64,000 nucleotides of DNA from NCBI RefSeq assembly GCF_000005505.3, contig NC_016134.3, forward strand, positions 5,084,001-5,148,000, read 5' to 3'. A program made the translations under genes and the position numbers. Below the pieces are notes generated by a model. That model was not told where the DNA came from, made no database searches, and worked only from the letters and a program-made list of their open reading frames with translations. This DNA is from Brachypodium distachyon (taxonomy: Eukaryota > Streptophyta > Magnoliopsida > Poales > Poaceae). Every line of letters starts with the position of its first letter. Positions within the stretch are counted from its first letter, which is position 1. Below are positions 1-64,000 of the stretch, piece after piece.

Positions 1-504
1 GTTCCATTATTTACACCATGTAGAGGTATTAGTTAAATCAGTCCACAGGATCTGCACCAAATTGTGCTGTAGTCCTGATGTGAGGTTACCCTGCAACATC
101 TTAGCACAAACTGAGGAAATTTTTGATCTTTGGAAGTTGGAATAGTGCATGATGAAGCTGTAAAAGCCACCAGTAACAATCAAATAACGTGCTAACAGTT
201 ATAGGTAATTGGATTGGTCTTATGTAGGACACCCTATCTTGCTCTATGTTTATGCTCCCTGATAACTGGCTGGCATAGTTTAGGAAATGGACTCATGTAA
301 AACCTCATGTGCTAAGATACGCCATATCTTCTCTTGAAACCTATTTTTGGTCTTATGGCGCCGCATAATATAAAGAGTAAATAGCGCAACAAACCCACAC
401 ATCGTTTATTAAAGCTATCATGTATTTCACATTGTTAATCAACCAGCTCATGAAACTACATTTTTAATCTGTGGAAGGTTTTAGTGTCATGAGAATATTA
501 CATA
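1..504. other. Intergenic, no gene seen
   Basis: AT-rich sequence without a convincing coding frame or repeat structure. It ends at the TA duplicated by the Stowaway MITE that follows. It could belong to an intron or the flank of a gene lying off the left edge. Confidence 0.5.
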
Positions 505-722
505 CTCCCCCGTCCTTTTATATTAGGCATGCATGCATTCCATAATTTTACTGAGTCTTTGACTATCAATTAGACCAATAAAATGACAGTTATGTGGTAT
601 AAAGATTATACCATGAAAGCTTTATTCGAATACGAATTCAATTATATATATTTTTTGGCACACATACTACATATTATTGGTCTAATTAGTATTGGGTGCC
701 CACTATAACAGGACGGAGGGAG
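505..722. mobile_element. Stowaway-type MITE (218 bp)
   Basis: The ends are inverted: CTCCCCCGTCC on the left and GGACGGAGGGAG on the right. TA dinucleotides at 503-504 and 723-724 form the expected target duplication. There is no coding capacity. Length, ends and duplication fit the Tc1/mariner-derived Stowaway class common in grasses. Confidence 0.85.
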
Positions 723-724
723 TA

Positions 725-2096
725 ATGTTACATGCTGAAAGGGTGGTTCTATGAAATGTTGTTGTCCAAGTATAGTTCTGTGAAATGTTTTATTAAAAGT
801 GTGGTTTTGAAAAAAAAGTTAAAAAAAAGGTTTAAATGGTTATATTTACTCTAGTACGAATTCTGAACTCAGATTTTCGGTGGAGTCTGAGAACCATTCT
901 AATATCGTTGCTATCTAAATTCTGTTACATAAAGCAGTCATGTTGCACTTCCTCATTTTTTTTCTGGTTGCTCGAATCCTGGTGATTGTCTTGAGGCCGA
1001 AAACTCAGATGGTCGGGGATGCTCTACCGTATATTTTTTAGTAAATGATATGGGGTTACAGCCAGTTGAAAAGGAAGAAGAAAGTAAAAGAATGCTACTG
1101 GTGTATGTAAATGACTACAGGTCTCCTGAGGTCTAATCTTGTGTACTTGCCCATGAACAAGATAACCATGTCAAATGCTTGATAGCTTGTTTTTAGTGCC
1201 TGTTTGATTGGTTCCTACCAATACCTTGTGCAAAATGTGGCAAGCCACAAATATTGTGGTTGGTAAATTGTTGGCCACACTTGTGACATGATCTGATTTT
1301 TTTTTGGGTGCATGCCATGTTGGACAAGGTGCTAAGAAAGTGAGGCCAAACACTAGTGTAAGAATCTGAAGCATGCCTAACTCATGTGTGGCAAGCAAAC
1401 CAAATACCTATTAGTGTATCTTCATTTGATTATTCTTAAACATATACTTATTGAATAAAGAATAGACGCAGGGGAACAAGTGGCGCGCTACATATTCTGC
1501 ATCAAACTATTCACTAGTGTTAGTTTTGCTGACATACTAGTTGCAGTCTAATGTTTTACTTTGATGACCTGCAGGAGAACTGGGAATGTACAACAGAAGA
1601 AAGAGGACAACCTATTTTGGCTTATCATTAGGGCATTTGTTGTTTCCATGTCCAAGTTGTGGGCAAAGTGAGTGATGTGCAAAATGCATCTTCATCTGGT
1701 ACTGCTGCCTGGATGTCTTTCTGTCTACTGTGAAAAGAGGGACGCATTGTGAAGCTCCATTTCCCCTGATGCATATAGATGCTCGTCTTGTGCCACACTT
1801 TACGGTGTTTGCTACGGTTGGTTTAGTTTTATAGCTTATTAGTGTAGCTCAGATGTATCCTTTGGTCAACTTGCTCTGTTGGGGTCAAGTTGATACGGTG
1901 AAGTCTAGAATCAATCACTTGTACTTGCTCATCTGTGAGCTTTCTGAAAGTAGCAATTTGTTCTCCGACTAAATTGAGTATAACTGACTACCCCATTCTG
2001 GGGAATTTTCTCGAAGTATGTGAGCTTGTGCTTGTAGCCTTTGATTGTGCCTGCTGTGCAACGTGGAGCAGTCTTTCGTAACTATCAAATACAAAG
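725..2096. other. Non-coding; possible 3' end of an upstream gene
   Basis: No long reading frame is present. At 1575-1631 a GCAG acceptor is followed by an open frame of 18 codons ending in TAG (ENWECTTEERGQPILAYH), then roughly 300 bases of T-rich sequence resembling a 3' UTR. This could be the terminal exon of a plus-strand gene starting left of the window. The exon is short and I do not recognise the peptide, so this remains a weak suggestion. Confidence 0.2.
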
Positions 2097-2098
2097 TA

Positions 2099-2180
2099 TT
2101 CTCTCCGTTCGGAAATAAGTGACGCGGATTTGTATAAACTATTATACAAATCCATCTCACTTATTTTGGGACGGAGGTAG
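2099..2180. mobile_element. Short Stowaway-type MITE (82 bp)
   Basis: This is a near-perfect hairpin. Its left arm (CTCCGTTCGGAAATAAGTGA, then a TTTGTATAA block) is mirrored by the right arm (TTATACAAATCC, then CACTTATTTTGGGACGGAGG). TA at 2097-2098 and 2181-2182 is the target duplication. It lies 400 bp beyond the stop codon of the PPR gene. Confidence 0.85.
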
Positions 2181-2580
2181 TAGATCCTTGTGAGCTGTGA
2201 ACCTGCTCTGATTTTGTATTACAAGATTTCTTGTCTATATACAAAATTTAGAAAGTACAACTCACAGAATTTAAGCGCAGAAAATGAACAAAGTCAAGTT
2301 GTTTACACTTGGTATCTCTGCTTGTGCTTAAAAAATGGTCGAACTATATACAAATGTAACTTTTGTAAAATACACCAGATCCATATTTTGCTTTGTTCGT
2401 TTGTCAAAAAAGATTGGGTCAAACAGTCAATTGCTCGGGCGCAAGCTCTATATTATCATCTCACAATTTAACCCTGCCATTTAACTTAAAATTTGTAATC
2501 CACAAGAGCAATGACTACGCATATCAACACCACATGGCATCGTGGAACAGGAACATCCCTTCAGCCACAAGCACAACTTA

Positions 2581-4240
2581 TTACATTATTGTGGAAACTT
2601 CACCTATTGGGTATTTGCTTGTCAATTTCAACAACCCCCTAGTTTCCTCATCCATTGAGACCTTATCCTGGTCCATTCGCTCATCTATTATCAGAGGCAT
2701 CATCTCAGCTTTGGAGTAGGTGCGCAGGACTGAGTTATATATCTCTGTTGTGACATACCCCGCTCCTCGAAGCACAACAAGAAGCTCCTCTGCCGCTTCA
2801 ATGTCACCTCTCTTCTCAATCAGCGAAAACAGTGCTGCGACGAGTTGAGGGTTTGGCTCCCATTTGTCTAAACTTGACAGGGCTTTCTTCAGGCACTCAA
2901 GAATTTTGTCAATCCTCTCGTCATTGCCTAGATAACCCCAGACAAATAACTCCCAAGTGCTATAACTGGGCTTGACTCCTTTTTGCATAATGTGTTGAAG
3001 AAAACTCTCGGCCATCTCCATCTTGCCATTCTTGATATGAAACGAAAGGATCGTGTTTGGGATCCTCGAATCGCGTGTTCCTGACTCCGACTCCCACTCA
3101 CTGTAAACACTCTCCGCTGCTGTGATATCACCAAACCTTGTAAGTGAAGTGAGCATGCACTTGTACTCGGTGTCGCTGAACTTTCTGAAGATTTCTCTCA
3201 TCTTGCTCCACACCCTGTCCAAGTTCCCTCTATCTGACAGGCTTGCATAAAGGGTGAGAAGCGATGAGTAAGCGGTTCGCTCCTTCCTGGAGGCCCTCTT
3301 CTCCATCTCCACCAGAGCGTCCCGCCCTTTGACATGAAGCCCAGCATTGATGTAAATGCTAGCCATAAGGCTGAAGGTCATCCAGTCAGGAAACACCTTG
3401 TCATCTTTCATCAGATCGAAGACCTTCTCCGCAGTTTTGACGCTGTTCTTCCTCGAGCAGTAGGTCAGCCATATGTTGTAGGTGACCAGGTCCGGGATGG
3501 TGTACCTCCTTAGCTCCTTGATCATCTCGGGCACCTTCTCCAGCTCGCCGCTGGACATGTACATCGACATCATGTGGTTGAACGGGAGCGCGCATGTGAG
3601 GTACCCGGCATCGGCCATCTCCCGCAGCATGGCTTCCGCCTTGTCCCGCACACCGTTCTGCACGTAGGCGTGAAGGAGGGCATTGCAGGTGGACGGCCCT
3701 TTGGCCCGCTCGGGGACGTCCTCGAAGAACTTCTCCGCGCTGGCCAGGCCCCGGACCTTGGCGACGAGGTCGAGGTGCACGGCATGGTCCCCTGGAAGCA
3801 GCTTCATCTCCGGTTGGGTCCTCATCCACTCGCAAATCTGCATTCGGCAAGGGACTGGCGTCGAGATCGACAGACAATACAACAAACAGGTGGCGGGCGC
3901 GGCGCAGGCGGCGTTCCGTGGAGGGAAGCAATGCAGTGGCGTGGCGGCGTACCTCGAGGGCGTGCTTGAAGCGGCGATACTTGCGGAGCTCGCGAACGAC
4001 GCGGTTGAGCTGGTACTTCTGCACCGTGCGGCCTTCCTCCGTCCACCGCCGCAGCACCACCACCGCGCTCCGCTTCGGGTACATGAGCTTCAGCAGCCGC
4101 TTCCCTAGCGTGTCTCCTCCGCCCCCCGCACCGCCTGATCCTCCTCCTCCTCTTCCTCCGCCGCCAGATGCCTCCGCGGCGTACCCGCACAGCAGCCTCG
4201 CCGCGGCAGCGCCGCCGTGCGCGAGCCGGCGGGACAGCAT
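2581..4240 (-). CDS. P-class pentatricopeptide repeat protein, At2g20710/At4g21705-like
   Basis: This gene encodes a 514-aa organellar RNA-binding PPR protein of the P class. Exons are complement(3953..4240) and complement(2581..3837); the 115-bp GT/AG intron falls between codons 96 and 97. The start at 4240 was chosen over an upstream ATG at 4273 because MLSRRLAHGG begins an Arg/Ala-rich, acid-poor presequence typical of mitochondrial targeting. A Gly-rich linker (residues 25-42) follows. Residues 50-100 hold the family signature: LRRWTEEGRTVQKYQLNRVV, then RELRKYRRFKHALE and ICEWM. About ten degenerate 35-residue repeats follow (for example CNALLHAYVQNG, VTYNIWLTYCSRKNS). There is no DYW or E extension. 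The group is known for mitochondrial roles, but the exact RNA target cannot be read from sequence. The gene diverges from the PHD gene, with start codons 414 bp apart. The frame is intact. Confidence 0.93.
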
Positions 4241-4653
4241 CGCTTCGCAAGAGACAGGGAGAAACCAAACCACGGCTCAGTCTCTCTCTGGAGTCTAGAC
4301 TCAGAAGTCAGAAGTCAGAGCTAATGGGTGCCAAGGCCCATCTCAGGCCCAACAAGGAACCAGCCCGTATTCGGATCGATAAAGCCTCCCGGTATAAAAT
4401 CCCCTTCTCCCAGGGGCCAAGCCGCAAAGGCTCCCATCTCCGCCTCCCCTCTCCCACCCCTCCTCCGCTGCGCTGCCTGCGTCGCCCCCGTCTCCACCGA
4501 GTCCAAAGTAATTTCACGGGAACTGAAATCCGTCCCAAATTATTCGAAACCGAGGCGAAATCACCCCCCGTATTCGGCCGGAACCGAAACCCATCTTGGT
4601 TCCGGGCTTCTGGCGAGCATCCAGCCTCGCCCTCGCCCTAAGCTCCCCCCCCC
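4241..4653. promoter_or_regulatory. Shared bidirectional promoter of the PPR and PHD genes
   Basis: Only 413 bp separate the two divergent start codons, so both 5' UTRs and core promoters must lie here. Two GGCCCA site-II-like boxes (4335-4340 and 4346-4351), usual in promoters of organelle and ribosome-related plant genes, lie on the PPR side. A plus-strand TATAAAAT at 4393-4400 could serve the PHD gene. A CT-rich 5' leader precedes the ATG at 4654. Confidence 0.6.
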
Positions 4654-7600
4654 ATGGCGTTTCACGTCGCGTGCCCCATCACTTGGTATGTTTTCCTTTA
4701 CACTCTCTCTTCCTCCTCCTCCCCTTTCCTCCTCGTCTCTGCTCTCTCGTGCTGACGCGCTCTCTCTGTTCCTCTGGCTGTGTCTCCTGTCTTGTGCAGT
4801 CGGAGGCTGTGCGACTGCGAGCTAGGGTTTGGGGCGGCGAGGGGGAAGGAGGCGAAGGCGGGGGTATGGGCGGACGCGGCGGCGGCGCTCGAGGGCTTCC
4901 TCGCGGATCCGTGGCTGCTGAGGCCGGCGGAGGCGGGGGATGGCGTGGCGGTGGGCACCGTGCAGGTGGAGGTGCCGCCGCTGCCGCTGGCGGAGGAGGC
5001 CGAGGACGAGGCGCACAGGGCGGCCATGCAGCGCCAGGCGGCCGCCGCGGAGGACTTCGCCCGGCGGCTCGAGGGCTCCTACGGGTTTCCGGTGAGGCGA
5101 ATACCGGCCTTGCTTGCTTGCGGGTTGCGGCTATGACTCTTTGTTTGTGTTTCCCGGTGGTTGTTTGTGCGGGATCAGGGCAGGGGAGATGGGGCTAGGG
5201 TTTGCGCTATGATGTTCATGGTGATGATAGTTCATGTTCGTGTTGGTGCATTTCGGGTTCTGTGTATGACTGTTTAGCCTTGCTAGTGTGAATTTTGTGA
5301 GGTTTTGGTACAGATTTGTAGGGAAGTTTGGATTTGAAGAAGAGCCTATGCCTAGGTATCACGCTCCCGCGCAGAAGTTTGCATCTTTTAGGGTTTTCAG
5401 GTTTATAGGAGTGTGTAGCCACTGCAAGTGTTATATGGGAACTCTGGCGAGTTTTTGATTTTAGAGCCAGGCTTAGATTTGCAGGAAAATACCTGTGTCA
5501 ACAGTTGTTTGTGCTCCCATAGATCAATTTCGTGTGGCTCCAGAAGGATACGGATGCCCTTGTTTACCATTTTGAGTGACTGTACGTACAAGGGCTATGT
5601 CAGATGGAAATGATCATGATGCTTGCTTTGATATTTGGACGGGGTGGGTGCGGGGGAGGGAAGAGTTTGGATCAGATATAGAGGTTGTACTCTGTGAGGT
5701 GTTATCTAGGTATGCGATTTTTGGGGTGTTGGGTTTAACTGTCTAGTCGGTAGGTTCCGGGGTTTAATGATAACCGCTGGCGACCATTGGTGCCTATGGA
5801 GCTTCTGGTCTTAAATGGTTTCTAAGCTTTGTAAATGCAAGATGATGGTTCATGTATTGTCGTTTTGTCACCCTTAACCTTTAATGGTTCTAGTCCCTTA
5901 GCGTCATTTTGTTCTTTTGCGTGGTTGGCGCTGCTCTAAGTTTTGTGGTCATGCATGAGAGGAAGTGTGGATGAAGGTCCTTGAAACAGTGTAGCCATAC
6001 AGTGGTACCCCGTCCCGCAAAATATGTTGTGAATACCTACCTCATGCATGCAGACGTTTCGATTCCGTGTGTGATTAATACAACATGCTATAACCGTTCG
6101 AAGCCTAACACGAGTAGTAGAAGACTGGAAAGGCCAAGCCGTTCGTGCATGCATAGCATTAATGAGGAGATAGGATACTGAAGTGATCCAGCGTGTCATG
6201 TGGCTTGGAGTAAAAACACGTTCGATCAAATTGCAGCTGCATGCGAGCTCATTGGTATTGTCAAAATTTCAAATCTGACCTAAGTGCATTGTATTGAGGG
6301 AGCTATCATGAGCAAGCTAATTTGCAGGGTCGTGCCCCACACTTGGAAAAAGAAACAGAATCATGTTCCAGATCTGCTCATGTTCTTTGCTGTATTGAGG
6401 GAGCTATCACGTCTTGCAATCATTGAACCTTTTTCCCCCTCAAACACTGTTGTACATTGAACATACCCCTGCAGCAACACAGTGCTGCTCAAGTAAGACT
6501 TTGCTGTTTACCGGTTTATGAAGTTTTGGCAGTTGTTCATTGTCAGTTTATCATTATTACGCAGGTAGTTAAATACTGGAATTGTGAAATTCACAACTAA
6601 AGTCCATTTCCAACTATTATTCTATACCTGGACAATAACGTTGAGTTTCTATATTGGGATGATATTTACAACAGCATGAAATCATGCAGATCTAGCATGC
6701 CATGCGTACATTGATTTTCTATATTGGGAGGATATTAGCAACTCCTAGGCACACGTAAGTGCTGGCGGCAGCCAAATGTGACGTCTTAGCAGCGCTAAGT
6801 GGAGGTTTAAATGGTCAGAGGTACTGTGGCAAAAAGCAACCACGTCCAGCATGAAAATGACGCCCTCTGGTGCCGACGGCAACAGGGGAGGAGAGGTAGG
6901 GAATGTTTTGTTTGTCGGAGGGGAGAGAACCATCGAGATGGTTGCAGAATCGCCATCGCTGGTGCTTGTTCTCGTTGTCCTGGTTGCCACCTCTGGCGCA
7001 CCACCTACTGCTCACATGGCTGGCAGTTGGGATTGAGGGGCCTGGTTTCGGTCTGATTTCTCTCTTTCAGGCTTGCTACTCCTGCTAATGCTCAGGCTGT
7101 GCATCACCAAAGTGACCCCCTGGGGTAGCTCTTAAGTGCCACCTAGTTGCTGGCAAAATGCCACCTTGCACCTTTTTTGTAGCTTGGTTATTTTTGGTTT
7201 AGACCTCTTCATGCTTGGAATTTATTAGGCATGTAGCTGTGCTATGGGTGTAATCTCATCATTACTTTGAAGTGTCAGATCTGGGTTTCTTACCGGAAGC
7301 CATTTTGTGATCCGAGTGTCAAAAGCTCTACTTTCCATTATTGCATCTAATTCAGTGCATTTTTCATTATCAAGTAGCAGCAGTATTTACCATGGGCTTA
7401 ATTTTTTATCTACTAATATGAGAAAGTTCTTGTTCTTTTCCCAGGAGGCTGAAGGAGATGACGATGACTCGGACCAAGAAGAAGGAAATGCTGCTATCAA
7501 GGTTATGTGCCGCTTATGCATCTCAGGAGAAAATGAGGGCAGCTCAAAAGCTGCAAAAATGCTTCCATGCAAACTCTGCAACAAGAAGTATCATAAGAAG

Positions 7601-10600
7601 TGTGTGAAATACTGGGGTGAACATAGAGGTGATTTGAAAAATATTCCTCTAGCTGTCTTTGAGACACATATTGTCTTCATATACTTTTTACAAATTTATA
7701 TTCATTACATCTAGATCTTTTCCACTGGAGTTCATGGGTCTGCCCCTCTTGCCGCAGCTGTGAGGTCAGTTGTCTCTCTATCAACATTATTATTATTATT
7801 GTCCTTATGCATGTGTATTTCCCAGATGTTATAGTTTTGTACACCAGAAATATTGTATGAATTCTCAGTACTCTTAAAATTTGTTTTCATGTGCACTCTG
7901 GTACACAAATGAAGTTGAAGTCATTTTTTGAGTTGCAATTTCTGTAAACTACAACAAACATATCCATTCTTTATTTTTGTTGTTTGTTATTGTTGCAATT
8001 TCTCCAAATGCTGCACATTCTGGTGGTGTATTATTTGTATATGCGTCAATTATTGTTGTGGTGGACTGGTGGTCATGTTCTTCAACGCCAGCAATATTTA
8101 TGTTTTGACCATGTTAATTCTCCATGTTTTCTTCTCCCTACTTCTTTATACATATTTTTTCCTTTCGAATGCTACAGTTCTAAAGTAGCATCTTGGTACA
8201 GTGTACAACGTTTGTTATACAGTAGCTACTACCGTAAAAATAGAAAACCCAGTTTCTTTTCCTGATTCTATTTATAGTCAATGCTTGTCGTATATATAGG
8301 TGTGTCGACGGCCTGGTGATCCCAATAAGCTAATGTTCTGTAAAAGGTGTGATGGTGCTTATCACTGTTATTGTCAGCAGCCGTCTCACAAGGTACAACT
8401 ATTGTGCACCTTTTTGCTTCTGCTGTTTTCTACAAATTGAATCAGGGGCTTGTCACTGAATAAAGAACCCTAAGCTACTGCAGAATGTTAGCCATGGACC
8501 ATACTTATGTCCAAAACATACAAGGTGCCACAGCTGTGGGTCTGGTGTACCTGGGAGTGGTCATAGCACAAGGTACTACTAATTCAATAGAACGAGATCG
8601 ATACGGATTTAACTTAAGACTATTTAGCATGTTTTGATGAGTTGTGGTTTTCTATAACTTTACGAACTCCCATGCACAGGTGGTTTTTGGGATACACATG
8701 CTGTGATGCTTGCGGGCGACTGTTTGTGAAAGGAAACTACTGCCCAGTTTGCTTGAAGGTAGCCCCTTACTATTACTTTTTCTTGGCATAAATACTTACT
8801 TTCTACACTGAACGAATTGATCACGATTCGTCCAATTTCATGGTATTAGTTCATATGTCTTGTTTTGTCCCACTATTTTTCATCTAATATAGTGGCTATG
8901 TATGAGGTCTTAAAGTGAGGTTGTATTTTTCTATAGGTTAAAGTCTCTTAGTTGAGATTCAATTTGTGTTGTTAACATTGGAAAATGTGTGTAGCAGTCT
9001 TGGCTTACACATACTAAAATGTTTTTCAATGCTTTTCTGTGTTAACTTCTCTTGATATACCTTTTCCTGCTGGTTGGGTTTGTCTTTTCAGGTTTACAGA
9101 GATTCTGAAGTGATACCTATGGTCTGCTGCGATGTTTGTGAAAAGTGGGTACATATTGAGTGTGATGGCATCAGGTTTGTATGAATGCCAACTTCTCATT
9201 TTTGTTTAAATAATCAAACTCATATTTGTTGCCTTCTCCAAGTCTATGTCTACCCACTTTGTGCCTTGATGCTGCAATACTTCATATTTTTTGCTGTTCT
9301 GCGGTGCATACCTTACTACCTTTCCATAAATAATTTATGCAGCGAGGAAAAATACCAGCAATTCCAAGCTGACGAAAATCTGCAGTATACATGCGCATCA
9401 TGTCGTGGTGAATGCTCCCAGGTGATATGTACTTCTGTCGTGGTTTTTCATTGCTGTATTATACTATGTTATCTTACACTCGTTTTGCTTCTTCAGATCA
9501 GGGATGCAGAAGATGCAGTTCGGGAGCTTTGGAAGAGGAGAAATATTGTTGACCATGATCTTATGGTTAGTTTAAGGGCTGCTGCTGCACTGCCTTCTTT
9601 GGAAGATGTATCACCATCAAATCCAAACTCAGATGATGAAAGACTCGGTGCATTTGTACCAAAAAATGATGGTAGAAACACACTAAAATTCTCTTTCAAA
9701 AGTAACAGCAGTAAGCCTCCATTAGATCAATCTGGGCAAGAGAAGAATGTTCCCAAGACCTCAGGGTCGAATAAGAAGCATTCCAAGAAAAAAGGCAATC
9801 AAGGAAATATATCAGTTGGTGATCCAGATGAGATCTTCTTGGAGAAAAGGCATGAAGCCAAATCATATAGTAATTTGGGAGGTCATACTATAGAGGGTAA
9901 TCATGGACAGAGTACAATTAAGAATGATGATAGTGTGTTTACTTTATCTGCAACTCGAAGTTCAGAGAAAGGTGCTGCAAACAATGCCGATATGATACCC
10001 AAAGTCAAAATCAGAGGCAGTAAGGCCCCGAGTTTGCATTTCAAAGATGTGGGCGAGGTTAATACTGCCAAGAGTGATGCAGGGAAAGGTACCAAGTTGG
10101 TTTTTCATTTTGGAACACGTCACAAAAGTGGGAGTGGCTCTCCCAAGTCTGAAATGACCAATTCTCATAAAGAGCAAGAGCTTGGTTCACTGCATGGTAT
10201 GCCCACCATTTTGTGGTACTTTGCCATTTACAAGTTTAGGCTACTGGCTATAATTTATCTGGTATGCACATACAGATTTATGTGTTAGTAAGTAGTAATA
10301 TACTCCCTCCATTTCACAAAGGTTGGCGTATTTTGTTTCGTTAAGACAAGGTTTTGACCAATGAAAACTCTATTGATATGTGTTTTTTCATACATGAAAT
10401 TTATATCAATGGATTCGTCTTTAAAAGTTCTTGCTAATGATCATGGTTTTGTATCATATAACTTACATATTAATAGAGTAATTCTTGGTTAAAGGCTTGT
10501 CTTAACGAAACGAAATATGCCAACCTTTGTGAAATGGAGGGAGTATATATATAAGCAGTTACCAAAGGTCCCCTGTGCGTAGGTGTAAGATTATAGCAAA

Positions 10601-12367
10601 ATATTGCCATTTCTATAGTTTCTGATGCCCTTTGAGTTGACTTGTGTTGCCACATGCCTGGTCTGGTAATGTTTTAATCCGTCTTAATACTCCTTGCGAC
10701 TCCCAAAAAAAGCTTTATTGTGTCTCATTATCGACACCTCATTAGCTGTTCATTCTAGCCTAAGGGCCTAGTTGGTGTTACGATGGGGTTGTCCATTGCT
10801 TCAGAGTTCAGATCGTTTCCCTTTAGGGCATTTCAAATACCTAGATTGTGCACCCTTGAAATGGCTGTCCCAGACAACCATTGCACAACCTGTTGTAAGT
10901 TAAATTGCATTGCTGACTTTCTTGTAATCTTGTTGTTTCCCCTGATAAGTTTTCCATCTTAATGCCTGAATAGCTGGATTCATCTTTTGTTGATCGCCAG
11001 TATGTCGTGATTCTTTATTAATCCCTTTGTTCGTAATATATAATACTTGAGCTAGTATTTTTTTCTTCGCAATGTAAGATTTGTTTACTTAAGATTTCTT
11101 CCCTTTTGTGTGTTAAATATTAAAGTAGATCTGTGTCCTTTCGCTATTTCAGGAGGGAAGATTGATGTAACAAGCCAGTTCAAAAGCTCGAAGAGTGAGA
11201 AAAAAGAAAAGAGTGTGATGAAGCTAGTTAGAGAGACTGGTGTACAACAAAGAAATAGCCTTTTGGGAGATTTGGGCACTTCCAAAAAGCATGTAACTGG
11301 AAAAAGGAGCAATGCTATAATCTCTGGCATGGAAAATGCAGGTGAAAGTGGTACAAGAAGCAGATCATTTGGACATAAACAATCTATTCCCAATCAGCTG
11401 ACAGATAACCAGGCCACTGCTTCATTACCTGTCAACAACTCCCCTGACAGCTTAAAGCCATCATTGCTCAAACTTAAGTTTAAGCGTCCACATTTTGAGC
11501 AGCCAAGTGCCCAGGTTGCTCAACCAGAGGAGACGGCCACCTGGGCTTCTCAGCAAGAGGAGTTAAATGTTGCTAAAGGTCAGAGATCAAAGAGGAAAAG
11601 ACCTTCGATGGACAAGATGGATGGTTCGGAAGGCAAGACTCCAGGCAAAAGGCATCAGCAGAGCACAGGCGATGAAGCAATGGATGCCACCTGGATACTG
11701 CGCAAGTTGGGCAAGGATGCGATTGGGAAGAGGATTGAGATCCAACTACCTTCTGATGGCAAATGGTGAGCTCTCTCTATAGCCTTAATTCGTGTTATTT
11801 GTTCTGTTTATTGTATTACTAGAGAAAGCGGCAGACGCCGCGAATGTACGTGTCTTCTCTAGCGATATCGCTGGCGTTGAGCGCTCATGAACCAACGGCA
11901 GAGGAGTGAGAATGCAACAATCGTGGAGCGCCGAGAGAGTGCAAAATTCTTCCCCTTTAGATTTGAGAAGTATATACTGGTTAAATATATCGTCTTCTTT
12001 TCTGTTGTGATTTTTCTGAAGTTACTCTTAGGCTATCTGAACCATCCCTCCCTTGCCATGATAAATGGATCTGGTCTGAGGACTATATATCCCAAATAGT
12101 TTGCTTACTATGTAACTTTTCTGCTCATTAAAGGAACTTTCATAGTGCTGTAGTATTGTCGAGTATGCATCCTTGTGTTTTTGCTGGGTGGCAAAAAGGG
12201 TTAACTTACTCTATATCAATCTTTTTGGCAGGCATCAAGGGGTGGTATCCAATGTCCTCAGTGGCACACTTTGTGTTCAGTTAGATGATGGTAGCTCTGA
12301 GAACTTAGAGCTGGGAAAGCAGGCAGTTCGTCTGGTAGCTCAAAGATCAAAGGGCGGAAAGAGATGA
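4654..12367 (+). CDS. Multi-PHD-finger nuclear protein, At3g52100-like
   Basis: This is a likely chromatin reader of 809 aa. The twelve exons join in frame: 4654-4685, 4800-5091, 7445-7628, 7715-7764, 8300-8392, 8484-8572, 8680-8758, 9092-9174, 9343-9421, 9497-10196, 11153-11765, 12232-12367. The N terminus MAFHVACPITCRRLCDCELG is the diagnostic start of this plant family. An acidic stretch (about residues 112-123) precedes a Cys/His-rich block (about 130-245: CRLC, CKLCNKKYHKKC, CPSCRSCEVC, CKRCDGAYHCYC, CPKHTRCHSCG). A second PHD (about 255-325) follows with CCDACGRLF, CCDVCEKWVHIECDGI and CASCRGEC. Residues 330-740 are a Ser/Lys-rich, probably disordered region. The end (WHQGVVSNVLSGTLCVQLDD) looks like a small Tudor-like fold preceded by the conserved TWILRKLGKDAIGKR. 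Intron 10 hosts a Stowaway MITE. A decayed partial copy lies at 52.3-54.7 kb. Confidence 0.93.
10303..10543. mobile_element. Stowaway-type MITE inside PHD intron 10 (241 bp)
   Basis: The ends are inverted: CTCCCTCCATTTCACAAAGG on the left and CCTTTGTGAAATGGAGGGAG on the right. TA duplications lie at 10301-10302 and 10544-10545. Subterminal blocks also pair (TTTCGTTAAGACAAGG with CTTGTCTTAACGAAACG). It is the same family as the copy at 55451-55689. Its position in an intron suggests it is tolerated by the host gene. Confidence 0.92.
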
Positions 12368-12929
12368 AACCTTCTCTATGTCCCTCTCAGTTTCCATCAG
12401 AGCGGCTGCTGGGGTTCACCAGGTTGTAACATCTGAAGTGCAGCAGTTGAAGGCTACTGCTGTTCATGAGGCTGGTCCTCCCAGTGCTGCCGCTGATGAC
12501 CGGATGAGACATGGAGCGCAACCTTGCTTGTTGCACAGAACATTGGCCAGTCTAGAATGTAACAGACTTTTGTTTCAGGGTGTTTGAAGCTCAATTGGCT
12601 TCCATTGAATTCTGTCAGGTGTAGAGATGACTGGAAAAGTAGTTGGTTACCATGGATCTAGAAGAATGTTTGGTTGTTCTTGTACATGTAGTTGTTTTGT
12701 CTTGGCATATTTCCTTGTGATCGCAGGTGGGTTTTCGGATTGGTTTTGACCTGTTTGGGTAGATATCTGGTGCCGGTGCCATACATCGAGACTTATTGCC
12801 ATTAATAAGCATAGACTGCAATAGTATTTCTCAAGGACCATGGTCGCTTTTGTGAACCTGTTTAAGAAATATTAGGTGGTTGTTTTCTGTCTGGTAGCCT
12901 CCACTGAAAATTTAAGGTTCAGAAACGCA
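12368..12929 (+). other. 3' UTR and downstream flank of the PHD gene
   Basis: T-rich sequence without an open frame of note. Its position directly after the PHD stop fits a 3' UTR. It ends at the proposed target duplication of the giant MULE. Confidence 0.5.
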
Positions 12930-12940
12930 AGTTGTTTGAG
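12930..12940. repeat. Proposed left target site duplication of the MULE
   Basis: AGTTGTTTGAG is repeated exactly at 41307-41317 in the same orientation. Bases just outside differ on both sides. Confidence 0.7.
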
Positions 12941-12951
12941 GCAAAACCTCT

Positions 12952-12982
12952 CGGTAGCTCTGGAGCGATCTCGCCCCACCGT
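12952..12982 (+). repeat. Left terminal inverted repeat of the MULE
   Basis: The reverse complement of 41266-41296 matches at 29 of 31 positions without gaps. The two differences are at the 7th and 10th bases. Homology stops abruptly on the inner side. Confidence 0.8.
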
Positions 12983-13583
12983 TGTGTCTGTCCGATCCTG
13001 GCGTTCATTCAATCCCATGGTTTGGGAAATTCCCCTATTCTGTAGGCTCAAACAGTTCATTTCACTATTTCTCTAGCCCTGTGTACTGTACGTTGACCTT
13101 GCCAGACCGATGGTGGGTTAAGATAATATTTCTTCCTTCGTTCTGTTTCTTCTTCCTTGTCCTCTGGAAGAGATAGCTCCGGAACTCCGTATCTAGTTCC
13201 TCCTTTCCTCCATTGTTGTTCCACGTTCTGTTCTTCCTGCTTCTTCCTCGATCGTTCTGTTTTTCTACTCCGTCTTTTACCCGCTTCTCTGAGATGTACC
13301 TTCGTCCAAGCTCTTCGCGATGTTAGATTTCCGTCGACGTTCCATGTTGTCTGTCCCTTCGGTTTCTCTTTCCTTCTCCACTTCTTTGTTCTTCGCGCAT
13401 AACTCTTCGTGTTATTACTTATTTCCAGATGATGTACATTTCATCCTCCTTCATATTTGCTAGGCCAGGTACTTCAGATTTATCATTTCTTCAAACATTT
13501 CTGTGCGTTTCAAACTATGTACCGCTGACACTACTCATTCCAGCATTTCCGGATTGCGCTGCTGCTCCTCCCAATTCGAACAA

Positions 13584-16500
13584 ATGAGTCTTTCCAAGGT
13601 ACGCAAACTACTTGTTTATAATGTACCCCAATCTTCTGCTTTCTTCCACCACCTAGTTCTTTAACTCTTCATACGCTCTTCTTCAAATGTACCCCATGTA
13701 AAGTATAGTACTTTCATGTACTTCATCTTATATGTAATGTTACTTCCATGTACTTCATGCTACTTCAGTCAACATTGACCCACTCAATTCTATTGCTTCC
13801 ATTCAATCAGCATGTACTTTATGTTTCCTTCCTCCTACTTCAGTCAACATGGATCCACTCTTCTATTGCTTCCACTCAATCATGTCCCGAACAATGTACC
13901 CTAATGTATCCATGTCATCTTGCTGACTTATATGTTGCCGTAATTATATGTTGCCGTACTTGCTGCTTCAGTCCACATGAACCCAATCAATTCTATTGGT
14001 TCCACTCAAATTGACCCTAATGTACCCCTTTTTCCAACGCACCAACGTAATGTACCCTCATGTATTTCTTCTTATATGTCATTACATTATATTGTTTTCC
14101 ACTCAATGATGTCACAACATGTACCATCATCTACCTCTTCATCTAATACACCAACCTAACGTGCCCTCATGTATCTCCACTGTTTCCACACAATGTTGTA
14201 CTTCATCATTCAACTCACAATTCATTGCAGTGCTACTTCTTTTCTGCCAGCTCAAAGGACCTGCTGCACATTCTGATAGTACTGATGAAGTCACATAGTA
14301 CGATAGCAATGATGAAAGTCAAACTTCTGCAACAACTAAGTCAGCAACATCAAGGACCTCCGCGAAGACCCTGTACTGGATTATCAAGAAATTCAATCCA
14401 ATCAAAAGGCAGTTGGTCAAGGAAATAGGTTTTGGCGGACTATTGGAACTGCCTCTATGGAATTCAGTTAGTCACATTTTCAGTACTTGGCTCCTTCGGC
14501 ATGTTGATTGCATAGACCCCGCAATCGTCCTGGATTCAATTCGGAGGCTCCCCTTTGTACCTCAGGATGTCAATAGAGTATTTGGTATTCCATGCGGGCT
14601 TCGCGATGTACTGGGACCTGAAACTAAAATATCGGATACGGCCATGGCATACATTCGTGAACAAGCTGGTATATCCATGACCAAGATCAGCCTCAAAGAT
14701 GCCGAGAAGATTGTCCTCATGGATTTGTCAGAAGAAAGCACAAGATTATAGAAGGATGCATTCAAGATGGCATTTGTTATTATTTGTTATGGGTCATCTC
14801 CTTTCACCATCTACAAAGTATGATCATGTCAATATTGATTTCCTTGGCGCCTTGCGTTGTACCGAAGAGATTGGTGAATACAACTGGTGTGCGTATGTTC
14901 TGAAAGGTATCATTGAGGCAACTCAAAAAGTACAGGCTGACTTATCCATGAACAAAGTTGTTTCCAACATATTTGGTTGTCACATATTTCTGCAGGTACA
15001 CATAAAATACCCTAATGTATTTCTTATTTATAAAACGTAAACGTAATCTACTCCTTCCTTTCAATGCCTCTCCCTAGTGTACAATCGTGTAATTATAGCT
15101 CCAGTCAACATGTACCCTAATGTACCACTTCTTCTATCAACCATATTGACCCTCATTGATTTAATTCTACATGTACTTAAACTTCCTGCGTACTCACTTC
15201 ATATTGTTTACTTCTTAGATCCACTATCTAGATATCTCTTACTTGGACCACTACAACCTCGAAAGAATATTTTCCCTCGTATGAAGGCTTTTCCAACAGA
15301 AGTACTTAACAAGCTTATATTAGCTGATGCTAAGCTCGGAGGTTGTTATGGAGCCAAGCAGGTACCATCTGCCATCATCTCATTCTCCATGTAATCTATT
15401 TCATATCATATAGTACTTCTTCCTGAAATAACATCTCGATGCCATGCGGTTCAATATGAGGGGTACGGTCCTCGTTCCCAACCAGTCACCAAATATAGCC
15501 CGGCCACTTCCTCTGCCTGCAGGATCTGGACAAAGTACTCCCATTTGTCCTTCCATACCAACATCTCCGGAACCAGCCTTCCAATCAACACAGCAACCTT
15601 GCCTCAATTCCTCTGAGAAAAATACCCTACTCTCGTAAGAAAACGATAAATGTTCTTTCCCATCAACTCTTACGTACTCATAACTAACATGTTCACATCA
15701 AAATCATCCAGTGCAATACAACGCTCGCGAATGATTTGAAACTATATAATGCAACAATGGTATGAGCAATGAACGAAAGGCACACTGCTGAGAAGAGTCA
15801 TCTCCTGCACCAAAACTTATGGCTTGCTGACAAGATATGCACATTCATCTCTGGAGTACCCCAACTACCACCGCAACAATCAGCTTCAACTTCAAAAACA
15901 GAAGGTACATCTACACTTCCTATTAATACATCATAAAATATAGTATTCTCAACCGGGTACCACTTTTCCCTCCAGCTTCCGCGAACAGCTCTGTCAAAAG
16001 AGGAGATAACAAAGATCAACCTAACTCTCAATTTGAAGGTGCTCTTTCACATAACTCAATCTTTAAATTTTTCCAACGATCTAAGATATAAATGTTGCCA
16101 TTCTAGCTCAAAGCAAGGACTGTACATCACCTGTGCGTTCAATGAAATGTCTAGAGGACACCCCCAAGAGGTCCTCATCTCAATTCAATGATGCAATAAA
16201 CAAGAAATCAAAGACCGCTAACTCAGGTAACTTACATTACATGCCTAATTTTACAATCAACAGCTATATTCATAATTATTCTTTTCATTCCTTCCACAAA
16301 TAGATGGCAGGAGATCTATGTTCAGCAACATGGACTTTGAACCACCTTCTTTTGATCTTGACATCTATTCTGTTCCATCCTTCGCAGCTTCCGGTGACTG
16401 CTCCAAGAAAACATCACCACAAGATCTAATGGCTCCTGGTTCTCCAGCAGCTACTAAATTATCCATGAAAGGTAACATGGTCGATTTGATTATGAGGACA

Positions 16501-18058
16501 GAGGATGTGGACTGCGCGGAGAGTAAGGTACTGTTTGGTGCAGCATCTGCTTCACCACCTTGCAAACGTCAAACCAGGGTAGGCAAGTTTGCACCCTCAC
16601 CGTGGTCAGAAGGATACATACATCCGAAACCTGATGGTGACATCATGGTTAGTCTCATGGAATGGTGTGCTGATGCGCCTCCACAGTACTTGAAAATGTA
16701 AGCACATGTACTTTTCCACTCTCAAACTTGAAGTATACTCACTATGCTAACTATGCACATTCTTATCCAGGCCATGGGTCACCAATGAATTTCCTCGGTA
16801 CATCTCAATGCCTGGCAGTGCAAAACAGAATCAACTAATTCGTGACGACGTCTTGACTTCGAATTGTGCGACCTTCTTGTAAGGCGGTTAACGCAACTAG
16901 ACTCCAAGATGGGACCAACTAGTTCAAGGATGCGTTGGCGTCATCTCCTCGAGAGTGATTTCTCTGTACGTTTCAATCAAACTTTAATCATCGTAAATTT
17001 CTTGTTTTCACCATTCCGGTACTATGAAGGAAACTTATGTACAAAAACAGGTATGTGCGATAGCAGAAGACGACATCACACCTCTGTTATCAATCCAGCA
17101 ACAATTCATTGGCGACGACATAACGTACAACATGTCCTGCACTACAATGGTAATAACTCCTAACAGATGTGATATCTTTACATTCATTCAATTATACTTG
17201 ATATCTAACAAATATTTATTGTAGTTCACCGTACCTTCATTTATTGAACAATCCTGGTGTGCCTACATGTTTGACATGAAAGAAGAGATTATTCATGTAC
17301 TTGATCCATTGGGGCTGCATCTCGAATTAGCCGCAATCAAAGTATTGCAGGCTCATTACGCTGACGTCATTCATGAGAAGCTCTTCCATTGCTTCAGCAA
17401 GTATTATGAAATTTGGAATCCACAGAAGAAAGATTGGCCTCACGTCTATCCTGTTCTCACCAACGACAAGTTCACCAAGTAAGGAAAAAATAAATAACAC
17501 CATTATTTCACAATGTTCAGCTAATACAAGTACTTCAATCGCACCCACTGCCATCTGCCAAATTGTACTCGCAGCAGTACTTCCAATGCTATTACAAGTA
17601 CAAAACTTCGAAATGTACATTCAATCAATTTCTACTTTCTTATATGTAAAGGTACTACCAACAACATCCATGGTACATATATACGGACAACAAAGTACTT
17701 TCGATCATGTTTGCTATGTGCTAATCTGTGAACAACATAATAGTAAAACATATATGTACTTCAGGAATCAGAGCGGATTGTGCATGCTGCATTGTCTACG
17801 CAATTACAATGGGGAAGAATTGGAGCAGCCACTGACACTGGTAAGTTCTAAATCTTCCACTAATCATTGCTTGCTGCATTATTGTGTCACATTCATTACT
17901 AATTGCTGCATATATATTCTTTGTTCACATCCTAGAATGGTTATTCAAGATTGCAGCATACCTTTCTTCATGAACTGCTGACCATGGAGAACAACAAAGC
18001 CACACTACCAATCCACATACTGAAGATCATCGACCCACCAAATTGGAGACAAGTTTAG
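13584..18058 (+). pseudogene. MULE cargo gene: PMD/DUF1985-like domain plus Ulp1-like cysteine protease, decayed
   Basis: Exon 1 is probably 13584-13598 (MSLSK), reading into 14251-14995. That exon holds the conserved grass TE block (EIGFGGLLELPLWNSVSH, LPFVPQDVNRVFGIPCG, FLGALRCTEEIGEYNWCAYV, GCHIFLQ). It continues at about 15210-15361 (KNIFPRMKAF) and through a linker up to 16697. The protease part uses exons 16771-16965, 17051-17149, 17225-17478, 17765-17840 and 17936-18058. Joining 17478 to 17765 gives TKNQSGLCMLHCLRNYNGE, with the expected nucleophile Cys and downstream Gly-Glu. The Asp of HVLDPLG is present, but the usual His-Trp is Ser-Trp (EQSWCAYMFD). In-frame TAG codons lie at 14296-14298 and 14749-14751. 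Frameshifts lie near 14780 and 16850. Such proteins are predicted SUMO/ubiquitin-like proteases whose role in transposition is unproven; this copy is unlikely to be functional. Confidence 0.78.
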
Positions 18059-19091
18059 ACGCTCAAATGTTGCACCAAATTGTGTCAATCTATAGATAAA
18101 GCCCAGTCTTCCATCCGTCCAAGTTGTCTGTTTTACCCGCTTCAGTTCTCTGCCTGTCTAAATTATATCAGTTGAATTCCTTTTGTTTCAGAACTTGTTA
18201 TCTGTACTAAGTACTGCCCGTAATCTGCCCATAATGTGATGTTCCCATCTGGGTTATCAACTTCTATTATGCTGTCCTTTGTGACCTCTCATTAAGTTAA
18301 TGTACTGTCCACATAACACAGCTTCTTTGCACTAATTATGCATCATACTGCTCATCCATGCTCAACTACTCCTGTCCTCTTATCCTGTGCCGTAAGGTAC
18401 GGCCGTCCTATCCTCATGTACCATGATGTACCAGTTTTTCAAAACATGAAAAACTCCTTAATTCAACTCAACCAAAGTCTTCTAATGTACCGTAAGGTGT
18501 GCTTCTGTTTCAATGTTCATGGCCTTTACGTACGTACTAACAGATAGAACTTCATGTACTTATTTTCTAATATACCTTAATGTACTTATCTTCTCATGTA
18601 CCATCTCGTACTAATTTTCTCATGTCATGTCACGTAAAAATCTTGTTTCATTCACTTATGTTCTCATCGCCCATCATGTCTTCATTATTACATACACGCT
18701 AACCTCAACCTTCACAACTACTACAGTTAAATCTCGTACATGAGTAAAATGTTCACAAACAACTACTTGCAATCACCGCAGTGACATGGACTCGATCATC
18801 AAGTACTTGCAATAAGCGCAGTGACATCTTACTACCGCCTTCACTCCTAAAATAACAAATTGTTTCGCCAAATGCATACATAATTCCATAAAACAACTAC
18901 ACAGTACTGCCGCCTCCACTTGTGACATGATTACTTGCATCTCCGCCACAATTCTTCATACTCCGCGTGTTACGCCTTGTGTACACTAAAATCTCGCCGC
19001 CTTGAACAGAATTTTCTGCGTTCAGAATGATACATCTCACTACAATAAACTGCACTAAAATAAACTGCACTACAATAAACTGGACTTCAAA
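18059..19091. other. Intergenic spacer between convergent cargo genes, rich in GTAC
   Basis: No coding frame is recognisable. The sequence is AT-rich with many TGTAC/GTACA words and lies between the convergent ends of the Ulp1 gene and PMD paralogue A, so it probably carries both 3' UTRs. Confidence 0.5.
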
Positions 19092-22000
19092 CTATAACAT
19101 CTTCAGACCTGATGCATCTTCCTCTCCAGTTGAAGATTTAGGTTTCGCCTCCACTGCCTCTTCTACAACCTCCTTCTCACCCAACTTAGGGGCATCCTTC
19201 TCTTTCCCTACATGTTTGACAACCTTGCTAAGTACCCATTGCATAGGCTAAGCATATGACAAAGTTCAACAACATACAGGTCCTTGCAAATTATAAATAC
19301 CGTACCTCCTAACGTCTCGTCACCTGGTGGTGTTAGGAAGAAACTGTTAATGAAGTCATGCACATTGCCAGAATTTGTACTTCCCGATCCTCCCGTCCCA
19401 CCGTGCTCACCATCTAATATGTTCTCCGTACGCTCTCCTCTTGGAACTACCAAACAACATTACAAATCATACCACAACTTAATTTTGCAGCAAGAACAAA
19501 CATTATTCCTTCTATATGACAAGTACCATCAAATGATGATTCTTTTCCATCAACAACTGCTGGTTCTACGACACAAGCAGGTAATGCCTCTTCTGCACCA
19601 GCTTTATCTGCAAACAATTTAACATCTTAACTTTCTATCGTCAACGCTGTCATCGAACATAATAAAAGTACGGAAACCTGATGTCTCATCAAACTGTTGT
19701 TGTCCTTCAGCGTGGATGTGTTCAGCAGCTTCAATATCATCAAGTACGTTATTAATACTAAAGTCTTCACTCACGCTTTCACCTGCAATTGAGAAACAGA
19801 CAAAACATCATGTACATAAATAAGTACTCCTCGCATTATCAAATTATGTAACACATAACGTACCAGCCTGAATTCTCTTGTTCGCACTTAACTCCGCGTT
19901 ATCTAATAAATAATAAATGAAGCATTATTCACTTAATTCGAAGCCATGGATGACTCTGCGTCTGTATTTCAAATACTCACTTGATTGAACAGTGCTGTTC
20001 AATCCTATACGGACAACTTCCTCCTGCACATCTTCTTTCTGTCACACCAGTGGCACCTGGGGTACCACCGCTGCGCAACGCGTGGGCCCCGTCCCCGGGT
20101 TCCTGGGAAGGTTCCATCTCGGGCAGCGGCTACGAGCAGTCCGGCAAGCTACCAGCCCAGAAGGGCTAGCGGGGCTTCGGGGAATATTCCCGCCTGGGCA
20201 CCTCCCGGGAAGCTGCTTCCCGGGGGAGGTTCCCGGGTGCGTTGGGCCCAGGCGCTTCCCGGGGAGCGACTTGCCGGGACAAGGGGTTCCCGGGCGCATG
20301 CCTCCGCCTCAAGAGCGGGGCCCAGTGAGCAGATCAACAGTGCCACGCGGGCGTGTGGCGGGCGTGGGGTGCGTGGCCCCACCGGGGCAAGAAGTAAGGC
20401 GCACGGCTCATTAAATGAGCCGACAGGAGGGGCATTACCCGTCCAAGTCAAGTGAACAGTGGCTGTCCAATCCTACTCTAGGGTTTCAGACTCCTAGCGG
20501 CGGAGGTGGCGTCCATGCGCGCCACCAGCTCATTGAGGGAGAGCTGTATGCCTCTCCGCTCGACATTTGTAGCCCATGCACCGTGGCACCTGTGGCATCC
20601 CCTTGAGTATAAAAGGAGGACCCTCGCCAGCGGTCAAAAGGGTCAAGTTTTGCTGAGTTGGGGTTCCGGTAGGTTTCAGTCCCGGAAAAAGGCTCCACGT
20701 CCGCAAGTTTGTTTAGCTCTGGGTAGCAGGTAGCGTAGGCAAGGGAAGAGAGAAAGAGAGCCCGGGGACCTTCCCCCACCAAGGTGTAAAACACTTGATC
20801 TGCAATCAATACCAGCTCAGACAAGCAGGACGTAGGGTTTTACACCTCCGGGTGGCCCGAACCTGGGTAAAAACGTGCGTGCAGGGGTTCTTTGATTAGC
20901 GCGTACTTCTAGTACATCATTTCGCCGGCCTCTCAGGGCCCATCGGCCGAGCCGGCGATCGCCGGGGCGAACCCCGACGCCCATACCGAACCTAAAAGGG
21001 GGCTGTGACCGCACGCCCCCGGTGTCGGAGCACCATGCGATGACACTTTTGCCCCCTCTTCTTCAAAACAAAGTTCTGGATGTACACCCCTACATACATA
21101 TTTGTTGCGACTTAGACAACTACAGTACTATAAAAAAGATAAAGCCATGTAAATGAAAGTCACCTCCTCACAGCTTGTTTCCTCCTTATTCTCCACTCAG
21201 GAACACGTGGCATTCCTGGTGGTCTTTTGCATGAGTGTTTCTGCAGTCCAAGTGCTTCTGCAACCATAATCTTTATTGAAGAATGTACATCTATATTGTT
21301 ACCTTCATGGCCTAGTGTACCCCCATATCAAAAAACCATGACATCGCGTTAAATGACTTCTTACAAATCTAACTGCCAACCATTTATCCATATCACAGCA
21401 CATGCGCTTTTTAGATTGCGTACCTGCAGTTTCAACATTTCTCGGGGCTTCAGTTTCAACCACAGGAATTGCAGAATGGCCATGTCCTGCTAAAATTATT
21501 TGTACAATAATGTTAATTCAATGTACAACGAGGTACAATACATTATGGAGCTGTACTAACCTTCTACATCAGTAATTTCAATATCTCTGCGTGCGACCTC
21601 TTCGAGTCCTACACTCTTGCATCTGCAAATTTTTTAATCTTTAATGTTTATTTACTCCTCCTTATAATATATAATGGACAATACTAACGTATGTGGGTCT
21701 ACCTTTTTGAGGACTGGCTTCCTAAGTTCCTAGGACATAACATAATATATTATCAATTTTCATTATCATCCGAAAAAAAATGTACCATACAAAATACATA
21801 AATCATTACCTTCGTTTCCTCTTTTCTGACCAACTTCACTCATGTTGCTATCCTCTACAACATTGTCACCATTCCCAGAAGATTGTACTGTAAATTCTCT
21901 CCCAGTGTTAATAATTGGTACATCTGGTACATTTCATAAAAGCAATAAATCTGCTAAATGAAAACCTGACACTACATGCTATGGACAGAGATGTAATTAA

Positions 22001-23613
22001 TTACCTCCAGAACCATCTGCTACTCGAGTAGGCTTCTGGAATTTCGGATTACCTATATAAATATTTATTGCTTAGTCCAATGAAATTTGTGTACATACTA
22101 ATGTGATCAAAATAACCTGATGTCGCATCATCGTGAATTGATTGTTCTGCTCCGTCACATGCTGCAAACATATTCATAACTTAACGTGCTGGATAAATAA
22201 CACTAATTAACACTCGTTTCAAAATTAGAAAGAACATCCAGTACGTACCTTCCATCCCATGTCCCTGAGATCTCGTCTCTTCATCAGATTCATCTAAAGA
22301 AGTCTCCTTATCCATGTAGTCCGCTATACGTTGGAGAAGAAGATTCTTCCTCTTCACTAGCTCTCGTCTTAGATGTTCAACCAGATAACCATCGTTATCA
22401 TGCTGCTCTTCAATGACCGTCATCAAAGCATTGTAACGCCGTTGTTTCCTGGATCGTCGATCGCTCCTGTACTTCTTTTTCTTTGGCGTACCATAACTTC
22501 TCCCTATGCCTTTACCTTTTCGGTCAAAATGGATCTTGTTGTTTCTCTGGTAGAGAAGTCACATATCATAAGAACGATGTACACATTCATTAACCTGATC
22601 CTAGAAACACCGCGCATATGATGTTAAAATTACCTTGTAATTACCGTACCACTGGCTCAAATCAACATTATGTGCCTTCTTGTCAATATTGATGAGCATA
22701 TCTAGCTTTCCTTTATCACAAGCCTTGATTCTTGGGAATACATCTGGTCTAGCTTTGTGTACGCCAAAGTCAATGCTATCAAGATAGAAAATCTGCACAC
22801 AAAAGTGTTCAACAAACATTACATCATGTGTGGCACAATACAAATAATTTAGAAGTACGTTCTTTTCTATACCTGAGGTACAATGCAGCAACCACCCACA
22901 ATACAGGTCGAATAACTGCCTCTCTTCCCTTCTTTCACCTTCCTGGCAGCAAATCCTAGAATATCAAGCACACACCTTGCATAGTTCACTTATTTAAGTT
23001 TCTCAACGGTGCTCAGGTAAGGAAGCAAATATAGCGGAATCTTTGGATCGCGATCTCTGCAGTCAAGAAGGTAAGCGAATGATAAAATTACAACTCCAAT
23101 TTTGAAAGCTTCTTGTTCTTTCTTCGAGCTGTGCTCATCAATTACGCTCTCCACGACATTAGAAACAGTCGAGATTGTTAGCTGTTTAACTCCCAGAGCC
23201 CTGCTAACTTCTTCAATCATCTCTTCAGGCACTTCATCATCTATTACAGAAATATGCTTTCCTTCACATGGCAAACCTATAATATCATGTACATCTGATG
23301 GGTATATGGGTACTCTTGTACCATCAGGGTACTCAAATTCCTTAGGATCCCCATCAGCATCAGTCTGATTCAGACAAAACAGTGAGAACTGCCGATTCCA
23401 TTGATGTTTCGGCATCTCTGCCATTCCATCGAAAGAAATATCTTTCATTAATAACAGCTTGAAATGATTGAATTTGGAGAACATCTCGTTCATAATGGAT
23501 GGCTTCTGACAAGCAAACAACTTGGGACTCCAAATATGGCACCTGAAGGCTGCGTCCTCTAGTACCACGACCTCGGGGAACCGAACCAGAACTTCTCCCT
23601 CGCATGATGCCAT
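19092..23613 (-). pseudogene. MULE cargo gene: PMD-like paralogue A, without Ulp1 domain
   Basis: The first coding exon (about 23613 down) encodes the PMD/DUF1985-like block: SPKLFACQKP, MFSKFNHFKLLLMKDISFDG, GTRVPIYPSDVHDIIGLPCE, LLDCRDRDPKIPLYLLPYLS. A TAA at 22990-22992 interrupts it where paralogue B has Gln (VEKLK*VNYARCVLDI). Later exons encode FYLDSIDFGVHKARPDVFPR (about 22640-22790) and a basic/acidic linker with QRRYNALMTVIEEQHDNDGY and LVKRKNLLLQRIADYMDKE (about 22250-22470). A chain of short acidic exons follows, ending with KEKDAPKLGEKEVVEEAVEA and a TAG at 19092-19094. The N-terminal 30 residues look frameshifted against paralogue B. A solo LTR sits at 20040-21045, apparently inside a late exon. 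No protease domain follows. Confidence 0.75.
20040..21045 (+). mobile_element. Solo LTR (1006 bp) of an LTR retrotransposon, family 1
   Basis: It begins TGTCACACCAGTGGCACC and ends GCGATGACA, with flanking CTTTC (20035-20039) and CTTTT (21046-21050) as a slightly diverged 5-bp target duplication. A plus-strand TATAAAAGG box is at 20608-20616. It matches the minus-strand element at 28377-29272, including the block around GGTTTTACACCTCCGGGTGG (start 20837). GC content is far above that of the host MULE. No internal retroelement domain lies beside it, so it is a solo LTR. Confidence 0.85.
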
Positions 23614-23971
23614 ATCTAACAGAGAAGGTACAATACAGTTAGTAACTATGGTACGAACAATTGATAAACTATGTCAAAAATGAGTACGTACTTCTGGAAA
23701 CAAAAATACATACTCAAATACACTTAGAATCCCGTACACTTATATTTATTGCACATGCATGTCATTTCAACAAATTAAAAAAATTAACGGCTATTTCAAT
23801 GACGTGTACTTAACTTAGCACTCAGAACGTCTAGTACTGCATTGCACGCATATGTACTACACTTCTAAGTGATACGTGCACATTTCAGGTCAGTTGTACA
23901 AATGAAGATAACTTCATTTTTCAAAACCAGACAACATGGGCATTGTTCAGTACTCGCAAAAAAACAGAAAC

Positions 23972-23974
<3 letters not shown>

Positions 23975-24004
<30 letters not shown>
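23975..24004. repeat. (AT)n microsatellite
   Basis: An uninterrupted run of 15 AT units lies upstream of PMD paralogue A. Confidence 0.95.
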
Positions 24005-24007
<3 letters not shown>

Positions 24008-25931
24008 ACATACATTGTTCAAGTTGTAAAAAAATTAGTTAAATTTTTTTCCTTCATGACATGCAAACAAACTTGTCCCTTCCATATCTGTTGCTCTCCT
24101 GGACAAAACGTTTACTTCTGATCTCTATACCTCTGGTACACACAAAGTACAACAACGTACAACTGAAACAAAATCATGGATCTACTGTTCTGACTTACAG
24201 GAAATAGAAAACAGGTTTGTTCGGATCTCTATTCCGACCAAATGAAAAAAATACAACATGTTGTTCACAACTGTACATTCCAGATCCACTTCTTACCACA
24301 CTGAACTATATATGCAGAAAATAATACTAATTTCGTACAGGACAGAGGACATCTATTCAACACTCTGCATCACAATACCGAATGACAAACAAGCAAAAAA
24401 TAAATAAAACAACAAGATCTTAGCAGTACATAACTCAACCTTCATACAACATACAGTAGATCTGTACTGCAAGCAAAAAATAGAGCACAATAGCGCGCTG
24501 CTTACGCGAAGACCTAGCATCGAATCTACGAAGAAGAACATCCGAATCCCAGATATAAGCGGTACCTGGTTGTTGCCGATGTCTTTCCGCAGGTTTCTCA
24601 TCGATTTCCCGCCGTCGCCGCCGCTGAATCGTCCAACCAAGTCGCCGGCGACTGCAGCGGTTGAAAGACGAGGAACCGGCTGTGAAGAGAGAAAGGAGAG
24701 AGAGAGAGACCTAGGCTTCCTTTGTGGTCCCCACCAACTTCTCACATTAATTTATCAGGGCAGTAATGTTAATTAAATCAACGAAGCTTAACCCCAACGA
24801 ACCTAGCAAAAAAAGTTAATTATTGTGCTATCTTTATTTTATGAACATAAGTAAGAATAGTAAAAGTACTAACATGGACACGAGGTACTCCCTCCGTCAA
24901 AAAATAAGTGACGTCAATGTACACAAATAAACGTCAATTTTTTCCGTTACAAGAATCTATACAAATTGACGTCACTTAACATAGTACTGTCGTACATATT
25001 ACGTTAAACCCAAACCCATGTATATCATGAAGTAAACCTATGCACTAAGATGGACATTAAATACTTGAAATCCAATTTATAATGTTAGAACCATGTACCT
25101 CATGAATTAACAACACTACATAAGTACATAACTTCACATGGTACTTCACACAATGGAAATTATAGTTACAAACTACAACACAAACTAGTATGTTTAAACC
25201 ATGTACCTAATGAACTAACAATAGTACATTAGTACTAAGATGGATACAAAAAAGTTAGAACCCCTTTTTATAGAAGACATATTACATACTATCAATAGTA
25301 CATTACTACTAAGATGGATACAAAATACTTTGAATAGCACGCAGTTTATTATGTTAAAACATGTACCTCATTAACTAACAATAGTACATTAGTACTAACA
25401 TCGATACAACATAATTAGAACACCATTTCAAGGAATAGACGTTAGGTTAATATAGCACTGTACGAAATATAATGTTAACCCCGCAGTTCGGCAATGAAAA
25501 TAGTACATTAGTACTATTTTGGAGAATAACAATAGAACATTATTAACAAACTATAGTACTCCCTCCGTTCCTAAATACTTGTCCTTGTTTTAGTGCAAGT
25601 TTGCACTAAAACAACGTCAACTATATACAGGAGCATACAGTACATAAGAAGTAATAACATACGAAATATGAAAACCACATCACTTCCAAAATATTGAGAA
25701 AGACAACAGCATATCTGGATAACTCCAAAATACAGTACATAAGGAAGTACATAAGGATGATCCATGTTCACTAAGTGGTACCGAATCCCACAAAATATGA
25801 ACTACTTGCTAAAGGTACTTTCTCCTCATTAGAACGGAGTGTCCAACATGTACCATCTAAATATTACAAAGTACGATTCCAGTTGCATTAAGCATGTACC
25901 AGATTTTATAACATGACTTTGTCATTACCCG
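24005..25931. other. Spacer between PMD paralogues A and B, with degenerate GTAC repeats
   Basis: The 24540-24740 stretch is GC-richer and probably the 5' UTR/promoter of paralogue A. A MITE-like remnant at about 24887-24985 starts CTCCCTCCGTCAAAAAATAA and contains inverted TGACGTCA blocks, but lacks a clean right end. Another lies at 25560-25625 (CTCCCTCCGTTCCTAAATAC). From about 25090 to 25520 a degenerate unit recurs, with words such as ATGTACCTCATGAACTAACA and TAGTACATTAGTACTAAGAT. No gene was recognised. Confidence 0.55.
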
Positions 25932-28900
25932 CTAGAAAGTACTAGCACCTTCATTCACAATCTTATCACTTGCTTCTTCTCCATCAATCCTCCCAACTTC
26001 CTCTTTGCCACAGTCTTCCTTTCGTACACCTTTGGTCTGTCTGTAAAATGGGCCATAGAAATTAAGAATCTCCACGACAAAAAACAATTAGTAATTCAAT
26101 AAATACCTGATCGATAAACCACCACGTTCTGCTCCTCAATAAGATTGTCAACAAAATCCACTGCATCCTTCATTGGGCCTGAAGAATGTACTGAGTCAGT
26201 ATGCAAATCTGTGGGTTGATAAATTAATGGAATGATTCGACAACGTACATTGTGGTGTCTGATCAAATACAGGAGCAGCAGGACCTTGGAGATCGTAAAA
26301 GTCTCCATAACAACCTTCATTGTGATCTATATGACCATATTGTTGTTTTCGTTACACAAATTTTACAATTTCCATTAATAACCACTAATGATAACAATAA
26401 ACTAAAGTACCTACTAACACATGCTCCCCTGGAGGAGTGAGCAGGAAATTATTGACCAACTCATTCACATTGCCACAATTTGTACTTTTCGAACCTGCTG
26501 TACCTTCATTAACAACATCAGTTATCTTCTCCTAGCCATGTACTATTAAAATAAACAATCATCATAAGTCATTATCAATAATAAATTATGAGCCAAACAT
26601 AGTATATTACTGCTATTGCCATACCCTGAGACGATGATTGTATAGGATCAACAACGGGTGATACCACATGGACAGGTTGTTTTGTGCATAGTTCCTGAGG
26701 TTCTTCTGCAAAGATCAATTACGAAATGAGGGTCATATGTTATGGGTTCCATCTATTTCTATTCATCATCCAAATATAATAACCTTCTATACTTGGAAGA
26801 TTATCTCCTTCACGCTCGGTATGTTCTCCAGCCTGAATATCTTCCAGTACACTATTAATAATCACATCTTCATCAAATGTACATGCAAAATTACCTGCCT
26901 CACAGTTGGGCTTCTGGCTGCAGTCATCATTATCTTCGAACAAGTAAAACAAGCGTACTATGTCAGAGAAATAATGTACTCTCGGTCAAAAAAAGTTCTA
27001 ACGATTTTTTATGCTTAACACTTACTTGATTCAGAAGGTAAATTAGTGTTTGAAACTGATCCAACCACATCATGCTGAACATCTTCTTTTTTTTTATTGT
27101 CTTCACTAAACTGCTGTCATCGTGGACCCCTGAATCCAAATTTTTTGTCTTCACGTCTATACAACTGATAGACAAATTACACGAGACGGAAAGCGAACTA
27201 CCTGAATGCAATTTTTTTACCCAATCTCCTAGACCTGGGAACACATGGATTTCCTGGAGATGAAACACATGAGTCTTTCAAACCCAACCATAATCTATAT
27301 GACTGAAAAATTAAAACAGCATAGTTTAAGTACGTACCTGGCCTTCCAATCCTACCGTTGTCTACTTTTCGACCTTCTATTATAGGTTGATGCCCTTCCG
27401 TGGCTGAAATTTTATTTACAAACATACTCATTAAATGTTCCATAAGGTACCTCGAAGTACCTATTACAACTAACCTTCCGTACGACTGTCTCTATAATTC
27501 GTAGGTACGTCAACCTTAGGCCCAGTACTCTTGCATCTACAAAAAAACTATTACCCTGAGAACACATATTTTCAATTTTTGCTGTTATGTACAACTCAAA
27601 ATTATATGCCTGTATCATTGAACTAAAAAGACACCCCAACAAAAGTACCGTACCTTTGCGACGATTCGCTTCCTGAGTTTAATTCCCCTAAAATGGGACC
27701 ACAACATAAATTAATCCCTTCAGTAAACATATTTTCAAACACAAAAGCAGTTACCTTCTCCACCTCTCTTGTCTCTGACTTGATTCATGTTACTGTCCTC
27801 TCGAAGGTTTTCATCATTTGCAGATGCTCGAACTGAATAGTCATGTACGGTTAGTACTGTCTAACAGGTCCCGTACATTAAAAACATCCAGACAAAACTA
27901 AGGTACAAAATGCATGAAAGTACCTTCAGAGTTCTTCTTTGTAATAACTTTCTCCCTTTGCCATACACCACTGGTTTGTGGTAGCCGATTAGGTCTTTTA
28001 AACGGAGGGTTACCTATAAGAACATAATATCATGTAACTTCTTACACTACTCAAATGCGTCAACATGGAAAGGAAAATTCTGCCAACAAAATCACCTGAT
28101 GTTGCATCATCGTGAAACGAACGCTCTTTGCGATGAGCTGAGAAAAAATTGGTTACCACGGTTAGCAACACGAGTACTCATCTATATGTACCAACAAATG
28201 TACGTACCTTCTATCCCATGTACATGATGCGACGTATCCTCATCTGATTCATCAGATGAACTCTCGTTCTCCGAGTGGTGTGCTATTTTCTGTAGAAGTA
28301 GATTCTTCCTTTTCTGTATATCTTTCCTCAGGTCTTCGCTAAGATAACCATCTGCAGCATGATGATCTTCAACAACTGTCATAGCACGGGGCTTTGACAC
28401 CAGGGGTGTGCGGGCACCCCCTTTTTAGGTTCGGCAGAAGGCAACGGGGATCGCTTCGGCGATCACTGGCGGGGCCGATGCGCAGCCTGCAAAACACACT
28501 ACGGACACATGCACACACGTTTTACCCAGGTTCGGGCCACCCGGAGGTGTAAAACCCTACGTCCTGCTTGTCTGAGCTTGTATTATCGAAAGATTGAGTG
28601 TTTACAAGTTGCCGGAGGAAGAGTCCCGGGTGCTCTCTTTTTGGCTAAGTGCTCCTTGCTACTCTGAGCTAGTGCTAGTAATAAACTGTGTGTTGGACCA
28701 ACCAACGAGAAAACGAACCCTTTGACCGTTGGCGGGGGTCCTCCTTTTATAGCCAAGGGGATACCACAGGTGCCACAGTGCATAGATTACAAGTGGCGAG
28801 CAGGGAACTCGGGCAGCTCCTCCTTGGTGCGCTGGCAGACATGCAAATGCGCCAGCCCTACGGCTAGGGGTCTAATAGCCTATAAACTAGCTCTGGGCAG

Positions 28901-30449
28901 CCACTGTTTGCCTGACTAGATGGATAACCCCCTCCTGTCGGCTCATTAAATGTGTCTTGCGCTATACTCCTCGTCCTGGTGACCCTGCACACTGGGTGCC
29001 TGCCGCGCGCCCACGTGGCGCTGCCGCTCTGTTTGCTCGGCCCCGCCTTCGCAGCAGGAACCTGCGCCCGGGAACGCCTCCTCCTGGCGAGTTACCTCCC
29101 GGGTAGCACCCAGGCAAAAATATTCCCCGAAGCCCCGCTAGGCCTGCCGGGCTGGTAGCACATTGTCGTGGGCAGCTTGCACATTGCCGCCCGGGGTGCG
29201 ATCCCCCAGGGACCAAGCGATGTGAACCACGCGTCGTGCAGCCGTGGTACCCCGGGTGCCACTGGTGCGACAACAACTTTCATCAAAGCATCGAAACGCT
29301 TCTGTTTCCTAGATTGCCTATCGCTCCGGTACTTCCTTTTCTTAGAACTTTTTGACCCTGTTTCTATGCCTTCCCCTTTTGTTCCATCCTTGACTTGATC
29401 GTTCCTCTACAACACGTAATAGAAATATGAGAGATATTTTTTTTCTTTAGTACGTAATAACATGTCACGACATTTACCTTGCAATAACCGTACCACTGGC
29501 TCAAATGTACACTATGAGCATTCTTGTCCATACTGATGAACAAATCTAATTTTGCCTTATGGTAGGCCTTGATCCTGGGGAAAACATTTGCCATAGCTTT
29601 CCTCTCTCCAAAATATAGGGTATCCAAATAAAAAATCTGCACACAACATCATGTAATATAAACATTTTATCATCTGAACACTATGATGCTGCATTACGAA
29701 ATATTTACAATTCAAACTAACCTGAGATACAATGGAGCAACCACCTACTGTGCATGTCGAATAACGACTTCTCTTCAGTTCCTGAACCTTCCGAGCAGCA
29801 ATAGCTATAATATCAAGTACACACCTTCCGTAGTTCACTTGTTTCAACTTCTCAACACTGACCATGTAAGGTAATAGATATCTTGGCATCTTTGGCTCAC
29901 GATCTCTACAGTCAAGCATAAACGTGAATGCCATTATGACAATTCCTATTTGAAAAGCTTCTTGTTACTGCTTTGTGCTTTGTTCATCAAGAAAGTTTTC
30001 AACCACCCTCCAAACACTGGATAGTGTTAACTCCTGCACTCCTAGAGCCGTGCAAACTTCTTCGACTGTTTCTGCAGAATATCATCATCAATCACAGAAA
30101 TATGTTCGCCCTCTGATTTTACGCCTATGATGTCATGTACATGTGATGGGTACATGGGTACTCGAGTACCATCAGAGTACTCAAACTCAATAGGATCACC
30201 ATTTGCATCAGTCTGGTGCAAGCAGAAAAAAGAGAATTGATGATTCCATTGCTGCTTGGGCATTTCTGCCAACCCATCAAATGAAATCTCTTTCATCAGT
30301 AATAACTTGAAAGGATTAAATTTTGAGAAGATATCTTCCAAAACATTTGGCTTCTGACAGCCAAACAGTTTTGGATTCCAGATCTCATGATCAGGTAAAC
30401 TAATGCTGCGGCCTCTACTTCCACGTCCTCTGCTCACAGATGATACCAT
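25932..30449 (-). pseudogene. MULE cargo gene: PMD-like paralogue B, without Ulp1 domain
   Basis: This is a tandem paralogue of the gene at 19092-23613, collinear through its length. The start at 30449 gives MVSSVSRGRGSRGRS, then NPKLFGCQKPN, FSKFNPFKLLLMKEISFDGL and GTRVPMYPSHVHDIIG. A frameshift near 30060-30090 breaks the part equal to the VPEEMIEEVSRALGV stretch of paralogue A, and a TAA at 29965-29967 interrupts TKQ*QEAFQIGIV. Frames reopen with FMLDCRDREPKMPRYLLPYM, VEKLKQVNYGRCVLDI and FYLDTLYFGERKAMANVFPR. The linker exon is split by a solo LTR at 28377-29272. Removing it with one TSD copy restores FDALMKVVEDHHAADGY. Short acidic exons lead to a last exon ending SDKIVNEGASTF and TAG at 25932-25934. 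The repeated word GNVNELVNNFLLTPPG here matches GNVHDFINSFFLTPPG in A, showing common descent. Function is unknown. Confidence 0.75.
28377..29272 (-). mobile_element. Solo LTR (896 bp), family 1, in an exon of PMD paralogue B
   Basis: On the minus strand it starts TGTCGCACCAGTGGCACC and ends CTATGACA, like the plus-strand copy at 20040-21045. The 5-bp duplication is exact: ACAAC at 28372-28376 and 29273-29277. A minus-strand TATAAAAGG lies near 28742-28751. It lies in the same direction as its host gene, whereas the copy in paralogue A is antisense. Confidence 0.9.
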
Positions 30450-32265
30450 GTCTACCAAAACAAAAAAAATTAAACTCAACAACTATTTCAATATTAATTA
30501 ATCGTACCCATATATCAAATTGTACTTACATTCTATCTGGGTTACAAACGGTTGAAGGAATTATAAATCAGTACTGAAGTGATCACACAATTTGCTGTAC
30601 CTTAGAACATATCGCTATTTCATTCTAACGCGTACCTACGTGCGTAGTCCTAAAACTTGACGCTCTGCTTCTCGACCGTCCTCTTGACGGTGAGGGGACC
30701 ATATCTAATCGAAATTGTACCCATTTAGACATCCAGATTCAGATCAGTGGATTGTACACATTCACATATGAACTGTCCTTACTTTAGAAGTAACTGTATC
30801 CATTTAGATATACATTGCCAATCGAATAAGAAAGCTAACACAAGAAGGTACATTAAGGGACCTTGAATTGTAATTTATCATTTTTTGAATCCAAATCCAA
30901 GGTAATCAGAAACAAGTTGCTTAGTACGTGCTGTATCATTTTTTGAGAAGGAAATATTAGTATCTAAATTGACACATCTTAAACAATAATCCAGATTATA
31001 GTTTCTTCATATGCAAAAAATTCTACAAGGAATGGGAACAGGAATACCCAAAGAGAATACAAATTATTTGTATGGACAAATAAACTTGCATTGCTGATCC
31101 ATACAGGAAAACATTAAATAAAAGTACATCAATGTACTTTTAGTTCATAACCAACATATCTTAAACAACTAGCAGTCCAAATGAAAGAGGTACTGAAATG
31201 TACACCACATGGCACATGTGAACATAAACCATTAAGCCCTAATATGAAAAACGTACATGAAGGTATCTTAAAATATATAAAATTCGTTGCTAGTAATATG
31301 TACCTTGAGTACTTTGGTACACATGCACATAATATCACAACTTGGTTGGATAAAGTACCGTACGTACAACAGATAAAAAAACAAGAGAAACATAAAGCGC
31401 GCGAAGTTGTCTTCAAAAATATGTTTCGGCAGAAGTAAGAAGCATTAAGTACCCAAGATCCGTACAGATTTGTACTCAAAGAAACATCCATATAAGAAGT
31501 TCCATTACTGGGGGATAGTAGATGAAATCCAGCACAAGATTGCTAACAGGGGTTTGAGCCTTAATGAAGTAACAAATGTAGAAACAAAATCAAAAGGGGG
31601 AAGCATCTCCACTACCTGTTGGTAGGTTGCTTCTCGTCGGAGAAGATGGACTAAGCTCGCGATGTGGAAGAAGTGATAGCCAGAGCTCACCTAATCTGCA
31701 CGGATTCTGGATTCCTCGACTCCCCTAGGCCTCCGACTTCCTCTCTTCCCTGTCCGACGAGTCCGGGGCGTAATAATCCCTAAGTTGGTTCTGATGTACT
31801 GCCGGTACAAAGAAAACAGAGAGCCCAAATTTATGTATCCATATCTGGTGGTCCCACCGTACTGTTAGATTATTTTATGACATGAATGAAAAAAATATAA
31901 CAGAAGCTGAATTGAACGGCCTCGTATAGAATGTCAATACTAATTGTGATACATATTGGTTGATTCAAATACATGATTTCAACATTAATAAACATATTGG
32001 TTTATTGAAATCATAATAAGATTAACAACTCCAATTCAGGTTCTGAACAGAAATGTTGTTCTCTTCAGCAAACAAAGATTAATATTGGTACTGCAAAAAC
32101 AACCCCCAAATTAGTGCATCGCACTTAGACTCGATGCAACTCATTTTACAAAATGTTCCAACATTCCGAAGAACTTTGTACATCAGGGAACCTGAACGTA
32201 CACACATGTACTTCCAGGTACAAGCAAAATATGGTATTAACTCGCTACTTTGATCCACGAACAAT
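30450..32265. other. Upstream region of PMD paralogue B and downstream region of the acidic gene
   Basis: GTAC-rich, AT-rich sequence. The 31500-31790 part is GC-richer and is a candidate 5' UTR/promoter for paralogue B, resembling the position of 24540-24740 for A. The frames at 31129-31491 and 31181-31438 overlap antisense, have no recognisable features and are not called. Confidence 0.45.
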
Positions 32266-35200
32266 CTACTCCAGTTTCCTCCTTTTGACGTCTAGCCGAC
32301 ATGAGATACCTTGACGTCCACCGCTGACTCTGGTTGCACGTTCTGTGCTTGAACATGCATCGGAATCATTCCCAGCCTTCGCCTCAGGAGCATCTTCTTC
32401 CTTCTTTCCAAGAACGAGAAACATATCGTTGTCTCCAACCACAGCGTCTTCTTCTTTCACATGCACAAAGTAGGGTATAGCATCTGGATGAACAACATCT
32501 ACATGAAATTGGTACTCCTGCATACATATTTACTTATGAGCATTGCACAAATCTAAATCACAAGGTATAATAGAGAAGGGACTGATCTTTACGGGGTCGT
32601 CTTCCTCCTCCAAGTCGGACTGAAACTCTGGATCTTTATCTGAATCATCGTTCACCTCTTCGAAATCAGCCTCATATCCAGCCTCCTCCTGCGAATTGAC
32701 TTCAGCAGAAATAACCTAACAACAAAACGGTGAACTCCAAATTTGAAAACAATTGTACAGAGACGTGCTGTAACAGAAATGTACCTCCGAATGATCTGGG
32801 GAACGGCCATTGACAGAAGATGAAGAAGAAGGGTGAAGCGACCGCCCCCTTACCAGGGTTCGATCTCTGTGCTTATTTGTGCTAGTCCCTGGATCGACTC
32901 ACTAGCACACACAGTTCAAGATGTAATACCAAGATACAAAGGTCAAAAGTACTTTATTACATCATATCATCCAGAACTTAAATTGTACTTACAAACTTGC
33001 ATGACCTCTTAGGCCAGCATAAACAGATATCGTTTCAAAACCATGATAACATTGTATCACAAAACTGCAGCGGAAAGGTAGAGCAACAGGGCCTCATCTA
33101 CTCCCAGAGGAGAGAGCATGTTGGAATGTAACCACATGACCCAAATAACATCGACGAACCTCACTCTCCGTCTGATTCACCTGCATTATTAATTGCAGCC
33201 ACCAAGTGGTCAATACTTTTGAATGTATTGGCAAGTTCACCTGAAAGTTATAACAGATCCTACCAAGTATATGCAATTGAGGTATAGTGGGGTTCAGGCT
33301 TTATGGCATTGTAGCAAAACATAGTTTATCTTACTACAAGTGAATGTTACAATATTGTTAACTAATGGACACGGGGTAGAAACACCCATGCTCCTATTAA
33401 CCTAGAGCACATTGAGTAGAAACATCAAGTGCCCCTACCCTGTTCAAACCATTCATTTTATTTAAGAAGTTGGAATGAGTGAGACTTTCCTTACAGCCCC
33501 AATATCTAGTTGCTCATAATTGTCCGTAACCAGGGACACGGCTAAGTACTTAGTTTGACACTCTCAAGAGGTTGTACACATTCCCCACAAGAAATCGACG
33601 TGTTAATCCCTTCATGTCCTCCCGGGGGAGTAGCAACGACATCGACTTCAAGAATTTTCAGAACATGTTTGCCCAGACCACCTGAGGGGCCCACGCTCCC
33701 ACCTACACAACTACCTCAGTACAATCCCTCAGATCTGGGTTCACAATTCTTACTCCATCCAGCCAGAGCCCATTTAGCTTGTGGTTGTACTGGAAGCTAC
33801 TAAACAGGAAACTAGTCCAGTCTCTGATACCCCAGGTGGCATTCCACATTTCCGACGCAAGCGCTCCCCGAATCCACGGAAGAGACGTCCATGGACGATC
33901 CATCTCTGAATCCACGGAGACTCGACTCAGAGGGACCCATAGAAATGGACCTGACGTCGCATAACATCTCAAAATCTCAAAGCAGTCCACCCAGAATGGT
34001 TCATTAGGGTTGTTTTTGCCAAGTTTCCAAAATCACTCCACATCATCATTTCACATTTGATTGAGATTCCCTCCCACGTATACTAACATAGCAGGGCTAA
34101 GCAATTCTAATCACGATGGCTATTGGTGGAGGATTCATGGCAAAGGTAACCCTATAGCTAGTAGGTCAATCATAGCTACCATAAGTACGAGTAATAGTGC
34201 TATCAATGCATTTCTACAAACAACTCTAATGCATAAGTATTTAAAAACAAACAGTAATAGGATATGATCAAAGTGAATTTGCCTTGATAGCAGTTGGAGT
34301 TCAAACACTCGTCACAATCGCAAGGTTCACTCTCCGAGCATACTATACAATCAAACAAACATACACCCACATAAACACACAATCCAAACATGACAAAAGA
34401 ATGTATGCTATGATGCGATGCAAACATGCGACATGATTGGGTTTATTTTATTCGGGTGATCTACTGATGTTAAGCATAAGTATTTAAAACAAGTGCATTA
34501 GGGTTTTAAATAAAAGGCAAAGGTTCCAATGGACAGAGGATATTAAAACAAAATTTTGGGCACTGGTGTCATTCAAAAAGGACTTCTAAATAATTAGTTA
34601 TGAATTAAATGGTATTAAACACTATTCTGTAATTTGAATGTGATTCAAAGATTAAAATTTGAAATAGGACAGTGCCAAAAGATTCTATATTTCCTAAGGA
34701 TTCCAAAAAGGTGTGGATCATTAAATTTGGCCAAACAGATTTAAAGTTATGATCATTTGAAATAACATGGGCTTTTCTGCAAAAAAGCCATTTAATTATT
34801 CCGGAGAATTAAAATTAGATTTTCATTTTATTTAGCAGTGACACGTGGCACGTTCTCATTGGTTTGTACCGGTTCGTTTAAGTGAGATAAAAAGGATCTA
34901 ATCTACACCGTTGATCAAAGATCGGACGGACGTGGGGAGGTCGGGATCACCTAGGGTTCCGGCGAGCTTCTCCGGCGGCGGCGTGGGGTTCTCCGGCAAC
35001 ACGGGCGGCTCGGGGAAGGCACGAGTGCATGCGGCTCGTCGAGGCGAAGGCGGGGACATGGTCGGCGCGGCGAACCGGGGTCAGGGGCGTCGCCTAGGTC
35101 GAAGATGAGGCGGCGGCGCGGGCGGCGGACTCCGATGAGCTCGGGCGGCGGTCGGCGGGGTGCTGCAGCGCGCAAAACGAAGGGGGAAGCGCGTCAAAAG

Positions 35201-36145
35201 ATGCGCACGGTCTCGGGGGTCCCGAAAATTGAACCATGGCCGAGGTTGCCTCACCTGGTTGCCGGCGACGGGCGAAGACGCGGCGGCGGCAGTGGAGTGC
35301 GGCGGCGAGAAATTGCGGCGGCGTGGGCGCTTGCGAGCGGGGGCGAGAAGACGGAAAGGAGAGAGGGGGTCGCGGGGTTTAAATGGACATGCTCGGGGCT
35401 CCGAAAGAAGGACGGAAGAGGAGATTGCCGCGGAGACGGCGCGCGGCGGCGAAGAAGGAAGGCGGCACGCGTCGCGAGCGCCTTCCAAACGAGGAAGAAG
35501 CCCCTAACAAGTGGGCCCCACCAGTCAGCGGGTGCGGGCGCGGCGCGGGCGAGCGGCTGGGCTGGCAGGGCTGCGGCGCGTGCGAGGGATTGGGCCGGTT
35601 CGGCCTAAAGTGGCCGGGCCGATCCGGTTTCCTCCCTTTTTTTTTCTTTTACCCTTTTCTTTTTCTGCTTTTCTCATTTCTTTGATAACTTTTGATTTTG
35701 AACTCCAAATTTGTCCAAATAAAATCCAGAAAATTTGTAAAATCATGTTCTACCATGATACAACTTTTGGAAGTAGTTTCCCCTCAAAATAAAATATATA
35801 AAAATACATTTGCCCTATAAATGCCTTTAGGGCTATATATCTATTTAAATAAAATACTTTTTCAACTCCAAATAATTATCCAAAAATTATGGGATAGCTT
35901 ATATATGCATTAAACCCCTTTTATACATAAACCCTATTGGTTTGAAAATCCAAAGCTTAAATGGATGTAAACAAAATCTTTTAAAGCCTTTTGAGATTCA
36001 AAATTTGAATTTAAATATGCAATTGTGGCATGATGCTCATGGATGCAATGCACATGTAAAAGTTTGAAATTTTGGGATGTTACAAAGGGCTGAGAACTAA
36101 TGAATCTGAATCCAAAGATGACACTACAGGTGGTGATGCAGCCAT
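32266..36145 (-). pseudogene. Small acidic-protein gene of the MULE, split by a solo LTR
   Basis: Three exons read in frame once the LTR is removed: exon 1 complement(36090..36145 plus 32785..32833), exon 2 complement(32593..32715), exon 3 complement(32266..32517). They give a 159-aa protein. Exon 1 encodes MAASPPVVSSLDSDSLVLSP then a Ser run and NGRSPDHSE. Exon 2 is strongly acidic (EEAGYEADFEEVNDDSDKD). Exon 3 encodes EYQFHVDVVHPDAIPYFVHV and ends in basic RRKLE. Splice sites are GT/AG. The Asp/Glu-rich middle resembles linkers seen in the neighbouring PMD genes, but I recognise no domain and assign no function. The LTR lies in exon 1, after the codons for LVLSP, so this copy is broken. Its location between FAR1 and the PMD genes makes it MULE cargo. 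Confidence 0.65.
32834..36084 (-). mobile_element. Long solo LTR (3251 bp), Gypsy/chromovirus-like
   Basis: On the minus strand it starts TGTAACATCCCAAAATTTCA, the usual start of plant Tekay/Del-type Gypsy LTRs. It ends with a GGTCGCTTCA-type end (TGAAGCGACC on the plus strand). Exact 5-bp duplications AAGGG lie at 32829-32833 and 36085-36089. The interior contains a GC-rich segment at 34900-35640 whose long frames on both strands look like compositional shadows. No gag, protease, RT or integrase motif is visible, so this appears to be a lone LTR. Confidence 0.85.
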
Positions 36146-37035
36146 GCCTATTGCCTATTCTGTACGATGGTGGTCGAGAGAGGAGAATTACTTTGTATGC
36201 TGAATAGAGGAGAATGATAGAGCACAGATGTAGTGCCTTTTATGGAACCTAATTTCCCTCCCAGGAGATTCAATATGGCTTGGTCTTCTCCACTTCCTAC
36301 GTAGAGGTTCCCCCCAGAACATATATTTCAAACGAGGAGGACCCACCGCCGTCTAAAAAAATCTCTATCCAATTCAGAAAAGGTATTTACAGTAGTTAGT
36401 ACTCATAGTTGCACTATAAAACTTTGTACATGAACGTACATTTGGGTACATCATGCTTCAGGACATGATGATTGCGTTTGTACTAAGTACATTGATAATT
36501 AGGATACATCATAAAAGTTGAGATGTTTGGTCGTAGATGAAAGTAAAGGCATGTGAACGTAAAGCACATGACGATTGCACACACGATAAGTAAGTAAATC
36601 CTTTTTTAGCATCTGAAGTAACAATAGTACATCAGTAATAAGATGGATACGAAGTACATGGTACACATATTACATATTACTATATAGTTATTCTATTTAA
36701 CCGATAGTTTTGCCCAGAAATTATTTTGAGTACAATTATGTAGTACATGACGGAACATTTGGGTACATTACAAAATGGACTATATCCTCTTCAAGAAGCA
36801 GTCTCTCCAATAGAGAACCTCATCCGTATTGGTACATGGTACAAACAGAAGAAACAAGTAACAACACCTCAATTTACTTGCATGCAGTATTGAAACATCC
36901 ATTACAAGGTTAACCACATCCATTGAGAACAACATAGTTTTGAAAATTGAAAAATGACTAGTTTCGTTCAACAAAACATAAAGTTCACGTACTACCATTT
37001 CATAAACACAATAATATTACACGGTGCTACAACAT
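36146..37035. other. Spacer between FAR1 and the acidic gene
   Basis: AT- and GTAC-rich. It contains a degenerate copy of the ACAATAGTACATCAGTAATA repeat word (about 36620) also seen around 25200-25500. No gene was recognised. Confidence 0.5.
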
Positions 37036-40000
37036 CTAAACACCTAGTTGATACTCAATATGCTGAACATCAATTGACGAAGCGCAAACATTCCTGCGAT
37101 GTCCCACAGGACCACACTTTCCACACTTAGGATCGCTTCTTTTAGAAGCTGGTTTATCTTGGTTAGCTTTGCACGCTGAACGATTGTGTCCACTGAGCTT
37201 GCAAATAGTGCAGAACTTCGTCCTTTTCCGCTTCAGCTCGTAAGCAGGCTTGTCTCTAGTATTTGTAGGTCTTCCCTCAGGACACTTACGAACAGGCGCA
37301 AGCACTCCGGTATGAATCTGCCCAGGAACAACATCACTACCCTGTGGTACTTGTAAATTTACAACAGGGGCAACAAGAAGTTCTTGTAGACTGCGTCCAT
37401 CAGTGTATTGGTACATTTCACCAAACTTCTTCGTGCCGTCCTTCATATATTTCACTACATCATGATAGCAGTCTACATTCTTATCACCAATAGCAGCTAA
37501 CTCAAGAGCTGCTACGTGGAGAGTAGCATGGCGATAAGACTGTGACCTCGCCGAACCTCTATCCTTCTGCAAATGTACTAAATGATCAGGCAACACATCA
37601 GTTGCATCTTTTGTCCATCGCTTCAAGATATGCCCTTCAGGTATCTTGTCAACTCCTTGTCTCAGCATGACCTAAACAGTGTAACAAAAACTGTATGACA
37701 AAAAATTACATGTACGGGAAGAGAACATTAAGGTAGCTGGTGTTATCGAGTTTGTACCCTGATGGAATGACAGCAAAGCATGCCCATATGTTCAGCTAGT
37801 CCACACTCACACTTGTACATGCAACCACCATCACTTATAGTTACCTCATAATTTACTTTTGACCACTTCTCCCTCCTAGCAGCATCAGAATGTATGGTGA
37901 GATATTTCTTGTTCGCTTCTGCTTTAATCACATTGCATGCAGCGCTACCAAATATGTGATCGCTGAACAGCTGAAGCATAGCACTGGTATAAACTGTGGC
38001 AGCATGTTTCTCAATAGGCCATCCGGTCTTTAGCACAACACCACCCTGCAAAAACAGATGATACATAAGTAACATGACGTAATGAATCAAACTACAGTGC
38101 TGTCAACTATTACACGCACCATCCTAGTTCGTTGATTCTCAGAATCTTCTTTCAAAATACGATCAGCGATAAGTTTGTTGTACTGCTTCACAAACAAATG
38201 CATCGGAGCACCAGGTGGTACATATCCCTTTAACATGTGATTTGCACTTTCACTTCGTTGTGTACTTATCATCTTTGCACAAAATATACCACTAAAGTAC
38301 GGTTTTGCCCAATGATGACGCGCTTCATAGATGGGCGTAAGGAAATGATGTTCTTTCAAATCATACTTTTGCAATAGTCCTTCCCAAGCAGCCTCAAATT
38401 CTTCTACAGTTATACTATAATTGATTAGCTTGTGAAACTCAGGTTCGAAATTACTATACTTTGTGTAAACAGAACCAAGTCTCTCTTTCGCCATTTTTGG
38501 AACATGCCACTTGCACCACCTGTGAGTTGTATTTTTCAAGACACGTTCAATTGCAACTTCCATGGCACGGCATTGATCTGTAAAACAGTATGATAGGATT
38601 CAATTATTTTATACGTGTCTTACAATGAAGTACATCACATATTAGACAAATGTACCACAACATGTACCTGTAAGTATTGTCACCGGAGGTTTTCCACCCA
38701 TCAAAGAAGTAAATTCACGAAAGATCGACTCAAAACTTTCAATAGTTTCTTGTCGCATGAGAACTCCACTGAATATAATGCTTTGAAAATGATTGTTTAC
38801 TCCAACGAAAAGTCCAAAAGGCATACCATACAGATTGGTCTTGTACGTCGTATCAAAAGTGATTGCATCTCCAAAGCACTTGTAATCCATCTTGCTCTTA
38901 CCATTCACCCAAATTAGAGTCCTAATTCTTCCATCTGAATCTAAATCAGCAGTGTAAACAATAGAGGGATCCTCATCTCTCATCTTCGTGAATAAATCCA
39001 TTGTCTTGCGAACATCATCATTTGCTTCCTCTTTTGATATTTGTTTGCATAGATTCTCAAGCGACCGTTTATTGAACGGTATGTCTTCAGTTGAACCAAA
39101 GTACGTGCCAAGTATGCTATAAACCTTTGTTAGAGGAAGATTGTTCTCCCTTAGATTCCTTACTAACTCCCTTGTGTACCGATCTATGTGTTTATGAGAG
39201 GGCCAACACATTTTCTCTCCATTGTTCCGAGATAGGTTATGGTTATGCTCTAACTTGCACTCCTTGATATACCAACCATGGTCCTTGGTCCTCAAAAGCC
39301 TTATCATTGCTTTGCAACCACATCTAACATAAGATGTATTCTTCTTCCTGGGGTAACCCTGAATAATAAATTACCATTAGTACAATTCGTTCAATTTGAC
39401 TATGCTAGTAATCAGGGGAAAAAAATATACCTCGCATCCGCAAACAATATGCTTCAGTGTTTGGTACACGACATCCTTCTTAGGACCAGATTTGCACTTA
39501 TAGCTTTTGCTTCTGCTATAACGAATGCCAAACCCAACTTCCCATGAATATAGATTGATGTACTCGTAAGCCTCAGCTAATGAGTCAAAGCAAAGACCAA
39601 TTTTGGGTACATAATTTCTTCAGTGCTCCTCTGTGCAAAACCACGCAATGCATTCTCAAGGGGACCAGGTCTACCAGGCACATGAACACGTGCTTCTGGT
39701 CCAGCATCAAAATTTTTCCTATGTTCACAAAATTCATAGAAGTTATTAAATCTCAAAATTGTGGCTTATCACATGATTAAGTACTACAACAGTACCTAAT
39801 TCTTCCTGCATAATTAAAGGTCGTACTTCCAAGAAATGAACGTACCTATGGGACTGATGATTAAGTACTTGAGCAACACTTAATTGTTTTTACATAACTA
39901 CCGTTACTACATCCAACCAATTGACAGGCATTAGGTTACCATCATAATAACAAAATAAGCACATGATAAAATACATTGTTGTTTCATGTACAATTGATTT

Positions 40001-40887
40001 TCAATTCAGTACTTCGAACGTTTCAGAAATATTGTTGGTACATTTATATACACTCCTTGTTTATCGTTTGTACTGATGAAAGATATTTAATTTAGCGTTG
40101 AACTTAACTGTTATTTCGTGTACAGTTAATTTCCATTTAGGTAATCCACACATTTCAAAAGTCAGGTAAGTACAATGTCCTATAGTACTTCCTTAGTACT
40201 GAGCTACTTTAGAATAAACCGTGTACATTACTAACATTTTTTTGTACGTCTAAGTACATCATGTGTAGCTAATTCAGGTTTTTGAAGACGAAAAAAAGAA
40301 ACATTGTCTGACCTACCTATACACTTCTTGCTTATGGTTTGTACTGATGAAAGATATTAAAGTTAGCGTTGAACTTGACTGTTATTTCGTGCACAGTTAA
40401 TTTCCAATTAGGTAATCCACACATTTCAAAAGTTAGGTTAGTACAATGTCCTATAGTACTTCCTTGGGACTGACCTAGTTAAGAATAAACCGTGTACATC
40501 ACTAACCTATTTTCGTACGTCTAAGTACATCATGTGTAACTAATTCAGATTTTTGCAGACAAGAAAAAGAAACATTCCGTGGCCTAACCTTCGAGACGTT
40601 GCAGTAAACCCAACATCATCACCTGAAGCACCGATTTCAGTCCAGTCTTCTATTGAAGCTTTGCCCGCGTACTGTGGAATATCCTTGGCTCTACCAGCAC
40701 TACTCCGTCCTCGCGATTTGTTTATGCGTGGAGCAGAGCTGCATTCAGACGAAGATTCTTGCGGAGGGACAACAAATCTAAGAAAATAACATATCCATTT
40801 AAATGAAATGTAGGAAGTAAGAAAGGAAGAACCGAATGGAACCAAAAAGAACATCCAGTACCTAGATGGTACTTCTATTACTTCCAT
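37036..40887 (-). pseudogene. FAR1/Jittery-type MULE transposase, one-base frame loss
   Basis: This is the probable transposase of the surrounding element. Exons (complement): 40862-40887, 40589-40777, 39431-39718, 38668-39358, 38120-38577, 37758-38045, 37036-37671. They encode about 858 aa if one missing base in exon 3 is allowed for. Order of domains: a Ser-rich N terminus (VVPPQESSSECSSAPR), then a FAR1 DNA-binding domain (VPKIGLCFDSLAEAYEYINL, GYPRKKNTSYVRCGCKA, LEHNHNLS). Next comes the MULE catalytic core with its first Asp in DAITFDTTYKTN, second Asp in ILTDQCRAM and a candidate Glu in STQRSESANHMLK. A SWIM finger (YKCECGLAEHMGMLCCHS) and two zinc knuckles (CTICKLSGHNRSAC and CGKCGPVGHRRNVC) follow. 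Near 39605-39615 frame TEEIM does not connect to VPKIG: exon 3 is one base short. The gene reads inward from the right TIR. Confidence 0.85.
40047..40588. repeat. Tandem duplication, 2 x 271 bp, in FAR1 intron 2
   Basis: Unit 1 (40047-40317) and unit 2 (40318-40588) align almost end to end. Shared words include TTTGTACTGATGAAAGATAT, GGTAATCCACACATTTCAAA and ACAATGTCCTATAGTACTTC. Unit 2 ends against the splice donor of exon 2 (boundary 40589). Differences are mainly point changes. Confidence 0.9.
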
Positions 40888-41265
40888 GCCTCTCCAGTAG
40901 AATTGTTCATGCGACAGAACCGAGAAAAGCGAGGAGGAAGAACCTGTACACTTCTAATCAAAGTTTCGGATGAACCGAGAAACACGAAACCCAAATTCGT
41001 CGCAAGGTCCGTCCGGACAATGGAGGTTATGAGGAAGAACTTCTCGTCAGGGAAGAAGAAGACTAGATATTTTCTTCCCTCTCCTCAGAGTCTCTCTTAC
41101 CGACAACCCCGCCACTTTATGTGTCCTGTTCTTTGGCTTCTAACAAGCACTGTATCCGTACCTATCCTAGCTACATGCAAGGTGACAGATTTAATCTTTG
41201 GACATTTTTATAAATCATTTCAACGGATCGAATAGTGCGTTCCTATGCTCCATCGTGTGGCTCAC
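40888..41265 (-). promoter_or_regulatory. Subterminal promoter and 5' leader of the FAR1 gene
   Basis: The first ATG of FAR1 lies about 380 bp inside the right TIR. The leader is CT-rich on the minus strand, and a minus-strand TTTATAAAAATG (about 41202-41213) is a candidate TATA box. A similar pyrimidine-rich leader follows the left TIR at about 13120-13300 ahead of the PMD/Ulp1 gene, so both ends seem to drive inward transcription. Confidence 0.5.
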
Positions 41266-41296
41266 ACGGTGGGGCGAGATCGCTCCCGACCTACCG
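41266..41296 (-). repeat. Right terminal inverted repeat of the MULE
   Basis: Inverted match to 12952-12982 (29/31, no gaps). Confidence 0.8.
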
Positions 41297-41306
41297 CCTC
41301 CGCGTT

Positions 41307-41317
41307 AGTTGTTTGAG
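41307..41317. repeat. Proposed right target site duplication of the MULE
   Basis: AGTTGTTTGAG, identical to 12930-12940 in direct orientation. Confidence 0.7.
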
Positions 41318-41664
41318 TGCGTCTCTCTCTCAATTGGGCTGGTTTCGCAAGCCCACACCCACGTTTTCGACCGTCATCGTATCGTCCATTTGTCCTCCCC
41401 CTCCTTTCCGCCTCTCTCTCTCCCGGGCCCTAGGTGTTCGGGGTGTCCACGCCGGCGGCCAGCGAGGAGGCGAGGAGCCCCGATGCTGCGCCACCGCATC
41501 CCTCGGCTTCCGTAACGCCAAGAGCAACCACGGCGTGTCACTCGCGTCCGCTCCTCGCCCCATTCACCGATGGCGCCGCGGCTTCCGTTTCTCCGTTCTG
41601 CCGCGTCTCTCGTCGCTTCGCCGGTGCGCCAAGGCTAGACAGCGGCGGCGAGCCGGCGACGACT

Positions 41665-41914
41665 ATGACGGAGGAGTCGAGGAAGCGGAAACAGCCGACC
41701 GACGCGCCGTCTCCGGGGGACTAGGGGCAAGAGGAAGTGGCGGCGGGGTAAGCGGCCGAAGGAGGTGAAGCCTGCGCTGCCGCTTCCGTCGGAGATAAAA
41801 AAGAACAAGGAAAAGCGTAGCGAGGTGCCACGCTCAGGCGCGCGAAGAAGGCCCAGAAGCGCAGGCTCGGCGAGGGAGCCCGATGAGACCGTGTGCCTGC
41901 CTGACGACCAGCAG
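41665..41914 (+). pseudogene. Degenerate first-exon fragment of a ribosome production factor 1 (RPF1)-like gene
   Basis: RPF1 is a nucleolar Brix-domain protein needed for 60S ribosome maturation. Three overlapping frames here carry pieces of its N-terminal region in the right order: GTRGKRKWRRGKRPKEVKPA with LPLPSEIKKNKEKRSEV, then (shifted) LRRAKKAQKRRLGEGA, then (shifted back) REPDETVCLPDD. The last matches the family's conserved TREPDETVCLPDDEE. Two frame changes and an early TAG (from the ATG at 41665) show it is broken. No Brix domain exon was found downstream. A GC-rich leader precedes it, so this may be the remains of a gene start next to the MULE insertion. Confidence 0.6.
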
Positions 41915-44700
41915 GTAGTTGCCGTGTCTTCTCCGTTGCTTACTTGGTTAGTTTGATCAGTGCGGTTGTACCAAACAATAAAACAGTTGTAGCTTTACAC
42001 CGCATATGTATGTCAGGAACATCAAATCCAAGGGTGCTTATGTTAGGCTAGGTTTGTGCAAAATTGGAATTACATTGCTTCATATTTCTGATAGCAGGGA
42101 CAAATGTGAGATAGTAGGTATGAGCACGAGGTTAGGGATGAGAGGTTTCTTTATTCGATATGGCTGAGTGATGTTAAGTGGCAATGGCATCCAAGGGTGT
42201 AAACATTCATTGTTTGGATCCTTTCTTGTGGAGCATTTTGAAGCTCAAGTAAAGGCAAGCAATTTGGTGCTTGTGATTGACCTGAACAGCTGGTGTACAC
42301 ATGCCATTCTTACGACATGAGATATATACAAGGATTGGAGACGTTCTTAGCAAAATGTAACCCGTTGGTACCTTATTTACAAATCCTAGAAGCTACACAT
42401 GACATACTGAGAGACATTCTCAGTTAAATATTACTTACCTTGTTTGATTGTATATTTTATTTGCCATTAGTTTGTTTAAACTCAACAGTTTGTCATGAAA
42501 TGGCACCCTTAACACGCACATCAGTGCTTGCAATAGAATCATAAGGTTAGTCCCTCAATTTTTCATTGCTCATCTTGAGAACAGAAAATCTGTTCTCACT
42601 GTCTGCTTCTTTCGACTTGCCAGGACTGTTGTACTTTGTGTATGTATTGATCAGGAAGAATCCATCCTCTTAGTGTAACATCTCTAAATCATGTACATTG
42701 AGAAAGGAGGATGCTTGAGAGAAATTGTAACCCTAAAAAAGGTAGTGACCTGCAGTGCTTAATCCCTCTCCATCTCTCCCGCTGTCGGCTTCTGCTCCCC
42801 TTGCCCTACTCCATCTGTCCATCCACAAAGTTAGTAGTTACAACTTAACACTGGTCTCCCCCTCGTCCCATTGGATATTTTTTTTTGGCTTCTCCGGCTC
42901 CCTGATTTTGTGCTTGTAGTGAGCTATATTGTTGCCTTTCTGCTCGAAACATTCAGAATGAGCCAGCAGTTGGAAGTGACATTCAGAGAGGAAGGAGCCA
43001 ATTTCATCTTCTAGGCACAAAGGACATTTGGTATTTAATTCGGGCCTATTCTCTTTCCGATATCTATTAGGTTGTATTTAGTTATGTACTAAAATTTGAT
43101 GTTCAGGGTTTCAGATTTAGTAACAAGCTGACTGGACAGAAGGTATGAATGTTGGCGTGCTGCATGGTGGATTTCCTTATGTTCCTGCTATTCATTTGCA
43201 GTCATAGATTTGACAAGTACCTCAAATGTTTGGTGTTTGGTTCCGACAAGTTCTTACATCGGATTTAGTGCCTTGCTTCTAAGATAAATGATACTAGAAT
43301 CTAATGCCTTGCTTCTAAGATAAATGATACTAGAAAATACTGCAAATTCCCTGTGATGGTGAACACTTCATGGCTGTTTAAAGTAGTCTTAGTTATAGAA
43401 TTATATATTCGAAGTTTAACTTACTAATTGGAATTGTTTCATTATGTAATATGAATATTGTATTATGCTTCTGAGCTAGATACTGAAATTACTATCATTC
43501 GTGCTACCACTTTCTTTTCACTGCATTACCTTACCTTTACCATTCTAAATTTTTTGTATGTAACCGTAGAGGTGGCGGCACGACGCAGGGCATCCTACGG
43601 GGAGGAATAGGAAGTGAGGTTTTTATAGACGGGACCTCGCCATGGTCGCCTTCGGTTTTGACATCGAAGCACTGCTGGTCTCCACGGCCAGATCGAAGGT
43701 CCCAAGCTGTAGGGGAGTTCTTTTCATCTGCAGATTATGAATCATTTCTACCTTGCTAGGATTCGATTATGTGTGCTAACAAATAACAATTATAGGCTGC
43801 TCCGATTGCTTCACTATTTCTTCAAACCAGTCGTATTTTGTTATCGACATCGCTTAATTCGAATTTCCTTCATGATTCTCACCCGGTTGTTTGCAGCTTC
43901 TTTGTTAAATTGAATTTTATATGCAACAATTTGTCGAGCTCGAGAAAAGCCACACACTACATAAAAGTCAATATTGGGGCCCAAGCTTCTTGAGGTATCA
44001 CTTCTGCTGTTGAATGGCGTAGATTGAGCCTCTGCTCTAATTCTGTTTCATGATGCTTCCCTTGATGGTTTTGCTTTCATGTTGAATTCTTCCCATGATA
44101 CCTATTCAGAACCATGCCATCCAGGAATTGACAATCATCACCAAAGAATGCGTCCTTGTTCCTGGTGACATGCATTGGTAGGTACTTTTTGGTATGTTAG
44201 TTATTCATGTACTCTGATTCAAACAGCCGTTTTGCTATATATACAAGTGGAAGGGCATACAAGTGCTTAATTATTTATCTCATAACTTAGATGTTACTGC
44301 CAAACTATTTGTTTTTCTTAGTTCATTCTATCTATATCCTACCTTATATTAGTCAGCGTGCACCAAATTAATTGTAGAACATACACATTATGTAATACGC
44401 ATCCAAAGATCATTATTTTCTTAAGTATGTGTGCTGATATATTTTCTCACTAATTTCCATCAAATTCATAAAAAATAGACAGGCACTGCAACTTGCGCTA
44501 TCATGATCTAGTAGAAGATAAAAACCGGAGTACGAATCAGATCTAACCATATACATCAGAGAGAAAATTCGACATTTTGAAATGGTATATTAATGGTCAT
44601 TTCATGTATTATCCCACTCGTTAGTTACGGCAAAAAAGAAAAAAAGTTGATCAATTTGGGGCGGCAGTTGCGGCAGCTTTCCTAATTAATCACATGCGCG
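41915..44700. other. Intergenic; no coding gene seen
   Basis: AT-rich sequence with intron-like texture and no conserved frame. The only distinct structure is a 36-bp tandem repeat at 43269-43335. A GC-richer piece at 43565-43720 (GTCGCCTTCGGTTTTGACAT region) might be an exon relic but matches nothing I recognise. Confidence 0.5.
43269..43335. repeat. 36-bp tandem repeat, 1.9 copies
   Basis: The word TGCCTTGCTTCTAAGATAAA followed by TGATACTAGAA occurs twice with a period of 36 bp. Confidence 0.9.
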
Positions 44701-44799
44701 GTTACTCAAAGCTCCAGCGGTGGAGGGTGTTCATCGCCGGAGCGAAGCTCTTAGCTGGACGTGAGAGTAGGTGGACTTGAAGCTAGAAAGAAGAATTAA

Positions 44800-47500
44800 G
44801 GATGTACTGTATTTGGTTCTGGGGTGGGGCGGGTTGGGTCGGCTCCACACAGGCTTTTTTGTGTTTGGATCGGTGATTGGGCTAGAGCAGAGCGGTCCAC
44901 GGTGAAAATTGCTCCCCAAAAAACGATTCGGTTCGCTCGCTGAATTTTGTGGACACGCGGCCCGCGAGCCCATTCGCTCACGTACGACTCTCCCTCGGCA
45001 TACAAATACCTCTCTGGCCCCCCTCTCCCGAACCCTAACACCACTCCCCACTCGCGCCGCTCTCTCCTCCCGAACCCGAGCCGCAACTCTGCAGCCATAG
45101 CGCCGCTCTCTCCTCCCTGATCCCAAACCCTAGCCGTCCACTGCTCCTCTCGTTCCCGCTCTGTCCACTCGCTCTCAAACTGGAGACGCAAGGTGGCTGG
45201 CTGGCAGCGGCGGCGCAAGGCCATCGACGACACAAGGCGACCACGTTTTGCTGGATGCGGGTAAGTCTTCATCTCGCTTCTCTTCTTTTTATTTTTCTTG
45301 ATCCGGTTTTCTTGATCTGTTTCTTGATCTTTTTTTGTTGATCCGTTTCTTGATCTGTTTGCAGGGAACCGGTAGGGACGGATCTGCATCTTGTTCGGCC
45401 TTTTCTTCCTCTTCGTGGTTTTCTTGGTAAGGTAGTCTCTTGATCCCTCCTTCACCTCTCTTCTTCATGTTCTTCTCCGGATCGTGGCTGATCTGTTCTT
45501 GATCTGCTATGCAGGGCTCTGGAAGGGACCAATCTGCTTATTTCTTGCCTCCCTACGGCATCCTCTACTGCCTCTTCCAGTTCTTGATTTCTTGCAAGGT
45601 AACCACTTTGATCCGGTTCTGTCCTTCCTTCTCTGTTTCTTGATGTTCTTAGTTGTAGTTGCTATATGTTTATCTCCCAGTGCTATATTGTTGGTCTCGT
45701 TGGTAAGGAAGTTGGAGTACACCTTGTGTACATGCAGTCACTGTGTACTTACGTTAGCAGTAGCATCTTGGTGATAATTAGTGTCGATTTTTGGAGTAGT
45801 GCCAAACTTGGTGATAATTGATGTGCTGATTTTGGAATGTCTTATTTTGGACAGTGCAGAAGTTTGTGAAATACCCAGAGCAAAATATGTTGTAGCAAGA
45901 AACTGACATCAAATATTTGTGTTGGACCATGGGTTTCATTCAGTCTAGCTTCGATGATGTGTTATGGTGTGCGCAGTTGTTCTCAATCTGTTTACAGGAC
46001 ATGAATCTTGTATTTGTTCGATCTATTGAGAAATTTGCTTTTGTAAGAACTGTTGTGCTATCTGTCATGTAAGATTTATCTTTAGTTAAAATCAGCATTG
46101 CTACTTGTGTTCACTCTATTGAGAAAATGTTCAGAATATACTAGTTACTCTGTTTTGATCTTGAGATTGGTTCTGATCTTAGTTATGGCATGTTCAATTA
46201 GATTGGTTCTATAGTATTCTGAAACTAGGTGGCTACATTCTCAGTTAAGAACAATTTGTTAAGAACAATTTTGACATTCTCAGAATATAACATAATGTAC
46301 TTACAACAAGTCTCTCCCCTGCTTTATTCTCTAACCTAAGCATAGTAACATCTTGTACATAGTACTGTATAATGTACTGTTTAATAATTAATTAGCTTAT
46401 GTACTGTTTAATAACTAATAGCCAATCAATTACTTTTTATTAATTAATTAGCCTTATGTACTGTGTAATAGTTAATCAGTTAATTAATTACTTATTTAAA
46501 GGGTGCTGGAAGGGACTGTTTGTGGCTATCTTGTTTAAGATAATTGGCTGATTTGTGCTCTTTCTTGGTCTTTTTGCAAGGCAACTTCTTGGATCTAGTT
46601 TCTTATACTGTTCTTGGTTGTACCTGTTATAATCTCTGGACCTTTTTTTTTGCAAGGCTCGCGAAGCTTCAGTCTGCATCTCCTAGACCATTTGCTACCA
46701 CTTGGGATTCTTGCAAGGTAATTTCGTGGATCTGTGATTGTGTGTGCTGTCATTGCGATTGTGTGTGCTATTGGTTGCCCTTTCATTGCCCTGAGATTAT
46801 TTAGTGTGTATTGTTTAATGTTTATTTTTCCATGTACTGCTTAATTTATCCATGTATTGTTATTGTTTTCATGTGCTGTTTCATTAATCCATATACCTTT
46901 TAATTAATTTCATGTACTGTTTCCATGTGCTGTTTGTTGTTTATTCATTTATTTTTATTAACTGTCTAATTAATTACTACTACTGTTTATTATTTATTTG
47001 ATGCTATTTATTAACTGTCTAATTAATAACTTTTTGTTAATATCTGTTTATTAATTATGTAATTAATTACTGCTTGTTAATTGCTGTTTATTGTATATAT
47101 TGTTTATTAATTAAGCTAACTAATTTAGCTACTCAATCAAGCTAATTAATTATGCTTAATTAATTAACCTAATTAATTAGCTTGTTTGATGCATTGTTTA
47201 TTGTACTGTTTATTAATTAATTAGTTTAATGAAGCTATTGAGCTAATTAGTTAGCTAATTAATGACCTTATATGTGAGAAGTAGCTCGATGGGCCAGTGT
47301 GGTTGAGCTACTTAGCATAGCTAATTACTTAATTACCTTATATGTCAGAAGTAGTTCGAGCAATGCATTGCTCTAACTACTCGTTTATAAGCTAATTAAT
47401 TAATTACTTCTCGGCTTTGTTGATTTAGATGGATTTCACATCACTCTGGCCAAGATCCAAGTGCCCCGCCTCCTTCAGGATCCAAGGTACAACTGTACCA
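44800..47500 (+). other. Unresolved tract: plant-leader-like start, exon-like pieces, AT-rich repeat
   Basis: At 45040-45240 the sequence is CT-rich with AAACCCTAGCC, typical of grass 5' leaders. Downstream, similar cassettes start near 45364, 45514 and 46500 with GGGNNCTGGAAGGGAC-type words and finish in TTGCAAG before GT or GC, like spliced non-coding exons. At 47431 a TTTAG acceptor is followed by an open frame containing GQDPSAPPPSGSK. I could not assemble a protein, so this could be a non-coding transcript or a transposon remnant. Confidence 0.3.
46360..47420. repeat. AT-rich low-complexity tract with TTAATTAATTA words
   Basis: Repeated TTAATTAATTAGC and TGTACTGTTTAAT words make up most of this kilobase, with no fixed period. 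It lies in the unresolved tract at 44.8-47.5 kb. Confidence 0.8.
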
Positions 47501-48497
47501 AGGTTATTCCTCTACCAAATCTGCTTCCCTCCAACTTGCTTTCCACTCTTTGGATCAGAGGAGAGATGCATGGATGCTATTACGTTAGGAAGGGGACTAT
47601 AGAAATGGTATCTACAGTATGCTCCTTCCCCTAGCAAACCCCTCGTATTGTATGTGGACAGAAGAACTAGTGTGTCTTGGGCTGCGTGTGGCGCATAGTT
47701 CTGGCTTTGTCTGACGAGTGATTCTCGTCTATGTAGAACCGACACAATTGTGTCCTCGTGTAGTACGCTAGTGATACGGGGATACGTCAGGACAAGCCAC
47801 GATATGCGTATCTCCGGTATCCCTCTTTTGATATAAAACCAAAGAAATGGGGATACGGTAGGGATACTGGGAAGATACATACGGGATACTGAGGAAGATG
47901 GAGATGGCGGCTGCCGGTACGTGAGGAAGAAGATCCTGGTGGTGGGGGGAAGATGGGACAACACCTAATGACGAGGGAGAATGTAATGATCGAGAGGAGG
48001 ATGGGGATTGTGGCCACCTATGAGCCAGAAATTCCAGGCGGCGGCACAGTTGATGCTGTTTTCCTTTCATGTTCTGCAGTAGTTGAGGAAGATGGTGGCA
48101 GAGAATACTGGCGGCTGGAGGCTGGAGGAACGCGAAAGGAAAGACTAGGGTTTTTGAAACTGGGCCTTATATGGGCTAAGTGAATGGTTGCACAGGCCTT
48201 TAGTACCATCAAACTGCTTGAAGCTTCAAAATCATCCACGAAAAGAAAACATGTGGCATATGTCATAATTATAATGTTATGTTATCAATCTTGTATTATA
48301 TAACTAAAGGACATAACTATACAGCAATGTGCACACAATGGCATTAGCATGTGGCGCCGAAACTTATCTTTCCTCCCGTTGCTCCTAATCACTCTCGCTG
48401 CTCCTGGTCACTCTCAGGAGTACAAAGCAAAGACAAGAAACATAGCTGCACTACCATGACTCTAATCTGCTACAAATCTAGGAAGATATCAAAATAG
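47501..48497. other. Intergenic with simple GATACGGG-type repetition
   Basis: At 47770-47900 the word GATACGGG/GGGATAC recurs several times. The 48000-48180 frame has no recognisable feature. No gene is called. Confidence 0.5.
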
Positions 48498-48499
48498 TA

Positions 48500-48583
48500 C
48501 TCCCCCCGTTTCTAAATTCTTGTCTTGTGGTTTTAGTGCTAATTTGAACTAAAACCATGACAAGAATTTAGGAACGGAGGGAG
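48500..48583. mobile_element. Short Stowaway-type MITE (84 bp)
   Basis: A nearly complete palindrome: CTCCCCCCGTTTCTAAATTC on the left, GAATTTAGGAACGGAGGGAG on the right. TA duplications lie at 48498-48499 and 48584-48585. Confidence 0.9.
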
Positions 48584-49023
48584 TACTAGACTACTGGCTG
48601 CGGCCTACATCCACCTACTGCGTACTGCAGTACTAATACTATTTTGGCTACAATATTTAGTACTTTGCTAGAGGGTTATGCACTTTGCTATGATGCGTTT
48701 GGAAGTTTTTCTTATCTCTTTGAAATCCTCTTTCCAAGCTAATGCATGTATCTGTCGTAAAAACCTAGATGCAAAGATAATTAATTATGGTAATAACAAC
48801 TGACATAAAAAAATTTAACACATTTATCTGCTACCTACACCAATAAAAATCTAATAGATGGTAAAAAAACTAGTAGCTACATCAAGAAAATCTGGTAACC
48901 GATGATTTCATAAGAAAATCTGGTAATGGATGATTGCTAACTAGTATTATCAGTGTTTTTCATAAGAAATTTCTTTTCATAATTATCCTTGTAGCCGGTA
49001 CATATTAATCCGGTAGCCAAGAT

Positions 49024-49110
49024 GTAGTGGGATGGACATTTGAGACTTGTCAAGTTTTCAAGTGCCATGAATAAGAAGTCATCCGTGATAGGTTTTACCA
49101 TAGAAAAATG
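49024..49110 (+). repeat. Left copy of a direct repeat flanking twin inverted repeats
   Basis: It matches 52174-52257 in direct orientation (GGGATGGACATTTGAGAC against GGGATGGAGATTTGAGAC, and several following blocks), with scattered differences. Confidence 0.75.
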
Positions 49111-49115
49111 TGACA

Positions 49116-50805
49116 ATGTTTCTACAACCGCCTTTTAACCCAACCGAATTAGATCTTCACGGCTACTCCTTGCAACCTGCAGCCTTGACCTTCTTTGTAC
49201 TGATCCAACTGCCACCTCAGACTAGATCCGCCACAGTACATCTCCTCAAGCCACCTCCACTTCACCCTTCTCGAGGCTCCCACAACGGTAACAACACCAT
49301 GTGCAACCTTCCGGACAACGACAGCTCACATGAAGGCCTTCTTCTCATAAGCCTGATGGTCGGCACAAAAAGACTTGGAGGATGGTAGTGAGATCATTTT
49401 GAGGTGACCTGCCGTCTTCATGCTAGATCTGGACATCCAGATGTGGTCACAACACTGCCCGCCCTTGAAGACCCGCGACGGGCAGGCAACCATCCATATC
49501 AGAAATGCTCAGTTCACCTATCATCAGATGTGCATGGAGGTAGTTCTGATTCTCTTAAATGGTGGATGAACTATGTTCATCATTTGCTTGTCAACACAAT
49601 AAAATATTTTTCAAAATGCAACACAACCAAACGTTTACAATTCATTGGAGATGTTTAGGGCTTATTCGGTTCACAAGATTTTGAAACCATAGGAATAGGA
49701 GGTCTCACCTAATGCTTAGAATCCTTAGGAATTAGGCTAAATTGGACACAATCCTTAGGAATCTAGCATGTCCATTCCTATGAAACAAATGCTACACATA
49801 AGAAAAAATCCTAAGGCATGAAATCCTGTAGAAATCCTTGAAACCAAATGAGCCCTTACAATACTTTATATATATAGTTGACACTTATATGCAGATCTAA
49901 GATTTACTATTGTGCGGACATAGTACAGAAGGATTAAGAAAAACAAACCTTATCAAGATGTCCATCATGCCTTCTCTTCTCTTGAACAATCCACCCTCTT
50001 GGTAAATTTTTCGGGTCAATCACAGATTTGCGGCCCATAACCTAGATCTGTATCAAAAGGCCCAAAGAAAATCTCCACATATATCTAATATCCTCGCCTT
50101 TTGAAATAGATCTTGGCGTTATGGGTTGCAAACCTGGGATTGACCCGAGAAATTTACCGACAGGGTGGCTTGTTCAAAACAAGAGAAGGCCTGATGGACA
50201 TCTTTATAGGATTTGTTCTTCCGGAACATTTTGTTATATATCCACACAATATTAAATCTTACATCTGCATATAGCTGTCAAGTATAAAGTATTGTAAATA
50301 TCTCTTTGTTAATGCATTTTGTTGAGGACCGAATCTAAAATTAGTTCATCTATCATTTTTGAGAATCAAAACAACCTCTATGTGCATTTTGGTTCCGTGA
50401 CCGCATTTGGCCAGCTAGATCTGGCATGAAGACGCAATGTCACCTCAAAACGATGTCACCATCACTCTCTAGGTCCTGTTGTGCTGACCATGAGGCCTAC
50501 GACAAGAAGGCCCTCCCGTGAGCTGCAAGTTGCGGAAACTGATGTTGGGGTGACGTTGAAAACGTCGGAGCAGAGTCTATCTAGGTGTCTTCATGATGGC
50601 AAGGTTGTGCACGAAGCTCCTTCTTGTCTTCTCAACCTTGGATGCCACCTTGCCTCCTACTGGATCTGGCGGTATGGTGTGTGGTGACTGTGGTCGGATG
50701 TGGCCTACAATGGTGTTGTTGCCTTTTTGTGAGCCTCGAAAGGGGAAAGTGGATGTCGCCTAAGGAAATTTAAGCCTCGTTATGGCGGTTTTTTAGAACC
50801 GTCTT
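49116..50805. repeat. Long imperfect inverted repeat 1 (foldback-like, arms about 0.7-0.95 kb)
   Basis: The left arm (about 49116-50060) pairs with the right arm (about 50097-50805) around a loop near 50078. Pairs include 49935-50020 with 50140-50220 (GGTAAATTTTTCGGGTCAAT with the complement of ATTGACCCGAGAAATTTACC) and 49390-49450 with 50398-50455. The left arm is longer because a 198-bp MITE sits in it. No transposase frame is present. It could be a foldback or TIR element remnant able to form hairpin RNA if transcribed. Confidence 0.8.
49658..49855. mobile_element. Tourist-type MITE (198 bp) in the left arm
   Basis: The terminal repeats are GGGCTTATTCGGTT on the left and AACCAAATGAGCCC on the right. 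TTA duplications lie at 49655-49657 and 49856-49858, as expected for PIF/Harbinger-derived MITEs. It has no counterpart in the right arm, so it inserted after the inverted repeat formed. Confidence 0.88.
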
Positions 50806-52148
50806 GGATGTGTGTCAAGAATACAATATTCTAATGCTGAGGAATACAATACCTGTCCTTTATCTATGAGTTTGCCTTTTCAAATCTTATTGCATGTATA
50901 AGCAGTAACTATGTAAACACTTGCAGGGTGTGGTATAAATCACACATAAGTGTTCATTGTTCAAAATTATTTCTAATGCTGAGGCTCAATTTTGTCTGCA
51001 CTAATTTCAGAAAATTGTTGATAAAATGATTAGAAAAATCTACCGGTCAACAACGAAAGTGGCAAGTATTTTGGACTGGTGGCAATAGCATACCTTGTCC
51101 AACACCTCTAAGCATCAAACAACAGGTTAACATTAAATGATTTGCATTGAATTTTTTTAAATCTACCTTGGATGAATTGTTTCTTTGTTTTCTAAATGAA
51201 ACTTCAGAATCAAATTAGCGGTCTTACTGATTTTTATTATGCTATTTTTAGAGAGGAAACTCATCTGAATCATTGCCGACCATGCAACATAGTACTATCC
51301 TTGGAGACTAATGTTATGAAAGATTGTTTACATGATGCCATTTGACTTGAAACTTGAATTATTGCAGTAGTTACTCATTTTGGTTTATCTAAAAAGTAAA
51401 GTGATTCCTAAAACTGCTGCGAATATTGCTAGTGATGCAAGCAACATGGGGTTATTGCATTACAGTAAGATGCAATTCAATACCCTTTTCCTAGTTTCTT
51501 GCATCACTAACAATGATCGTAGCAGCTTCACCTTTTAAAGAAAACATAAGTGAGTAGTTATTGTATTCAAGCTTCAACTCAAATGGCATCATGCGAACCA
51601 TTTGTCATTTTGTCGTAACATTAATCACCAGGATAGTACTACATTGCATGGTCGGCAATGATACAGACGAGACTGGTCCCTACAAATAGCATGATAAAAA
51701 TCATGTAAGAATATTAATTTGATTTCGAGTATAATTTAAAAAATCAAAAAACAATTTCATCTTGGGTAAATTTGAAAACTGTTCAACGAAAAACATGTTA
51801 TGTAACCTGTCTGATACATAGAGGTGTTGGACAAGGTATGCTACCGACACCAAGTCAAAATACTCTGCCACTTTCGCCATTGACCGGTAGATTTTTCTAG
51901 TCGTTGTATCAATAATCTCAAATTAGTGCAAACAAAACTGAGCCTCAGCTTTTTATGAAATAATTAAGAACACAGAACACTTGTGTGTGATTTCCCACAG
52001 CCTGCAAGTCTCTACATAGCTGTTCGTTACACACAGTTAAGTGTTGAAAAGGCAAAAACATAGGTAAAGGAGAGGTCTTTACTGTAGAATATCATATCCT
52101 TTACGCCTTTACGGACCATCCAAGACGGCTCTAAAAACCCGCCACACA
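50786..52148. repeat. Long imperfect inverted repeat 2 (arms about 0.65 kb)
   Basis: The left arm (about 50786-51445) pairs with the right arm (about 51490-52148). For example ATACCTTGTCCAACACCTCT at about 51090 is mirrored by AGAGGTGTTGGACAAGGTAT at about 51821, and TTAGAACCGTCTTGGATG is mirrored near 52120. The loop is only tens of bases. Its left edge overlaps the right edge of inverted repeat 1. Confidence 0.82.
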
Positions 52149-52173
52149 TGAGACTTACATTCAAACGATTCAT

Positions 52174-52257
52174 TACTGGGATGGAGATTTGAGACGTGTC
52201 AATTTTCCAAGTGCTATGGTAAAAAAGCATCCGAGAAAGGTTTAGCCACAGAAAAAG
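52174..52257 (+). repeat. Right copy of the direct repeat flanking the twin inverted repeats
   Basis: Counterpart of 49024-49110; it ends about 85 bp before the PHD-gene copy begins. Confidence 0.75.
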
Positions 52258-52342
52258 CAGGAAGGCTACTGCCCTACTGCTCCCCACACCCTGCTGCCCT
52301 GCCCCTCTCTGTATTGAACCCCCTCGAAGATTTTTCGGGCTT

Positions 52343-54692
52343 CTGGGCGACTGTTTGTGAAAGGAAACTACTGCCCAGTTTGCTTGAAGGTAGTCCCATC
52401 CTATTACTTTTTCTTGGCATGACTGCTTGTTTTCTACACAGAACGAATTTATACGCCTCATGGCATTAGTTCGTATGTCTTGTTTTGTCCCACTGTTTCG
52501 CATCTAATAAAGTGGCTATGCATGAGGTCTTAAAGTGAGGATTGTATTTGTCTATAGGTTAAAGTCTCCTAGTTGAGACTCAATTTGTGTTGTTAACTTG
52601 GAGAACGTGCGTAGCAGTCTTGGTTTACACATACCATAATGTTTTTCAATGCTTTTCTGTGTTAACTTCTATATACTTGTTTCTGCTGATTGGGTTTGTC
52701 TTTTCAGGTTTATAGAGATCCTGATGTGATACCTATGGCGTGCTGCGATATTTGTGAAAAGTGGGTGCATATTGAGTGTGATGTCATCAGGTCTGTATCA
52801 CTGTATGTTGGTTTAGACCACATAGATTGGCAAACAAACGTGTAGCACGTCGAGTATTTTATAACGAGCCGATGGAATCCGGCGAGAGACACGCACGTAC
52901 ATGAAACCAAGCTAGTTCTACGTCAAGCCGCACACAAGAGAATCAATTGGAGAGCTACAGGCCTGAATCGAGCCTGTCTTCTTTTCTTTATTTTTCTGGG
53001 TTGATTTACAAGGCACCGTTTGCACATATACATGGGAAGATGCATACCGATACAAACAACCTAACTAAATGCGACTAGGACTACAAACTAAACCAGAAAA
53101 CAAACTCTATTTGGATTGATCTTGAGCTTACACTGTATGAATGACAACTTCTCATTTTTCTTGCTTTCTAGTCTACACGGCAAATTTGATCATTGGCCCC
53201 ACTTTACCTCGCACTTTGATGTTCTGTGGTGCATACTTTGCTGCCTTTCCATAAATAAATTATGCAGTGAGGAAAAATACCAGCAGTTCCAAGCTGACGA
53301 ATATCTGCAGGCGCATCATGCCGTGGTGAATGCTCCCAGGTGATATGTACTTCTGTCGTGGTTCCTCATTGCTGGATTATACTATGTCATCTTACACTCA
53401 TTTTGCTTCTTCAGATCAGGGATCCAGATGATGCAGTTCGGGAGCTTTGGAAGACAATGATCTTATGGTTAGTTTAAGGGCTGCTGCTGCACTGCCTTCT
53501 TTAGAAGATTTATCACCATCAAACCCAAACTCAGATGATGAAAGACTCGGTGCATTTGTACTAAAAAATGATGGTAGAAGCACACTAAAATTCTCTTTCA
53601 AAAGTAACAGCAGTAAGCCTCCATTACATCAATCTGGGCAAGAGAAGATTGTTCTCAAGACCTCAGTGTCAAATAAGAAGCATTCCAAGAAAAAAAGGCA
53701 ATCAAGGAAATATATCAGTTGGTGATCCGGATGAGATATTCTTGGAGAAAAGGCATGAAGCCAAATCATAGAGTAATTTGGGGGGTCATCTATAGAAGGT
53801 AGCCATGGCCAGAATTCAATTAAGAATGATGATAGTATGTTTACTTTATCTCCAACTCGAAGTTCAGAGAAAGCTGCTGCAAACAATGCCAATATGATAC
53901 CCAAAGTCAAAATGAGAGGCAGTAAATTTTCCATCTTAATGCCTGAATAGCTGGATTCATCTCGTGATTCTTTATTAATCCCTTTATTCGTAATAAATAA
54001 TACTTGAGCTAGTATTTTTTTTCTTCGCAATGTAAGATTTGTTTACTTCAGATTTCTTCCCTTTGTACTGTGTTAAATATTAAAGTAGCTTGGTGTCCTT
54101 TTGCTATTTCAGGAGGGAAGATTGATGTAACAAGCCAGTTCAAAAGCTCAAGGAGTGAGAAAAAAGAAAAGAGTGTAATGAAGCTAGTTAGAGAGACTGG
54201 AGTTCAATAAAGAAATAGCCTTTTGGGAGATTAGGGCACTTCCAAAAAGCATGTAGCTGGAAAAAGGAGCAATGCTATAATTTCTGGCATGGAAAATGCA
54301 AGTGAAAGCGGTACAAGAGCAGATCATTTGGACAAAAACAATCTATTCCCAATCAGCTGACAGATAACCAGGCCACTGCTTTATTACCCCTCAACAACTC
54401 TCCTGACAGCTTAAAGCCATCATTGGCTTCTCAGCAAGAGGAGTTAAATGTTGCTAAAGGCCAGAGATCAAAGAGGAAAAGGCCTTCGATGGACAAGATG
54501 GATGGCTCAGATCGGAAGGTAAGACTCCAGGCAAGAGGTATCACACCAGAGCACAGGCGATGAAGCAATCACTTGGATACTGCGCAAATTGGGCAAGGAT
54601 GCGATTGGGAGGAGGCCGGATTGAGATCCAACTACCTTCTGATGGCAAGTGGTGAGCTCTCTCTAGCCTAAATTCTTGTTACTTGTTCTGTT
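52343..54692 (+). pseudogene. Unprocessed partial duplicate of the PHD-finger gene
   Basis: It is homologous to the parent from within exon 7 (parent about 8727) to just past the donor of exon 11 (parent about 11800), with introns retained, so it arose by DNA duplication and not retroposition. Parts are: exon 7 tail at about 52345-52388, exon 8 at 52709-52791, exon 9 from 53269, exon 10 from 53416, exon 11 at 54113-54653. Defects include a 7-base loss in exon 9 (LQ then AHHAV instead of YTCASCRGE), a loss in exon 10 after ELWK, an extra A in the poly-A run near 53690, a TAG near 53769 (EAKS*), and TAA/TAG codons in exon 11. A deletion joins exon 10 (GSK) to intron sequence, removing about 0.9 kb. 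There is no promoter, no start and no exon 12. It is not expected to make protein. Confidence 0.92.
52806..53132. mobile_element. Solo LTR (327 bp) in an intron of the PHD-gene copy
   Basis: The element begins TGTTGG and ends TTACA, with exact CTGTA duplications at 52801-52805 and 53133-53137. It interrupts sequence that aligns with parent intron 8 and is absent from the parent. Size and ends suit a Copia-type LTR. The orientation is unclear. Confidence 0.8.
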
Positions 54693-55054
54693 TATCTATA
54701 TCCATAGTCTATACTCTATAGTACCTAGTAATTTATAGTTGGTGTCCGATCATCCACAACTCTCTACCATTACCATGACAGAATTATGAATTAATGGGCC
54801 TAGCCTAAGATCGATAACGAGATAGGCTTATACTACCTACTAATTTGAAATTGGGGTCCGTTCATCTGTCCCTCTCTACCTTCACCGCACATAAAATTAA
54901 TTGGCTTACTAAGATGATAAGGTCGATAACAAGCTAGGTAGCCATCAGCCCATATCAACACATAGATTTAAAACGGTTGGCCCACCGCACACAGAATTAA
55001 TGGGTCTAGGCGTCCAGCCCAAAATCAGCAGCAAGACCTTAATGCAACAATTAA
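54693..55054. other. Intergenic; no feature
   Basis: Two diverged related blocks (about 54770-54850 and 54895-55010) share words such as GAATTAATGGG and GATCGATAACGAGATAGG or GGTCGATAACAAGCTAGG, suggesting an old local duplication. There is no gene. Confidence 0.4.
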
Positions 55055-55345
55055 GGCCTTGTTTGGCACTTGTGTATTTTTTTAATCGCTAGTGTTTTGG
55101 TATTTGAGGGGTTTGGGTATTCACCCAAAACTCTGAAAAACCCAAAACACTAGTGTTTAAAAAAACACTAGTATGAGAAGTGTTTTTAATTGGTACAACA
55201 ATGGGGTGTTTTGTGGGGGGGGAAACTAGCGTTAGGCCTCCAATCCCTTCCTACCAAACAACCATTGGTTTTTTTTAGTGTTTTCCAATTTGGAGTGGAT
55301 AATACCCTAGAAAACACTACAAAAACAGTAGTGCCAAACAAGGCG
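55055..55345. mobile_element. MITE with GGCCTTGTTTGGCACT ends (about 291 bp)
   Basis: The left end GGCCTTGTTTGGCACT pairs with the right end AGTGCCAAACAAGGCG. Subterminal CACTAGTGTTTT-type words are also mirrored. The ends resemble hAT or PIF-type grass MITEs. The target duplication is not clear. Confidence 0.75.
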
Positions 55346-55450
55346 TCAAGGCCTAAGAGGATAACTAGTCTATATACCGTTGTTTGGATATACATAATTT
55401 GTGAAGACCGTAGCAACACAAGGGGCACTTAGCTAGTATTTTATTATATA

Positions 55451-55689
55451 CTCCCTCCTTTTGCAAAGATTTACGAATTAGGTTTTGTTAAGACAAGGCA
55501 TTGACCAAGAATTACTCAATCAATATGTAATTTATATGATGGTAAATCACACTTATCAGCAAGAACTTTTGAAGACGAATCTATCGGTATAAATTTCTTA
55601 TCTTAAAAAATACATATTAATAGAGTAATTCTTGGTCAAAGCTTTGTCTTATTTAAACCAAATACGCGACCTTTGTGAAAAGGAGGGAG
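55451..55689. mobile_element. Stowaway-type MITE (239 bp), same family as the one in the PHD intron
   Basis: The ends are CTCCCTCCTTTTGCAAAG and CTTTGTGAAAAGGAGGGAG. TA duplications lie at 55449-55450 and 55690-55691. The interior shares GTTAAGACAAGG and TATTAATAGAGTAATTCTTG with 10303-10543. Confidence 0.9.
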
Positions 55690-55810
55690 TACTAGCTGCA
55701 TTTGCGCGGCTAGACCCCTCATTATATCTCTCTTAATTTATATTTGGTCATCTTCCTAAAGTGACAATCACCAACTCACGCTTATATGTACGTATACTTC
55801 TATCCAAATA

Positions 55811-55884
55811 CTTCCTGCGTCCCAAAATAAGTGTTGTATAGATTCTTATACAAATCCACGTCACTTATTTCGGGGCGGAGGGAG
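55811..55884. mobile_element. Short Stowaway-type MITE (74 bp)
   Basis: Palindromic, with CCCAAAATAAGTG at the left and CACTTATTTCGGGGCGGAGG at the right. TA duplications lie at 55809-55810 and 55885-55886. It is related to the MITE at 2099-2180. Confidence 0.85.
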
Positions 55885-56009
55885 TATATTTTTATCTTTT
55901 TCTTTTACTTTAGATCTGAAATGTCGTAATCTAGAGCCACAATGATCGACGTTGTAGATTATTTGGCCTATGTGGACGAAATGGTCTGTGACAGCACACA
56001 ACCTGATAA

Positions 56010-56375
56010 TTGGTCCAATCAAACATAACTTCATGTGGGCTTCTCTCGGTTGTAGTTGGTTGCAAGTGCCTATCTACTCTCCATATTGTTGACTGCCACA
56101 AAATAGGCAGCGCAGATTGGCTGGAGAACCTTGGCCAGAATGGATCACTGGAAGAACTTGTAGTAAAGAATTGCCTGAGAATTAGTCAGTATGAGCTCCT
56201 AAAGTTTGGTCAAGGATGGATGAAGCTCCAAAAGTTTGAGTTTACGACGAATGCAGGTGTATGAGATCATTATTCTAGATGTTATGATTCCTCATACAAT
56301 GCTCACAACCCGAGTAGATATAAGAGTTTGAAGGATTTGATGTTTACACGGTTTACAACTGGGCCAGAAACAAGA
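56010..56375 (+). pseudogene. Fragment of an F-box/LRR protein gene
   Basis: The open frame encodes LRR-type sequence of a plant F-box/LRR family: LLSVVVGCKCLSTLHIVDCH, SLEELVVKNCLRISQYELLK, MKLQKFEFTTN. It hits TGA at 56262-56264. The same frame then continues with DHYSRCYDSSYNAHNPSRY and LKDLMFTRFTTGPET, recognisable as the next part of such proteins, so the TGA is a nonsense change. No start codon, F-box or further LRRs are present; TGA/TAA codons close the frame just upstream. It is a decayed internal fragment. Confidence 0.7.
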
Positions 56376-58137
56376 AGATCTAGCAATAAATAATCAAGAA
56401 CTCATTAGGCGAGTACAAAAGAGCAGAGCATGTTCAGAGGATTCAGCCGATTACAGTAAATACAGAGGCTGGCGGCCGGCGGAGTCAGGTGGATCAAACA
56501 AAACAACGATCTTCTATTTAGGAGCTGCTAAAAGCAAATCAGGGAGGGAGGTGGTTACATGGTGCCACTGGGTCTTCCGCTTCCGCTGCAAGGGGAGGCA
56601 TCGAGTGAAACGATGCGGTGGCCGTTACCTGCTGTGTGCCAGTGCCACGGCGAGATGCTGCGGCCGGTGGCAAGAGAGGGAGGGAGGGAATGGACGTGCG
56701 GGAGAGGTGACAGAGGAGAGAACGCCGCCGTGGAGTGCGTACCGCCATGGCCGCTAACAAGCAAATCCATCAATTCATTCCCAAGATTTGCGGGGAAGCC
56801 GGCGTCCAGCTCCTGGACGACCTGACCGAGGGCGGCAGGAGGAGGCGGGGCGGCCGGAGGTGGAGAGGAGGTGGGGCGGGGGAGGAGTGGCGGCGGCAGG
56901 GGAGAGGAGCCCGATCCCGCTAGGGTTGCTCGAGGGGATCGGTCAGGTCTGGACGAAAAAATGGTTCGCGGAGACTGGGGAACTTGGCGGTGGCATTTGG
57001 GGCGTAAAAACGGTTTGCCGTCGGGACCAATTTCTCCATGCAGCCCGTTTTACATGTCATTTGGGTTGGGCTTCTCGTAGCAGTTCTTGAGAAATTTTCC
57101 TTTCTTTTGGGTTTCAGCTGCCTGGAACCTATAAGTTGGCCTAGAAGCCCAAAAGAAGGGGCCGTTATTTTTTTTAACCTTTTGCTATTCAATCTCTATG
57201 ATTGTTAGATGGGCGTTGTCCTCTAAATGAATAGCACGTTGGAACAGGACAAAGTCCCTGTGAATGGTCTTTGCAGGAAAACATTACAGCAACTTATTGT
57301 TAACTTCTTTAATTCTGGTGTTCTAGTTTAATATGGTAGTCTATACATAACCTAGTATGCTCCAAGTGGTCAGATGTGCATTGTTGTAGTAGGAAACTGA
57401 ATACTGCTTGATAACTATGCGGTGGAAAATGTTTGTTAATAGACAGCCAGGTGAATGCACTTCCCTCAATCTCATGGATTCATTTCATTCAGCACACCTC
57501 GCATGTAAAGTGATGAACACTTAGTCCTGAGCCCTGACGTTGTATAACAGATTCTTTTTTTGTAACTGTATATGTATGTCAGTGGCACTGTTGGCTCTGA
57601 TACACCAAAGCATAATTTACTTGTTTTTTCTAATCTTCACTGGAAATAGAAAAAGATTCTGGCCTTTTCTGTGCCTTGCCCTGTCCTGTGTGGACACCTT
57701 GCTAGCCATGAAAGCATGCTTTTGTGTGACATAATCTTACACTGCATCAAAATACAGTGTAGTCATCCTTCAAAATTCGAACATTAATTTATTCTGCAAT
57801 TAGAAGCTTGTAAATCTCAACACCCTCAGGCGAAGTGGAGTATCATCCTTTGTTGGCCTGAAGGCTGGAACTCGCGGGTGGCCGGATGAGTTTCCCTGGA
57901 ATTTTCACAAATGATCATTTTTTTTCCCGAAAATGAAGGAGTCCAGGGAGTCCCTCTAGGCTCTGCAATGTACCTTACTTTGGTGCATTCAAATATGCAG
58001 ATTATGAATAAAGAGTTGAGGAAAGTGAAGGTACGGCTAATAATTAGGAGCCAAATTAGGATCTTCATTTGGTCCTTGATTGGAACCATGGAGTCATCCT
58101 ATATATGAGCCAAATTAGGAGTTAAAAAAAGGCTTCT
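56376..58137. other. Intergenic; GC-rich patch without a supported gene
   Basis: 56530-57060 is GC-rich with overlapping frames on both strands. The plus-strand frame from 56735 (MAANKQIHQFIPKICGEAGV) runs into low-complexity Arg/Gly and matches nothing I know. The rest (57060-58137) is AT-rich with no structure of note. Confidence 0.4.
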
Positions 58138-59952
58138 TTATATGTATATATAGGAGCCAGATAGAAGTAAAACAAAAGCAAGTAAAAGTAAAACAGCAGA
58201 GATGGCCAACGATGTAGACGAGATTCTATAGCAGGATCGATCCGCACGCCTCCTCCTCCTCCTCTTCTTCTCCACTCTCTGCATCTCCGGTTTCCAAGTG
58301 TAAATCCAGGACTTGGAGTCGGACACACGAGACCATCGCCCTCTGTCGCAAGGCACGATGTCCAGATCCGGTGCCCCCTTGGCCTCGGTACTGTTGCACA
58401 ACTCCAGGGTCATCGTCTCGAGCCCCGGCGCGCTCGCGATGAGCAGCTGCACGAGGCTGACCTGATCGTCCAACCACGGGCGGAAGCCGGTGATCTTTGC
58501 ATACCGGAGTCGCTCCAGCGACATGTCGACGGGGCCTTCGTCCCCCTGGTCCTGGTGGCAGAAGCAGTTTGGGTCCGAGCACTCATCGAGCTGAAATCAA
58601 TCGGCATTAAAGTGAGAATTCAGTATAGGAAGAGGTAGCTCTTGTGGAGTAGTAGAAGATTATTCATGGATATCTCTGATTGAAACCCTGACCCGCAAGT
58701 AAGAGAAGGCGATTTGGAGGCGCTGTACGTTGCTGCACCGCGAGACGAGCGTGGCGACGCCGCCTCTGAGGCAGTGGGCCTTGATTCCGATGCGCATGGA
58801 CGTCCACACGTCCAGGGTCAAGTCTGCGATGTGGGGAAGCGGTGGCAGGAGGCTCAGGACCTCGCTGTCGGCGTTCCACTCCACGGGAGGCGGCCTTAGA
58901 ATCAGGCCGACGCTTTCCGCGGCGGCGCAGCGCTGGAGGAGACCCACGGCGGCCTGATTCCAGTAATCGGTGTCGTCGCCGGGCGCGTCGTGCGACACCA
59001 GGTGAAGCTGCTCCAGGCGCCGGACGGACTCCAAGCCGGTGAGCTCCAGATGGCGCAGCATGAAGCTGCAGACCAGAAGCTCCAGCCCCGGCGCCGAGAT
59101 CCTAGCCGTCCCGTCGAACCACAACCACCAGCAGGCTTCCAGGTGCAGCGCCTGGAGGCCCCGCGCGTAGAGCTCGAGAGACGAGAGGTGCCTGAGGTGC
59201 ATCAGCCGGAGCTCCTGGAGCGTGCTTGCGGCGTCGAGACGGAGCGCGTAGAGCCCGTCGATGTGCTCGAGCCGGAGCCGCCGGAGACGCGGGCTGCAGC
59301 AGGACGACAGCAGGAGACCCAGGTTGTGCTCGTCGGCGTCGGTCCGGATCGTGATCTGGCTGAGCGTTAGGGCGATGAGCGCGTGGAAGGCGCCGGCGCG
59401 GGGGCCCGGGACCGTGAGCGTGGCCGTGGCCAGTGTCAGGCTCATCGTCTCGGCTCTCGTCGTGGCGGGGAGCTCGGCCTGGAGCTTGTTGTCGTCCCTC
59501 AAGCATAACTCTGACCTGCTCGGCGCCGCGGGCGGCACCGGGGGCACCGCGAGCGTGAAGATCCCCGTGACGCGGCGCGCGGCGAAGCGCAGCCACGCGG
59601 AGAGGTGCGCCGAGGTGATGTCGGCGGCGTGGTCGTGCCTCAAGGAGTAGCCCAAGAGATCGGTCGTGTCTAATACGGAGTAGTCGTGGCAACACGAGGC
59701 GTAGACAAAGGAGATCCACAGCGCGTCCACGTCGGGGCCATCGTCAGCGCGCCGCGAGAGAGCGGCGTCCATGGCGGGGATGAGCCGGCGTGCGTCGTCG
59801 TCGTCGATGGTGGTGGGCCTGCCGCCGACGAAGAAGAGAAGAGTCTGGGCGGACAGGATGTGGGCATCGTCGTAGTCGAGGCCGGTGACCTGGTTGCCGG
59901 CGGCGCCCTCGAGCTTGCACATCGATGTTGCTGGTTCCGCCGACGTCGGCAT
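58138..59952 (-). CDS. LRR/FBD-type (F-box-derived) family protein, copy 1, altered C terminus
   Basis: Two exons, complement(58693..59952) and complement(58138..58590), join in phase 0 to give 570 aa. The start at 59952 (MPTSAEPATS) was chosen because copy 2 begins MPTTSLPKLE; an upstream in-frame ATG lies at 60006. The N terminus (LDYDDAHILSAQTLLFFVGG) sits where an F-box would be and looks like a degenerate one. Residues about 100-400 are leucine-rich (LGLLLSSCCSPRLRRLRLEH, LQELRLMHLRHLSSLELYAR). Exon 2 encodes CSDPNCFC, MSLERLRYAKITGFRPWLDD and QLLIASAPGLETMTLEL, the FBD-like end. Such proteins may act as substrate adaptors of SCF ligases, unproven here. After KPEM the frame differs from copy 2 by an indel and runs through a basic stretch (VEKKRRRRRRADR) into a hydrophobic tail (LAISAVLLLLAFVLLLSG). 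Confidence 0.85.
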
Positions 59953-61823
59953 CTGGCCCTTCCAGAGTGAGAAGATTGGCCAGCCAAAGGCATACATACA
60001 TAGCACCGTGACTTAACTTGCTTTCCTAATAGGATACTATCCCGACTCTAACACGTGACCGATCTGTATGACACTTCTACTCCTATACGGATAACACATA
60101 TGACTCTAAATGTGTTGTTCACATCTAAGTTTAAACACAACTCCACACTAGCACACGTGTAGAAACCGGACTAGCAAGATTAAATCCAACACGTACGGGG
60201 GATCGAGTTGAATCAATTTATGAGGGTGACTCTCGTTGGCTCGTTGCGCTCCGGGGAGTCAATTTCTGTTTCTAAGTTGGGACACATTTAATTGTAGAGG
60301 TGCAACATGTTGACCCTCAGGTATCTTTGACACTCCTTAGTTAACTAAAACAAATGAATTAGTTTTTTAAAAAGTTGTATCATTTTATTACTTTAGTTCA
60401 TTTGGTTGAACTAAAGAGGGTCAAAGGATACTGTAAGGGTCACAAAATTGCAGCTCTATCTAATTGTGACTAGTTTGAGGCAATATTAGACATATAAGCT
60501 GGGTCCCTAGTATGACTAAAAATAACATACACATATCTCTGTTCCATTTTACTCCCTCCGATCCATAATCTGATTTCGTACAACATATTACCAAATCAGC
60601 CACAGTGGATGAGAGAAAGTATTATTGTTTATTGCTTAGAGGTTGCATCTAAGTCTTCGTGTCATTTATAGATGCAACTTTTTCGATGACCGTGGATGAT
60701 GTAAGTACCGTACCAACAAATACTATATATAGCACTCAGTTTGGATTGCAGAATTGAGCACAACAGTCAAGCTAGCCAAGGTTCATCGCAGTGTTAAGTT
60801 GTTAACACCCATATGACTAATAAGATTAATTAAGGATAAGCATACATTCATGGCATCCTTTTATGTATTAAGAATTTGGCTAAGGAATAAAATCTTTTAT
60901 AAAATATCGTAAATCCATAACCTCCAACCGAGTGAAGCAACCCACATAAAAATATTTGCAATTACCTTGACACTATTGGCATAAGCACAAATGATTGTGA
61001 AATGCTTACAAAATTCCAAAAATAATAATTAAACAAGCTATTGGAATTTTTAAACCCCATTTGAATTTTTAAATGGTAATTTAATTTCAAACATACTCAA
61101 AATAATTTGAATTTTTTCAGTAGGAATATATAAAATGGTTGCAAACCTACATTTCAATTTTCATAAGTTTTGGAGTCGATTTTCTCTTGGAAACGTTTTC
61201 TCTAAAACCAGGTACCAAATTGCAAAAGGAAATAAAAAAGAAATGTTTCTCTCACGTGGGACCAAACCTTTGGCTTTGACTGTTCGACTGGGCAATTATT
61301 TTCTCTGGCTCGTCGGTCCCGCCCAATTGATTCGCTGCCGCTGACACGAGGGCCTGCCGTCAACGCCCTATCTCCCCCGTCCCATCGCTTGTGGCACGCC
61401 TCAACCTACCTTGGTCATTTGGTTTTTGTTTGGTTTTATCCCATCCTGATCTTACCAAATATTTTGGTTATGATTCTGCTTGTGCAAGATTTGGTCAATG
61501 TTGGTAACAAAAATGAAATAGAGTTGGTCATGGATATTGACTTACCAAATTTTGTCAATTATACAAGTGCCAAAAATTTGGTCATGACCAAAAAATTGAT
61601 AGAGTTGGGTTTGATCATCAACCAAACACATCCTTGGTCCATTGGAACCACAGAGTCATCATAACAAAACATTGTTACCAAAACATTGTCTCGGCTAACT
61701 GCCTAACTGCGAGGATAATATTGGTCAACTGCTTCCTCTAAAATGACCAAAATCCTGCTAATGCTTGGACTGGTCAACTGCTCACTGTCTTTAAAACTTT
61801 AGACAAAATAGAAGAATGCGACG
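59953..61823. other. Intergenic between the two LRR/FBD paralogues
   Basis: AT-rich. A truncated Stowaway end (CTCCCTCCGATCCATAATCT) lies at about 60551-60570 without a matching right end. At 61400-61660 TTTGGTCAT/ATGACCAAA-like words recur in both orientations and may be an old MITE. There is no gene. Confidence 0.5.
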
Positions 61824-61990
61824 ATTACACCGGGCCTGATATATGCCAGCGCGGTTTCGGCCGTCGGATCTGCTTTGAAATCCGTGTGCCAGAGGAGATC
61901 ACGTGGGGAGGGGGGGACAGGGTTGGCGCGGATCTCAACGCAGATCTGATGACCGAAACCCGTGCCGGTATATACCGGGCCCGGTATAAT
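61824..61990. mobile_element. GC-rich hairpin MITE (about 167 bp)
   Basis: The arms of about 55 bp are inverted: ATTACACCGGGCC with GGTTTCGGCCGTCGGATCTG on the left, and CAGATCTGATGACCGAAACC with GGGCCCGGTATAAT on the right. It has no coding potential and the target duplication is unclear. The outer base pairs are ATTAYACCGGGCC. Confidence 0.7.
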
Positions 61991-62220
61991 ACACTTTGCG
62001 CGAAATAGAAACGAACTTACTGCAGGGAGACCGAGATGTTTGTCCTGGAACCTCTTAATAAGAGAAAAAAAACAAGTGGCAAAAGGTCTATACTTCGCCC
62101 TTTTGTGGTGGGCACCCGGCCCTCCAGATTTTTCAGTGTTCTTAATTAGTATCATCCCGGTTGCCGGCGGACGTCGTTGGCTTTAGATCAGAAGAGACGG
62201 AGGAGCTGACTGCTCGCTTC

Positions 62221-63896
62221 TTACATTACATAGCAGGATCCGGACGCCTCCTCCTCGTCCTGCTGTTCTCCACTCGGCATCTCCGGCGTCCACGTGTAAA
62301 TCCAGGACCCTGAGTCGGACACACAAGACCAATGCCCCCTGTCGCAAGGTACCATCTCCAGATCCGGGGCCCCCTCGGTGTCGCAGAGCTCCAGGGTCAT
62401 CGTCTCGAGCCCCGGCGCGCTCGCGACGAGCAGCCGCACGAGGCTGGCCTGATCGTCCAACGACGGGCGGAAGCCGGTGATCTTTGCCTCCCGGAGCCGC
62501 TCCAGCGACATGCCCATGGCGCCGTTATTATCCCCCTGGCGGCAGAAGCAGTCTGGGTCCGAGCACCCACCGTCCTGAAAATCAATCAAGGAACTCAACA
62601 TCAATCGGTTTACGCACAAATTAAAGCGAGCATTCAGTAAATTCAGGGTCAGAAGAAGATTCATGGATCTTTCTGAGTTCTGACCCAGTAAGTGAAGGCA
62701 ATTTGGAGGCGCTGGACGTTGCTGCATCGCGCGACGAGCGTGGCGACGCTCCTCCCGAGGCGGTGGGCGGCGTATCCGATGTGTACGGACGTCCACGCGT
62801 CCAGATTCAAGCTGGCAACTCTGGGAAGCTGTGGCAGGAGGCTCATAACTTCGTGGCCGGCCGTCCAGTGCTCGCCGATGGGCGGCATCAGAGTGAGGTC
62901 GACGCTCTCCGCGGCGGCGCAGCGCTGGAGGAGGCCGACGGCCGCGCCGTTGGTGTCGGGCAGGCAGTGCGACCAGAGGTGGAGCTTCCCGAGGCGCCGG
63001 ACGGACGCCGCGCCCGTGAGCTCCAGGCGGTCCGGGCCGCACACGTCGCCGAACACCAGCGACTCCAGCCTCGGCGCCGAGATCCTGGCCGTCCCCTCGA
63101 GGGAGGACATCGAGGGGCAGGACTCGATGTGCAGCGCCCGGAGCCCCCGCGCGTAGAGCTCGAGCGACGAGAGGTCCGGGACGTGCAGCAGCCGGAGCTC
63201 CTGGAGCGTGCACGCGGCGTCGAGGCGGAGCGTGGCGAGCCCGTCGATGTGCTCGAGCCGGAGCCGCCGGAGACGCGGGCTGCAGCAGGAGGATAGAAGG
63301 AGGCCCAGGTTGTGCGCGTCCGCTTCGGCTCGGAGCGTGGCCTGGCTGAGGAGGAGGTCGGTGAGCGCGTGGAAGGCGCCGGCGCGGGCGGCGGGGACGG
63401 CGAGCGTGGCCGTGGCCAGTGCCAGGCTCATCGTCTCGGCGCGCGCCGTGGCGGGGAGCCGGGCTTCGAGGCTCGTGTCGCGTTTGACGCACAGCGGCAA
63501 CGTGCTCGGCGCCGCGGGCGGCACCGGGGGCACCGCGAGCGCGAAGCTCCCCGTGACGCGGCGCGCGGCGAAGCGCAGCCACGCGGAGAGGTGCGCCGAG
63601 GTGATGTCGGCGGCGTGGCCGTGCCTCAGGGCGTAGCCGGCTTGGGACTGGAGCGCCGCGTATTGGCCGCGGCAGACGCCGTAGACGAAGGAGATGTCGA
63701 GCGCGTCCACGTCGGGCCCGTCGGCGCGCCGCGCGAGGGCGGCGTCCACGGCGGGGATGAGCCGGCGTGGGCCGTCCGGGTCGTCGGTAGTGGGCCTGCG
63801 GCCCACGGAGAAGACGAGAGTCGGCGCGGACAGGATGTGGTCTTGTGCGTAGTCGAGGCCACGCACCTCGAGCTTGGGCAACGACGTCGTCGGCAT
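62221..63896 (-). CDS. LRR/FBD-type (F-box-derived) family protein, copy 2
   Basis: Two exons, complement(62685..63896) and complement(62221..62574), join in phase 0 for 521 aa. It is a tandem paralogue of the gene at 58138-59952: the shared blocks DITSAHLSAWLRFAARRVTG, LAVPPVPPAAPS and LGLLLSSCCSPRLRRLRLEH are identical. The start MPTTSLPKLEV leads into LDYAQDHILSAPTLVFSVGR, a weak F-box relic. LRR-like repeats fill residues about 90-400 (LQELRLLHVPDLSSLELYAR, LESLVFGDVCGPDRLELTGA). Exon 2 carries CSDPDCFCRQG, SLERLREAKITGFRP and LLVASAPGLETMTLELC, and ends in an acidic tail (EMPSGEQQDEEEASGSCYVM), probably the ancestral C terminus. GC content is high, as in many grass genes of this class. 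Function is unknown; adaptor activity in ubiquitin ligation is only a family-based guess. Confidence 0.88.
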
Positions 63897-64000
63897 CTGG
63901 ACCAGCGAAAGGCGTACGTACGGATATCGATCGATGCCTTAAACGTTCAGGTATTTATACTGAAATTTCGTAGTATAACGAGTTAGAGATGAACACGACA
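63897..64000 (-). promoter_or_regulatory. Promoter/5' flank of LRR/FBD copy 2 (cut by the window edge)
   Basis: Only about 100 bp upstream of the start codon are visible. A minus-strand AGTATAAATACC at about 63951-63962 is a candidate TATA box. Confidence 0.45.

Follow-up and report, generated by a model that had tools for sequence, protein, structure and literature searches.

The locus raises the question of whether the DNA enclosed by two distant inverted repeats in the window (the whole 64,000-nucleotide stretch of Brachypodium distachyon DNA analyzed here) is one mobile unit, and what place the genes accompanying its transposase have in it. Comparison with other copies showed that positions 12941–41307 are a single mobile Mutator-like element (MULE) that moved as a unit, since its ends and target-site duplications are common to several copies (Table 1). 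The inverted repeats and the 11-bp direct repeat of the original prediction were both recovered: the 31-bp arms of the terminal inverted repeats (TIRs) differ at two positions and lie 11 bp inward of non-matching ends, and the direct repeat, AGTTGTTTGAG, is exact at 12930–12940 and 41307–41317, with no third copy in the window. Because it occurs 120 + 113 times in the genome (233 copies), this 11-mer by itself proves little and was rejected as evidence on its own; it is informative because it adjoins the family ends exactly. As the right end reads ...CGCGTTA in the compared copies, the eleventh base of the repeat would most simply be the terminal A of the element, leaving a duplication of 10 bp. 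A 26-bp pattern inside the inverted-repeat core gave 11 matches in the genome and none in the control. The mismatch of the outer ends had been considered odd for an element with TIRs; the outermost 11 bp do differ between left and right, but each is conserved in other copies within one to three bases, and judged from these alignments the mismatch is a family feature. In the F3 family the left outer end reads GCCAAAGGTCT, and the final bases of the right outer end are also present in families F3 and F4.

Table 1. Features of the element, with positions given in the window.
Feature	Position	Strand	Remarks
Left target-site duplication	12931..12940		GTTGTTTGAG; 11-bp match begins at 12930
GTAC-rich core	12941..41307		301 sites, nested insertions left out; expected 74.3 (Markov-1), 159 (Markov-2)
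Left outer end	12941..12951	+	GCAAAACCTCT; no inverted match to the right end; kept in family copies
Left inverted-repeat core	12952..12982	+	31 bp
Gene A	14266..18040	+	N-terminal PMD/DUF1985-like domain, C-terminal ULP-like domain
Nested solo-LTR-like insertion	20039..21045		5-bp flanking repeat with one mismatch; absent at this place in the 38-kb copy
Gene B	21178..23608	-	PMD-like, VANC-domain paralogue; frame changes in window copy
Gene D	27204..30440	-	Second PMD-like paralogue, split by nested solo LTR
Nested solo-LTR-like insertion	28383..29270		ACAAC flanks; within gene D
Gene E	32266..32715	-	Small acidic fast-evolving ORF with basic KRRKLE-like tail
Nested LTR-like insertion	32834..36084		3.25 kb; AAGGG flanks
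FAR1-class MULE transposase	37036..39616	-	Gene model with five exons; Pfam cut-off passed by FAR1 and MULE domains
Right inverted-repeat core	41266..41296	-	31 bp; two mismatches to left core
Right outer end	41297..41307	-	CCTCCGCGTTA on + strand; kept in family copies
Right target-site duplication	41308..41317		10 bp

Elsewhere in the same genome, a 38-kb copy has both ends, a core that is 94.9% identical and its own 10-bp duplication, and three derivatives of 1.3–1.4 kb share both ends, two of them with 9-bp duplications; partial copies also occur. The target-site duplication was exact in four of the six copies examined at both ends and had one mismatch in a fifth, while none was found for the copy at C3:17.7 Mb; the copies are related to one another, and counts over them are not independent. 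The original prediction had staked its case on other copies sharing both ends, as the 38-kb copy and the three short ones do. This recurrence of ends with their own duplications agrees with the predicted MULE-type unit with TIRs and a 9–11-bp duplication, and rules out chance ends or a compound insertion. Three nested insertions total ~5.15 kb by alignment with the 38-kb copy, close to the predicted 5.2 kb of LTRs, and leave a core of ~23.2 kb; relatives of the largest lie elsewhere in the 38-kb copy. The size of the element, previously taken as an oddity of this locus, is shared more widely: the one other family spanned end to end measures 23.8 kb (C1:50172393–50196191), and of the 14 loci having both transposase and gene A, 12 have them separated by 18–35 kb. 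For the element at C4:44.44 Mb, the left end was searched for and not found.

The transposase had been described as carrying FAR1, catalytic, SWIM and zinc-knuckle parts. The N-terminal FAR1 (PF03101, E 8.8e-10) and the MULE domain (PF10551, E 2.7e-22) exceed the Pfam cut-offs, whereas the C-terminal SWIM domain and zinc knuckle (CCHC) fall below them, the cysteine pattern being present by eye. From its domains and relatives, the protein is assigned to the FAR1 class (Jittery-like). The remaining genes had been called PMD/Ulp1 cargo; further PMD- and ULP-like genes are indeed present, but Pfam recognizes no C48 protease in them, and no piece of these genes gave a match above cut-off. The catalytic motif of ULP (C48) proteases includes the H of HW and the C of DCG; the ULP-like domain of gene A, read by eye in the window and F3 copies, has SW in place of HW and QSG/QSR in place of DCG. 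The ULP label for gene A comes from this reading by eye and from the UniRef name of its homologue P0124 ('Ubiquitin-like protease f...'), obtained in a comparison in which 7995 candidates were scored. Among 17 relatives of gene A, PMD was found in three and DUF1985 in seven, at E values up to 0.1. In the window copy, gene A is interrupted by an in-frame stop and a frame change, and genes B and D by frame changes; this copy is probably decayed and no longer autonomous. Gene E is alignable in families F1 and F4 with dN/dS of 0.42–0.73, which makes its coding status less secure. Rfam gave no match, and no tRNA was detected in a bacterial-code scan.

To place these genes in a wider context, 17 related transposase loci were considered, defined as places with at least 75% identity over more than 300 bases after merging of split rows. 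PMD rows merged to at least 29 and gene A rows to at least 19; before filtering and merging, the underlying matches numbered at least 44, 37 and 25 rows. At 11 of the 17 loci the gene order is the same: the transposase is followed by two PMD-like genes that share its strand, and at the other end the PMD+ULP-like gene runs in the opposite direction. The genes are under purifying selection between families, and the transposase and PMD trees give the same family groups. The lineage has a standing gene set, made up of the transposase, a pair of PMD-like proteins and a single PMD+ULP-like protein, and the earlier view of captured cargo gives way to the conservation of set and order across families. 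A Pack-MULE, carrying host gene fragments without conserved function, was rejected on the conserved order and purifying selection. Between the 38-kb and window copies, selection on the transposase exons is weaker than between families (dN/dS 0.27 and 0.32), and the listed PMD pieces gave 0.55 and 0.57, in a listing confined to ORFs with dN/dS below 0.6 and no stop; the first exon of gene B is not among these pieces.

A further property of the element is its content of GTAC, which exceeds expectation in the core ~4-fold under the Markov-1 and 1.9-fold under the Markov-2 model. The sites run through the whole element and fall off at its borders and at the nested LTRs; the three insertions taken together show no excess. 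Density is 14.8 per kb in noncoding DNA and 8.2 per kb in assigned exons, against a background of 2.57–2.8. Six of the 17 loci were measured over long stretches (the window copy, the 38-kb copy, F1, F3, F4 and C5:6.87 Mb), and gene fragments of other families gave 7.7–9.0 per kb. The same excess recurs in related families with few blastn matches in their noncoding DNA, and in short derivatives with unrelated interiors, so that even copies sharing only the ends with the element are GTAC-saturated. Between the two giant copies, 245 of 280 sites (87.5%) are kept versus 82.2% for similar words, a modest difference that ranks GTAC 22nd of 245 4-mers. The sites mildly prefer a ANGTACNT context, with A at -2, and are often paired at 10 bp, one helical turn. 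Three GTAC at 10-bp steps showed no excess genome-wide (115 per strand versus 149 in the reversed control). Several of the listed triple places lie within loci treated here and most lie elsewhere. No description of GTAC saturation of MULEs was recognized by titles and abstract starts among the papers of the open-access library searched; a rice MULE paper (PMC4178011) contains the word GTAC once.

A candidate reader of this word was suggested by structure. The modelled N-terminal domain of P0124, a homologue standing in for the window's own broken gene A, matches the DNA-bound crystal structure of VANC21, an anti-silencing factor of the Arabidopsis VANDAL MULEs, with 8% identity, a Foldseek E above 1e-3 and a TM score of 0.40 by target length and 0.19 by query length; a Z of this size can arise between helical models through a common arrangement of helices. 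In profile comparison, the PMD proteins share this N-terminal domain; their own structure model was poor (pLDDT 33) and too weak to search. Neither a profile search of PDB sequences nor PDB sequence searches found a relative.

We consider it likely that the element represents a FAR1-class MULE lineage of grasses whose anti-silencing system is VANC-like and addressed through GTAC. Of the three related PMD-domain proteins, at least one would, like Arabidopsis VANC, bind DNA in a sequence-specific manner; by binding GTAC along the element, it would relieve silencing of the element and its short derivatives and so allow the FAR1 transposase to mobilize both. A more detailed version, for which we see the chances as evenly balanced, is that this non-VANDAL lineage uses the GTAC palindrome, with its context and 10-bp pairs, at about 300 sites per ~23-kb element, as a code read by at least one of three VANC-fold paralogues of its own. 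Families diverged to dS near 1 would share this code, and elements of 1.3–3 kb with unrelated interiors, bearing code and ends, would ride the same anti-silencing and transposition machinery. To our knowledge, sequence-addressed transposon anti-silencing is known from eudicot VANDALs. If our reading is true, the same protein fold serves a different MULE branch in grasses, where it is combined with a much simpler and more stable word; this would show how such systems start, spread and become parasitized by non-autonomous elements. The association of PMD/ULP-like genes with plant transposons, hitherto puzzling, would gain a concrete DNA-binding hypothesis.

Plant SBP/SPL factors, too, have GTAC as their core site, CGTAC being part of the SBP consensus, and as a palindrome the word serves both strands; the literature found includes SPL/SBP-gene papers by title. 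The sites could accordingly recruit such host factors (e.g., a copper-response factor) for expression in chosen tissues, with the PMD genes otherwise employed. We regard this as unlikely: C at -1 has a frequency of 0.03–0.13 in the elements versus 0.15 at background GTAC sites, the low value in the window copy being no more than base composition explains; the sites fill the whole core, exons included, rather than promoters; and a different reader is suggested by the spacing of pairs at 10 bp and by the A at -2. Slightly more doubtful is a role in transposition itself, as a site bound by the FAR1 domain of the transposase or one of DNA architecture. Such a role would suit the enrichment in end-bearing copies, among them short ones without genes, but GTAC extends over the whole length instead of being subterminal, with at most one site in the final ~300 bp, and the enrichment is lower at distant FAR1-type loci (53 vs 24.4 at a locus with a rise at one edge, and 40 vs 25.9 and 33 vs 22.9 at two others).

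Equally doubtful is the view that the PMD/ULP genes are passengers that a MULE took up from the host or from transposons, in Kaonashi or Pack-MULE style, with GTAC richness incidental. The available text of PMC2528002 documents that MULEs, among them Jittery-like elements of melon and grape, have captured ULP sequences; moreover, gene A does not have the catalytic residues that would be expected, its copy in the window is broken, and three PMD and five gene A matches are not near a transposase match. Against capture stand the conserved gene order, purifying selection between families, the identical groups in both trees and the fact that short copies have the GTAC excess despite unrelated interiors. 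Some short repeats contain GTAC and the Markov-2 model halves the excess, as would fit an artefact of composition or tandem repeats, or unrelated DNA flanked by chance by a TIR and a duplication. Such an origin is hardly credible, as both Markov expectations are exceeded, the GTAC borders coincide with the TIRs and nested insertions, families with few noncoding blastn matches show equal excess, and both ends recur with new duplications.

Taken as a lineage with a GTAC-addressed anti-silencing system, the element can be set beside known MULEs, as described in the available parts of the sources. The Jittery-like MULEs of grape (Jitvine-1, 11.9 kb; Jitvine-2, 14.4 kb) and melon likewise combine a Jittery-type transposase with ULP-like sequence and large size, but they are smaller, their ULP lies downstream of the transposase, and the available text reports no GTAC code or PMD gene pair (PMC2528002). 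PMD ORFs accompany many plant MULE transposases, whereas the entry for the dicot-and-monocot Jittery sub-group gives one ORF and FAR1 and no PMD (PMC6446971, Table 1). With Kaonashi (KI) MULEs the element shares a ULP-like gene opposite to the transposase (PMC6117577, PMC13317346, PMC2528002); these are, however, non-TIR MULEs with a mudrA-type transposase, at least 97 of them with intact C48 domains, and the suggested kinship with this class is not supported, given the FAR1-class transposase, the TIRs and a ULP-like domain without the expected H and C. Closest to our reading is the VANDAL/VANC system (PMC5735166, PMC10398659), also of MULEs with extra genes beside the transposase and a short motif repeated in noncoding DNA, and with VANC21 as the structural match of the modelled P0124 domain. 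Some VANC-type genes carry ULP1 (PMC13317346), and one VANC6 motif, AGTTGTAC, contains GTAC (PMC5735166, PMC10398659). In contrast to VANDALs, the element has TIRs, a transposase of the FAR1 class by domains and relatives, three VANC-domain genes and a core of 23–24 kb, and its motif is a 4-bp palindrome, paired at 10 bp and dispersed rather than mainly tandem. Whereas VANC motifs vary between VANDAL families (PMC5735166), GTAC is common to the families measured here.

The inverted repeats (31 bp) and the direct repeat of the original prediction were found again at their positions in the window, which lies at C5:5084001-5148000 of the 271-Mb genome (C1-C6 being contigs), and a genome search with both ends retrieved further copies flanked by 9- or 10-bp duplications of their own. 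The left-end query (201 bp) returned five further rows spread over four other elements, with the top row for each element beginning at query base 12, i.e., at the border; the seven further rows of the right-end query stop at query bases 191-195, the border being 190-191. Both ends are paired in a 38-kb copy (C3:54876284-54914332; 10-bp duplication), within which the protein records BRADI_2g56826v3 and BRADI_2g56840v3 map, with stretches at 95-100% identity. The copies at C5:28.91 Mb and C1:48.65 Mb are short (1.3-1.4 kb) and carry 9-bp duplications; an exact duplication was looked for at the ends of a third such copy (C3:17.71 Mb) and was absent. Only one end is clear in one more short copy, the fourth, and in a giant that is truncated. 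A 26-bp TIR pattern (up to 3 mismatches) had 11 matches genome-wide, all at elements found by the end searches, with 0 genome matches for its reversed control. Left ends across copies read GCAAAACC, or GCGAAACC in one, and right ends are mostly CGCGTTA, differing at one to three bases. The outer 11 bp of the two ends do mismatch each other, as had been noticed, but since each end agrees among copies they are conserved, non-inverted termini rather than an oddity, and the element spans 12941-41307. This interval is one mobile unit.

Aligned with the 38-kb copy over 22,085 columns, the window copy is 94.9% identical; the two are hereafter the giants. The three nested insertions of the window copy sum to about 5.15 kb, in line with the predicted 5.2 kb, and the remaining core is 23.2 kb. 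Two of the insertions (20148-20872 and 28520-29159) are related and mutually inverted, and similar sequences occur in the 38-kb copy and next to a truncated copy on C6. Upstream of the transposase, 40047-40586 is a tandem duplicate of a 271-bp unit, 90% alike, for which the 38-kb copy aligns a single unit to portions of both. An element of the related family F3 (C1:50172393-50196191, 23.8 kb; 10-bp duplication with one mismatch) has similar ends (GCCAAAGG left, TCCGCGTTA right), its inverted core being unlike that of the window element.

Features of the window copy (window positions)
Feature	Position	Strand	Description
Gene A	14266-18040	plus	PMD/DUF1985-like domain, then ULP-like end
Nested insertion	20039-21045		Short flanking repeats; missing at that place in the 38-kb copy
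Gene B	21178-23608	minus	PMD-like paralogue
Gene D	27204-30440	minus	PMD-like paralogue
Nested insertion	28383-29270		Short flanking repeats; missing at that place in the 38-kb copy
Gene E	32266-32715	minus	Small acidic ORF; also found in families F1 and F4
Nested insertion	32834-36084		Short flanking repeats; missing at that place in the 38-kb copy
Transposase	37036-39616	minus	Modelled by splicing stop-free exons at GT-AG sites

The predicted MULE and FAR1 domains of the transposase score above Pfam cut-offs, whereas SWIM and CCHC fall below them. The stretch immediately upstream of the FAR1 domain (~39620-39720) lies in a different frame in the window copy; by eye, such a change is also seen in F4 and is absent in F1 and F3. 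C48 proteases carry H and C at defined places, which by eye hold other residues in gene A of the window and F3. For genes B and D, the UniRef name of homologue P0121 starts 'Aminotransferase-like pla'. Gene A has one stop and one frame change, and genes B and D have frame changes, so the window copy probably no longer yields these proteins. In the left flank, 7271-11769 holds a gene in which, by eye, a basic region and a PHD-like stretch rich in cysteine can be made out; two related, leucine-rich long ORFs, of F-box/FBD-like look by eye, occupy 58660-63954 (minus strand).

The loci come from DNA searches that used exons of the transposase and the two genes A and B as queries; their counts are lower bounds. 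The genome holds at least 17 transposase loci; among the 17 listed, a PMD gene is next on the same strand in 14, gene A is found on that side of the transposase, in opposite orientation, in 14, and the order of two PMD genes followed by gene A is kept in 11. Three PMD and five gene A matches, among those listed, lie away from any transposase match. The label of cargo thus does not hold, and these genes are a standing gene set of the lineage. Transposase and PMD trees agree on the groups el1/el2 (the giants), F4/F5, F1/F3/F8, F2/F10 and F6/F7/F9 and disagree on relations between families; the PMD paralogues show no single consistent order, one distal PMD (F7) being isolated. In between-family comparisons the transposase had a dN/dS of 0.03-0.24 (9 of 10 comparisons; one was saturated), PMD 0.12-0.49 (window gene D left out), gene A 0.07-0.30 and gene E 0.42-0.73; the selection signal was weaker between the two giants. 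Full-length relatives of the transposase from outside Brachypodium reach 46-51% identity at best (up to 60% over partial length). One further protein is 84% identical to the transposase. In Lolium, Triticum and Festuca, gene A has relatives at 37-41%.

The word GTAC occurs 301 times in the window copy core vs 74.3 expected (Markov-1) and 296 times in the 38-kb copy vs 73.1, compared with 40/29.6 and 66/53.9 (observed/expected) in the flanks, 12/12.2 in the nested insertions and 71/53.3 in eight arbitrary 3-kb loci. Background density is 2.57 per kb (64.6 kb), with a maximum of 12 among 87 overlapping 2-kb windows, and it is at the borders of the element that density goes up and comes down. Under Markov-2, GTAC is still the top 4-mer, at 1.9-fold excess. 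Three short copies, which have about 42 bp at the left and 40-70 bp at the right in common with the giant (25 bp extra in one), contain 21, 22 and 20 sites vs 3-4 expected, and an element ending at C4:44443120, with about 56 bp in common, contains 55 in 2.72 kb. The latter (C4:44440200-44443120; L033, L032; ~2.7-3 kb) is GTAC-dense and shares the right end alone with the giant; its opposite side has a high GC content and a gene-like look, and may be a captured fragment. F1, F3 and F4, whose blastn matches to the giant lie chiefly across genes, reach 268/63.9, 246/62.7 and 238/59.1, and a locus at C5:6.87 Mb has 14.4 per kb; more distant FAR1-type loci give 53/24.4 (with an edge rise on one side), 40/25.9 and 33/22.9. 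A mild increase at 46001-49000 of the right flank (9, 5 and 8 per kb), on AT-rich minisatellites with ATGTAC words, is possibly a remnant of another GTAC-rich element.

A precedes the word at -2 with a frequency of 0.41-0.60 (background 0.31). With el1, F1, F3 and F4 pooled, 48 pairs lie exactly 10 bp apart, other distances averaging 18 pairs and 500 jittered sets reaching at most 32. Exons hold 48 sites vs 34.4 in synonymous shuffles for the transposase (2/1000 reach 48) and 44 vs 27.6 for PMD (0/1000 reach 44), copies of several families being pooled, so that the excess does not count as independent evidence for each. Between the giants, 245 of 280 sites are kept vs 82.2% for similar words, a modest effect (rank 22 among 245 4-mers).

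ULP- and PMD-bearing MULEs are already known as a kind, since ULP is described in Jittery-like MULEs of grape, with Jittery-like families of up to 14.4 kb (PMC2528002), and of melon (as cited there), and PMD alongside many MULE groups (PMC6446971, Table 1). In an open-access literature search, we recognised no description of a conserved multi-gene architecture in the FAR1-class MULE branch, nor of GTAC saturation in MULEs.

The simplest joint reading is that the lineage probably carries a GTAC-addressed anti-silencing system. Less probably, the word could be read by host SPL factors or serve the transposase itself; also less probably, the PMD/ULP-like genes could be captured passengers, against which their recurrence beside transposases speaks. 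For the anti-silencing reading, the closest parallel is Arabidopsis VANC21, described as binding a short motif clustered in VANDAL21 noncoding DNA and stripping methylation across the element (PMC5735166, PMC10398659). The present lineage likewise combines proteins of matching predicted fold (the gene A homologue P0124) with an element-wide short word. It differs from VANDAL in its FAR1 transposase, which belongs to another MULE branch, in a word that is stable and common to families, and in the helical (10-bp) pairing of that word.
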